DNA of 64,000 nucleotides from Isoetes taiwanensis (lineage: Eukaryota; Streptophyta; Lycopodiopsida; Isoetales; Isoetaceae). The translations under genes and the position numbers were made by a program. Positions 1 to 64,000 of the stretch are shown here, piece by piece (the first letter of the stretch is position 1; every line of letters starts with the position of its first letter). The notes beneath the pieces are model-generated. The model was not told the DNA's origin, searched no databases, and saw only the letters and a program-made list of their open reading frames with translations. The DNA lies in the NCBI GenBank assembly GCA_021234155.1, contig JAJEKV010000014.1:21095513-21159512 (forward strand), in the 5' to 3' direction.

Positions 1-381
1 TTGTCATATTTGTTTTTAGTCCAATCTTGTTGGGACACCATATAACTGTAGTAATCACACTATCGAATCAAGCAATGCTTCTTTCCTAGTATTTGTCTCT
101 TTGGGGTCAAGCTTTGCATTTGCAATGCCTTTGCATGCTTATGTTTATATCCAGTTTGCTGTCTGTACAGTTTCTATTCCGGTTTTTGGTATGTCTGCAT
201 TGACTTATAAGTGGTAACCAATGTGTTTGCGTATATTTGGGTGGCTCTTGGTATGCAATGCAGGGAATTGAGATTACAAAATGTACTCATAGAAATTGTA
301 ATGGAAATAATTTGTTCGTCTTAATATTATTGTGTAATTAACATTTAGGCCCAAAAAATTTACCTATGTTTGCTTTAGTTA
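1..381. other. Intergenic, nothing recognised
   Basis: AT-rich sequence with no ORF, repeat or RNA gene that I can support. Confidence 0.5.
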
Positions 382-869
382 GGGCCCGAAGGGCCCAAAA
401 TTTTTTTTAATATAACAATCAACACACAACTATCATTAACATTATTAACACAAACCATTGCATTTAACACATTTAAAATAAAATCCCCCTTAAACCCCCT
501 TTGGTTTGGGTGCATATTCACACGGGGGGTTACTCCGGGCATCGAGAGCTGTCGGATGGGCATATTTGCCCTTTATTCCAAGATCTGGACCGTACATAGC
601 GATCCTCGTTTGTGGGGTATGCATGTACAAGTTTTTGTATACTGTATATTGAGATTTGCAAAATATTATAAGGTTTGAGAGAATGTACTTAATGGTGTTA
701 ATTTTGTACATGTATTATAAATATTTTTTTAGGGCTCTCGCTGCCCTACGTAACCCCCCGTGTGAATATGCACCCAAACCAAAGGGGGTTTAAGGGGGAT
801 TTTATTTTAAATGTGTTAAATGCAATGGTTTGTGTTAATAATGTTAATGATAGTTGTGTGTTGATTGTC
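382..869. mobile_element. Foldback element FB1 (complete arms)
   Basis: Long inverted repeat. The left arm (about 414-560) reads back as the right arm (about 730-869); both contain the block ATTCACACGGGGGG and its complement. The outer left edge carries a perfect palindromic hairpin GGGCCC-GAA-GGGCCC (382-396) followed by a T-run. The spacer resembles the spacers of the copies near 23.9, 41.8 and 57.2 kb, so this is a dispersed family. It encodes no protein that I recognise and is probably non-autonomous. Superfamily unknown. Confidence 0.75.
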
Positions 870-1780
870 CCACTATGGGATCTAAACAAGAGGCGCAGCA
901 AGCGTATTACTGTCCGGATTAAAAAATCCCCTCCCCGCCCTAAAGGGTTGTTTGGGGGAAAAACCGTGACAAAAATAGGTTTGTTGTCAAACTGTACAAA
1001 TACAAATAAAAATATAGACAGGATTATGTATATGTCTCAGGTAAGTGCCCGAGGACCGAGCTGATCACATCGATCCATGATCTCTTGAATGTATGAGCCC
1101 AACCTCCGTACCGAGCTCGTGCTCAGCATCTCATGCAGGGGCTGGCCAGGACGGACCAGCTCAGCAATGAAAATGGACTTGAGGTAGTCACATGCTGCTT
1201 CTTCTATACTCGGGATATGAGTATTTTGTAAAATTTGAATAATGCGGTTCCTTGCCTTCTAGTCATTCTGATCCCATTTTTCTGTCTCTACTTTATTTGC
1301 AGTTATGGGCTTGGCTTCTATCACAGAAACATATACCCATAACCTTTTAAAAGAAAATAGAGCTCTTACATTGATAAACCAAATGAAATGAGTTATCATA
1401 TAATCCAACTTTTCAATTTGCCTTTTTCTCCATTGCTTGTTGTTGTAAAGTCTCAGATCTATGCTTCCATCCTACACTGCTAATGAGATTAGGTTGTTAC
1501 CCCTATTCTCAATACCAAGCTTTGATACCATAATGGCGATACACACTGAACCGCTTCAATTATCAATCTAAATTGTAATCCTCTATGAGACCAGTAAACA
1601 ACCATGGAACTGGAACATCAAATCTTTAAGCTAAAACATAATGGCAAGTGGTTGTTTTTCTGGATGTAAACGTGGCTCCAATAAGAAGACCTAAAAATTT
1701 AGCATTTTGTAGTTACAAAGGTACTTTGTACTTTCTAAAAAAAAGGTTAGAAAGTATTATTCCTTTATTTATTCTATTTA
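870..1780. other. Intergenic, nothing recognised
   Basis: No supported gene. Short ORFs here overlap the foldback arm or lack any domain. Confidence 0.4.
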
Positions 1781-1850
1781 TCCTTGGGTGACTACGCTAG
1801 TCTATTGGATTAGCAATTGAAAGGTTGTGCGTTCAAATCTCTTTTAAAAT
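1781..1850 (+). mobile_element. Possible tRNA-derived SINE head
   Basis: A GTTCAAATC block (B-box-like, about 1831-1839) follows a decayed A-box-like stretch at usual tRNA-head spacing. There is no clear 3' tail or target duplication. It could be chance or a decayed tRNA relic. Confidence 0.2.
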
Positions 1851-1895
1851 AGACTAGAAATATTTGAAAGACATTTATATGTTCATATGGACTGC

Positions 1896-1984
1896 CGGCA
1901 TGTGATATGATACCATCTATCTGGCATGTAGTATGATGTGGTACCATCTATCTGGCACGTAGTATGATATAATACGTTCTATCT
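1896..1984. repeat. Tandem repeat, about 31 bp x 3
   Basis: Three degenerate units built around ACCATCTATCTGGCAYGTAG follow each other. No coding content. Confidence 0.7.
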
Positions 1985-2561
1985 ATTTTTCCGCTAAGGG
2001 GATAGTGATATCATTCCCTTTTTATTTACTTGCATTATCTCTTGTCCTCTGCATTATTCACAAACTATTATTCAATCAAATATGCCCTCATATTACTATT
2101 ACCAATCAAATATGTCTTAGAATGCATGATAACCATAATCAATTACAATACACCAAATATGTTAAGCTACTATTTCCTATTTTGATTCCTAGAAATGCTT
2201 ATGCATTGTAATGCCCTCCCACTTCACATAATGTAGTGATATAGGTCGACGACTGCCACAAAAGTTGAATATGCACTATTTTGACCCCTGAATTGGAATT
2301 TACTACGAAGAGGTCGACCACTACTACATAAATTGAATACATGCACTATTTTGACACCTTGAATCCTAATTTAATATCAAATACCATTACCTTGCTTTTT
2401 TTTAGCTAATCCAATGGCCATGGATCATTGTTTTGATGGTATTTTTCAACATGTGGAGTCCCTATAACTTGAATGAGTTTGAACACATCAAATCATTATG
2501 GAAAAATTAATACTTTTGTATAAATTACATGGCTCCTAATTAAGGAATTGTGGTGATGAGT
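1985..2561. other. Intergenic, 3' flank of AAA+ ORF
   Basis: AT-rich. It contains two diverged copies of a phrase around AGGTCGACSACTRCYACA (about 2243-2262 and 2311-2330). No gene seen. Any 3' UTR or polyadenylation signal of the minus-strand ORF would lie here but is not identifiable. Confidence 0.4.
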
Positions 2562-3518
2562 TTACTTTGCTAAACCATGCATGAGAAGTAGACACTCATT
2601 CAAGGCATTGTGGACATCATCAAGAGTGACAATGACACATGGTGACATCACTGTGTCGCTATCACCTACCTCCACTTGCCTACCTCCTTGGAACCTTTTA
2701 AACGGCTTCAAGTATTCATACTCTTCAAGATAACGTCTACTCTTGAGTACATCGAGCAATCCAGGTATGCCTTGTCCAGGTAGGGCTTGAGGATGAGGTT
2801 GGGTGTGAGACCTGGCAAATGCATTTAAAGAAGCAACTTCAAAAACATCAAGAGCGAGCTTGGCATTGCCATGCACAACAGAGCAAATAAAATCAATAAC
2901 TTCATCGACAACGACGAGATTAGGGAAAATCCGGAGCAACCCATCGAGAGGGTCATGGAGGGCAGAGTTGATAATATGCTTGACGTGTTCATGGCGCAAT
3001 TGGCGCAACTCGAAGACCTGACACAAGGCAAGCAGAGACGGGGTGATGGAGGGATAGGGGCTGTCGCGGCTAGAGCCATAGAGGACGGCGTCACCGCGGG
3101 TCAAGTAAGGGACGATAATCTCCTGGTCGCGGCGGTCAAAGCGGGTCAAATTCTTGACGAAGACAACGGAGGGGGTCTTTTCCTTTAGGGTTTTCTTCTT
3201 GGCTTCTTCGAGTACCTGGTAGAGGAGGTTTAGGTCGGAGTCATAGACGAGGCCGAGGAAATTTTTGCCGAAGGCCTGGGCTATGGAGATGGCGAGGCTG
3301 GTCTTGCCGCAGCCGGGCGGCCCGGTGAGCCAGAGGCACGCAGATGGGCGGGACTTGAGAAAGCAGAGAAGCGGACCGTCGACGCCTGGGCTGCCGATCA
3401 GGTGCTCCTGACCCACTACCTTTTCCAGAGACTTGGGCCTCATTCTCTCTGCCAAGCTCCAAACTGGCCCTCTCAAACGCCCACCCCTTTCTTCTGCTTC
3501 GGAGGAGCTTGAAGCCAT
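2562..3518 (-). CDS. WRNIP1/RarA-like AAA+ ATPase, catalytically altered
   Basis: A 318-codon ORF without stops or introns. It matches the N-terminal half of WRNIP1/RarA/MgsA clamp-loader-related ATPases, which act at stalled replication forks. Seen: an AERMRPKSLEKVVGQEHL block (residues 23-40), an intact Walker A GPPGCGKTS (66-74), then the fork-ATPase fold up to about residue 235. Several catalytic positions are changed. Walker B, normally ending in Asp-Glu, reads VVFVKN (118-123). The sensor-1 region reads GSSRDS (148-153) where the family has GATTEN. The Arg-finger region reads SLLALCQVF where the family has LLSR. The ORF ends where the family's C-terminal tetramerisation region would begin. 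I infer a nucleotide-binding pseudoenzyme or a truncated retrocopy; the missing introns favour the latter. The open frame over 957 bp argues against old decay. The start is the first Met of a family-like N-terminus; no TATA box was seen upstream. Confidence 0.75.
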   Translation of the reverse strand: MASSSSEAEERGGRLRGPVWSLAERMRPKSLEKVVGQEHLIGSPGVDGPLLCFLKSRPSACLWLTGPPGCGKTSLAISIAQAFGKNFLGLVYDSDLNLLYQVLEEAKKKTLKEKTPSVVFVKNLTRFDRRDQEIIVPYLTRGDAVLYGSSRDSPYPSITPSLLALCQVFELRQLRHEHVKHIINSALHDPLDGLLRIFPNLVVVDEVIDFICSVVHGNAKLALDVFEVASLNAFARSHTQPHPQALPGQGIPGLLDVLKSRRYLEEYEYLKPFKRFQGGRQVEVGDSDTVMSPCVIVTLDDVHNALNECLLLMHGLAK

Positions 3519-3775
3519 CGCATAGCCATGCAGCCACTATTCAGCCTCCTTCTTATTGTTTCCCTTCAGCTTTCCTTCACCATAACCCCTTTTCCCCTGC
3601 AATGCACACTGCCAGTGCACACTGCTAGAGAACTACCAGCGAACTGTAAGTTCCTTTTTTTTCCCTTCGTTCTAGCATATTTTCTGCATATTCTTGCACA
3701 TTCCACAGACATAAATGTGGAGGCAGAAACTAGGGTTTCGAAGCCAGAGGCTTCTCAAATGGGCTATGGATCCTT
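3519..3775. other. 5' flank of AAA+ ORF
   Basis: On the minus strand this is the region upstream of the AAA+ start codon. It is purine-rich on that strand and has no clear TATA box. The ORF-like reading on the plus strand has no domain. Confidence 0.4.
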
Positions 3776-4205
3776 TGGCTATGGCATTTTGGCTGTCAGA
3801 TTAATTCCCAATGCAATTACTCTTGTTTCCCATTCCTGGATATTTTCAGCTTGTACATGGAACATATGGTAAGATATCTATGCCCCAGATAATGCTTAAC
3901 TTAAAGTTTTACCTTGCATGTATTGCTTCTAAGAGAAATATTGTCTAGGTTATCCCATTGCATTCTTTGAGTAATAATCTAAGGAGGTCTGTAGAATAAT
4001 CATATTGCTATGGCAGTTTGGCTGTCAGATTAATGCCCAATGCTGTTGTACAAGCTTATATGGAACGTATGAAAATTGACATCTATGGTATGATATCTAT
4101 GTCACAGATTATGCCTGTCTTAAAGTGATACCTTGCATGTATTGCATGGAAGAGAAATATTGTCTAGGTTATCCCATTGCATTCTTTGAGTAATAATTTA
4201 AGGGG
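3776..4205. repeat. Tandem duplication, about 220 bp x 2
   Basis: Bases 3776-3990 and about 4006-4205 are diverged copies. Both contain GGCTGTCAGATTAATKCCCA and the later block GAGAAATATTGTCTAGGTTA. Non-coding. Confidence 0.8.
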
Positions 4206-5856
4206 GTTGATTCAGCATATCTGGTTTCCTTGACATTTCTTTCGTGGTTAAGCAACCACTCTACAAAGGATATCTTCTTCTTGTGATTTCTTCACACTAA
4301 TATCTGCACTGTCCTCTTGCTATTATTGATAATTTCTACCAGATAATCTAATGCTAAAATTATATTCTAACTCTTAAAGCTTGTTGGGTTTATGATGGTA
4401 TTACCGGGGCAAAGCAAACCTTTGCACTAAAAGTTGTTTGTAGAAGTGTCTTGGCGTTTGCAACCTGGATAATTAAAGGCAGATTATACACCTTACCCAC
4501 TAAAGGTGTTTTCTGTCATCCTTAGATGGCATTGCTGAATTCTCTTGCTGGATTGTCTGCTCTCAACTCCACCCTGAGATATGTCTGTGGCTCCATACAT
4601 TACCTACAATTTTGAGGTTAAAGCTTACTGGGACTAATTGGTAAAATACTGGAGTCTGTACAGAAACAGCATAGTCACATAGGATTTGTATAATCCGTAT
4701 TTGGAGCACGAGGTACTATGTTATCATGGTATATCGCATGCAACTTTTGGATGGTTACTCTGTTTTTATTTTCACCTTAACTTTTTACAACGACCGGCCA
4801 CCATTCACCTGCTCTTATCACATATGTAACAATTTTAATATCTACAAGAATTTAGCGCGCCAGCGCCCATTGGCCTTAATCTAGGTGCTGGAGATGATAA
4901 ATTCAATTTCCTTGGCATAAATATTTCAAGGAATTGTAGCAGCATCCATATAACAGAAAACCACCTTAGGTGCATAACTGAATTTTCTTATTGCACAAAT
5001 GTATTTAGCATTCTGTTACGTTTTAGCCTGATTTTGACATGACTATTGTGGTGGAAAATTGCATCTAACCCTCTTTTGTAGTCTCCTCACAGGCCAGATC
5101 TTTGACGATTTGCTCAAAATCCAGACTGTTCTCAGCTTCTATAGGGCCAGAAGAAACCTAATGTAGTTCCTTCCACTATATGCATTATTACGAAGTGAAA
5201 TCACATTTCTGCTTGATTCAGACCACGATATAATGCTTCTTTACACACACACTGTGCATTATAGTGAAAGTTTGCATTCTTTGCATGCACGACATATCCA
5301 AGTTTTCAACATGTGCTCTGCTGCTTTATGCGTAGCTATTCAACCGGTCATATATGTGCTATTACAGAACAAATTTGCAGTGGCATGACAGTTTGGCATG
5401 ACAGTTGAGCAACATTTTATTTTGTATGATCCAATAAATTTACCACTCTCATGATGTTTAAAATGTGTCTCCTGTTTGAACCAATTCATATGACTTGGCA
5501 TCTTCTTTAGAGCAACAAAATTCCAGATACACAAGTGCTCCTCTAAACTGCCAATACCAAGGGAACCATGGATTGATGAGCTTGTATTCTTTGTTTACCA
5601 AGGTATATAGTATATGTCCTGTCTGCATGTAGTAAGTTTGAAAGGAGCACATAGGTCCAGCATTCTCAGAATTTAACTCAAAGAAATGGATAACCCTTAA
5701 AACCCTAGGGACGTTGAAGCCAAGATGCAGGCATGGCTAGACTCTTCTGCTTCTCGAAGAATTTCGCGTTACGGGGGCCGAAGTAAAGCTCGTTTGGAAT
5801 TGAACTCAAAGAATGCCTCTGGTAAAAAACGAACTGCCTACAACACACGTACTTAC
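4206..5856. other. Intergenic, nothing firm
   Basis: No gene recognised. A phrase at 4812-4845 (CTCTTATCACATATGTAACA onward) recurs near 6069-6100. Confidence 0.4.
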
Positions 5857-5971
5857 CTGCCGCTCCTTCCCCAGTTGATTCCATCAGCTCCAAGCCCACT
5901 TGTCCAAAGCCATCGCCCCCTTCCTCACGTCGACCCATCGCCGGAAAACGCACCCAGAAAAACCCATCCAA
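5857..5971 (-). CDS. Possible first coding exon, unknown protein
   Basis: On the minus strand an ATG opens a Gly/Glu-rich reading starting MDGFFWVRF. It meets a consensus splice donor, GCAG|GTAAGT (donor at 5851-5856). No downstream exon could be identified and no family is recognised. Codons beyond the donor run on for 49 residues but look unlike protein. It may be a gene fragment or chance. Confidence 0.2.
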
Positions 5972-6019
5972 AAAACATAGATAATTCCAAAAAAAAAAAA
6001 ATTTCTAGTAATCTTATAT

Positions 6020-6175
6020 TTAGTTAGATAATAAATTGATCAAATCTGCAGCTCAATTATTCTCACATGCTCTTATCACATATGTAACAATTTTAATATC
6101 TGTAAATTGATCAAATCTGCAGCTCAGTTATTCTCACATGTAGTTATTCTCACATGTAACAGTTCAATATATGTA
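6020..6175. repeat. Local repeats shared with 4.8 kb
   Basis: The phrase TTGATCAAATCTGCAGCTCA occurs twice here, each time followed by TTATTCTCACATG. The block CTCTTATCACATATGTAACA recurs from 4812. Confidence 0.7.
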
Positions 6176-8278
6176 CATTGTCAATATGGAGCTCAATCTT
6201 TATTTGGAGCACAATCGGGATGCATTTTGTTGTCAATTGTGACCGTTTGGCTAGATTAGGTTTGAGTACGTTTTTACATGTAAATTGTCCAGAACACCTC
6301 CTCTTGGAGATGGATGCTGCCGGGGATGGCTCTCCAAGTCCGCAAATGAATGGGGGACCTTCAGCTCCTCCAATGCCATTTGAGATGAGCCGTTTTAACT
6401 GCAGAGGCTATTTTGCTTAAATGCAGTTTCTTAGAACTGATATCTCTGCAGGGAACTTGTGAAGCTTGAGTTCCAACTGCATCTCCCTTTGTCCAAGTGG
6501 AAACTTTCATAGCATCATGAGCTAACGTTAACATCTAATATTTTGGCAACGCATAGCCATCATGAGCTAACATTAACATCTAATGTTTGGGGCGTTTTCT
6601 AATGCAATATTTGAGATCCCAGACTTTGCAAGAACACAGTTTAACAGCTTCATCTCCACAAGAGTTTATTTAGTCTTGATCACCTAGTCTCTTATTCTAA
6701 CTATCTGGGCTAAACAAAACCTGTAGAATCAGGTAAACATGAGTCATGACTTGCTAGAATGAGTGGCTGAACCCAGAGACGATGGCCACGTGCAATGACT
6801 TGGATGACTTCTACAAGACTTGCTATAATAGACAATGACTACGCGATACCATAACCCCAAGCATATTGGAATGGAGTCCTCAAAGATCCATGGGTTGAAA
6901 ATATAATAGACAAGCGTTAATTCTTCAACTATATAGGTGCTAAATTATTGTTGTGATGTAATATGTTGAAATTGCACGTACATACTTTTAAACGTTTGTC
7001 AAACTGTTAGAAGCTAGTAGTATCTAGCTATTTGAGCACTTTCTAAAAACACTTCAATGAACCCATTAAAGTTTTCCTATCCTGGTGTCTGATGTACAAA
7101 TCGAGGATGTATGGGCTCCTTGATGGACAAGGAAGTATGGGTTCCTTTTAGAAGACATTGAGAATCAGGTCAGGTATCTGGTGACCTCTATCTTATATCT
7201 CGTTGGTGTTATGCTTCTCAATCAAATAAGTTTCATTTTCAGAGAGGATGAAGATGTTGAGGTTACTCTTGTAGTAATCCGCAATGAAATTTGAAATATT
7301 GTACTCTGTCATTGAACTCTATACTTTTTATTCTATAAATACAAAATACAACCTTGCCTTTAAAAAAAAAAAGTTTTCCTATTCTATTATTTTCATTCTT
7401 ATTTGAAAGGATTTATGACTAAATTATGATAGGAAACCAATTTGTGATCTTGTAATTCTATGATCACCATTAGATCATGCTCTAAAAGACGAAAAAATAA
7501 TGAATTATTCTGATTCTAGTCCTCTATACAATCTTAAATACAAAAACTAGGCATATTTTTTGTTTCTTGAAGGATGAAATTTTTATTAATCAAGTCAAGT
7601 GATACCTTCCTTATCGTCCAAGTGATAATTTTTGTGGTTTTTTAACCATTGTCAAACCATTGAAATGTTAATATGAAATAAATACACGGGAATGTGGAAA
7701 TACATGTACAACTCACTGGTTCAACCAACCTAGAGCTTTAGCCTGATAAGCTCCGGTGAAACCGAAGCAAGCAAAAAGCCTAAACGTGACTGTTTCTTCA
7801 AGAACTAAGATTCGTTTGAAGATGGACGATTTGAAGATCGACGATGCTAAGAATTTCTTTCCACACCAGACATCCCTAAAGACAATAAATCTGGAACTAT
7901 AACTACCCGACTCTTTGACAAACATGCATCAGCAGCGAAGGCATCATAAGTCCTAATAGTTGAAACCACGGCAAGAAAATGTCCTAAATTGGCTTCAAAC
8001 AGTGACATTTTTGCATAATGTTCTTCACATTTGTTCACCTAACTCTCACCTTAGTGGTCAATACAAAACAGAGATTAGAAATTTGAAGCCACCCAGACTG
8101 TTATGACAAATGGGTTCTAAATATACGCCAAATTTGGTTGTCGCAGCTCTGGCGGTGAAGAAAAGCACCGCTTTGTAGAAACGAAATCCTCAACCATAAC
8201 TTCAAGAACAAAAAATATAAGTGCGAACTTTCAAAATAAACCATGCAAAACTTATTTTTAATTTGGTTGCCAATAAAG
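6176..8278. other. Intergenic, nothing firm
   Basis: An ORF at 6178-6420 has a Pro/Gly-rich tail but no domain, and I do not call it. A partial duplication sits at 6510-6590 (GAGCTAACRTTAACATCTAA twice). No RNA gene seen. Confidence 0.4.
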
Positions 8279-8369
8279 CCCAAAATATTCAAAACCGCAG
8301 AACCTTTCAAAAACTATGGAAATTGTCCAAAATATTTAAAACCGCAGAACCTTTCAAAGGAAATTGTCC
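8279..8369. repeat. Tandem repeat, about 50 bp x 2
   Basis: The block AAAACCGCAGAACCTTTCAA occurs twice with flanking CCAAAATATT, separated by about 50 bp. Non-coding. Confidence 0.75.
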
Positions 8370-9553
8370 ATTGCAAACCTTATCAAAAGCAAAATACACA
8401 GAAACAAAACTTTTGTATTACAAGCACATGCATATGCCATTGGAATTAAAGCCTCAAGCACAATGCACTTGCCCCATAAGAGAAGCCTAAAGAAATGAGT
8501 AAATTTGGAGATACTGGATCCAAATAAGATTCCTGACCTCTGCCTCAATGGGAGAGCGCGTATAAGACATCACTGTTTTGGTTTGGGCACAAGACACAAG
8601 ACACAAGAGAAGAATAAATGCGTTGAAAAATGTGAAGCTTGTGTCATTCCCAAATGGACCGCAAGAACCAACTAGATTATATAACCTTAAACCATTTAAT
8701 ACCGTGGGCATGGAAAATTCAAAATTCCAATCTCTATAAATGGAATATGAATGACTAAGTCGAAATGAGGAAATAAGGACCATTTTCTCTTCAAAGAATA
8801 TTACCATGGTCGAACAAAATTTACAGTAGATTAGTATTTTGTATAAGAGGATGCATGTCGCGACATTCCAATGTCGAAGGCATGCCGACGGGTGCCACAG
8901 GATATATGTGAAAACACTGTCGAAGGGGAGGCAATGTTGACACATCATAGTGTCACCCAAAGTGATGTTTTTGTTATGAACCACTTAGGTTACATTCAAT
9001 AGGCAAAAAGTTGGATAAATGTGCAAAAAGTTGGGTAAATGCTTGGAATATCATGTAAAAATTGAATGCAAAATCTACTAAACATTCCTTAAAAGAATTA
9101 ATGGCACGTGTCAATACAGATTGGCTAGATGGAGAAGCTGAGTGGTTGATCTAACTGTTACGGTTGGGTGGCCTTGAGTAGGATCACGCTAAAAAGGTTG
9201 TGGCCCGTTTGAGAAAAATGGGCATGCCATAAGCTGTGGCCAGTCAAAAGGAAATGGTCATGCTTTTGAAGCCATGGCCCGTGAAACCTGAGCTATCATG
9301 CCTTCAAGGCCCTGGTGACCTACTAAGGAGGATTCACTCTAAGGGGTCGTGAAGTTCTCATGCTGAGATATCCTTTTGTCATTTCTTGCTTATTACTGGG
9401 ACTTTGTGGCAGAGGTAGATCTTGCTAACCCTTGCGCCTCTCGGTTTGTTCGATTAAACCGCTTCCCAGTTTTGGGCAATCTGCCTGTTCAACCCATTCA
9501 AACCAATCTACACAAAATTTGATCTCTGGTTTGGGAATCGGGGTTTTCTAATC
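8370..9553. other. Intergenic, nothing firm
   Basis: The longest ORF (8487-8984, minus, 165 codons) has biased Cys/Phe/Leu content and no motif. I consider it non-coding. Confidence 0.35.
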
Positions 9554-9564
9554 TATATAAAAGG
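9554..9564 (+). promoter_or_regulatory. TATA box TATATAAAAGG
   Basis: A consensus plant TATA box lies 77 bases before the ATG of the decayed coiled-coil ORF on the same strand. The spacing fits a short 5' UTR. Confidence 0.5.
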
Positions 9565-9640
9565 TGACTTCATGCTTCTACTTTGTTAGTTCGTGAATTA
9601 GGGTTTTCTACCTTTTGCGTGGCTTTTAGGGTTCTCAAAC

Positions 9641-10418
9641 ATGATGGTGTTGCATATGGATTTTGCCTTGCTTAGTGGTTTGCAAAGGGCTAACAAGATT
9701 AAAACCCAAAAATGTTTTCTTAAAGTTGGATTCAAAAAAGTGCAAGGTCTTAAACATGAAATCAAGAAAGGTCGTAAACCTGGGAGCAAATGTATGCCCA
9801 AATTATATTCTGCCACGAAACCTAAAAAACCTAATGGAGATAAATTACCTGGAAAGAAAGTGTTAAAGCCTAGATGGTTCACTTCTGAGCCCATTTATGC
9901 TCCACCTAAATGGGTAACTCCTGAGGACATTCGTGCTCCTTGGAATACTACTTCCTGTTTAATGAGAGCTAAGACGTCAGGGGGGTTAGACAACCTTGTG
10001 GGGGTTAGACAGCCTTGTGTCACCCACACCTACTCTATATGTTCTGTCCATACCTGATTTCTCAAATGGACCTTCATACACGGAAGGGAGAACAGAGAAG
10101 GTTAATAAAGAGTGGGGAGTTGATGGTTATAGTTCTATGAAATTAATTCGTGTTAAAGCATCACAAGACATGGCACAAGGGTGTAGTAATGATGATAATG
10201 GAAATTCTCTTCAGCAATTAGAACAGCGTGTAGATCACAATGCTGAAATACTATATGATACTGGAGCAGAAGCCCTTCAAGATGATTAGAAGTAGACAAT
10301 TAGTAATTTGGAAGAGGAGAACCTTATGCTTAATGAAAGAGTCTATGCAACCCAACACGAAATACAATTACTCAAATGGCAATTGGTTGAGATCGGCATT
10401 GATAAAAATGAGGATTAG
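9641..10418 (+). pseudogene. Decayed ORF, basic N-terminus and C-terminal coiled coil
   Basis: I do not recognise the family. The reading starts with a Lys-rich stretch of about 110 residues (ending in KPRWFTSEPIYAPPKWVTPE) and finishes, to the stop at 10416-10418, in a Glu/Leu-rich coiled coil (about 10197-10415; NLEEENLMLNERV). The frame is broken by a perfect-phase 19-bp tandem duplication (9981-9999 and 10000-10018), which forces a shift. Two in-frame stops (10287-10289, 10293-10295) interrupt the coiled coil. A TATA box lies upstream. The reading ends about 115 bases before the gypsy LTR edge but is not part of that element. It could be an accessory ORF of a degraded mobile element or of a pararetrovirus-like sequence; nothing visible decides this. 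Confidence 0.45.
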
Positions 10419-10532
10419 CATATCTAACGCAAACTCATTAGGATGGCCTTAGCTTAACATGCTTAAGCAACACACTAGATGATTCAAATGACAATACCAC
10501 TAGATGATTCAAATGAAGTTGAGTTCTCTCTC

Positions 10533-11472
10533 TGTAAAGGGTTTTCATGTGTAGATGACAGACATTGAAGTCCTACCCAGGTTAAGGCAATATAAAATAT
10601 CTAATTGGTAAAACCAGGGACATCTTAAGATATTCATCCACTAGCTCCACTTGCATTCAGCAATATATTTAGAGTAGCAAAATTACTATTGATTTAGTGA
10701 CGGAATTGAACCGCTTATACCACGTAATAAGATGCACACTATTTCAATCAATCCTCATATGCAGTAGCATTCACAACAGAATAACATCAGTTTTTTCTAA
10801 CCTCTTAGGCAAGGGCAATAAATCATTTCCAAAACCAGTGACAACAATTAACACCGTAATGGAATGCAGCACTAATAATTAAATATTCAGAGTATGCTAT
10901 TCATAACGAATAATCTAAGAACAAACAGAGTTAACTGCAGTATATTCAATATGCATAAACCAATTATCTGCCAGTGTTATTTCACAAATAAGTTCTGATG
11001 CAGCCTTGCAGCAGTAATGGTTTAATACTTAGATATGGTGTGTATAACTAGTAACACATAATATAAGGATCTGTTCATCGTATTAGACTTGAATATAGAA
11101 TGTTCTATAGTATTTATCTCAGGAATAAGATATGAACACTAACACTAGTAATGAGCAAAGACCATATTCATAGTTCAGATTTGCATAACAGAATAATGGA
11201 TAGACTTATCTAGTAATAGCCACAAAATTATCAGATCTGCTGGTGACTCTCCATGGTTCTGCACTGGTCGGCTGCCCTAAATCTGCTATGATCCGCTCAC
11301 CAACTCTGCTCTGATCTGGTCTCGAATCTCAAGTCGGCCTGATCTCTCAATCCGATCTCCATATGGTCGGCCCTGATGCCCTGATCCGCTCCTCCCTTCC
11401 TTCCGCTCTCTGCAACCATAACCTGCTTTTTGCCTTCATGCCTTTTCATTCAAAATAGGGCTTTTGTTCTTA
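10533..11472 (-). repeat. 3' LTR, distal part (U5 side)
   Basis: Near-identical to 29808-30746. It begins TGTAAAGGG on the plus strand (so it ends CCCTTTACA on the element strand), which sets the LTR edge at 10533. Homology stops at 11472, where TTA and the Harbinger-like element begin, and resumes at 19303. Confidence 0.9.
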
Positions 11473-13379
11473 GGGTACCTACGCACTCGCCGTTAAGTTA
11501 GGATTCCGTTAAGCTTTTAACGGTTTTTAGATTCACACCACAGGTTAGGTTAGTGTTTCGTTAAGTTAAATAAATAGTATTCCGTTAAATTTTTTAACCT
11601 AAAATCTCTAACCCAAACGACCTTCAGACCAGTTTGGTTTAGGTTAACGAATTTAACGGAAAATTAACGCAAAAATAAAAATGAACTAAAAATTAAAGTG
11701 ACCTTCCGAGGTCACTTTAACCTCGGTTATTTATTCCGGAGCTGGAGCTCGGTGGCGACGGCGACGGCTTTAGAGGAAGCAAGAAGCGGCTATGAAATAC
11801 AGCTATGGATTCATTCTCTTGCCTTTCCTATTCATTCTCTCATCAGGTGATTCTTATTTTTCCTTCTTTTGCTTTCTTCTTAATTATCTAGACACCAACC
11901 ATAAACTCGACCTCAACCTGACAATCAGACACCGGGGTTGGAGCTGCCTCGGATCGTCCCAAATATTGAAAATGCGTGGGTTTGAAAGAGATGCCACGTT
12001 TTTGTCCATTTCAAATTTCTGTAGGTCTCACATTCTCGAAAATTGGTGCATATCTTGACTGTACCTGCTTCTAATCCCTTGTGTGGTTTGTTGGTCTGTT
12101 TGTTTTTCACTTGCACTGTAACAGTCTATTTTATCCTAGTCTCAATTACGTGGCTACCATTATATGTGTCTTCCTTAGGGCGAAACTTTACTAGATCTTT
12201 GTCTTTTGCGGATAGAGAAGTGCTTTCGACCTAAGATTCTTTACCCAATTGTATCTTTCAGAGCAATCTTGGGTGGGCTTAACATTCCTCTTACTCGTTC
12301 GGTTCTTCAAGCGGACTATGTTGCTTCAAATTTTGGTCCCTTGTTCATTTTGGTCCCTCATTTTCCTCTAAATCTTGGCCACCATAGGCTTTGACTTCTC
12401 ACATTTTCTTGTCAATTTCTGCATGGAACTTTCTTCTCTATGAGTCTTTTTCTCGAGGCCCCACCTCGAGAACGGGGCGTTGCGTAAATTTGGCGTAAAA
12501 CCGCTTTTACTTTTAGACCTTTTCTTCGGCTGCTGCAGCTTATTCTTAGGTAAATTGTTCGTTAACCCAAGGGCCACCTTGTGAACAGAGAGAGCGGGTT
12601 TTCTTTTTAGTTCTTTCATTTGCTTGCTTTCTTTCTGTACCTGCAAACCTGCAAGCCTCTGACCGAGGACTATAGGTTAGGCTATCACGTCCTGAATACT
12701 TGCCTCTTGCTGCCTTGGCTAAGTGGTACATACTCTAGGAACATCTGCCAAGAAAATAGGGTTCTCATTTGTATGCAACCTGTTGTGTTGGGGTAATGGT
12801 ATACCTTGAGTATATATTTAACTGTATTCTCCATTCTAATTATTGTGCTTTTTTCTTACTTGCAGCACTTCACGCGAAATATCTGATTAGAGAGTGAACT
12901 GCTATCCATGCGTAACTCTCTCTCTACACAGGCTACACTTATACACACACTAGCAGAGGGGTGCAAAATCGGTACTGGGTAGCAGAAATCACCGTCCGGA
13001 CGCCGCTTACAAGTGCTTAAAATCGGTGTGTTTTAAACACGACGTGCGTGATTGAAGTATTGACATGTAGGGTGCGCGCCCGTCAAATGACAGGCTGAGA
13101 GAATCATGAACATGTTTGGTGCCGGAAACATGAATGCCTGTAGCCCGCCATATTCCTGGATGGCGGGCTAACCCATCTTGAATTCAAGCAAAATGGAGGG
13201 ACTAATTGTTTCCAAGAATTGCCTGAACCGAAATTCAACAATTTGCCCTCACCAATTCAGCAATACACAGAAATCCGGGATAGATGAAACCCAATTCCTC
13301 TCCCCGTTCAATTTACAGAGCCATTGATGCAGCAAGGAAGAGAGATCAGAGGCAGAGATTGTATGCAAAGAAGGTAGCA

Positions 13380-13720
13380 ATGAAGAAGAATTCCTCTCCC
13401 GCCCACTCTACTGCCTCCCAGTTTGAGGAGTCTGATTCCGATTCCTCATAGGAATCAGAAAATGAGGAATCGGAAATGAATTCGCAGGAATATGTCACCG
13501 CCGTGATGCAGGGATGGATAGGCGAAGAAGAAGAAGAGGAAGAGGAAGAGGAGGAAGAGGAAGAGGAAGAGGAAGACGAGGAAGCCGACTTGGAGGAGCT
13601 CAGGGCTTTCCTTAAAGGTACATGCAAATTTTCATTTGTTTTCTGTTTTCATTTTTTCGTTTGTTTAATCTTCGTTTGTTTAATTTTTCGTTTGTTTCAT
13701 TTGTTGCAGATGGAGAATGA
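13380..13720 (+). pseudogene. Acidic poly-Glu ORF with one intron, unknown
   Basis: One frame runs from ATG 13380 through a Ser/Asp/Glu-rich stretch and a run of about 17 Glu codons (GAA/GAG microsatellite, about 13527-13577). It continues to ELRAFLK, a splice donor after 13617 (AAG|GTACATG) and an acceptor at 13709 (TTGCAG|ATGG), ending DGE-stop. The exon join keeps the frame. An in-frame TAG at 13449-13451 splits it. Frame-consistent lysine/arginine-rich sequence extends upstream to about 13323. No family recognised. It may be a captured exon or an element ORF. The opposite strand reads as poly-Ser and is a shadow. Confidence 0.35.
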
Positions 13721-14583
13721 ATGCAGGAGCAGATGAAGATGAAGAAGACACCCCCTTGAAGAAGACACTGGCCTCAGGGCCAAAATTTTGTAAAAATTTT
13801 GTACATTGGCCTAATGGCCTTTTTTTTATAAAAAATCTTGTTTACCATCAAACTTTGTTGTAACTTTGTTTCTTGTTTCATTGAGATCTCTTCTTCTTCA
13901 TCTATGAAATGTTATTTTTGTCTATCTATCAAATTTATGAAGTTCGAATTCCTGTGCAGTCCATTCAGATTCTGCTTGAATGTAACAAAGGTTTCTAGCT
14001 CTTTCATTAGTTTCAAACACTAAGCATTTTAATCACTTTCAGCAGATTGCCCGGTGAGTAAGCACCGAACACACGAGCACTTATGCAATAAACAGCTACC
14101 TTTAAACAGCTTATATGGCTTAACAATAAGCACTTTGCACCTTACCGCATGACAAGAAGCACATGATGACATTAAGCAACTACATAAAAGTATCCGCACA
14201 TCCTTTGCAAGACAATAAGCGATTCCGCCATTAAGACTCAAACCATAGCACTTGCAGTAATTTTTTTTTTTTTTACACTTGATAAGTTTTAAGCATCCCT
14301 TTCACAAAGATTGAAGTATATATAAACAATATAGCAAAAACTTATAGACAAGTCTGCATTGAACTACATAAACAATATAGCAAAAACATTCTTAAATTAA
14401 GATAAAGATGGTACATGAAAAGTGTAGGATTCCTTGGCCTAAATAAATGACAAACAGACCAATAATCATGGAGAATGACAAGCGTCATCACCATAAACCT
14501 TCTCCAATTCCTCCTTCACAAACCTCCGCAGAATCTGCAATCGCTTTCCGTAAAGTCTTTCCAAGCATAGCTTCATAATCTTT
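13721..14583. other. Non-coding interior of nested TIR element
   Basis: AT-rich sequence between the acidic ORF and the HAD-like fragment. No supported gene. Confidence 0.4.
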
Positions 14584-15221
14584 CTATCCTGCCTTAGGCC
14601 AAGGCTTGTATCTATATGTATTCTTCACCAAGAACTTCATTTCTTCCTCGGTCTTGGCCTGCAATATTTCTTCTATCTTTGGGGTGAGTAATGGTAGCAC
14701 TTCATCATGGACATCCATCTTGAATGCGGTACCCTTGAGAAATTTCCGGGGTTTGCTAAGGTAAGACTTGTACAATGAATCATCAAGAAGCAAAGTCTTA
14801 CCCGAGAATCTTGGGTATGACTCATATATTTTCCCAAGTGGCTTCATCATGATTTGACAGCCGGGTTTGTTAGGGTGGTGAAAACTGGTTCCGCACACAT
14901 TTTTCCCCGTCCCCATACAAATTCAAATCATGTCCCTCAAATGACATAGTACTTGCGGCACATCTTCCACATTGGAGAGTTGCATTGATGACCATATACC
15001 AACACAACACTTCAGAACAAAGTCTTCAAGAAGAACACCGCTCGGTCTAATATCACTTTCTTTACGCTAGTGTATGTCATTGTCAATCCCGCTTCCAAGC
15101 GTGTGTGTTCATTTGCACCAAATGTTTTTACCAACACACCATTTAAATCCAAGACAATGAGTTTATCTTTGGTCGGCAAATCAATATTTAGTACGTTGGA
15201 ACATCCCGAATACCTACACAA
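14584..15221 (-). pseudogene. FCP1/NIF-type HAD phosphatase-like gene fragment
   Basis: Two minus-strand coding pieces. The upstream piece (15221-15012) has KLIVLDLNGVLVKTF, the HAD motif-I segment in the DLNG form common in plant FCP1-homology proteins (classical FCP1/SCP enzymes have DLDET). The downstream piece (14916-14584) has KTLLLDDSLYKSYL, the motif-III/IV segment (LLVDDS-type) and a family-like Pro/Leu-rich end. The middle of the domain, with the WTSA-type motif II, is missing or unrecognisable, so this is a partial or broken copy. Known family members dephosphorylate proteins such as the RNA polymerase II CTD. This fragment is unlikely to be active. Its position between TIRs suggests it was captured by a transposon. 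Confidence 0.6.
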
Positions 15222-17170
15222 CAGAATTACTACATGAATAAATAGATGAAGATGAAAATGAAAAATGGGTTGAATGTGGAAACCTTTCAGATCAACAGCC
15301 AGATTCTCTCTCGACCTAACGTAATGAACTGGTAATCCTACAAAGAATGCAACAAAAGAAAATCAATAATATTCAATGTTTTAATCAACACTAAGTTGTG
15401 GCCTTGCCCAACAATGCCCATACCCCTTTCGGGGTTATTAATGGCAAAGAATCACTTGTTGAAGATCGTGGTCACCAAACTTGAGGGCCTGATTCGCATT
15501 TTCTTCGAACACACTTCGATATGTGTGGTGTCATGATTGAGACCGCTTCCTGCATCTTTTGCATAGCTACTTCTTGTTCTCTTTCTTGTAGCCCCAACAA
15601 CTACTTTGCTATCCTCCGCCTTACCCCTCTTTGTTCTTACGCCCCTTCCTTTCTCGCAAATATTCAGCCAAGTTGCCCTCATCCGATGGAATTACTCCCT
15701 CAACTTCCTTAGGTGCTTCAAGTGTACAATCGGTCTGTTGTTTTTTCCACAACCGGTGCTTTGTGTTTTACAACTTCTTCTATAGCTTCTTGGACAGCTT
15801 CTTGGACCGGTGGTGGTGGTTCTCATTGTTGCAATCAAATCAGTCACAATTGATTTGTACTCCTATAGGACTTTTGCGTGTGTTGTGCATCTTCAAATGG
15901 CACCATTGTCCTTCTTTGAACCCTCAACGGTGAGACCTCAATTGCGGGGCGGATTAACACATCCTTTTTGGTGTACTATTTGAAGCACCCGCAACATGGC
16001 CAAAACCTAGCTCGTCAAATACACCCTCCGCACCTTTCCGGGCAACCATGAATACATTGTCCTCCTCTCAACAATGAACAACAAGCTATATGATACTCAT
16101 GTTGGCAATTCAATTGCTAAACTTAACCCGTAAGCTTTAGTGAATTCCGCACCACATGCTTAACATGTATAAAATGAATCTTCCACTAGCAACTTATCTC
16201 GTATAATAGTAGAGATGCTAAATGTTGCGGGAGTATCCATTTTCAGCTTCCACAAATTGTTTATGTAGAAATGCGTAAGTCTCTGTTCTTCTTCGAGAAC
16301 TTTTAACTCCTCCTCAAGTTTGAGTTTACGCTTTGACCTCGCTCATTAACGTCTGTAGGGTTCATTGCTTTTTGTACCTTGTTCCCGTGCCAAGTTTCCA
16401 TCCGGACCGATCGCTCCAAATCTTTAATTTCTGCCTCCAACTCACATGTTGGATTAAGCTTGAACTCCTCCCGTTTTGTAGCCAAATCATTTGTGGCTTT
16501 GTCTTAAACTGTTTTCAGCCTCTTCCAACATCATTTTCGTAATTCGAGGCCTTCTCATTGCCTTTCAGCTCACTTCCTATCGCTTCCAGTTCTTCTTTGT
16601 GATAAGTAAAACTGATTTTCCAATCTCCCCAGTATTGCATTCTCTAATGTTTTTATGTTTTCATCACATGCAATCGACCTCATTTGATCCAAATTTGCCA
16701 CCTTTGGCTTTGCCTTCATTTCAGTTTTTCCTAACATGTGCTACAACATCATCTCTGTTTTTACTTGTCTATTGTTGTGGTATCTTTGACATTGCACGCG
16801 ACAAATGCAGCCCGGTTTACTTTGTGTTCCTCGGGTGCAAGTATTGATCTAGTGCAATTTTCAAACGCAAAAAGCAAAGGGCCAGTTTGCTTTCTTACTT
16901 CTTTGTTGTGACAATTCTTGTAGATTTTTTGCAGAGTGTTTCCAACTTCTCTTGAAGATGCTCCTTTGCACGCTGCCATTTTATCTTTCCCTTGTTCAAC
17001 TTCTTTGTCCAAACAAATCCCAATCTCGATCCGCGGACATTATTTTCCAACCAAGCTTCTTCCTCGTGGGGCTTCACCCCGAATTACCTGGGAACCTCGA
17101 TGGTGTGAAAATCATCCGCCTCCATGCCTCCATCGTCAACGATGAAAACACCGATCCGAGTTTTTAGCCC
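15222..17170 (-). pseudogene. Possible 5' exons or leader of the captured gene, broken
   Basis: Short minus-strand readings follow one another in different frames (for example 17077-16895 and 17012-16761, Lys/Glu-rich and probably helical; 16485-16303). They are too broken to assign. They may be N-terminal exons of the HAD-like gene or a separate captured piece. I recognise no domain. Confidence 0.2.
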
Positions 17171-17280
17171 GGGGAAAAGGAGGGAGAAGGGCGTGATCGG
17201 GCTTCGACGTCCATGAAGTTTCAACACTTAAAGTGCTTAAACGCCGCCAAAAGTTGTACCCCACTAGCGATTTTACACCC

Positions 17281-19000
17281 GTGAGGTGCGCCTCCTTCTC
17301 TACGAGTCGCTGAAGACTTCGAATGGATTTGAAGAGAATGGATTTGTTGGAAACGATGTTGAGAATTCCGAGGTAGATAAACGTGCACAAGCTTCCCCGA
17401 CATAATAGATGTTTATCTAGCGTAAAGGAAGGTGGAGGAAGTCCTTCTATGCTTAGAGGAAGGTGAAAAACTTATCTCGATGCCGGCAAGAATATTCTTA
17501 CAATGGACACAACTAACTTTCTGAAAATGCTCTTATCGAACGGAGGGTCGACTTTGGCGAAAGCAACTCTCAAGCAAAGGAAACGACCTTCTATTCGTGG
17601 TGTTGAACTTCGGCAGCTATTACCGCTTTATACAAAGGGCTTGGTGATGGTCCCGTGCACATACACTACTTTTAAACTCTCACCATGAGTGGCTCCAAAG
17701 ATAATATGAGGAGCCTGCGCCCCATCGGTTCCTCATATGGAGGGGCATTCACCTGCCGCACTTTTTTGCAACTTGTTTTTTTCGACTATTGCTCAAGCAA
17801 AGACGTGATTCAAAGAATTGTATATGGAGAAGAACCCGCTATGCCTCTCGAGCTTGTTTTATGGGCAATGACCAAACAGAAAAAATTGCAATGCTCATAA
17901 AGAAGCATGTATTGTCATCATCACCGCGCATCGTGGCTTACGCTTACGGGCTTCGCAGAGTCGCACAAATTGTTCTTGGTCACCGTTTTTCTTTGGAAGC
18001 CGAGAGCCTAGCATTATGTCCCGTATTGTTTTCATGTGATTTTCCTTGGTGGAGAAATTGCACAACCGAAATGTGCTTACTTGCATTTGCCGGACCCTTG
18101 AGGAGCAGAAAGCGCCTAAAGCTATAGGGTTTATTGATGACATGATAAACTATTCAACTGCCAATGCTCCTTTGCAAAAGGAGCTTCAAGCAGGTTTAAC
18201 TTCTCATCATGTCTGTGAATTACAAACAAGAAACAAACATACTTATTAAGCAAGTTGAAATTTATTATTTTTAATGTGCAGAGGGACGTAGGGAATGCAG
18301 CAGCTTTTCGATCATCCTCATTGGCATCGGCAATCACAGGAACTATTTTCTATGCGGACAATGGGTTGCACACAATGGGTCTGGAAGTAGATAGCCCAAC
18401 AGTTTCAAGAGCTGCTTCAGCAACTGAGAAAACAGAATCAATTAGTTATTTGCATATCACCATCGGAAGTACTATTCATCACTTCATGTAGATCATTTTT
18501 GTAAATATGGATTTACCAACAAAAGAATATCCATGAGGGAGTTTTTCTCCAGCTTATATTGCACAATGGAAATATCTTTATATGATGCTGAGACTCAAGC
18601 TTAAAGTTTGTCATCTATTATTTTCGGTGATCCATTTTTCTGCCCCCCATTGGGAGAAGCAGGTTTGCAAATGGTAGATTCAAATAATGTCCACCTTTAT
18701 TTTTTAGTAATGTGTGCTTGATGAGGTCCCTAAGCCCGGGGAGACTATTTGGTTGCTAGACTAGCCTTGTTTAACAAATATCCTAGTAAGCAACCACTAA
18801 TCAACTATCTCAAATCGTTGTAACACTACACTTTTAGTCCCTTAATAGTTGCTTAAGGGTGGGTTGGCACAAGAAGAGGACAATTGTTTGAAGCGCTATA
18901 GAAAATAAAAATAAAACTTAATGGAGGTATGTGCGAAGGTATTGCCATTAGCATTAAGTTAAAAAAAAAATAACGTAATAGAGGAATGTGCGAAGCCATT
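17281..19000. other. Interior of Harbinger-like element, no gene recognised
   Basis: Several short plus-strand ORFs (17503-17688, 17789-18127, 18046-18249) look partly protein-like but show no motif I know. No DDE transposase was seen. Confidence 0.3.
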
Positions 19001-19302
19001 GCCGTTAGCATTAAGTTAGACTAACTTAATAGGCACATATGCGAAGAATATAGTTAGCATTAAGTTAGCGCTAACTTAACTAAGGCAAGTGCGAACACAT
19101 TTTTATTTTATCGTTAAGTTAAAAAAAAAATAACCTAACTTGTTCTAGTCTGAAAGGATTTAACTAGTTTCCGTTAGGTTAAAGTCTTAACGGAAAGTTA
19201 ACTTAGTGTTGGTGCGAACATAAGAGTCTCTTATAAGTTTAACTGGCAGTTAAAAAAAATTAACTTATTCCTAACTTAACGGCGGGTGCAAAGGTACCCT
19301 TA

Positions 19303-20575
19303 GCCCTTAAATTCTAATAAATCTTCACCCTTAGTTTTATTTTAATAACAATCCTTCTTTCCATATTACGATCAATATCTTTCAATTTCAAGTAAGTTCC
19401 CATGGTCAAATAACAAATAACCTCCAAATATGATAATTTCACACATTTTTCCACCACTCACAATAGTAGAACGACACGGTAATGCTCTCATAATCATGTT
19501 TTCATCCAAAATGCACAATTTTGAATAAATTATTCCTTCTACATTATTCCCCTTACAAATAACTCGACGTCCCGACGAGTTCTTCAAGCTTGTTCTCATG
19601 AACAAACATATTCTTCCAAACTTTGCTTCAATACTACTCAAAGACTTCACACTTCAAGTACACAACATTCAATGGTCTTCCATTTTCATAAAATTCAATA
19701 ATATACCAATCTCCCAATATCCTATAAAGCATAGTAATAACACTGCAACTTAACAAAGCTCAGCATCCAAACCTCTATACCCATTGCCTCAGTCGGCGAT
19801 TCTATGTCTTCACATAATTTTTTTCACTTCAAGGGTGGCAAATCCCATCTGGGCCAGGACTCTCTCTACTGCAACCTCAGTATGGCGCTCCATCCCCTCA
19901 CTCTTCTTTTTATATCTTGGATTGTTTGTTTATTGGACTCTTTTACTACACGGACTTGCTGGGATGGAAAAATGGCCAGCAATATGGGAAATGGAAAAAC
20001 AACGGTAAAGGAAACAATGGTCAAGGTTGGTAGGCCAACTAAAAACAGATGAATATGAAATGATAGAAAGACGAATGCTCCTGTAGCGAGAAAACAACAT
20101 TTAGTAAAACATATGACTGCTTAGATGGTGAAGATGATTGCACCACTTTATGAGTTGAAGGATATGAATGGGTGTTAATGAATGAATTGAATAATCACGG
20201 AGAAAAGCAGATGACCCTGTCATGGTAACAATTTCAAAAAATTAGTACAATAATTGCTGCCTGGTGGTAAAGCTTATATGGCAGACTTTGATGTATTGAA
20301 TGGGGTGGATGAGTGTACAATGAAATGGATTGATTCTGATGGAGAAAAAGCAAATGCACCTGTCAATGGAAACAAAAATAGTTAACAACAAGATGCTGCC
20401 TTGATGCGGGACTGATTGGCAGTCTTAATGGATTGATGTGAAGCGAGAGAATAGAAAATGAGATGAATTTGATATAGCAGTGGAAGACAAACTGATGGAG
20501 TATCAGAAAAAATGATCTTTTTATTATTATTATTATTTTTTTTTTGTATTTTTTTTCTTTTTTTCTTCAACAATA
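19303..20575 (-). repeat. 3' LTR, proximal part (U3 side)
   Basis: The stretch 19303-19543 is near-identical to the end of the 5' LTR (30743-30983). The rest, up to the polypurine tract, has no partner because the 5' LTR is truncated. Taken with 10533-11472 the LTR would be about 2.2 kb. The exact U3 start is unclear: no TG directly follows the polypurine tract. Confidence 0.6.
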
Positions 20576-20581
20576 GTACTA

Positions 20582-20591
20582 CCCCCCTTTT
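20582..20591 (-). promoter_or_regulatory. Polypurine tract AAAAGGGGGG
   Basis: A purine run on the element strand, 25 bases after the integrase stop and just before the presumed 3' LTR. This is the expected place for the plus-strand primer of an LTR retrotransposon. Confidence 0.6.
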
Positions 20592-20615
20592 ATTTATTCA
20601 TCGTCCCGATGAATA

Positions 20616-21901
20616 CTACACCTTATTTGAAGGATGGTCGTTAATTTTTGACATGTGATACACTTTAAGTCTCGCACCGTTCACTCGTGTGGGAAGCTCA
20701 TTTCCTGCAAAATCTTTTAGTAATACAGATCCATTATCATATATTTCTTTGACAATATAAGGACCTTTCCAACGCATCCTGAGTTTACCCGGTTTCTTCC
20801 AATGCTTACTATCATAAAGTAGAACTAAGTTACCTTTATCGAAGTGTTTATTGTTTCGATGCCGATCATACCATGCTTTGTGACGTTGTTGAATTGCTTG
20901 CCGTGACATATAAGCATATAGTCTGCTTTCATCAAGGGCTTCTAATTGTGCTAATCTTGCTTGCAAACTACCATCCCAGTCTAATTTATGATCAATGGCA
21001 ATTCTCAAGGATGGGAGTTCTAACTCAATAGGAACTATAGCTTCTTGCCCATATACTAATTTAAAAGGTGTAGCATTTGTTGTAACTTTATGTGCAATGC
21101 GATAGGCCCACAACGCATCGAAAAGGCGTTTATCCCAATGCAGGCGGTTGGCATTACAAATTTTGGTAATTATGGTACATAGGGTTTTATTTGTACGCTC
21201 CACCTGGCCGTTTGCGCGTGGATGATATGGAGTTGTCTTTCTATGTTTCACCCCATATCTATTAGTTAAAGCTTCAATAGTATCTGTTATGATATTTTCG
21301 TACAAGAATATAGCCACATTATTGGTCGTGTCTTCCCTAAACGCACGTGCTTCCACCCACTTGGTAACATAGCCAGTACAAACCAAAATATATTTATTAC
21401 CAGTATGCATAGCAGATGGCTTGATTGGTCCTACAAAATCGATTCCCCATTTTTCAAAAGGCAAAATAGGCATTATTGGATGCAAAGGCATAACGTCTCT
21501 ATTAGAAGGCTTTCCCACCCTTTGACATACATCACAATGTCTAACATATTCCCTGACATCAGCATGCAATTTAGGCCACCATAATCCAGCTTGAAGAATT
21601 TTCTTAATAGTAGTATCTATAGAGAAATGCCCACCACTAGGTCCATCATGACATGAATGCAACACAATTCCAATTTCGTGCGGCATTATGCATCGTCTCA
21701 ACACATCATCATGACCTAATTTATATAATTGACCCGCAACAAGTGTATATGGCTTTGATTGAATTATTAATCGTCTTTTACCAACAACACTCATACCGTC
21801 TGGAAATTCCCCTGTAGATAAATAAGATGCAATAGATTCGTACCATTCAGGCACAACTTCTACAGAAAAAAGTACTTCATCCGGCAAACAATCTGGAATA
21901 T
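20616..21901 (-). pseudogene. Ty3/gypsy integrase with catalytic deletion
   Basis: The C-terminal part of the polyprotein. Seen: an HHCC zinc finger (H87, H94, C125, C128 of the reading), the first catalytic Asp in GIDFVGP (D157) and the catalytic Glu in NGQVER (E237). The tail is NGARLKVYH, with no chromodomain. The block that normally holds the second catalytic Asp (SDxGTHF) is absent: YENIITD joins directly to TIEALTNRYG, an in-frame loss of about 18 codons near 21284. This integrase should therefore be inactive. Upstream, the RNase H reading is separated by the F1 insertion at 21902. The function would be insertion of the cDNA in the nucleus. Confidence 0.85.
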
Positions 21902-22292
21902 GTAGCACAATAACAGGGGGTTTTTTTGTGTTTTTGTACGCTTTTCACAAAGGTTTTCCTAAGATTTCATGGCGTATTCGAATGGATGTACTAATGCGTA
22001 CATCTAGAGTGCACCATTTCTTAGTCGTTGATTTAGTTTTTTTTTTTTCAATGGTCCAATATCCAAGGGCTCACAACAAAAGCCCTCTTTTTAGTTCAGG
22101 GCTTAACATGCAAGCCTTGTGGAAACAGATTTGGAGTGCAAGGGAAAAGCTGGCGGCTGCACTCTAATTATGCGAATCAATTGGTCAATCTTTCTGCTTG
22201 AATCTTTTGCAGATCTAATGTGAGGTTTTTTTCGTTTTGCTTCAATTCAATCTGTCGACGATCTGCGCATTTTAGGTCAAAATTTGCATACA

Positions 22293-23582
22293 ATGGCAGC
22301 TGCAGCCGTTCACCCGATCTGTGGAGCAGTTCTGGCATCAGGGAGAGGTCTAAATCCAGATTTAAATGGTGGAAACTCTTCTAAATCTTTGTTCTTCGGC
22401 AAGACAAGCGTTCCAAAAGCTTTATCAGCTACCTACGGTCTCAAATCTGCTTGGAGTTCTTCTTGGGCAGAACCCATCTTCGGCAATGCTGATCTTCTTA
22501 GATGCAGGAAGCATCAGAGCTTAGAACGAGGAAATGAAGGTGTTGCCAAGGCCACTTCGGCCGTGGCAGCTGCTGTACCAGTTCCGGCGCCATCAGAAAA
22601 GCCTGTTCCAGCACCACAGCCATGGCAAGGAGCTAATCTCAAAACCCTAGCCATTTCTTTTGCAGTAGGTATTTCTCTTTGGTTTATTCCTCCACCTGCG
22701 GGTGTGACAAAAAATGCATGGCAGCTTCTTGCCATATTCTTGGCCACCATAGTGGGTATTATCACACAAGAGATTTCAAAAGGGCTTCAGAGACAATAGC
22801 AGACTGTATACGGCTTCAAAAGGGTATTCAATAGAGAAAATAGCAGCTTCAAAAGGGTATTCAATAGAGAAAACATTTTCTGAGACATGCAATCGAAGAA
22901 CATATGTATAGAACAGAGATTTGAAAAGTTCGATTCAGCATCTCCATTCCATTTCAGTCCGCTGTAAGCTCCATTCCATTCTGTTTTAGGCAAATGTTCT
23001 TGCAAACCATGGCAGTCGAAGTTGTTGGCTGCCTTAAACAGGCCCACGAACAAATCAGTGCAGAGAGCTTCGGATTTGCACTGGGGCAGTTGCTCTAATG
23101 GGTCTTGGAGCTTCAGTTCTCACCAAAACATTGACATTTGCAGCTGCTTTCAGTGCATTTGGAGATCCCATTCCTTGGCTCATTGCTCTTGCCTTCTTTT
23201 TTGCAAAGGAGTTCATTAAAACGGGTCTTGAAGACAGAGTTGCTTACCAATTTGTGTCCCTCTTTGGTTGTGTCCCTCTTTGGTAAAACAACTTTAGGTC
23301 TTGGATACAGTCTTGTTTTTAGTGAAGCTCGTTTTTAGTGAAGCTCTGTTGGCTCCTGCCATTCCGTCTGTATCAGCTAGGGCAGGTGGAATTTTCTTCC
23401 CTTTGGTGAAGTCTCTATGTCTTGCATGTGGAAGCAGACCTCGGGATGGCACATAAAGGAAAATGGGGGCATGGCTTATGCTCACTTGTTTTCAGACATC
23501 CGTTATTTCCTTTGCCATGTTCTTGACTGAAATGGCTGCCAATCCATTGAGTGTTAACCTTGCTGCAGGAGCAATAGACCAA
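22293..23582 (+). pseudogene. Plastid dicarboxylate (2-oxoglutarate/malate) translocator, captured fragment
   Basis: Matches the N-terminal third of DiT/SODiT-type transporters of the plastid inner envelope (DASS/SLC13 family), which exchange dicarboxylates for ammonia assimilation and photorespiration. Exon 1 from ATG 22293 has a transit-peptide-like Ser/Ala N-terminus, then PWQGANLKTLAISFAVGI and TKNAWQLLAIFLATI, the first membrane segment. An intron remnant follows (to about 23078). Exon 2 carries GASVLTKTLTFAAAFSAFG and IKTGLEDRVAYQFVSLFG. Then come SARAGGIFFPLVKSL and WLMLTCFQTSVISFAMFL. Breaks: two perfect 16-bp tandem duplications (23253-23284, 23315-23346), each shifting the frame, and an in-frame TAA near 23453. 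The retained intron shows capture from genomic DNA rather than retrocopying. The C-terminal two thirds are absent. Confidence 0.85.
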
Positions 23583-23847
23583 TATCTTGGACAGATATTA
23601 GTTCCAGATATTACAATGAGGCAAATGGCACGAAACAGACGAGGCCCAGGCTCAACATCACGAACGGGAGTCATGCAAGCAGAAGGCATCATGTATGAGA
23701 TAAATTATCCTGCACAAGAAAACACTTTTGCTGTCTGCAATGATTTAATAACTTTTTAAATAATATGCCTTTAAAGCATATGTAATTAAATTACAATATC
23801 TTGTTCTTTAATTTTCAAGTTCTATCGCATGTTTGCTTTTCTTAGGG

Positions 23848-24229
23848 CCCGAAGGGCCCAAAATTTTTTTTAGTATGACAACCAACACATAATTAAAATT
23901 AACATTAACTAACACAACCATTGGGTCCAACACATTTACATTAAAATCCCCCTTAGACCCCCTTTGGTTTGGGTGCATATTCACACGGGGGGTGACGTAG
24001 GGCAGCGAGAGCCCTTTTAATTATTGTTTGCACGTACAAAATCAACACCATATAGTATTTTGCTTAAAATCTTATAGTATTTTGCAAATCTTATTATATA
24101 GTATACCAAATCTTGTACTTGCATACCCCACAAACGAGGAACTTTATGTACGGTCTAGATTAAGGAATAAGGGGTGAATATGCCTATCCAACAGCTCTCG
24201 TTGCCCGGAGTCACCCCCCGTGTGAATAT
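23848..24229 (+). mobile_element. Foldback module FB2 (right part of F1)
   Basis: Starts with the GGGCCC-GAA-GGGCCC hairpin and a T-run, then ATTCACACGGGGGGTGACG. It ends with the inverted CACCCCCCGTGTGAAT. Related to FB1, FB3 and FB4. The outer right arm seen in FB1 and FB3 is missing, because the copy stops at the gypsy sequence. Confidence 0.75.
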
Positions 24230-25586
24230 CTCCTTCTTCTTTTGGTCCTGAAATTCTTGACAAATGATCAGCTGCTGAATATATCTTCCCAGCTCGTACA
24301 ACAATTCGAAACTTGAATTCCTGCAATAACAACAACCAACGAGCAATCCTTCCCGTGCGGCAAGGCTTGTTGATCAAATACTTCAAGGGTTGGTGGTCAA
24401 CAACAAATGCAAATTCATTAGCAAGAAGATAATGCCTAAATTTTTGGATCGAAAAAATCATGCCAAGTGCCTCACGTTCAGTAGTAGAGTAGTTCTGCTC
24501 AGCTTTAGTTAATTGCCTGCTTGCATAGAATATGGGATGATCAATATTCTTTTCATCAGCTTGACATAAAATACTGCCTATAGCATAGTTTGATGCATCA
24601 ATTAACACATGGAATTCTTTACACCAATCTGAAGACTTTAAAATAGGTGATTTAACTAAGGCTAATTTTAGTTCTTCAAATGCTTTTTGACATGCATCAT
24701 TCCAATCATATTTCTTTGATTTTCGCAACAACTTAGTAAGTGGCAAAGCTCGTTGTGCATAATGATCAATAAAGCGCCTATGATATCCTACATGCCCTAG
24801 GAAAGCTTGCAACTCTTTAACATTCTTTGGAGGCTGCAAATCAAGGATTTTAGAAGTTTTGTGTGGGTCAATCGTAAGTCCATGTATCGATACAATAAAA
24901 CCTAGCAAAACACCATGTGTAACCACAAAAGTACATTTTTCTGGGTTCAAGGAGATTCCAAATTCTCTACAACGCTGAAAGCATAACTCCAATTTACTCA
25001 AATGATAACTCAAGGATCCAAATACAGCAAAGTCATCTAAGAATACCTTCATAAAATCTTGCACAAACTCCTTGAAGGCTTGAGTAATAACCCGTTGGAA
25101 TGTGGCCGGAGCGTTACATAAACCAAAGGGCATCACTCGATAAGCGTAAGTTCCCCAAATAGTTACAAATGTTGTCTTCTCCCTATCTTCTGGTCTAATC
25201 AATACTTGGTTATATCCCGAGAATCCATCCATAAATGAATAAACCTCTTGACCCGCTACAGCATCTAACACTTCGTCTGTGAAGGGAATAGGAAAATGGT
25301 CTTTTCGAGTAGATTCATTTAGCTTTCGATAATCAACACATACACGTATTTTCAAGTTTTTCTTATACACACACATGATAGGTGATACCCATTCACTATA
25401 ATCTACAGGATAGATAAAGCCAACCTTAAGCAGCTTATCAATCTCCTCCTTAACTGCTTTGGCAAATTTAGGATTAAGTCTATAAGGTTTTTGCACTACA
25501 GGTTTAGCATTAGCATGAAGCTCAATTTTATGCATACATAAGGACGGGTTAATGCCCTTCAAATCATCATATGACCACGCAAAAAT
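24230..25586 (-). pseudogene. Ty3/gypsy reverse transcriptase and RNase H
   Basis: Reverse transcriptase with the finger/palm blocks in order: KIRVCVDYRKLNEST, SFMDGFSGYNQV (first catalytic Asp), MPFGLCNAPATFQ, KVFLDDFAVF (FLDD in place of the usual YxDD), and the thumb segment FLGHVGYHRRFI. RNase H follows with HVLIDASNYAIG, STTEREAL and VVDHQPLKYL. The reading is open throughout, but both ends are cut by insertions (A composite at 25587, F1 at 24229). The terminal residues outside these borders are insertion-derived. It would convert the element RNA to cDNA in virus-like particles. Confidence 0.92.
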
Positions 25587-26370
25587 CGCATCGATCCGAG
25601 ACATCGGATCGACATTCTAGAATGGGGCGAGCATGCATGTCTTGCATGCATGCATGCGGCGCATGCCCTTTCTGGTTAGAGTTCGCTATTTTAGGCGCGG
25701 TTCTGCATCAACGTCTCATCGGCGCTTCCTCTTCTCTCAGCAGTACCTTATTCTCTTTGATTTGTTTCCAGGCAGGGGAGGGGCTTCTTCCTGCTTGGTT
25801 TGGCCCATTTGGCATTTCTGTCATGCTGTGGCATGTCCTTTCTCGGCCTCGGCCCTTCTTTAGCCTTCATCCTGTGACCTTCGTCCTCGATTCTAGTTTG
25901 ATAAGGAAGTTCCCTGGTATTCGGGCGGTTTGTTGGTTTCATGCGAGCCCCATTCTAGAATCGCATCGATCCGAGACATCGAATCGACATTCTAGAATGG
26001 GGCGAGCATGCATGTCTTGCATGCATGCATGCGGCGCATGCCCTTTCTGGTTGGGGTTTCGCTATTTTAGGCGCGGTTCTGCATCAACGTCTCATCGGCG
26101 CTTCCTCTTCTCTCAGCAGTACCTTATTCTCTTTGAACCCACCCTCCCCCCCCTTCTTTGTTTATTGTATTATTTATCATGCTTTTCTTCCACCCGCTGG
26201 GTGATGCTTTTTTCCACCCCCTGGGTGATGCTATCCTCTGGTATGTTGTGTTGTCTCGTTTGTTGTGTTTGTGATGTGCAGGTACAGGTTGGCGAGCGGC
26301 ATCTGTTTCGACTTCTCCATGCGGGGGGTTTTGGGAGCGATTTCTATGCCTTACGTTTGTTTAAGCCCCT

Positions 26371-26451
26371 TGCCGAAGGCTTATCACTAGGGTTTTTCCT
26401 CGAAAACCCGAAAGGGCGGGGTTTTTTAATCCCGATGATAAGCTTTCGGCA
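26371..26451 (+). ncRNA. Conserved stem-loop 1 in A unit 2
   Basis: TGCCGAAGGCTTATCA (26371-26386) pairs with TGATAAGCTTTCGGCA (26436-26451) with one mismatch. The enclosed loop has AAAACCCGAAAGGGCGGGG, which can form a GAAA-capped hairpin or AAAACCC/GGGTTTT. The copy at 54047-54125 has different stem bases that still pair and a nearly identical loop. I did not match it to a known ribozyme. Confidence 0.5.
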
Positions 26452-26529
26452 GGTACATCAGCCACTCATCTATTAGCATTGTATTTTTTGGGGTCCAAAT
26501 GATATAATTGGATTTTCCCTTTATTTTTC

Positions 26530-26560
26530 GTGGGTAGTTCGCATGTGTGCGGCTACCCAC
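26530..26560 (+). ncRNA. Conserved stem-loop 2 near 3' end of A unit 2
   Basis: GTGGGTAG (26530-26537) pairs with CTACCCAC (26553-26560), with an inner CGCA/TGCG pair. The B copy (54164-54200) has GGGGTAG/CTACCCC and CCGA/TCGG instead. A conserved tail, GAAGCCTATCTATC-like, follows about 50 bases later. Confidence 0.45.
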
Positions 26561-26649
26561 TGTCCACCATTGTAGAAAATCTGCTGAGATGAATGAGAAG
26601 CCTATCTATCGGGCGGTTTGTTGGTTTCATGTGAGCCCCATTCTAGAAT

Positions 26650-29540
26650 GTCCTGATATTTTGAAAATAAAGCAACACAATTGTCATACAAATCCCCAGT
26701 GATATTAGCCCCTAACTTTATTGTCTTTACTTCTCCTCCTTTCCCGAGGTTAATTTCTTGCACTTTAGGAGGTTGTGAGAAGGTTTCATATTGACTAATT
26801 TCATGCGCAGGCTTCTTTTCCACCTTGATCTCTTGAATTGTGCACTTCGTGAAATAATCAGGATATTTATCTTGTTTAATATCTTCTTCTTCTTCTTCTT
26901 CCTCACATTCTTTCTCCACTTCAACTTGGTTAACATCTATAACACCCATGAAATTTAGAATTGTATCCTCCAAGTCTACAACCGTGTCATCATAAACTCC
27001 GTACACACCTTCTTCTTTCAAGGTCATCTCCTCTTGTGGCTCACTAGAGGATGCTACATTTGCATATGCACTATCTGGATTATAATCAAGATCATCGTCA
27101 TCACTACTTTCACTATCATCGTCACTGGAATCAGATTCTACTTCAAATTGTGCAACAGCTTTTGGCATTTCACTCACCGTAATTTCCACCCTATTATTTC
27201 CATCACCAATAACTAAAATCCCTCTATGCCAATCGTGTATTGCCCTAGCCTGCAACAACCATGGTCGGCCTAATAATAATAATAATGGATAAGAACATAC
27301 CGTGGTGGTAGCTTTCAGAACTACATAGTCCACATAGAATACAAGATTTGCAATCATGGTTTTTACACCGGTAATCATGCCTAAAGGTTTTACTCGTCTC
27401 TGATCAGCCATCCTTACTCTAAAATAAACAGGAGAAGGTGCAGGTAGGTCTAATCTTCGAAGAGTTTCTTCTGGCATAATGTTAACCCCAGATCCGCCAT
27501 CAATCACAGCAGAATCTAGCCCTAAATCCCCTATAAGAACATGCACAGATGGAGATTTCATATCAAACAAAGAGGGCCATATAGAATTAACGGATACATC
27601 CTTCTGCAATCGTAGAGCCGTAGCCACTTCCTTTCTACACGAAGGGGATAAGGACAATAATTGGGTAAAAGTGATAGTGGGTCTGATATTACCTAAATCA
27701 GCCAATATATCATAAGTAGGCATGTCCTTGAAAAGTTTTAGAATTTTCTTGTATTTCCTTTTATTCCTTCCTGGTTTCCTAGGTTGCTCACCAGTCTCTT
27801 TCTCGTTTAGAGAAGATGGGTTTTCTGCTTCCATAATACCTTTAAGTTCTTCAAATGTGGGCGTGTCATGCAAGGTCTCCTTGGGAGTGTCTTGGGTGTC
27901 ACCTAATCCTAAAAATTCGGGCTTTTCAAATCTCACACGTCTACTCCTCCTTTGATTATTAGGATTTAATTGCATCTGATAAATGGGGCATGAATTTTCC
28001 TCTATTGGTTCACATAAATTAGAGTCAACCATTTTTTCTTTCCCCCTAGACCCTTTATCCATAGATCGTTGTGGCAATGCATGAGGACATCTATCTTGTG
28101 AGTGTAAACCTTGAGTATTACAAATGCCACACACAGGTTCAAAACCTACTTCTTTTCGTGGATTGGGACAATTAGGAGCTACGTGGCCAATTTCGTAGCA
28201 CCTATAACATGTCACTTGTCGTTGAGGCCTTGTTGGTCTTGGTAATGGCCTTGAAGATCTATTGTTTGCATCCTTTCTACTTTGCATAGAAGGGTCAGCA
28301 GCATAAACTGGTATTAATTGTGGACTATCGTTTGCACTTGTTTGGATATAATAGCTAGGGACACTAGAAGACTGCATGACTGGTCTTACATTAGTTCTAG
28401 GCCCATTACCTCGTTGCTGGAAATAACATTCATCATCTGTATGATTACTTCTTCTACAATGATTACACCATTTCCTAGGATTAGTGAAGGGACATTCATT
28501 CGAAAAATGGCCATAACCTTGGCATTGGACACACCATACATTCTTTCGAGGTCCAGGTTGTGACTTGCTAGTTGTTCCATCTTGAGAGGGTTGCTTAACA
28601 TGCTTAGTTTTCAAAGCTTCATCGATGGCTCTCTTAATAGTTGCCTGAATATCCAAGGCAGAAAGTTGATTTTGAGATATTTGTGATTGTGACAACCCTC
28701 CAGGAGTTGTACCATATGGCATCCTACTATAATCAATTAATTTTGGAGATACATAATGAATATCTATATCCGGCACCTTAGATTTAACACTTTGGACTAC
28801 TGGGGCATATAAGCTAGGAATATCTGGCATAGAGGAGTTCATTCCTGCCAATTCCAATTGAGATGCAATTTTAATGGCCGCTTCTAAGGTAGTAGGTGAT
28901 TGCAATTTCACAAAAAAACCCATGTGCTTAGGCAATCCTTTTATAAACCATCGAATCTGGTATTCTACATCAGGAAGTTTAGGCTTTTTACCTAGAAGTC
29001 TACGAAATCTATTCACATAGCTTTGCACAGACTCCTCTGGCCACATAGTAAAATCTTGCAGTTCATCATCTAGCCTATCTACAAAACCTGCTGGCCTAAG
29101 ATTTTCTAAAAAGGCATCTTCCAACTCCTTCCAAGTTGTATATGTTGTGCTCTTCGACGAATGACGATACCATTCGGAGGCTCCTAAAGTCAGTGTGGCT
29201 GGGAACCACCTTAGTCTCTCTGTGTTTGTGTTTTCTTGGTTTGCCTCGCTCACAGTTAGGAAATGACTTATATGTGCATCTGGATCCTCTCCAGCTTTAC
29301 CCCCAAAGGTACTATAGCGCATGCGCGCAGATTTTGCTGGTATGGTTGTCATATTTTGTAAAATTTGGCTTTGTCTGTGAAACAGATTCCTTAAGTGAAA
29401 ATCTTCCTCCTCTTTCAACTTACGTGCTATCTCCCTTCTTACAGATCTTTCAACTTACATGCTATCTCCCTTCTTACAGATCTTTCCCGTCTCAATTGAG
29501 CTTGATGCTCTCTTTGTTCTTTAGTTAGCGAGGGATACAT
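26650..29540 (-). pseudogene. Ty3/gypsy gag and aspartic protease
   Basis: Gag starts at ATG 29540 (MYPSLTKEQREH). It is thrown out of frame by a perfect-phase 35-bp tandem duplication (29411-29445, 29446-29480) and then stays open for more than 900 codons. Seen in order: a gag capsid region (LRWFPATLTLGASEWY), three CCHC zinc knuckles (CVQCQGYGHFSNEC, CNHCRRSNHTDDEC, CYRCYEIGHVAPNC) and a CX2CX5HX4C fourth. A basic linker leads to a retropepsin site, AVIDGGSGVNIM (about 27473-27508), and an acidic Glu-rich tail. The reading continues into RT but for the A insertion at 26649. Gag would package element RNA; the protease would mature the polyprotein. Confidence 0.88.
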
Positions 29541-29786
29541 ACATCATAGATATACTATGGGTGGCAAGTCCCAGCTACGACAGTGGCACCCTCGCTCTTC
29601 TGTCTAGTCTGGCGCTCTATCCCCTTCCCCTACCTAGTGTTGCTCCCATCTCTCTCTAATTTTGTCATTTCTATTAAGATTTGCAGTGGATAGGAAATAG
29701 CACTGTTCTAGAAATAAGATTTTCTTTCTCACAGTTCTAGGATGCAAAGTTTATGCATCGGGTTAATCCCGCTTTCATAAGCCCAA

Positions 29787-29803
29787 CCCGGGCGAAGCCA
29801 CCA
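29787..29803 (-). promoter_or_regulatory. Primer-binding site TGGTGGCTTCGCCCGGG
   Basis: On the element strand it lies four bases after the 5' LTR end (TTTACA). It starts TGG, complementary to tRNA 3' CCA. I could not name the primer tRNA from memory. The position and the TGG make the assignment likely. Confidence 0.6.
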
Positions 29804-29807
29804 AACA

Positions 29808-30983
29808 TGTAAAGGGTTTTCGTGTGTAGATGACAGACATTGAAGTCCTACCCAGGTTAAGGCAATATAAAATATCTAATTGGTAATACCATGGACATCT
29901 TAAGATATTCATCCACTAGCTCCACTTGCATTCAGCAATATATTTAGAGTAGCAAAATTACTATTGATTTAGTGGCAGAATTGAACCGCTTATACCATGT
30001 AATAAGATGCACACTATTTCAATCAATCCTCATATGCAGTAGCATTCACAACAGAATAACATCAGTTTTTTCTAACCTCTTAGGCAAGGGCAATAAATCA
30101 TTTCCAAAACCAGTGACAACAATTAACACCGTAATGGAATGCAGCACTAATAATTAAATATTCAGAGTATGCTATTCATAACGAATAATCTAAGAACAAA
30201 CAGAGTTAACTGCAGTATATTCAATATGCATAAACCAATTATCTGCCACTGTTATTTCACAAATAAGTTCTGATGCAGCCTTGCAGCAGTAATGGTTTAA
30301 TACTTAGATATGAATAACCAGTAACACATAATATAAGGATCTGTTCATCATATTAGACTTGAATATAGAATGTTCTACAGTATTTATCTCAGGAATAAGA
30401 TATGAACACTAACACTAGTAATGAGGAAAGACCATATTCATAGTTCAGATTTGCATAACAGAATAATGGATAGACTTATCTCGTAATAGCCACAAAATTA
30501 TCAGATCTCCTGGTGACTCTCCATGGTTCTGCACTGGTCGGCTGCCCTAAATCTGCTATGATCCGCTCACCAACTCTGCTCTGATCTGCTCTCGAATCTC
30601 AAGTCGGTCTGATCTCTCAATCCGATCTCCATATGGTCGGCCCTGATGCCCTGGTCCGCTCCTCCCTTCCTTCCGCTCTCTGCAACCGTAATCTGCTTTT
30701 TGCCTTCATGCCTTTTCATTCAAAATAGGGCTTTTGTTCTTAGCCCTTAAATTCTAATAAATCTTCAGCCTTGGTTTTATTTTAATAACAATCCTTCTTT
30801 CCATATTACAATCAATATCTTTCAATTTCAAGTAAGTTCCCATGGTCAAATAACAAATAACCTCCAAATATGATAATTTCACACATTTTTCCACCACTCA
30901 CAATAGTAGAACGACACGGTAATGCTCTCATAATCATGTTTTCATCCAAAATGCACAATTTTGAACAAATTATTCCTTCTACA
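29808..30983 (-). repeat. 5' LTR, truncated
   Basis: The stretch 29808-30746 matches 10533-11472 and 30743-30983 matches 19303-19543, uninterrupted here. This gives the empty-site reference for the Harbinger-like insertion. Homology ends at about 30983 (TTCTACA), so the U3 start is lost. Confidence 0.85.
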
Positions 30984-32488
30984 CTCTCTACGAACTATTT
31001 TGGTTTTCAAGTCCATAGAGGTATTTTTCCAAATGAGTGCTCATCTTGTGCCACTTACCATATCTATATTGGAGGTCTTTTTAAGCCCTGTGTATAAGCA
31101 ATGTGACCTTCAGTTATGTATTGTGTGTTTACTTAGAAGTTTTAAGCGATTTGAGGCGAGAACAGTGGTTACCTGTTGGTACCAATAAACTCTGGCTGCA
31201 TCCGTAATTTGCATCCCTAACTTTATGTTTCGATCATATATTAGCAATTGTTGTATAAATATGTGGAGCAGTTATAGTTGAAAATTATATTCGAAGCGCA
31301 TTGTAAGCTGAATTCTTATCGCTTATTTTTCCACACAGAAATCAATGTTGTTATTTTCACTCTATATTGCATCATGACATAAATATCCATTTTGTTTGTC
31401 ACAGCTCACTGGAGCAAACAGGGTAAGTTGTCCAGCTTACCCTTACAATATCGAAATTTTTTCGGCTCTAACCACCTTGATTTTCAAAATCGAAATTTCA
31501 AGGTGATCCTCTGTTGATTTTCAGTTCAAGGTTTTAGGCATTTACTATGAACAAGTGAAAACAGGCAAAATTTCTATTATTCATATACCACAAAGTGGCT
31601 TCCACATAAATACAGTCGCAATAAGTTGTGCTTACAAGAATTTCCATTAGGATTTACATCATAAAATATCTGTTCTATACACATCAAAGCTTTTGGGCAG
31701 AGCAAAAGCGGCCAAAGCTGTAACCCCAAAGCTTCATTCCTGCATGCAAGCCCTGTAGTAGCCACAACTCACAATAAAAGCACAACAAACAACAATAGAT
31801 CGCAGATCAACGCCAAAAGCTCCATAGACTCGCAGATCGTCGCCAAAAGTTCCACAGACTCACCAAAGCTCCATAGACTTGCCAAGATTTTGGTAAACCG
31901 CCAAGAAACTCCAAAAATTTGAAAAAAAACCTCAAAACCACCAAGAAACTGTGTCGCTCCAAGGCGCTTAGCAAGCGCCAGCAAGATTAGATCCTAAACT
32001 AGTAGAAAGATGCTGCAGATCTCGCCAAAAGCTCTGGTAGCATGCCCGATTGAAGAAGACACAAGCAAGAGGAAGAGGAAAATGTCCCAAAATGTCTTTT
32101 ATATCTCTGCCACGTAGGTTGACACGTCTACAAAATTTAAAGGTGGTATAAAATTTCGTAGGCAAATTTCGCTCAGCTGAAAATTTCATTTGAAATTTCT
32201 TGCTGATGTGGCGGGTCCACTCGTGGCTGATGCCGCTCGTAGCCCCCCACGTCAGCAGGAAATTTCAAAGCAAAATTTTCAGCTGGGCGAAATTTCGCCT
32301 TCAATAATTGGGAAGCTGAAGCAGGGTACGAAAAAGTGGAGGTTAGGCCCTTAAAATTCCGGTTGGAATTCAAAATTTCCAGTTAAAATTTTTGGATGCC
32401 CGCAAAATTCCAGTACAAGATAACATAGTTTACTGTAAAATCCGGTATATCCGAGTCTTGTTCTATATTAAATCCGATACGTATTATC
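30984..32488. other. Intergenic, nothing recognised
   Basis: No supported gene. Around 31800-31975 there are several short repeats of GCCAAAAGCTCCATAGACTY type; around 32160-32400 many AAATTTC/GAAATTT motifs. Confidence 0.4.
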
Positions 32489-33159
32489 TTAAGTTTACCG
32501 AATCCGTTTCGTATTGCGGGAGGGTATTCTTGCAATGGTGGAAACTATGATTTTGGTATTGTATTGTATTGAAAATGGTATGTGTGTGCATGTTTGAGCT
32601 GCTTTTTTGTTGTGAGGGGCAAGTTTCTATTTCAGTGTTGTCTGTGTGTGTCATGTTTTTTTAAGTGAACCCAATCGTGTGAGAAAAGAAATTTGAAGCC
32701 TGTTTTGGGAAGCTCCCGTGTGTCCATATGCCACTGGGTCGAATGGGGAAGGAGACGGCGTCAGAATCAAGCAACAATCGAACGAGGGCCACGATGGTTG
32801 CTGGCCATTCCATGCCGCCAGTTTTGCCTCAGCCGTGATCGCCTGCTCGGCGTGGAGCGCCTAGGTGAGGCTCTATCCCTTCTTTTTGTCATCTGTGTTT
32901 TCCAGTAGTGTAGGCAGAGAAGCGTAGGCAGACAGGTGCACCAGAATGATGATGAGAAGGGATGCAAGATTGAGGGTGAAGGTATAGAAGATGCCTTCGC
33001 CTAGCCTCAGGCGTGAGATCTCTGTGTGTGGAATTTGCAGGGATAAGGAGGGCAGGCAATGCATGCACAGCCTTGATGAGCAGGGTTTGAGGCCTGAGAG
33101 CAGCAGCGCAGCAGAGGCCAGGAGGAAGAGCCCCGGAGATGCTGGCAGGTCTGTCACAT

Positions 33160-34260
33160 GGGCTGATGTTGCAGCCACAGCTGGGGATGTTCTTGTCCAC
33201 GGGAGGGACGATTTGACGTGCAGAGGGAAGTTGGGGAAGATTCGAACCGTGGGATTCGGCAGCCTGTTCCTGCTGCTGTGTATGAAGACAAAGCTCTCTC
33301 CTTGTTTCCAAAACCCACTGTTCAGGGCCGTGCTGAGAAGAGCAAGAAGGGGGGAAGAGGAGGAAGCAATGCTGTTTCTGGAAGAGGGAAGAAACTCGGG
33401 CAGACAGACTGTGTGACAGAATCTGTTGTGCCCCATGTTGCAGAGGAGATGGAAGAGTATGTGCAGACTTCTGGCGGAGGCAAAGTTGGTGGACGTGGGA
33501 GAGGAAGGGGAAGACGGGGCCCGAGTATCATTGAAGAATGCGTTGGAGCGGATATTGGTGGGGGTCCTGGAGAGGAAGTTGTAGACATGCCAGTCTTCTT
33601 GGATGTTTCAGTCACAGTTGTGTTTGGTGGTTGCGATGTGCCCCAGGCACTCTACACAAGGATGGTGGAATTTCTAAAGGAAAATTGCAGGGTGGGAGTA
33701 GTAGCTCTAGAGAGGGGCTCCTCTCTAGACCACTTACATGTGCAGGCCGTTATGCGCTCAGATGCAAAAACTCCTGCTAGTGTCAACGTCAGAATAAAAA
33801 ACTTTCTGGGTTAAAATCAAAACAGGCCTCCAGGTGCTATGATTCTCTGCAAGGCTCTCCATGGGAGCAAATTGCATTGTTTTGAAGGCATTGCCGGGTA
33901 CTGCCTAAAAGACATGGGCAAGATGCACTTCAAGGTGCACCTGCACAACGTAACTGCAGATCAGATTGCTGTGGGTAAAGAATTGTATGCAATGTATGGT
34001 GCAGGTGAGATGAAGCACCTGATCATGCTAGATAACAAAAACCTCTTGCCTTGGGCATTCCATTACGTTCTGTATCATGCAGGTAGATTTAGAACAGTAT
34101 CATTAATCCACACAGTGAAGTGCATGCTATAAACAGGCAAATTCAGATTATGCAGCTCGTGGGTTCTCCCCAATAACTCATCATTTGTCTCCTTGGAAAG
34201 AGTTCAAGCAGCTTGGCGAATAATGCTAGGCCCCGAGCGATGTACTTACGCCGATGTAAG
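33160..34260 (+). pseudogene. HUH (Rep-like) endonuclease, left-arm copy
   Basis: Seen in one frame: a Gly/Arg-rich linker (GGRGRGRGRRG), a first strand VSVTVVFGG in the place of Rep motif I, the HUH motif in SSLDHLHVQAV (33731-33745), a stop TAA (33812-33814), then GIAGYCLKD with the YxxK catalytic motif III (33899-33910), and VHLHNVTADQ. A probable short intron follows (donor after CATGCAG about 34083, acceptor ATTCAG about 34149). Upstream, a one-base deletion near 33203 (relative to the other arm) shifts the frame. Such enzymes nick single-stranded DNA via Tyr and join ends during rolling-circle-type transposition or replication. No helicase domain is present. Two disruptions make this copy inactive. 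Confidence 0.65.
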
Positions 34261-34774
34261 AATGGCCCTATTTGGTACTCGGCTGGTGTGATCTGGATAA
34301 AACGTGTAGACAAAGCGGAGGCGCTTACGGGATCGGCGAGGGGTGTTTGAGGATGGGGAAGGGGAGAGAAAGGAAGCGGCCGGGGATGAATTTATTTATG
34401 CAAATCTTTGAAGTGCGGCCAGTCGCCTCCGAGACCTTCGACCCGATGCCTCATTCATTAAAACGATGTTCATGATCATGATTTGATGTCATATAATGTA
34501 GATGCCTTGCTTTTTGCATTGATTAAACTTACCGGATGCATTTAATAATCCTTCTCTATTTACTTGCGGGAGAGAATAGCCTGGAGGACATGGAATGCTA
34601 AGGGAGCGCGAAGTGATTGTAATTAGCGATAGCTCCCGGGAGGAAGATTCCGTGAACCAATCCGTTGTGGAATGTGAAGGTAGACATGATGCTTTGGCTT
34701 GGGAAGAGGCACAAGAAATTAAGTGAAGGGCGTTTGCAATGCTGTCCAAGAACTTCGTTTGGCATTGTCCCACA

Positions 34775-35110
34775 CATTAGACCGGATTGATCTAAGCGCA
34801 GCTCCTGCGAAAGCATAGACCGGGATGCCGTTATCCTGTTCGTTACGTTCCGAAGAAGCCACGCATAATCACCGCCTTGCTCGCCTCGCTCGCTTTGCCG
34901 CAGCGCAGCGAGCACGCGAGGCCTGCTCACCGCGGCCTCCTGGGTCGGAAGAAGGTATGTCGTGGTCGCGGGCGCTTATGGGTGGCCTCCGCGATCTTGT
35001 GTAACTCCTATGAGTTTTTCCCCGTAGATTCTCCGTGTGGCATCGCAAGGCACCTCCTCACGCATTCCATGCGCTCGCTAGCAGTGTCTGTGGCAGCCTC
35101 AACTGCCCAA
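34775..35110. other. Spacer of the inverted repeat
   Basis: Unique sequence between the arms, GC-rich at the centre. GCTCGCT (34888-34894) and AGCGAGC (34907-34913) form a 7-bp stem. It could act as a recognition hairpin, but nothing proves that. Confidence 0.4.
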
Positions 35111-35859
35111 TGTGGGACAATGCCAAACGAAGTTCCCTCGGACAGCATTGCAAACGCCCTTCTCACCTCTTGTGCCTCTTCCCAAGCCAAAGATCGTCTA
35201 CCTTCGCTCCAATTCTCGCGACATTCCACAACGGATTGGTTCACTGGAATCTTCCTCTGGAGCTACCGCTAATTACAATCACTTCAAGGCCCTCAAAGAT
35301 TCCATGTCTCCTCGCCATTCTCCCCCCGGTAAATAGAGAAGGATTATTTAAATGCAGAAGGATTATTAAATGCATCTGCGTGTTTAACCGAATGCAAAAG
35401 GCAAGGCATCTACATTATATGACATCGAAAATCATGATCATGAACATCAAGCGGAATGAATGAGGCATCCGGTCGTGAAGGTCCGAGGCGTCGACCCCAA
35501 AGACTTGCATAAATAAATTCATCCCCGCCGCTTCCTTTCTTCCTCCGCTTTCTTCCCCATCCTCAAACACCCCTCACAGATCCCGTAAGCTTCCTCCGCT
35601 TGCCTACACGCCTTTCTGTATCACACCAGTCGAAAGTATCAAACAAAATATTCTTACATCTACAGAAGTACAAACGGCCTAGCATTATTCGCCAAGCTGC
35701 TTGAACTCTTTCCAAGGAGACAAAGAATGAGTTATTGGAGAGAACCCACGAGCTGCATAATCTACCTAAATCTACCTAAATCTACCTGCATGATACCGAA
35801 CGTAATGGAATGCCCGAGGCAAGAGGTTTTTGTTATCTAGCATGATCAGGTGCTTCACC

Positions 35860-36730
35860 TCACCTGCACCATACATTGCATACAATTCTTTACTCACAGC
35901 AATCTGATCTGCAGTTACGTTGTGCAGGTGCACTTTGAAATGTTACTTGCCCATGTCTTTTAGGCAGTACCGGGCAATGCCTTCAAAACAATGCAATTTG
36001 CTCCCACGGAGAGCCTTGCAGAGAATCATAGCACCTGGAGGCCTGTTTTGATTTCAACCCAGAAAGTTTTTTATTCTAACGTTGACACTAGCAGGAGTTT
36101 TTGAATCTAAGCGCATAACGGCCTGCACATGTAAGTGGTCTAGAGAGGAGCCCCTCTCTAGAGCTACTACTCCTGCCCTGCAATTTTCCTTCAGAAATTC
36201 CACCATCCTTGTGTAGAGTGCCTGGGGCACATCGCAACCACCAAACACAACTGTGACTGAAACATCCAAGAAGACTGGCATGTCTACAACTTCCTCTCCA
36301 GGACCCCCACCAATATCTGCTCCAACGCATTCTTCGATGATACTCGGGCCCCGTCTTCCCCTTCCTCTACCCTTCCTCTCCCATATCCACCACCTTTGCC
36401 TCTGCCATAAGTCTGCACATACTCTTCCACCTCCTCTGCAACATGGGGCCCAACAGATTCTGTCACACAGTCTGCCTGCCCGAGTTTCTTCCCTCCTCCA
36501 GAAGCAGCATTGCTTCCTCCTCTTCCCCCCTTCTTGCTCTTCTCAGCACGGCTCTGAACAGTGGGTTTTGGAAACAAGGAGGGAGCTCTGTCTTCATACA
36601 CAGCATCAGGAACAGGTTGCCGAATCCCGCGGTTCGAATCTTCCCCAACTTCCCTCTGCACGTCAAATCGTCCCTCCCCGTGGACAAGAACATCCCCAGC
36701 TGTGGCTGCAACATCAGCCCATGTGACAGA
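35860..36730 (-). pseudogene. HUH (Rep-like) endonuclease, right-arm copy
   Basis: Inverted counterpart of the left-arm gene. The DHLHVQAVM segment is intact (in 36281-36057), and the upstream region keeps the frame that the left arm lost. It has other breaks: a frame change in the Gly/Arg-rich linker (about 36285-36360), a TGA at 36054-36056 where the left arm has TAA (probably both from TGG), and a TAA just after the YCLKDMGK motif. Because the two arms carry different lesions, they have decayed independently. The Gly at AGYCLK is Arg here. Family discussion as for the left copy. Confidence 0.6.
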
Positions 36731-37382
36731 CCTGCCAGCATCTCCGGGGCTCTTCCTCCTAGCCTCTGCTGGCCTGCTGCCCTGCTGCTCTCAGGCCTCA
36801 AACCGTGCTCATCAAGGCTGTACATGCATTGCCTGCCCTCCTTATCCCTGCAAATTCCACACACAGAGATCTCACACCTGAGGCATCTTCTATACCTTCA
36901 CCCTCAATCTTGCATCCCTTCTCATCATCATTCTGACGCACCTGTCTGCCTATGCTTCTCTGCCTACACTACTGGAAAACACAGATGACAAAAAGAAGGA
37001 ATAGAGCCTCACCTAGGCGCTCCACGCCGAGCAGGCGATCACGGCTGAGGCGAAACCGGCGGCATAGAATGGCCAGCGACCATCGTGGCCCTTGTTCGAT
37101 TGTTGCTTGATTCTATTTTTGCTTGATTCTGACACCGTCTCCTTTCCCATTCGAGCCAGTGGAGGCTCCAAATTTCTTTTCTCACACCATTGAGTTCACT
37201 TAAAAAAACATGCCACACACAGACAACACTGAAATAGAAACTTGCCCCTCACAACAAAAAAGCAGCTCAAACATACACACACATATCATTTTCAATACAA
37301 TGCAATACCAGTAACCAGAATCATAGTTTCCACCATTGCGAGAATACCCTCCCGCAATACAAAACAGATTGGGTAAACTTAA

Positions 37383-40300
37383 TAGGCGACAAATTGTCTG
37401 GTAAGACTTAAAAAAGTTTTTGAACCCTGAGCTGAAATTGAGGGATTTTCGAATTCTATGTTGTTGGCTCAACCAATGTAGCCGCATAAGAATGCACCAT
37501 CGGCAAAATATGCGACCGGATTATGACATGGACAGATATTCTGATATGTTGCAGTCTAAATTATATGTTGTACGCATGTTAAAGAAAATACTAAACAAAT
37601 TTCAGATTTCGTTTTTAGATTTCGTTCGGACCTAGGTGGCTTCAAATATGCGATCCACATTAACAAAGTTCTTTATGGTATTAGAGATAGAAAGCTTTAC
37701 CTCAAAAGGATGTAACCTGACACGGAGCACAATAAGAAGCAATTTCACTTCTATGCGTTCCCGCAATCTTTTTTTATTGTAACAATGAACCAAGTTACTG
37801 ATCTTCTTAAAATGGTGAAGACTCGAAAATAAATAGGAAGGAAGATGGTGTCAATCCTCCTTCCAAGGCTCCCATCATTCAATCATGGCTTTTTGCACCA
37901 TCAGAGGAATGCTATAGTTCCCCTGAATCCAAACTGGCACGAAATTCCTTGCACATCTCTACGTAACTCTCCAAGTACGTTGCATACCAATCCTGGTTAC
38001 TCTTCCACACTTATCAATCCTATAAATTATAGCATTTTCTGCATTCTCGACTGCATATTGAAAATGAAAACAGTAATAGACGAGGATTTGACTTTTCAAT
38101 TTCCGTTCTGATATCTATTCATGCCATTAGCAGAGGAACACATAGAGACATCGAATAAGAAGGCAACCTGAGAAGGAAGAGGAGGAAGAGGAAGATTTGA
38201 TATGTCAAAGTATGGTGATAACGAAAGAGGATGAGGAGAAGGAAGATTTGGAAAAACACGATGGAGATGACTTTCGGTATCAATGATAACTTATGGGGTT
38301 TTTTCCATCAAGGTTAATTTGAAATGCATTATCACTATTCCAGAATCCTTATTCGTTTAAATTCATAGTATGTAGCACTCAATTCAGTTCAGAATACTAA
38401 GTAGAAAAGGAGCTGAGCCAAAAGAAAAAGCAACTTTTAAGAAGGCAGAATGAACTAAGAAACAAGCAATATGTCGCACCTTGCAGAGCGTACCCTGAGA
38501 TTACAAAACTGGAAGGTGTCATTTGATAGTAGAAATGATAAATTTTATTTAAAATTATCTGAGTATCCAATACCACTGAGGGAAAGCTGAAACATCGATA
38601 TGCAGTCAAAGCTTCTTTTGCTATACAAGCATACCTAGGAGACCAAAGGAATAATCACTCCTATAAAGCTGTTGTCTGACTACAATAATATATCAGCACA
38701 TACTTATCACCATAATGTATACCTAGGAATAATCACATGGTAAGGTAGAGAGGCTAATGTAGGAAAAAGGAAGAATTTTATGAGGGAAATTGCAGCGAGG
38801 TATAGACCATCATAAGACCATCATAACATACTTATGTGGAGGCTACATAACCCAGATGGCAAAAAGAAAGGACCTGGTCTTTAAAGATAACAAGCATCGT
38901 CAATGGTTATCACTACTTCTAAAAGCCAGTCAATATTACCTCATAATTCCAGCTGCCATGCAAGGACTTATCTTCTGGATCTCCCCAAATGTAAAGATAG
39001 GAACTTACTGTATCATTGCCACTTTCCTTCTGACCATCCTGGCATTAGAAATGGTATGAGGTGCACACAAGATGTAATTTTCCAATAAGAATCTATTATA
39101 TTCCAGCAAATGTTTACCAAGAGGAAACTGTCTATCTTTATTCTTTTGTATTCCACATCTTCAAACTTATCTAGCACTTGAAGCTCCTTATCTGATAATC
39201 CGAAAAGTACCTGTACATGCAAACTAAGATTCATTCCACAAAAATGACACAATTGTATCAAAGACAAGTGCCATTTGCTAAACTCTTGTGCACACAGTGC
39301 CTTAGTCAGGAAGACTTTTCGTAAACCTAATCTTTTTCACCATTTGCAATTTCAGTGTCATTCAGCCTAGATGTAACAAACATAAACTTCGACAAATGCA
39401 TCAACTTTAATTACAATCTACATGGTTCTGATAGCAAGAATCATCTTCAAATGCTATAAATGGATCCAGTATTTTGAAGAATTGCGTGACTGTTGCAGAA
39501 AATCTCTTACTAGCGTGGTTCAAAATTGCAAACACTATACCTTGCCCGTTAGTCTGCCTTTTTGGAGAAAAGAAGCGGCAGGATATATACGGTTCTCAAC
39601 ACTATAACGGTGGCTGCAAAAAAAAAGGGAATGAGGAATTAAACCAGGAAGACTCAAAATGAAATTTCCACATACTATTCGGGTACGAAGGCAGGGGATG
39701 ATCTCGGCGGCCGGCTGAGCAGAGCGAGAAGCACTTCCTCGGCTAACAGAGTTCCATAGACAAACAAATTATGAGACCCTGCCATTCCCACTGCTTGCTA
39801 CACGATGAATATGTCCCATTAGCCTAAATATGCTTGATAATGCCGAATATTCCGAGAAAAATAATTTCTGTGATACCTCCAGCACGTTTTAAAAGGGATT
39901 CCAATTCCATTCCATGGGAAAAAAAAAAAAAATCAACTCCATATGGAGGGGGTAAAAATAGGATATGCCATGGGTATACCATGTAGAAAGTGGAGATTCG
40001 TGGAGGAAGATGATTTGAGGGTTGCGATCAAATATGTGGGATTAAGCAACAAAACACCTTGTGAACAGAGAAGTACTATCAGTTCGATGAAGCTCATGTA
40101 TGCAGTAATCGAAGTTGCATTGGATTGGAATTATCTCGAGTTCAATCGATTTAGATTGGCCTTGCATCATCCGGATTTTTTCATTCAGATTTGTTTTCAG
40201 ATTTTCCCTTTCAGACTTATTCTCGGATTTCTTTATTCGAGCAAGACTTGCATTCTGACGAAGTGTTCGTCTAATGTGGCCATCGATTTGGATTCGCCTT

Positions 40301-41734
40301 ATATCGGGTTGTCACTTGCAAAAGACAGAGAAGCTCCCGGATTTTTTCATTCAGATTTGTTCTCAGATTTTTCTCTCTCATATTTGTTCTCATATTGCAA
40401 TCCTTTGTGCGACAACGCGTTATTTGGGTTGCCCCATAGGGTTGGAGGTTGAGGATCTAGCATATGCCACAAAATATGCGATTATTTAGATGGTGGATAT
40501 GTTGCCTAAGTCTGATTTGGATGGTAGAGATGTGGCCTAGAGATAAGGGACTCGTAAAAGTGAGGAATTTCTTCTATTTCCAGGTTTTGTTTTTCTTCTT
40601 TGGGTTCTTGAAGTGAAGTGATGGTTAACTGGGAGTGTTGACAAGCTAGTATTGTTTTTATTTTAGTACAAAATGTTTGGGGTTACTTGAAGTGAAGTGA
40701 TGGTTTAAGTGGGAGTGTTGACAAGCTAGTATTGTTTTTGGGTTGCCCGAAGGGCAATCCCTAGGCATGGTGGTGAGGAGTGAGGAATATTCGTTCAATA
40801 TCCGAAATGTGAGGCCGAGATACGTGGTTAGGCTGGAATTTGTAATGAATATGCTTTTTTGGTGGCCAAAGATAAGACAAAAAAAAAGGATATGGAACTT
40901 GCAATACTTACTAAACGGAGTGCACTCAAGTATGTTGTAGACTGAGAAGCTGCATACAGTGCCTGGATCGCATGCATTGTGGCCGCCAGAGGTAAGTAGA
41001 ATGCTCATTCTCGAAGAGCAAAAAAAAAGATTCCAATTCACCAGTTTGTTTCTTTATGGAGTTGCGCGAATATTCTTGAAGAACAGGTTGCATGCGGATA
41101 GATTTCAATTCATCCTTGGCATTCCGGTCTTCTCCTCCCATCATCAGACCCCGGAGTGACAGACAAGCCATAAAAAATCCAATTTTGTAGCACAAAATAA
41201 AGTCGATCATAAATTAAACTTAAGGTTTAAGGGTATTTTGGGGTCGTGCATTTGGTAAGCTTTTAATGGATTTCTAAGGAAATGGGTCTAATATCAATCA
41301 GGTATGGACTTACAAATTGGTGGATTTCCAACGAACCGTTGTGAAAAGTCATTTATGGCAAACGGAACAAATAAGGTGTAGTTGTTTAGAGAGCCATTTA
41401 TTTGCATTGACATACACAGGGAACATCTCAACATCATGCTAGATTGCATATATTCCTTAAGCATTTTGTGTAGTAGACGTGGAATCTAAATAGTAGCTTT
41501 TATGTGCACCATTGTGTAGTGCTATAGTAGAAGTGGCTGCACAATAGGAAGCAACAGCCTCAACTTAGATCACGTTATAATGCCCAAGACAAATAGATTT
41601 TTATGATGTTATTGGCAGTCATTTTTAATATACCTAGATGAAAGCAACTGAATAAGTAGGGAAGCGTAAACTGGTAGCATCCCTATTTAGGTTAGTTACA
41701 ACGATCTTAGACACATACCATTACATTACACGCA
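37383..41734. other. Intergenic, no gene recognised
   Basis: AT-rich, only short ORFs without motifs. Local repeats: GGATTTTTTCATTCAGATTT at about 40171 and 40339, and a duplication around 40600-40742. A hairpin GCCC-GAA-GGGC follows at 40745-40755. Confidence 0.4.
40600..40742. repeat. Tandem duplication, about 80 bp
   Basis: GAAGTGAAGTGATGGTT followed by GGGAGTGTTGACAAGCTAGT and ATTGTTTTT occurs twice in a row with small differences. Confidence 0.75.
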
Positions 41735-42128
41735 TTAAAATTAAATTCCCCCTTAAACCCCCTTTTGTTTGGGTGCATATTCACACGGGGGGTGACGCAG
41801 GGCAGCGAGAGCCCTTATAATTATGTTTTGCACGTACAAAATCAACACCATATAGTATATTGCCTGAAATCTTATAGTATTTTACAAATTTTGTTATACA
41901 GTATAACAAATTCTGTACATCCATTCCCCACAAAGAGGAACTTTGTGTAAGGTGTAGATTAAGGAATAAGGGGAGAATATGCCTATCCAACAGCTCTCGC
42001 TGCCCTGCGTCACCCCCCGTGTGAATATGCACCCAAACAAAAGGGGGTTTAAGGGGGAATTTAATTTTAATGCGTGTAATGTAATGGTATGTGTTATATG
42101 TTAAAAAAAAAATTTGCCCCTTCGGGGC
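41735..42128 (-). mobile_element. Foldback element FB3 (complete arms)
   Basis: Arms from about 41720 and to about 42090 mirror each other through ATGGTATGTGT, CCCCCTTAAACCCCC and ATTCACACGGGGGGTGACGC. The GC hairpin (GCCCCTTCGGGGC, 42116-42128) lies at the right, so the copy is inverted relative to FB2. Spacer shared with the family. No protein. Confidence 0.75.
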
Positions 42129-45100
42129 CAAAAACAAACAACGTTACATGACACTTGGATGAGTTGATGTTGCGAATATAAGTAAAACAAAACAAAACAA
42201 GTGTACATTTAAAATAGACTAGTAAAGGTGCCCGGCGTTGCCAGGCATAAGTAAGGTCGTATTGCAAGGCACGATGAAGTTGTAGATGTCCTTAGATGTA
42301 ATGAAGTCTTGATATTAAATGCATTGAGGTGCCCGAACACGACAAATCGTTGTATTATATTTGAATTTATGCATTTATAGGTGGCACAAATGAATTTATG
42401 GTTTTATGTATTGAAATAGCAATAGGCATTTTTTCTTCCAAAAAATCTAAAGTCCTATGTAAGACAAACTCATGAATCAAACTTGAAAGCGGCACTGTGA
42501 TGAGGGCCAAGGAAGATATTGTACTTGTTGGATGCAGCAAATGTTTCTATGTGCAAGAGAACTTGGAAGTAACACTATCTTGAGTTCCAAAGAAGATATT
42601 GGATGCAGCAAATGTCTCTATGTGCAATTACAACAAATAGGTTGTGTCAATTTTTATCCATATATGCTCGTGTATGAATTGTTTGATGAGCAACATTATT
42701 ATTCAGCGTAATGTCTTTCATACCATGTATTGCAATTGTGAGAAGCACCCTAGTTATCCACGCCATGTTGGCAAGGGAAGCTTTGAAACTACATTATGAT
42801 TTTATGTCGGTTATAGACGATAGAACATGCAAAAACATAAAAGCAAAGATTTTATGACTGGTTATATCCTCATGAATAGCTGCGATGAGATTGTGGAGAT
42901 GCGCTTATTTTGCTTCAGTCTTTAACCTATTGGACCATAATACACTTTCCCTCAAGTGTTATAGTTGGGACCAAATCTTAATTGTTCGATGTTGCTATGC
43001 GGGATGGCAAAAAACAAAGAAAAAAAAGTGGATACGACCATCGAACTTGGGTGTTATGCGCTATTATAATAATCTAAGGGCTCTGCTGCTTAATTGTTAT
43101 AGAAATTGGGCACAACACCCTCATTCCAAAGTGTCATCCCTCCCATGACATATGCATAAATTAGACATTTTTCTTGCCTTGTTCAACTGTCTTTCATATG
43201 GTTGATTTCAAAAATATTTATAATTTTGTATCTATTTTCCTTTATTGCTAAATATAATATGGTGATCCAAAGGTGGGGATACGGGGCATGCCTAGGTATT
43301 GTTTATTCCAACATGTAGAGGCAAGGAAAACACTTGTTTTATGGGCATCTCATTTTATATTACGTAAAGGCTGGGTGCAAACTATAGCTTATTTGGATTA
43401 CTTCAGCTTATTTGCATTGTTTAGGGGCTATAGTTTACATTCTAGAGCCTCTACCCCATGGGCTTGAAGGTAAAACAAAGGTCTCAGTAAAACCCTATTA
43501 AACTTCAGAAATTATCATATGCATGCAACTGTCCAACAACCATTCATGTTTAGTTTTTCTCCCATTTGAGATTGCATTATGAGATTTATAGCTTGCATTA
43601 AGATTTATACATTATAGAATTCTAAAAACATGGAGAATAGGTAGTTAACCAATTTTGACAAACAGAAACAAAGAAAAAATTGTTAATGACTATAATTGGA
43701 GATGGCTATAACAGGAGATGAGCAGGAGAGCATATTATCAAGTTCTGTAATCGCAATAGGTATGGACTTGTTTTCCATAAATACTTACACATTCTAGATA
43801 TGTCAATACATAATTGCTTAAATCCAACGTGTTGCATCTTCTGTCAATGCAGTGATCACTTGAAATTATTTGCAAATGCATTTTGGCTTGCAGTGCATCC
43901 CATTGCATGTATATACATAATTTAGACACCAGATCGTATATATTTTACCAAATGCCACCATGAGTTGTTGCCTATGGAAGCAAATAAGCACGAATCTTAG
44001 ATCTTAGAGGAATGATGTTAAGAATGAAGCTGCCATAAAGCTGCAAACTTCTGCACATTGATCTCCATATACATCTGGTTTGGCCTGATTTATAACTTCA
44101 TATTATCACGGCAACGAATTCTTGGATACACAGATATTCAAAGACTAACGAACCTCATATTCAAGGTTGGAAACATCGTTTGTTAATAATACCTAAAGCA
44201 TTGAAGCAGATTACGCCACAAATCTCATATGTTCTAGAAACCACTCTGGCATGCTCTGGTTGTGGTCCATAATTAAAAAAACACGGCTCCTGCACCATTG
44301 ATACTGTAAGTTTCTACAAAAGAGACATCGAATATCCCTTGCATCTCTAGACATCATGACAATCTCTTTGCATAGATATCTGATGCACACAAAGTTAAAA
44401 CAAAGAATGTCACCTGCTAGAAGTTGCATCTCATATCTGCTAAGTTGATGCGTTTTGCTGCAAGGATGTACACTTGATGTACACTTGAAGCGTGGCACAA
44501 TGTCGTCTCATTGTTCAAACAGAGGAAAAGACATACAATTTTTACTCAAATCATTGGCATAATATATAAAGAATTACCTGCAATGCAGGGTTCAAGTGAG
44601 GAAGCGAGCTTGAAGCTCAAAAGTCTTTCGAATGTAGAATATTGATCCTGCATGTTCATTACCCAAGTCTGTGAAATCGTTCAATGCCATAAGATGCCAA
44701 ATTTTCTTCCTTTAGCTCCGTATTCTGACACATAGTGGAAATAATTTGGTTTTATATAGCACGATGACTGGGGTAATCAGCTTCAAGGGAATGAGCTGTG
44801 ATGCAATAGGCAGCAAATAATATACATAGAACATCTTATTTGCCAGCATCCTACAAATTTGAAGCCGCTCCTAAAATCTTCAAATTCAAGTTGTATCTAT
44901 AACAGTCATGGTACTGTCATATGGTTGCATCATGATCAATTGCATTGAGCAACATCAAAGGCTTCAAAAAACAGGCACACAAAATGTTGCACCATGACAT
45001 TAAGCATAGTATACCTTCTTGTAAGTAGCCTGCATTGGACATCTGTTTGCAAGCTATACCAAGCAAAAGTTTTAGGCCTGTAGAGGTAAATAGTTAGGGC

Positions 45101-45516
45101 TTGAAATTTTTGACATATGATGACTCTGTCATCAGATATGTGGTGACCAAATAGCTTAGCATCACAAATAACACAGTAAATGCCAAGATCCCTTGACTGC
45201 AATAGGAATTACCTCAGATTCTTGTGAAACAATTACTGAATTGAAATCCATGTGAAAAGAAATGACCTGCACATGAACCAATCGCTTTCAAAAACCATAA
45301 AGAAAAATCGAATCTCACTCGAGGAAACTTTAATCATGTAATGAGGAACCTTGCCTCTCCAACTGTAATTGCATGACCCTGATTATGATGTAGAAGAAAC
45401 TATGGCCACCTGCAAACGTCAATAGCTGCAATATTAACCTGTTAAAAATAACATGTATTGCCTCAAGTGTTTTCACAAATCAGTATCGAGACCATGCTAG
45501 TTATATGGTCATAAAT
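42129..45516. other. Intergenic, no gene recognised
   Basis: Partial repeat of GGAAGATATTG...GGATGCAGCAAATGT (about 42510 and 42590). No ORF with a recognisable domain and no RNA gene. Confidence 0.4.
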
Positions 45517-46981
45517 CCCATCGATCCGAGCCATCGGATCGCCATTCTGGGAAGGGACAAACACCTATATTAGGCCATTTCCGTCTTCGGCCCGGTTATC
45601 GGCGTCTTCTCACAGCAGCTCTTCTTCTTCTCTCGTGGCTTCTCTCCCTTCCCGCCTTATCTCGGATCTTCTAGCCTTTCCTTGTCCATTGCTTCTTTCC
45701 TCCCAGCCTTATCTTGGATCTTCTAGCCTCAGTTTGCCTTCCTCCTTTTCTCATATGCACAGCTCTTGAATTACAAAGTTTAGTTCATTTGCCTCCTCGA
45801 TTGGGCGTTTGCACGGTATAGCTTATGAGCTTTGGTTTTCTTTTTTTCTCATTTCGATGCATGCCAATCGTCCTATAATTTTGAGGTATGGGTTTCTTTC
45901 CAATCATGTTGCATGCCAATAGTCATGTTCCAGAGGAAGATTTAGTGGAATCTTACTTGTTTCTGGTCAATTTGCCTGATCCAATTTTGCTTCAAAGCCA
46001 TGTCTGCCAATTCTTTTCTGATCGTTGTTTTATGCATTGGGCGTGCACTTTTTCTTCTCACAGAGTCTGCTAGCGGATTGGTTTTGCAGAGGTAATGCAC
46101 GAATTGTTCTATTATGCTTAGCATGCTTGACGGCGGCCTGGAGTTCCCTGTTAACGATCATCCAACGGCAATCCGCTAAAGGAGCGAGTCTATCTTTGTG
46201 TGTGATCTTGTTCCAGTCCAGCATGCAAGGGCTTCATCCTGCTCGATCCTTGGGAGGCAGTGGATCTCTGGCTACGCTCGGCATTGGTGACTTCTTACTT
46301 TGCACCAGCTTGGATTCCACCATAGTTTTATGATTATGCACGTTCTGCTTCCTATGGATTTGGGCGCTCTTCTTATTCGGCGGAATGGGTTTAAGCCATG
46401 CAGTCACATGGTGCTAATATCTAGCCTCTGATTCTTGCTTTTCACCTCTGATTCAGCAATGGGTAATATTTTGGCCTCTGATTCTTGCTTTTTGCCAACC
46501 GCCTGCTCCATGCACTCCTATCTGATTGCCATCAACTCTATGGCATTGTGATACGAATCGACAGTTCCACAGCAATCCCCCTGTTCTATAAATCGTCTCC
46601 TTGCCATGCGGATTTCCCCTGGTTTTCTATTGGCATCTTATTTCACATATTTGCAATTTGATTGTTCCTGGACAGCAGATCGGCCAATCTCCTTCGATGT
46701 TTCTGTTCTCTGTGCTTCTTTGCTTTTTTTGCAGGGGACGGTTTTCTGGCGGACAGAAGGAGTAGCCGGATTCCTGTGTTCCGGCTTGCAGATTGCTGCT
46801 AGGTAGGTCTTCTGGGCCGCCGATCCGCCCTGCCACCTTCGGCTGGTTGAATCCAGCATTTTTTGCCCTCATCTCTTTCTGAGCCTGCCTCATCCCAGCT
46901 GCTTCCGGTGGACGAAACCCTCTTCTAGAGTTCTCCATGATCTTTTCTGCTTCTACCGGCACCTTTTCTGCTTCGAACCTA

Positions 46982-47046
46982 CCCATCCAAGGAATGTCGG
47001 TTCTATTGCTATCGCAATAGAACCGTGGCATTCCTAGGATGGGTCC
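46982..47046. repeat. C-type junction hairpin
   Basis: CCCATCCAAGGAAT and ATTCCTAGGATGGG flank the hairpin GGTTCTATTG-ctatcg-CAATAGAACC, giving a nearly perfect 60-base palindrome. On the minus strand it is the right end of C followed by a second, truncated C start of about 50 bases. Confidence 0.8.
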
Positions 47047-47654
47047 TATGATACAACTAGTTGGCCGATAGAAGAGGAATCTACCTCAAAGGAATGGAGC
47101 AAGCCAAAACGTCAAGAAAATAGAAGGCAAAAGGTGAACGAAGGGAAAATAGGCCACAAATGATGAATAGAACAAATCAGAAAAAAAGGGGCAACCCAAC
47201 ACAACTACAAAGCAAGGATGACATAAAACGGGGATAACGAGGGTAGAGGGCAAAGAACATGATATATGGACACCAACAAAGAAAAGAGAATTAAGGTGAA
47301 TCAAGAGAAGCCATGGTAAAAATAGAAATGAACGCCATGCATTCCAGAAAGACTAGTGTAATACACACATGATGGACCGAGGGAACTAATGGAGTCATTG
47401 GAATAGAAGAAGCAAGACCAAAGTGGAGGAAAAACGAGGCAATAAGCAAAAAGCAAGAAGGGCACGACACAAAGAAGTTAAGGGGGTCAAAGTGGAGCAA
47501 GGAAAATAGAAAGAAAAGACAAGGCAAATAAAAGCAACCACAAAAAAGGCACGACGCAAAGGAGTAATGGGGTCGAACTGGAATAGACAAATAAACTAAA
47601 AAAGGAATTAAAAGAGCGTCAAGAACCCAACAAAAAACTGAGAAGGAAAACACA

Positions 47655-47762
47655 TTACGTAAAGCACGTAGACTAAAAACGATATAGAATAATACTTCTA
47701 TGGACATATACGTAAAGCACGTAGACTAAAATGATATAGAATAATACTTTTATGGATATATG
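47655..47762. repeat. Tandem repeat, about 55 bp x 2
   Basis: ACGTAAAGCACGTAGACTAA followed by GATATAGAATAATACTT occurs twice. Confidence 0.8.
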
Positions 47763-50700
47763 CACCAAAAAGATCCAAACTCCAAAACCTAAACCCATCA
47801 CCACAGAAAGGACAAAAACTACGTCAAGGCAAATAGAACAAACAAGAACCAATAAGAACCCAAAAAAGGAACCATGACTATGGGAAAAACATATTCTAGA
47901 GTAACAAGGAGAAGGCGGGTGAACTAAACAAAGGAACTGACGGAGTATGTGAATAAAGTACAAGAGGTAATGAAAAAATGATCAACAAGGCCAAAGAGGA
48001 TGAACTGGACTAACAAACAGAGCAAACTAAGACAAGGGGGGCAATAGGGCGGAAGCAAATTGATGAAAAAATGGGCGTTCCAAGAAGCTTAGAATGAAAG
48101 AGACAAATGGGACAAATAAAAGAAAACATGGCTAAGCAAGGCTAGTGGGGAAACTTGGAAAACCAGGGTAATGGGCAAAAAAACATCATAGATTGTCAAC
48201 AATTAAGGGCAAAACAATATTAAGGCTCCGCGAGATGAGCCGCAAAACACAAGAGACAAGACAAATAAGGAACAGATGAACTAAGATGATACAAGAGGTT
48301 ACTCGACCAAACAGAGCAGAAAGGACAAATAAGGAACTGGAGCAAATGGAGAAATAGACAAATGAACCAAATTGATTTAAAAACGATTTAAGAAGTCAAT
48401 GATTAAACGAAGGAGCGAGGATAAAAAGAATTTGTGAAAAAGATAGATAAATAAAAAATGACCCAAAAATGAATCAAATAACTAAGTGAAAACGGACAAG
48501 GAACACACCAGCATACATAGAGCAAAAGAACAAACCAAAAGAAGAAAAGAACTAATTGAGAACGAAGACGAAAAGACAAACAAAACACAATTGAAAAGAA
48601 TATAGAATCATAAAAAAGGAACAAAATATATGTAGAACATAGAGCAAAATGAACAACGAGACTATAGAGAGCAGAAACATGAAATAAGCTTTTGCCGAAA
48701 TGGGTTAAACAAAGCAAGTGATAATAAACACAAACCAAGTCCAAAAGGAGCAACAGAAAATAACAAAAACGAGCAAATAGAACAATACGACACGTAGGAG
48801 CCGCTGACATGAGCAAAAGAAGAAGGAAATGAGACTAAAATGAAGCACCTCAAAATTGACGACACAAAGACATACCACAGCTATAGCATCTAAGGTAATA
48901 AAACAACCAGGTTGCTTACATCTAAAAGTAACGGAATGGAAAGACAACGATCAAAGATGAAAAGAGAACTGGGGAAAAGAGACAAGTAGAGGTAAAGGCA
49001 CAAAGGATGCCCGTGTGCAACCGATCAAGAATCCAAAACGCACATAGCCTCGAACATGATAAGAGCCAACCAACACACCAAGACTGAGAAATTAAGCTCT
49101 ACGAAAAATCACGCCAACCAAAACTTAGACCATTAAGACTTAACAAGAGTGCAAGGAAACGAGACAAGAGTGGATGGAGAAGATCAAACATCTAAAACAA
49201 AGGCTAGAACAATGCAAAGAACGTAACCATGTACATATTCATCGATACCTGAATGAATCAACAAACAACAAACATACAAAAGCTTGAGAGAGAACCTGAT
49301 GAAGATTATGGAACACGGAACTCTAGCAACCATGCCATCTCTCCGATAAATGAATGTATCGAAGGCACTAGAGCCGTCAAGTCAATGTAGACAAAACCTA
49401 GGAGTTACTTCCCTCTATAGGATGGAAAAGAGACACTCCAGCGAGAACAGTGGAAGAAAACTAACAAAAAGAATAATAGAATAGTAAAGATGGAACATGC
49501 CGCAGAACGAAAAAGATACAAATGTTATAAAAGTCGTCAACTAGACAACCAACCATGCTGGTACTATATGCTAAATGGGTGGTCACATCGCGAACAAAAA
49601 TTACCATGCCAAATGTACCTATATAAAAAGCTAACTCAGCAAAGAAAAACATCTCTAAATGAAATCAAACCAGATGCGTGTTCCAAAGACTTGAAGATAT
49701 AAGGTGCAAGAGATGCCAATATTGAGAATGCGAATCGAATTCAGGGAATAGCTATATAATGAACTAGGCATCAACTCAAGGTACTAAATGCCCAAACGGG
49801 ATGCTCTCACCAAAGAATGAAGCTCCTTGTGCAAAAACGCACATATGCAAAGAGCGAATTTACCTGGATCCAGACAAAATCGAATTGCATCGTCAAGTAA
49901 CATATGTAAGATGATGATACAAATTCTCAGTCGCCTCCATGCAGATAAAAACTCGCCCACAGCGAATGAAAAGAAATGCGATTAGATGGCAAGGTTAGAA
50001 GGTGTAAAGCACCACCTCTAAACGCTAGAGCAAAAATAGAAATCAAGTATATGAGAAACCAAAATTTTGTGCAATGATCCATGACTATGAAAGAAAAACC
50101 TAGATGTCAAAAACTTATTTCAAACAAATGTTGAAGAAACAATTGAAAAACCAAATATGAAAAACCGAAAATTTGTGCAATGACCCATAACGTGACTAGC
50201 AATGTTGCGCTTCATGACCAAAAACAAAAACGAGTCCAACCAACTGAACCCGAGAAAATTTTGTGCGATAAGGCATTAGGCCATTTTGCAACTCTCAATA
50301 AAATAGAAACAACCCCACAAAAATGTATACCCAAAATCCAAGAAATCAAACAATAAAAAACTTACAGTTCCATTGAACAAACCCTAGAAATGTCTCCCGG
50401 TCGCACACTTAAAATTGTACTCCCATTGCAAACTCAGCATCATGAACCATGGGTCATCCATTCTGGGAAACTTAGATCATCTATCTCGGGAACCTTGGAC
50501 CATCGAAGCATTAGAGCACCCACTTCGAAAGCGACATGTGACGCTCTCCATGGATGGGATTGCGACAATGCAAACTCAAAACCCACCAACCATATGTTTC
50601 CAAAGGGGAACAACTCCATTATATATATACCCAACCACTAGCAAACACTGGTGCACGACCAACAAGGAAAGACGTCCCTGCAATCTAAAAAGTTGTATGG

Positions 50701-50872
50701 GCATAGCACCCCCAAAACAACAGAAGAAATGTCATGAAGCAAAAATCGACTTAGAGAGCCCCATAATGTGGAATTGTGGTATTAAAAACTACAAAACACC
50801 ATATGACAGCGGACCCAATCACTTGTGAATAAGATGATGAGACAATGGACAATAAAAACAACTGATATAAAA

Positions 50873-51085
50873 GGTCTAGAGCAAAGAGCCCCTAAGTTTC
50901 TAAACATGCAGAGCAAAGAGCCCCATAAGTTTCTAAACATGCAAATAAGGTGACACGGGAATGAAGAATAAAGGAAAGTGAAAATTGATCTAGGAGGTCT
51001 AGAGCAAAGAGCCCCATAAGTTTCTAAACATGCAAATAAGGTGACACGGGAATGAAGAATAAATGAAAATGAAATTGATCTAGGA
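50873..51085. repeat. Tandem repeats, about 40 and 110 bp units
   Basis: AGAGCAAAGAGCCCC with AAGTTTCTAAACATGC occurs three times. The longer unit including AAGGTGACACGGGAATGAAG and GATCTAGGAGG occurs twice. Confidence 0.8.
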
Positions 51086-51324
51086 GGTTGAGAACAGAGA
51101 GCCACATGAGTCCACAAGGGCCTTCCTAAGAGGAAAACAAGAATGCTACCTAATGCAAATCTAAAAAAAAGCAGAAGCATATAGCTAAAAAACCTAGATC
51201 TAATTAAAACAAACGCACAAAATAAAATACCAAGGGAAGCAGGAGCTCGGTATCCTCAAGCCATGGGAGGACAAGGGGAACCGACTCCGGGTATCCCCAA
51301 AACCTGATGACAGAAACGGCAACC

Positions 51325-51510
51325 GGTTGCGGTGGCAGGCCGATTGTGACGGCCGATTGCGGTGGCGGCAGGCCGATTGTGGCGGCCGATTGGGAAGAAC
51401 AGGAGGATTGGTAATTGCGATTGGCAGGATTTTGAAGAACAGGAGGATAGTTTTTTGAAGAACAGGAGGATTGGGAAGAACAGGAGGATTGGCCGATTGG
51501 CAGGTAGGGA
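51325..51510. repeat. Minisatellite GGCCGATTG / GAAGAACAGGAGGATTG
   Basis: Several GGCCGATTG-type units (51339-51390), then at least four units of GAAGAACAGGAGGATWG (51395-51495). Confidence 0.75.
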
Positions 51511-52403
51511 ATTTCACAGGTCTGATTCGAAAGGGGGAAGCCACAAAAGCAACAGAGTCGGCCTAGCACCAAATCGACAGGGTTCTGGCTAAGGAGACAT
51601 GGTGCAAGCCATGGAACCCACGAAATCGAAAAGATAGAAGGACTGGCAGAGAATCGACTGGTTAAAACAAGAACCATCCGAATTGATCAAAAAAAAGGGG
51701 GCCTGCATGATTGCATTGGCTCGTGGGCCAGGGGGTGTGAGCCGATTTGCAGAGGGGTGAATCAGCCAGGAGACAGATCAACGGAAGCAGTTGTTGCTTG
51801 TTCTACAGAAGCCAAAGTTTAAGAACATCCACCCAGATCAACTCTGCAAAAAAGGGTGAGAAAAAAGGAGCAAATATAGATGTAAAGCAATCCAGACCAG
51901 ACCGGTAGCCACACCTGAAATAATAATTCAAACAAGAAGAACCAGAACCGACATCTCCCTTTCAACCTAAGAATTAGTCAGATCCCAATCCGAGAATAAA
52001 AATAAAACAAAGAAAGAAGGGGGCACAAGCAGGAGTCCAGAAACAAAGATTACAAACTCTACCTATCACGGATCAATGCGCCGACATTTAAAAAAGGAAT
52101 CTAAGAAACTAACCTGGACATTATGCGGATGAACCGCCCAATAAATCGATGTCCAAAGAGAGACAACCCCATAGTTCTTCACGACACCGTAAAACCCAAG
52201 CATTCAAGAGAACGGATCCAAGCCAGCACAATCAAACCGCTTGCTGTCCTTGAATCAAACCGCTTGCTGTCCTTGTAGGGAAAAGCCTTGAAGATAGCAA
52301 ACTTGTGAGCGTTGGAAGGTAGAAAACTTGTGGAGCTAGAAAAGAGCAACAAGGAAAAGAAGCTCAAGAGAACGCCGATGACTGCAAATGAGGAAGGAGG
52401 CGG

Positions 52404-52411
52404 TATAAATA
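52404..52411 (-). promoter_or_regulatory. TATA-like box of element C
   Basis: On the minus strand ATTTATAC lies about 70 bases inside the element start, before a pyrimidine-rich leader. B elements have CTATATTA at the equivalent place. This suggests the hairpin end is promoter-proximal. Confidence 0.4.
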
Positions 52412-53398
52412 GGAGATACAGATAGAACGTCCCCATCCAAGGAATGTCGGTTCTATTGCTATCGCAATAGAACCGTGGCATTATCTCAGTTACTTGTTAT
52501 TAGATTTTGTCCACAGGTTTGGAAGGAATAATAGCCATATTCACGGACTTCGGTCCGTAATTTGTATTCACATACGACAACTATCTATGTGATCTGCATT
52601 CATTTCATCTGTGCATTGTATGCATTAACGTGGTTTGTTTTTTCATCGCCTTGTTGCCATTCTCGTTGGCATGCCGGGGCGCTTCCTTAGATTCGTCATC
52701 GTGGCGGCGTGCTTTTCTTTTCATTGTTTTTGTTCTCTAATGTCCTTTCCTTTTTCAGGTCATTGAGCTGATACCGTCCATAGCAGGCGCCTCCAGCTCT
52801 TCTTCTTTTTCAGCTTCGCTTTCTCCCCCACGGCTGCTCGCGCTGCTGGTTCTCCTCGTCAACGCGTAGCTTTCTTCTCGCTTGAACCAGACTCTTCGGA
52901 TTCTGTTTTCCTTTCTCTCCCTGCCACTCCAAACGAGACCAACTTGCCTGTGGTCATACGTTTTCTTTAGCTCGCCTGCATTCGTTCGCATGCCCCGTCA
53001 CTATCCTTCAGCACCTAATTTCTACCGGTTTTTATCATCTCCTCGATCCTCCGTCCGGCGGCTCTCTTTTTCGCTCCTCTCCTTCCTCTCTGCGTCCTTT
53101 ATCCTATCCGACTGCTCGGGGGGGGTGGCGAGAGTGTCTTCTGGCTATCGGCTTAAATCCATCCTAGTATGGTACTCATTCTGCTCGTCGCAGCAGGGTC
53201 TAGGCGGCTGTCGCTCGGGGGGTTTCACATGATGCTGCGCGTGCTCACGGTCGCTGGCGCTCCTCTTCTTCTCTCTCCCGCTATGTGCTTCGCGATCCAA
53301 CTCAAGACCAGGAGGTTTCGCGGTGACTGGGCTTATAGTTGAGGAAGTCCTTTGGTAGTCGGCCGGTTTTGTGTCTCTCGCGAGTCCCTTCCCAGAAT

Positions 53399-54258
53399 CC
53401 CATCGATCCGAGCCATCGGATCGCCATTCTGGGAAGGGACAAGCACCTATATTAGGCCATTTCCGTCTTCGGCCCGGTTATCGGCGTCTTCTCACAGCAG
53501 CTCTTCTTCTTCTCTCGTGGCTTCCCTCCCTTCCCGCCCTGCTGCGTGGGCGCATGAGCCTTTTCATTTGTATTTTTTGTTCATGTACTCTTTCTTGTGC
53601 TCCATCTGTGGATGTTGCTATTCTCATGTTTCTGTTTCATCGGCATCCTGCTGCGTTATTCTCCACCTGCGGGTGATGCTGTTTATTTCCACCTCGAGGG
53701 TGATGCATATTTTTACATAATGGTTTTCCACCCGTTGGGTGCTGCTTTTTCCACCCTATGGGTGATGCTCTCTTTTTTTGTCATATTCTTTTTTCATCTG
53801 TTTTCATTTCTCATATCTTCGGACCTTCTTGGTGCAGCTTGTTTTTTATGGCTATGCCTGTTTGTTTTCTCTAACCATTTACGGGTATTTTTTGGGGAGT
53901 TTTTTGTATTGCTTGCAGGATTCCGCCGTCTTCCGCCGTCTGCTAGGGCACATTTGAGGTCTTCGCCGTCTTCTGGGGTCCTGCTGGCTTTGCGTTCGCC
54001 ATCAACCCATCTCCTCCCGTTCTCCAGGCAACACATTCAAGGCTTTTGGCGACCATTTCTGATTAGGGTTTTCCTCAAAAACCCGAAAGGGCGGGGTTTT
54101 TTATCCCGATGAGAAGTTGTCGCCATTACCCTTCTATATTGCCTATGCACATTTTCTGTTTGTGGGGTAGTCCGATATTGTTCCTATGGTCGGCTACCCC
54201 TCTCTATTCTTCACAACATTGTATACTGCTGCTGTGATGAATGACAAGCCTATCTATC
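53399..54258 (+). mobile_element. Hairpin-ended element B copy 2 (tandem)
   Basis: Begins immediately after the right end of copy 1, so the junction forms a nearly perfect 57-base palindrome (53384-53440). Contains stem-loop 1 (54047-54125) and stem-loop 2 (54164-54200) homologous to A unit 2, and stops at GACAAGCCTATCTATC (54258) without the GTCCCTTCCCAGAAT arm. ORFs inside (for example 53597-54112) have no domain. Confidence 0.65.
54047..54125 (+). ncRNA. Conserved stem-loop 1 in B copy 2
   Basis: TGGCGACCATTTCTGA (54047-54062) pairs with TGAGAAGTTGTCGCCA (54110-54125) except for two mismatches. The loop keeps AAAACCCGAAAGGGCGGGG. The stem sequence differs from the A copy while pairing is kept. 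Confidence 0.5.
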
Positions 54259-56038
54259 AACGAAATAGAATGAAAGAAGAATGAGATATAGCCTTGTGCA
54301 AATCTGACACAAAGAGATAAACAGACTGAACTTCTTGAAACCTAAGAGCTTTGTATGTACTATATCTTCAAACTGGAAGGGAAACTGTTAAACCAGCTAA
54401 ATGCAAATGTCTATTGGCAATCCCAAGTCTTTATGAGGAAGAGCATACAAAAACAATTTCTTTCAATTTATGCATGGAAATTTATCTTGAAGATGAGATG
54501 TGTACACTGCCCACTAAAAACACAAAGTAGAGGACACTGGAAGCCTAATACCAAAGTAAAGAGATGAAATAACACGTCAAATTTGATAACATCCAATTAT
54601 GTTGAAGAATCAACGCATAGGAATGGAACCTTACCACAGAGAATTATGATTCCTTGATATCCTTCAGATTTGGATGGAACTCTCAGCACAGACGTCCCTG
54701 CTTGAGATGAAGTCCCTGCTTGAGATGAATACATTAGTAAAAAGGAGTGAAGGGGGTAGAACAAAAGGTAGGAAGTGCAACTCATAGACTTAGTAGATGG
54801 CAATGAGCCATAAGAACAACATAGGGAAGATACATTCTTTCCCTAATTTTCCTTATCTGATCCATTTCATATCCTCTAGGCCCTGGTCATAATATGGCCA
54901 AGAAAATACCTTGGGCACAATCTTGATGTATGTAAGAAGGAATCCAAGACAAATTATAAAAATAACTAAAGGGGTTCATGACTCACTGCAAATAGACAAT
55001 CTGGCAAATATCACCAGAAAGACATGTATTTAGAGTAGAGACGACGCATAAAGATATAAATGAATTGAAATACAGAATTCAAAAAGTATCTAAGGTGGTT
55101 CAGTGGCTACAAACAATATTGCCCCTAGAAACATGTCCAACTGTTGAGCCCTTCTTAGCACAAAAGCTCATAGCCAACCTCTTGTGCATAACTGAGCCAT
55201 GCATAACTCAGCCAATAAAACAGATTCACCATGTTTCTTCAGCCTGAGGAAAAAGATAAAACATTTGATCCTTCTTACCCAATAGGATCTAAGATGGAGT
55301 TCACAAATCACAGACACAATTACCCCAAAATGTGTTTCAAAATCCAAGATTCAACGAAAATCGAGCTTAATCAATGAACTATTTTGTTAGAACAACATAA
55401 GCAGCTTACATGATCACACATGCAATTTTTAATATCATAGATTGATCATGCGTAATTACTTCCTTTCCATCTACACATCAAGATTGAATCCAAAAGCTTA
55501 ACAGATTGCAAAGACAAATCTCTTACTGCATCGCAGAATAATCAACCAAACAAAAAAAAACAGAAACTATAATTTGAGCACACAACGAATTCATGGATCC
55601 AAAATCTAGATGTGAATCAAAAACCTAAATATGGCTCGTCAACAAAAGATAAACGAAAACCCTAAAGAAAATGACACTGATGGCAGACAAAGAGATGGCA
55701 TAATTCACCTGGAAGAAAATGTAAGCCGTGTCATAGTCTTCTGGTGGCCCGAAATATTCCAGCATGTGGACAAAAGATCTAGAAGACTCGAACTGCCCAA
55801 GCATCAGTTGGGAGTTTTCAACTCCATCGATCACAGCTTCCTCCTCCATTTGTATTATTATCATCTAAATACCTCAAAACAGGACCAAGCAACCTTATTT
55901 AAGCATCGTGGAGAGCTCCACTCTCCAAATTGGCGCTTTATCTGCTCAACAATATCATCTCCGCCACAAATCAAAAGCAAGCAAATCTAAATAACAAACA
56001 CAATATCACGGATCATGAAGAAACCTTAATCTGTGGCG
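54259..56038. other. Intergenic, no gene recognised
   Basis: Contains a perfect 18-bp tandem duplication (54694-54711, 54712-54729). ORFs are short and without motifs. Confidence 0.4.
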
Positions 56039-56040
56039 AA

Positions 56041-56876
56041 TATGTAGCACAATAACAGCGGGTTACTTTAAGATTTTTATACGTTTTTTCACATGGTTTT
56101 TCTATGATTTCGTTGTTGTATTCGTTGAGGTGTACTAAATAGTATTTCTAGAGTGCACCCTTTATGGGCCGTTGATTTTCGTTGGGTGGAACAATCCGAG
56201 GGTTGTTGTCTTTCTCTGCATGTGTTTGTGCATGAACACTGCGCATGTGTATGCATGTGCACATGCATGTGAATGTGTGTGCATGTGCATGTGTATTGTG
56301 CATGTGCAAGTGCAAGTGCATGTGCATGTGTGCATGTGTGTGCATGTGTGCATATGCATGTGTACTTGCCCTCTTGGATTCTTGTTGCCACCACGAGATG
56401 GATTTTTTGCTCACACTTACAAAGGTATTTGTTTTTTAATGTTTCTTCAGTTAGCATAATGTTTTTTTTTACAAGGTATTGGTTTCCTGATTCTACAATG
56501 TAGTGCTGCAAAACTCCCTTTTGTTTCCTTCCTAAGATTTGCTGCAGATTCAAGTTTAGGCCCTCTGTTTGCTTCCAATTCTTGGATATTCTTGGCTGCC
56601 GGATTGTTCATAGCAGCCAGCCTTCAGCTTCAATCAACAAACGGATTCTTATGCACACAACAGGCGAATTATTCCACGCCCTTTTCCATGTCACGCAGAT
56701 CAGTCAAACAGTGGCCACAATAATGCATTTATATTGTAGGTTTGGAACTTTAATCGAACCATAAGGTGAATCATGCATTACCTTTAAGCTAGAGATGGAG
56801 CATCCAAAATCATATGGATTGATAAACAATGGTGTCATTGTGAAAGAGAAATAGTTGTAGCGGAAGTAACAATATG
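56041..56876 (+). mobile_element. Element F left-end copy (F2)
   Basis: GAATAT then GTAGCACAATAACAGCGGG starts a stretch that matches the first 110 bases of F1, including TATACGTTTTTTC and TCTAGAGTGCACC. The right end is not identified. A second F start follows at 56877. Confidence 0.6.
56205..56370. repeat. TGTGCATG/GTGCAA-type microsatellite
   Basis: A degenerate (TGCATG/TGTG)n run. It yields long Cys/His/Met ORFs in all frames, which are not genes. Confidence 0.85.
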
Positions 56877-57471
56877 TAGCATAATAACAGGGGGTTTTCT
56901 TTGTATTGCAAACTTTATGACTTTCAAAATAATGGGATCAATCTGCTCTATCTTTATGGTAAGTTTTACTTATGTTCTATTTGTTTTATTGTGATCAAAT
57001 TCAAAAGCTACAGGTGATGAAAGCCTCAAATGAATTCTATTTTTTTTTGGTTTGAATTCTAAAATTTTTGTCACCTAAGTGGCGTCCTTAAGGCCCCCGG
57101 AACCAAAAATTTTTTGCAACACAAGCCATTAACATCCAACATATAAAAATTAAATCTCCCAACACATAACAACCATTGACATTAATTAACACAACCATTG
57201 GGTCCAACACATTTAAATTAAAATCCCCCTTAAACCCCCTTTGGTTTGGGTGCATATTCACACGGGGGTTGACGTAGGGCAGCGAGAGCCCTCATAATTG
57301 TATTTTGCACGTATGAAATCAACACCATATAGTATTCCGCTTGAAATCTTATAGTATTTTACGAATCTTGTTATACAGTATAGCAAATTTTGTACTTGCA
57401 TACCCCACAAACGAGGAACTTTACGTACGGTATAGATTAAGGAATAAGGGGTGAATATGCCTATCCAACAG
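56877..57471 (+). mobile_element. Short F element (F3) with foldback module FB4
   Basis: AATAT then GTAGCATAATAACAGGGGG at the left; from about 57090 a foldback module with GGCCCCCGGAACC in place of the usual hairpin, then ATTCACACGGGGGTTGACG. It breaks off after CCTATCCAACAG at 57471, lacking the inverted right arm. The arrangement of left end plus foldback repeats that of F1, with almost no cargo. Confidence 0.6.
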
Positions 57472-59955
57472 CCGAACATGCCGAGGATAACGAATCCGCC
57501 AAATTCTCCAAAACGGGACAAATAACTCAGATGCAAATTTCTAAACCATAGGAAAAGCCCACAGACCCAATTTTTGCAATATCGGGAATTTTTTCCGGTA
57601 CCTAAAAGCCATGAAACCTTAGGAAAAAAATTTAAGAAAAAAATCCAAAACATTTTCGGAACCTCGGAAAAACCGAATTTAAACAATAGGATAATGAGAA
57701 GAGCAACTGCAATTTTTGGAATAGTTGTGCATCCAATTCATGTGTATGAAATTCCTGGGTGAAGCGATAGCTTTGGTCTAGAATTTGAACCCAGAGTTAA
57801 CCATCCATCATGATATGAGTTGTTTACAGTGCTACATAACATAACAGGGCTGCTCAATTAATATCATCCATTTATTTGCAAATCAGCATATGTACACGTC
57901 ACATATATAGGTTCTATCTTCAAGACTCTCCCTGAACTATTTATGTGAGACTATATACATTACCTGCACAATATATAGATGTCCAAACCTACACTACACT
58001 TCATATGCAGACTATGTACAAACAATCCTGGTAACTGGAATCCGAGACTGAAAATAATACACCAAAATTGTTCAAACAAATCATTTGTGCCAGCTTGAAC
58101 TCTCCCTGAGATCAAGCATCTCTGCCATGGCTGCAAGCTTGTATCATACCCTCCCTAGCCACCAACATCCCTAGAACAATCTTTTTTGACCATTAAAGCA
58201 TTTCCTATCCCAATCTCAAAGATTTTTCATGTGACTATTGCAACTGAATCCATTAGAGTACTCGCTCATACTCAACAACTTCTGCCTTATCCAGTGGTTA
58301 CACCTTTGCACCAAGATCCTGACAGCTTAGCTCCCTCATGTTCTAGCACCAATGACCTTACTGAAGCATCAGCAAGCATTCAGTGTATCAGATTCATATC
58401 AAAATCTCAGAGACTGCAGCCATAATTTTAGGATCTACAAAACCGCCAATGCCTTACAACTTTTTTTAGTTCAGATGCTTTACAACCATAATTCACCCTG
58501 AAATCAGGATCTCCTCAAACCGCAAGCTTCCTTAAACCATCTTCTCCCTTAACAAGTTTCTGCGTGCTCTGAACACAATTCATAAATTCCGATTACCAGA
58601 AACTATTTTGAACTTGCAGTCACAATGCCGTTCACTTTTCACCCAATTCAGACCAATGCTTACAACCAATACATTCCCCTCTTGAATATCTTCCCCTTGC
58701 TATGTCTACGGATCCATCTCAGCTGCACCCTAAAGGAGCAGACCATAAATCAGAGATTCAGGCCAATCTCTTCATGAGATCGAACTATGGTTTGTAGACA
58801 GAGCTTGATAAATTCTGCTGTACGTATTCCCTCTTCACTTAAACCAAATGCGTAATGTTCAATTATCAATCTTGTACAAGGGACTAGAAATCCAACCTAA
58901 AAGAATGCTCTCAAACAAGACTCACAGCATATGCATAAGATTGCTCCTTTTCTGCCTCGAATTATCTCTCGTTGTAATCTCCCAGATTTGCAAAACACCT
59001 CAAAAACTGCAAGAATCTTCTGATTGATTGACATAGTATATGTAAACTGGCTTTAGTAAATAAAGCAGGTCAAAAATAGCTCCACTGATCCATCGTCCAA
59101 ACAGGACCAACCAAACCCAAATGCTGTCGCTGCAGATATCCAATAATATTGCCAAAAACAGAGATCCAGCACAAATGTCTGCACAAGACAAAATCACCAC
59201 AGGTCCTGCATAATTTAGGCAAGCCTAACCCAAATGTAGCAGATCAACTGTAAGTTGACCTTTTCTCAACGCAAAACCGATTAAAATCTAACCAAAATGC
59301 TTTAGCATCCAAGAGCTCATGTTTCAAACTACCCATAAACACCCCTTGATATGCAGCCAGAGAAGCAAGGTCAAATCCACTCACTTGATCTGCTGGGTGC
59401 AGAGGTATTCTCTAAAGCATAAGCCACAGATGCTTGTTGTGCGATATTCCCTGCAAAATAGAATGCCCTAAAGGATGGAGTGGCTTCTAAAGAAACCCTA
59501 AAATACCTTGTTCGATGCCGAAATGGGTTGTTTCTGATCAATGCAGTAATGGGCGATGCAGGACACGAAATAGCTCAGCCAGAACTGCTTGGATTCTTGT
59601 CCTAACTCAGGAGTGAGGGACATCTGCAAAATAACCTGCTCCAAGCGGCCAGCAAACCCTAAACTTTGGCATACATGTCTGCCTTATGAAACGACCCCCG
59701 GCAAGAAGCCCTAATCTTTGTCTGCTCGATGCTTGCATGTGAAGGGCCATTAATATAATGTGTTTTACATAACAAAATAATGTTGTGACCATTGAATTGC
59801 CAAGGGAAAAAAAAAAACAATGACACAACGAGCATGGAAATACTAGATGCACTCTAGAAGTACTAATTAGTACACCATGCGCAATACGGCAGCCAAATCA
59901 TAGTAAAACCATAGGAAAAAACGTATAAAAATACAAAAACAACCCCCTGTCATAA
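57472..59955 (-). mobile_element. Element F4 left end at 59955, right end unknown
   Basis: On the minus strand CTAGCATTATGACAGGGGG after ATAT, then TATACGTTTTTTCC and TCTAGAGTGCATC, match the F start. Sequence further in (to 57472) is unrecognised and may be cargo. The claimed extent beyond the first 150 bases is uncertain. Confidence 0.4.
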
Positions 59956-60206
59956 TGCTAGATATAGCAATAATTGGCATGGATTGCTACAACTATAAGA
60001 CAGTAGGATAATAAATCAGTAAAGGGTGAAAGCATGCTACGGTGTACCACTTTTGGAACCCTCAAAAGTACCTACACTGGGTACTTTTAAATCTGGTACT
60101 TTCATAGTTTTCTTTCCACTAAAATCAATAAAAAAAATTGAATTGAAGGTCAATAACATGTCAATCTATAGTATCAAAGAATAACCATACTGTTAGAAAC
60201 TAAAAT
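59956..60206. other. Short intergenic, nothing recognised
   Basis: AT-rich flank between F4 and B copy 3. Confidence 0.4.
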
Positions 60207-63200
60207 CCCATCGATCCGAGGCATCGGATCGCCATTCTGGGAAGGGACGAGCGCCTATATTAGGCCTTTTCTGTTTTGGCTCGGTTATCGGCGTCTTCTC
60301 ACAGCAGCTCTTCTTATCATCTCGTAGCTTCCCTCCTTTTCCGCCTTATCTTGGATCTTCTAGCCTCAGTTTGCCTTCCTCCTTTTCTCTTTTGCACAGC
60401 TCTTGATTTACAAAGTTTAGTTCATTTGCCTCCTCGATTGGGCGTTTGCACGGTATAGCTTATGAGCTTTGGTTTTCTTTTTTCTCATTTCGTTGCATAC
60501 CAATCGTCCTATGATTTTGAGGTATGGGTTTCTTTCCGATCATGTTGCATGCCAATAGTCATGTTCCGGAGGAAGATTTGGTGGAATCTTACTTGTTTCT
60601 GGTCAATTTGCCTGATCCAATTTTGCTTCAAAGCCATGTCTGCCAATTCTTTTCTGATCGTTGTTTTATGCATTGGGCGTGTACTCTTTCTTCTCACGGA
60701 GTCTACAAGCGGTTTGTTTTTGCAGAGGTAATGCACGAATTGTTCTATTATGCTTAGCATGCTTGACGACGGCCTGGAGTTCCCTGTTAACGATCATCCA
60801 ACAGCAATCCGCTAAAGGAGCGAGTCTATCTTTGTGTGTGATCTTGTTCCAGTCCGGCATGCAAGGGCTTCATCCTGCTCGATCCTTGGGAGGCAGTGGA
60901 TCTCAGGCTACGCTCGGCATTGGTGACTTCTGACTTTGCACCAGCTTGGATTCCACCATAGTCTTCTGGTTATGCACGTTCTGTTTCCTTTGGATTTGGG
61001 TGCTCTTCTTATTTGGCGGAATGGGTTTAAGCCATGCAGTCACATGGCGCTAATATCTCGCCGCTGATTCTTGCTTTTCACCTCTGATTTAGCAATGGGT
61101 AATATTTGGCTTCTGATTCTTGCTTTCTGCCAACCGCCGGCTCCATGCACTCCTATCTGACTGCCATCAGCTCCATGGCATTGTGATACGAATGGACAGT
61201 TCCACAGCAGTCGCCCCTATTCTATAAATGGTCTTCTTGCCCCGCGGTTTTCTCCTGGTTTTCTATTTGCATCTTATTTCACATATTTGCAATTTGATTG
61301 TTCCTGGACAGCAGATTGGCCAATCTCCTTCGATGTTTCTGTTCTCTGTGCTTCTTTGCTTTTTTTGCAGGGGACGGTTCTCTGGCGGACAGAAGGAGTA
61401 GCCGGATTCCTGTGTTCCGGCATGCGGTCGGCTGCTAAGCGGGGAGTTACGGGCGCCCGATCCATGCCACCCACCTTGCGGCTGGTTGAATCCGGCATTT
61501 TTGCCCTCCTCTTTTTTACGAGCACGCTGATCCGCCACCACCTTCGGCTGGTTGAATCCAGCATTTTTTGCCCTCATCTCGAACTTAAACGTCTTTCTAT
61601 AGTTCTCCTTTATCTTTTCTGTGCTTCTAGCGTACCCTTTTCTGCTTTGTGAGCTCCAGCCTTTACCATGATAGGCTATCCAGCTCTGACTGTTCAGATG
61701 GCTGCTGCAAGACTCCTGTAGATTTGCCTCCCCAGCTGGCTTTTCATGTCAATCTGCATGTCACTAGACCCACAGATCCCATCGCCTCCATAGGGCCGGA
61801 GATTCAGTCTATCTCCTACTTTTCTACAGAGATGCTTTAGGCTGGCCATGCTGTTGCAGAATTTGCTCCTTCAAATGTTCGGTCTCCTTCTTTTACTCCA
61901 CAGGCGCTGTCTTCTCAGCCGGATCTTTCTTTTTCCCCTTCCGCTTAGGAGCGTTTTAGTTGGTTATTAATTTGGGTTTAAATGTTCTCTAAAGTTTTAA
62001 CATTTGTTTGGTCCATTTTTTGTATGATGCCTTCTCCATGTCGCCATTGCACTTCTATATATTTTGTTTTTTCTATGCTAGGTTTTTTATTCATATGTGG
62101 TTTTGCTTCGCACGTCATGGCTTTTATGCTTGTCAATGGGATTCGCCATTTGTTTGGCTATATTTATTTGCTGGCTAGTTTTCATCTCACTGGTTTTACA
62201 TTTGGACAAGCCCATCGGGATGGGGTATGTAGTTTTCCAAAAGTTCTGGCTTTGAATGTTGGCTCTTCATCTCATCCACATTTCCTCGAGCACTTTCCTC
62301 CTCCAATTCTCTATATTTTTCCTTCTTCCCCTCTCTTAGGATGAAATTAATGAACGCAATTTTGGCATCATATGGGGGCTACGCTATTTGTATAGATACA
62401 TGCCTCTTTTCTTTACGTTTACTGATTTTTATTCTATTGGAATTGGCAGGAGTAAGATGTTAATTTTGACGTTCATCGTTTTTGAAGGGGTACAAAATGT
62501 TGTTGTAAGCTGGTGTAGATACCTTAGAAGGCTACGATTCATCTTGTTACATATTCAATTTTGTCTGGACATGTGTCATTCCTGTTGGTTTGGAATTTCT
62601 TTAGGACGATGGGAGAGCAGTAGCCCTTTGACCTTATGGGTGCATTTGTATGGGTTTAACTTGGTCATTAAAGTGTTTTTTCCATAAGGTGTGTTTTTGC
62701 ACGTGTATATTGCTTTTAGCATAGGGGGCGCATCTGGTCCGTGTGGCATATTATTCTACATGTATTGTCCTTTTCATCTCTGGCACCTTATGTTTTCGTC
62801 ATTCTTGTTGTTTACCTTGATATTATCCCTATGTTGCATTCACGTGATCTATTTTGACTTTTTATGTTCGGCATCATTCGAATTTGCCTTTTTTCCTATA
62901 TACGATGTCTCCACTTGGTTTCCACGTTGTGCTTATTATGCACTATGAGGGTTGATTTTCTTTTTCATGTTCTTGAACGTTGTTCTCCTCTTTTTAGGCG
63001 GGCGGGGCATTACCATGGTTGCATTTGCTTTTTCACGTTATTGCCTCTATATGTTTCCAGATGTTTCATGGTTGTTATCTTTTTTGCGTTATGGTTGACA
63101 ATATGGTTTCGCTTTATGTTGGCATGTTTTTGCGGTATATGCGTTTACATGGTTGTTTGACTTTTTATGTTCGGCGTCATTTGAATTTGCTTTTTTTCCT

Positions 63201-64000
63201 ATATACGGTGTCTCAACCTAGTTTCCATGTTATGCTTATTATCAGGTGGTATACGTTATTCGGGTGGTGTTATCTTCCACATTCTAGGTTTCCCATTGGT
63301 GTCGGGTTCTATTTTTTGCACTTGTGGTTTATCTTGTTTTTTGATGCCCCGTGGTTTCGAATTTCTTTAGGATGATGGGAGAGCATTGGCCTTTTGAACT
63401 TATGGGTGCATTTGTCTGGGTTTAGCTTGATCATTAAAGTGTTTTTTCCATGCGGTGTGTTTTTGCACGAGTATATTGCTTTTAGCATCGGGGGGCATTG
63501 GCTTTTTCACGTTCTTGCCTCTATCATGTTTCCAGATGTTTCATGGTTGTTATCTTTTTTGCGTTATGGTTGACAATATGGTTTCGCTTTATGTTGGCAT
63601 GTTTTTGCATTATATGCGTTTACATGATTGTTTGACTTTTATGTTCGGCATCATTTGAATTTGCTTTTTTCCTATATACGGTGTCTCAACCTAGTTTCCA
63701 TATTATGCTTATTATCAGGTGGTATCGTTATTGAGTTATTATCTTCTACATTCTTGGTTTCCCATAGTTGTTGGATTTTATTTTTTGCATTTGTGGTTTA
63801 TCTTGTTTTTGATGCCCCGCACTCTTTAACGGTTATGCAGGTTATTCGGTTGATCTACTTGTTTATGTTAAATTAGTGCATTTTTTACTTTATTTACGTG
63901 GCCTATCGTTGTTTCCTTGAGCTTATCGTTTTTAAGTTCGCCTCCTTTTTTTAGTTTCCTTGTGCTCCGAATTAACTTTAGTTTACGTTTCTTTCTCGAC
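60207..64000 (+). mobile_element. Hairpin-ended element B copy 3, runs off the window
   Basis: Starts after TAAAAT with CGATCCGA-ggca-TCGGATCG, then ATTCTGGGAAGGGAC and a TATA-like CTATATTA. Bases 60207-61640 are a close copy of 45517-46975, with small indels. From about 61930 it continues as T-rich non-coding sequence resembling the biased interior of C. No right end is seen before the window stops, so the true length is unknown. No ORF has a recognisable domain. Confidence 0.65.
62580..63830. repeat. Tandem duplication, about 770 bp, second unit shortened
   Basis: Blocks GAATTTCTTTAGGAYGATGG, GTTTCATGGTTGTTATCTTT and TTTTATGTTCGGCRTCATT each recur in the same order. A third copy of the last block lies near 62855. 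The sequence is T-rich, hence the Phe/Leu-rich false ORFs. Confidence 0.8.

Follow-up and report, generated by a model that had tools for sequence, protein, structure and literature searches.

The A, B and C inserts in the 64,000-nucleotide stretch of Isoetes taiwanensis DNA analysed here (the window) are very probably non-autonomous rolling-circle transposons with Helitron2-type ends, a membership proposed on the structure of those ends. They are copies of abundant mobile elements, most likely copied by rolling-circle replication, and are given below in the Helitron2 orientation, relative to which the original prediction had read them backwards.

Four starts following AAT (25587, 45517, 60207 and, on the minus strand, 52479), each leading into a hairpin and then an arm, had been predicted, and all four were seen. 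The predicted single inserts are real copies, but the insertions proved to be arrays of units (A1 + A2, B1 + B2, C-a + C-b and B3 + B4). The features concerned are the following (strand corresponds to the Helitron2 orientation of the units):

24144..25616, minus strand: downstream part (RT, RNase H) of a Ty3-type reading frame, its first bases extending into A1
25587..25961, minus strand: A1, Helitron2-like unit of 375 bp, 3' hairpin end at 25587
25592..25611: 3' hairpin of A1, CGATCCGA-GACA-TCGGATCG
25614..25628: subterminal 3' arm of A1, ATTCTAGAATGGGGC
25962..26649, minus strand: A2, unit of 688 bp, head to tail with A1; its 5' end (26649) forms the array's outer end
26602..29454, minus strand: upstream part (gag) of the Ty3-type reading frame, its last bases extending into A2
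26635..26649: terminal 5' arm of A2, the inverted partner
45517..53398, minus strand: B1, long B unit with the C array lodged inside it; the hairpin end lies at 45517 and the 5' arm GTCCCTTCCCAGAAT at 53384-53398
46982..47029, plus strand: C-a, first C unit, 3' arm and hairpin only, left of the full C unit
47030..52479, plus strand: C-b, full C unit of 5450 bp; hairpin 52449-52474, arms 47030-47043 and 52432-52445
53399..54255 (end approximate), minus strand: B2, short unit of family B joined to B1, 5' end about 40 bp shorter than that of B4
60207..64000 within the window, minus strand: B3, long B unit of 5950 bp that continues past the window as far as base 2156 of the following 10 kb
Just outside the window, after B3: B4, short unit of 1035 bp

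The A array is inserted within the Ty3-type reading frame and splits its gag part from its RT/RNase H part. The B sequence of B1, with the C array inside, corresponds to positions 1-1441 and 5117-5950 of B3 (70-98% identity by piece), and about 3.7 kb of B is therefore missing next to the C array. The arm was claimed to recur inverted at the far end, which is exact for both far arms of family A (25947-25961 and 26635-26649) and for the single far arm of family B inside the window (53384-53398), but the arms of C-b are not identical (ATTCCTAGGATGGG at 47030-47043 versus CCCATCCAAGGAAT at 52432-52445, 13 of 14 positions pairing). Likewise, the hairpins had been called perfect but that of A2 has one mismatch, and the copy at 60207 starts in the window but has its far end outside it. 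The window was also scanned de novo for a hairpin with an adjoining arm and an inverted arm, using ten first-order Markov simulations as control: 16 rows were obtained, mostly from the A, B and C arrays, against 0-2 distinct matches in each simulation. The remaining rows come from hairpins around 19 kb and from the inverted copies around 33-36 kb and are unrelated.

Each unit starts with a 5' arm (ATTC..GGG) and closes with the inverted arm, the hairpin and five further bases up to the 3' end, the target ATT lying directly beyond. The arms are 14-15 bp long, the 5' arm being placed 0 nt from its end and the 3' arm 27 nt (A, B) or 34 nt (C) from the 3' end. Fold-back elements, or miniature inverted-repeat elements that depend on a DDE transposase, would also carry inverted arms of this length at both ends, but the unequal distances from the ends, the direct tandem junctions and the lack of target duplication make such an origin extremely improbable, and a DDE transposon with TIRs is rejected, symmetric terminal repeats and target duplication both being absent.

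When seven 3' ends were folded, those of A and B had only a modest advantage over shuffles (z -1.7 to -3.2) and those of C a strong one (z -5.4 and -6.8); the 5' ends folded no better than shuffles in 4 of 4 cases, although palindromes occur within the A arm (ATTCTAGAAT) and the C 5' arm (TCCTAGGA). IS200/IS605 elements are defined by TnpA, a single-tyrosine HUH protein, and by subterminal hairpins at both ends, and they share with Helitron2 the use of a single-strand HUH-type system. The likeness to their ends drawn in the original prediction holds in this broad sense only, since paired arms combined with a single terminal hairpin make up the Helitron2 pattern. Excision and insertion of single strands in the IS200/IS605 manner would agree with the end hairpin, the fixed adjoining flank and the lack of duplication; however, we consider it very unlikely, because the hairpin stands out at one end only, a shared inverted arm joins the two ends, and thousands of copies with head-to-tail dimers better fit a replicative rolling circle. 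Membership is rejected on the one-ended hairpin, and no TnpA-like ORF was present among the 20 ORFs scanned.

The two ends of an element also vary together, as had been proposed: 38 of the 44 elements had arms of concordant type, against a mean of 15.9 and a maximum of 26 in shuffles, the two C arm pairs being counted as concordant despite 2 and 3 differences in 15 bases. Among the six discordant cases, three look wrongly chained (45544 to 46995 in the window, L139 on the minus strand and L163) and three are real, GGGGC being associated with GGGAC, with 1, 1 and 2 mismatches. This matching may in part reflect common descent.

The predicted preference for AAT at the insertion site was recovered in the 63 non-tandem copies (100 listed copies minus 37 tandem-like ones with TAGAAT or CAGAAT upstream), of which a few are perhaps still tandem and for which the pattern barred G at the sixth base upstream: the base preceding the hairpin end was T in 63/63, the flank ended in AT in 57/63 and in AAT in 38/63, against a background AAT frequency of 2.5% in the fetched loci. 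Solo flanks in the examined loci carried AAT in 23/32 cases when L149 and L152, which lie behind another arm type, were excluded (the fairer count), and in 25/34 with both. The samples behind these counts and behind the complete copies described next follow assembly order rather than random choice, overlap and include only copies with an intact hairpin.

The joined flanks of the A insert (a 220-base join) matched 40 of 40 scored places (79 candidates), 39 covering the whole 220-base query and one covering bases 1-218, and 36 of these matches span exactly 220 bases. The ten best of the 40 were fetched and all were unbroken with a single AAT, eight reading CAAAAATGTCC as in the join and two CAAAAATATCG. 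At this one insertion site, with its many empty paralogues, there is thus neither duplication nor loss. Consistent with the predicted lack of target duplication, none of 20 complete copies (L128 and L133 included) has a flank duplication of at least 3 bp, the immediate flanks matching over 0-2 bases in all 20 (2 in one copy), and the truncated B and C arrays showed no duplication of at least 7 bases within about 60 bases. The far end reads AGAAT in 19 of the 20 complete copies and AGAAA in L128; this AAT belongs to the element itself, because AGAAT is also found in all 4 copies whose hairpin-side triplet is not AAT. On the unbroken empty sites and the 20 complete copies, a 3-bp AAT target duplication is rejected. 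The flanks of L126 have a common 38-bp stretch, 33-34 bases from each junction, a point against the Helitron2-type reading.

The assembly of the window contains 4,071 exact A/B hairpins (0 for the reversed pattern) and 448 C hairpins. Head-to-tail units are frequent: in samples that follow assembly order rather than random choice, overlap and require an intact hairpin, the first 100 of the 4,071 A/B hairpins had 24 same-strand neighbours and 1 opposite within 8 kb (13 at 354-395 bp), and the first 100 of the 448 C hairpins had 22 same-strand and 0 opposite within 12 kb. Like dimers were found again at different sites, A dimers whose inner far arm falls at 333-356 and whose outer one falls at 958-1071 being present at 9 of 43 loci examined. 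The A/B hairpin gave 0 matches in viral contigs; a looser hairpin pattern gave 116 bacterial stretches in a scan of genome contigs, which were taken as chance matches and left unused.

RepHel genes are numerous in this genome, all 150 scored matches to the Rep domain (1,813 candidates) being above the cut-off compared with 0/14 control genomes, and none is tied to A/B/C ends in the part examined. Indeed, the A/B/C end motifs were absent at 30 of 30 RepHel loci (±1.5 kb) and from the extensions of four RepHel loci, and three RepHel fragments used as queries found nothing in the window or in 48 element loci. The search of long copies for an enzyme, put forward with the original prediction, found none in the ORFs tested: of the 50 ORFs of at least 70 aa in the window units, 20 were scanned, with only sub-cut-off Pfam hits, and the nine C ORFs scanned in C-b had no Pfam domain.

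Abundant RepHel genes, a hairpin near the 3' end and the lack of duplication would also suit canonical plant Helitrons (Helitron1) with unusual ends. We hold this to be very improbable: the ends are not 5' TC and 3' CTRR, insertion is not at a plain A^T, the units carry inverted arms and the hairpin stops five bases from the 3' end, so that Helitron1 membership (5' TC, 3' CTRR, A/T insertion, no inverted arms) is rejected. A Replitron-type HUH protein encoded in the window could instead have moved the inserts, as two window ORFs, both less than 10 kb from the A array, score 31.8 and 34.7 bits for Replitron_HUH, above the Pfam cut-off of 28.5. Replitrons are, however, described as elements without TIRs that have direct terminal repeats of 5-11 bp and target duplications of 2-8 bp (PMC10741241), and the two Replitron-bearing 2.3-kb copies have no A/B/C arm (up to 2 mismatches) and no hairpin half (up to 1). 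We therefore give this explanation little credence, and Replitron membership is rejected on terminal arms that are inverted, not direct, and on flanks matching over 0-2 bases in the 20 complete copies.

For the Helitron2-type elements proposed here, a RepHel protein acting in trans would nick both the 3' (hairpin) end and the 5' end, and the outgoing strand or circle would then enter an (A/C)^ATT-like site with no staggered cutting and hence no duplication of bases. The arm common to both ends may mark where copying must stop; where this mark is missed, head-to-tail dimers would form and then move as one unit. It is conceivable, though we advance it only tentatively, that a common transposing unit of families A, B and C alike in this plant is such a dimer, the hairpin of one unit and the 5' end of the next being skipped and two different units travelling together. 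If so, a replicative "end-skipping" cycle would be a normal route of element growth and DNA pickup, the hairpin end reading the target.

The main value of these elements is that they give, in a spore-bearing plant, a rich and dimer-forming example of a kind already described (Helitron2 by its ends). Thousands of copies with matched ends in a lycophyte host offer a clean set for testing Helitron2-type end recognition, namely the arm and hairpin variation that is tolerated, the nature of the target signal and the origin of dimers. The results suggest that annotation based on Helitron1 ends alone can miss such elements; the word Helitron is absent from the main text of the Isoetes genome paper. 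Another lycophyte, Selaginella, is presumably the source of Helitron-5_SMo, to judge from its Repbase name.

Among known systems, Replitrons are also HUH-type and reported from seed-free plants, and by Pfam occur in this window too, but differ in their direct repeats, their duplications and their description without inverted arms (PMC10741241). Helentrons and their non-autonomous HINE/DINE-1 partners (Thomas 2014, PMC4067079) resemble our units in their subterminal inverted repeats, possibly palindromic, their 3' palindrome and their non-coding partners; the TT target, the position of the arms 2-4 nt inward of the 5' end and the RepHel with endonuclease described for them differ, the hairpin-side target here being AAT/NAT. 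FoHeli elements of Fusarium (Chellapan 2016, PMC5148889) share asymmetric arms (ATIRs), joined-end forms, one near-tandem insertion and a similar insertion context, FoHeli1 and 2 inserting between TNAT and T. Their sequences are different, however, RepHel-coding copies are described, and the distance of their 3' arm from the 3' terminus is 38-51 bp, versus 27 nt (A, B) or 34 nt (C) here (PMC5148889).

Finally, the view that this layout occurs in no plant family is doubtful, as it was published in 2013 as Helitron2 (Bao and Jurka 2013, PMC3627910), with Helitron-5_SMo among the elements listed. That description includes a 5' hairpin formed by the 5' arm and a target TTTT^T/C, whereas our units have a weak 5' hairpin, no RepHel tied to their ends, recurring like dimers and a fixed ATT adjoining the 3' hairpin end, which is similar to the published target without being the same. 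It also gives asymmetric terminal inverted repeats of 8-15 bp, the 5' arm 0-2 bp from its end and the 3' arm about 20-30 bp from the other, just inside the hairpin (PMC3627910); the 14-15 bp arms agree with this, C at 34 nt being slightly beyond the range. The A, B and C units further share with Helitron2, as described there, the 3'-terminal hairpin, full-length copies without duplication, 5'-truncated copies, a broadly similar T-rich target and compensatory changes in the arms.

The four insert starts of the original prediction (25587, 45517, 60207 and, on the minus strand, 52479) stand, with AAT preceding each of them. This triplet is followed by three bases (CGC, CCC or GCC), by the hairpin, whose stem measures 8 bp in families A and B and at least 10 bp in family C, and by the arm, a short terminal sequence whose inverted partner lies at the far end of the unit and there terminates in AAT. 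The arms pair as had been claimed, in that the inverted partner closes the unit, except that the C arms mismatch at one of 14 bases. Two further points need correcting: the units form head-to-tail arrays (A1+A2, B1+B2, B3+B4 and a C array inside B1) and the end of B3 lies 2,156 bases past the window. Both sides of B1 align with B3 (main left piece 89.5%, right pieces 70-98%), and the C array occupies the place of about 3.7 kb missing from B1 between them. As B2 also matches B4 (72% identity across almost the full length of B2), B1+B2 and B3+B4 are dimers of one kind, present at two sites.

The window was scanned for a hairpin with an adjoining arm and the inverted arm elsewhere, giving 16 rows, mostly the A, B and C arrays; the same scan on ten first-order Markov simulations gave 0-2 hits apiece. 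The assembly of the window comprises 1.658 Gb in 1,110 contigs; it contains the 22-base A/B hairpin 1,973 + 2,098 times and the C hairpin 225 + 223 times, and neither reversed pattern occurs at all (0 occurrences each).

Arms of the same type are found at both ends in 38 of the 44 elements with both ends typed, a concordance inflated by the relatedness of the elements; shuffling the far ends 5,000 times gave a mean of 15.9 concordant elements and a maximum of 26. Elements of family A occur with GGGAC/GTCCC and with GGGGC/GCCCC, and those of family B with GGGAC and with AGGAC arms. Copies with two other arm types, beside a hairpin that is identical or almost so, are further subfamilies:

Arm type ATTCTCGAATGGGC: fetched loci L149, L157 and L195 (4434-4455 and 4820-4841)
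Arm type ATTCTTGAATGGG: fetched locus L152

Neighbouring hairpins mostly share their orientation. Among the first 100 matches listed for each hairpin, C neighbours within 12 kb were on the same strand in 22 cases and on opposite strands in 0, and A/B neighbours within 8 kb in 24 and 1 respectively; 13 A/B spacings among these matches fall at 354-395 bp. Similar A dimers were found at nine fetched loci (L126, L130, L132, L135, L139, L140, L144, L147 and L161), with the inner far arm 333-356 and the outer 958-1071 from the hairpin, and the A array of the window, measured likewise, has its far arms at 357 and 1045. Since these like dimers lie between differing flanks, they probably transposed as dimers. 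Alternatively, they may have formed anew at every site. An intact outer hairpin was a condition of the sampling, so these dimers give no comparison of decay between inner and outer hairpins.

The A array splits the frame of a Ty3-type retrotransposon, separating gag from the RT and RNase H part. When 110 bases of each flank were joined with one AAT kept, all 40 scored places (of 79 candidates) matched at 95-98%, spanning exactly 220 bases in 36 cases and 217, 218, 219 or 221 in the others. The ten best of these 40, paralogous sites in the same assembly, run uninterrupted through the site, reading CAAAAATGTCC as in the join in eight (one of them, L209, differs a few bases upstream) and CAAAAATATCG in two. 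The A site therefore carries neither duplication nor deletion, save an ambiguity of at most 3 bases. The predicted absence of target duplication was borne out in 20 elements, each a complete copy or array (18 of them fetched and two in the window), all of whose immediate flanks repeat 0-2 bases. At the far end, 19 of them finish in AGAAT and the remaining one, L128, in AGAAA; the triplet preceding the hairpin reads AAT in 16, ATT in 2 and TAT in 2. Because a duplication would make far end and near triplet alike, and they are not alike throughout, the far AAT belongs to the element; the near triplet comes mostly from the target, and its constant last T could be the element's. The preference for AAT was likewise found in the near flank of non-tandem copies (38 of 63; TAT 10, GAT 9, ATT 4, GTT 1, TTT 1). 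Past the far end, 24 outer ends picked by eye from 33 listed show mostly G or T (G 11, T 8, A 4, C 1), which gives an approximate target of AAT^G/T. Separately, the flanks of L126 have a 38-bp stretch in common, 33-34 bases from each junction, with a local repeat in the target and a longer duplication as candidate readings.

Several features were observed inside the units:

Window 25587-26649, 45517-54255, 60207-64000; L195 1-3191: pieces measured for T-richness
Window 25629-25760, 45559-45690, 60249-60380; L195 4431-5000: promoter-like stretch
Window 26388-26451 (A2), 54064-54125 (B2): block bearing AAAACCCGAAAGGGCGGGGTTTT

On the hairpin-first strand T is in excess in each of the eight unit pieces measured (T 0.34-0.43 vs A 0.14-0.17), long non-coding units included; one idea is deamination of an exposed single strand. 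The promoter-like stretch, common to A, B and D-type copies, lies just inside the hairpin end, contains repeats of CATGCATG in A and D and of CCTATATTAGG in B, with a CT-rich leader after them, and could be a transcription start directed away from the hairpin. The 64-bp inner block is 89% alike in A2 and B2, from families that otherwise differ.

The window also contains other repeats:

32489-34774 and 35111-37382: copies of 2.3 kb in inverted orientation to one another, 86% alike; one ORF in each exceeds the Pfam cut-off for Replitron_HUH (33167-33811 on the plus strand and 36054-36539 on the minus strand)
29808-30983: repeats 10533-11473 then 19299-19543, in order, at 97-98% with a 5-base overlap
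41711-42104, also 366-875, 23829-24229 and 57159-57472: dispersed repeat that in part matches its own reverse complement (79% across 395 bp), resembling a fold-back element

Judged from this alignment, 10533-11473 and 19299-19543 look like two parts of one LTR, interrupted by an insert of 7.8 kb that made a 5-bp duplication.

The proposed check for an encoded enzyme gave no Pfam match above cut-off in the 20 scanned of the 50 ORFs (at least 70 aa) of the window units. Rep domains of RepHel, the Helitron-type Rep and helicase protein, are common in the genome (all 150 scored, of 1,813 candidates, exceeded the cut-off). The 30 fetched RepHel loci fall into three groups; the A/B/C end motifs are absent from all 30 and from longer copies, of about 10 kb and 6 kb, that represent two of the groups, and a single 20-base match is common to these loci and the A, B and C units. 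As the loci examined are a small part of the set, this is an absence of a link and no counter-evidence to one.

The original prediction knew of no plant family with such a layout, which is nevertheless already in print as Helitron2; among the titles listed from open-access literature, none on Helitron2 in plants concerned Isoetes taiwanensis, those on Helitrons in lycophyte genomes dealt with other plants, and two papers on Helitrons mention Isoetes once each. The A/B/C set is real and abundant and most likely consists of rolling-circle transposons of an ordinary kind; what makes it interesting is how many copies there are, that their ends match, that empty sites are clean and that dimers recur. 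In Helitron2 orientation, where the hairpin end is the 3' end, the element sits immediately 5' of ATT. The elements most likely work like Helitron2, their ends fitting most of its structural description, with a less certain fit in the 5' hairpin, the exact target and RepHel; the same layout is described for Helitron2, for FoHeli of Fusarium and for the Helentron-derived HINE/DINE-1.
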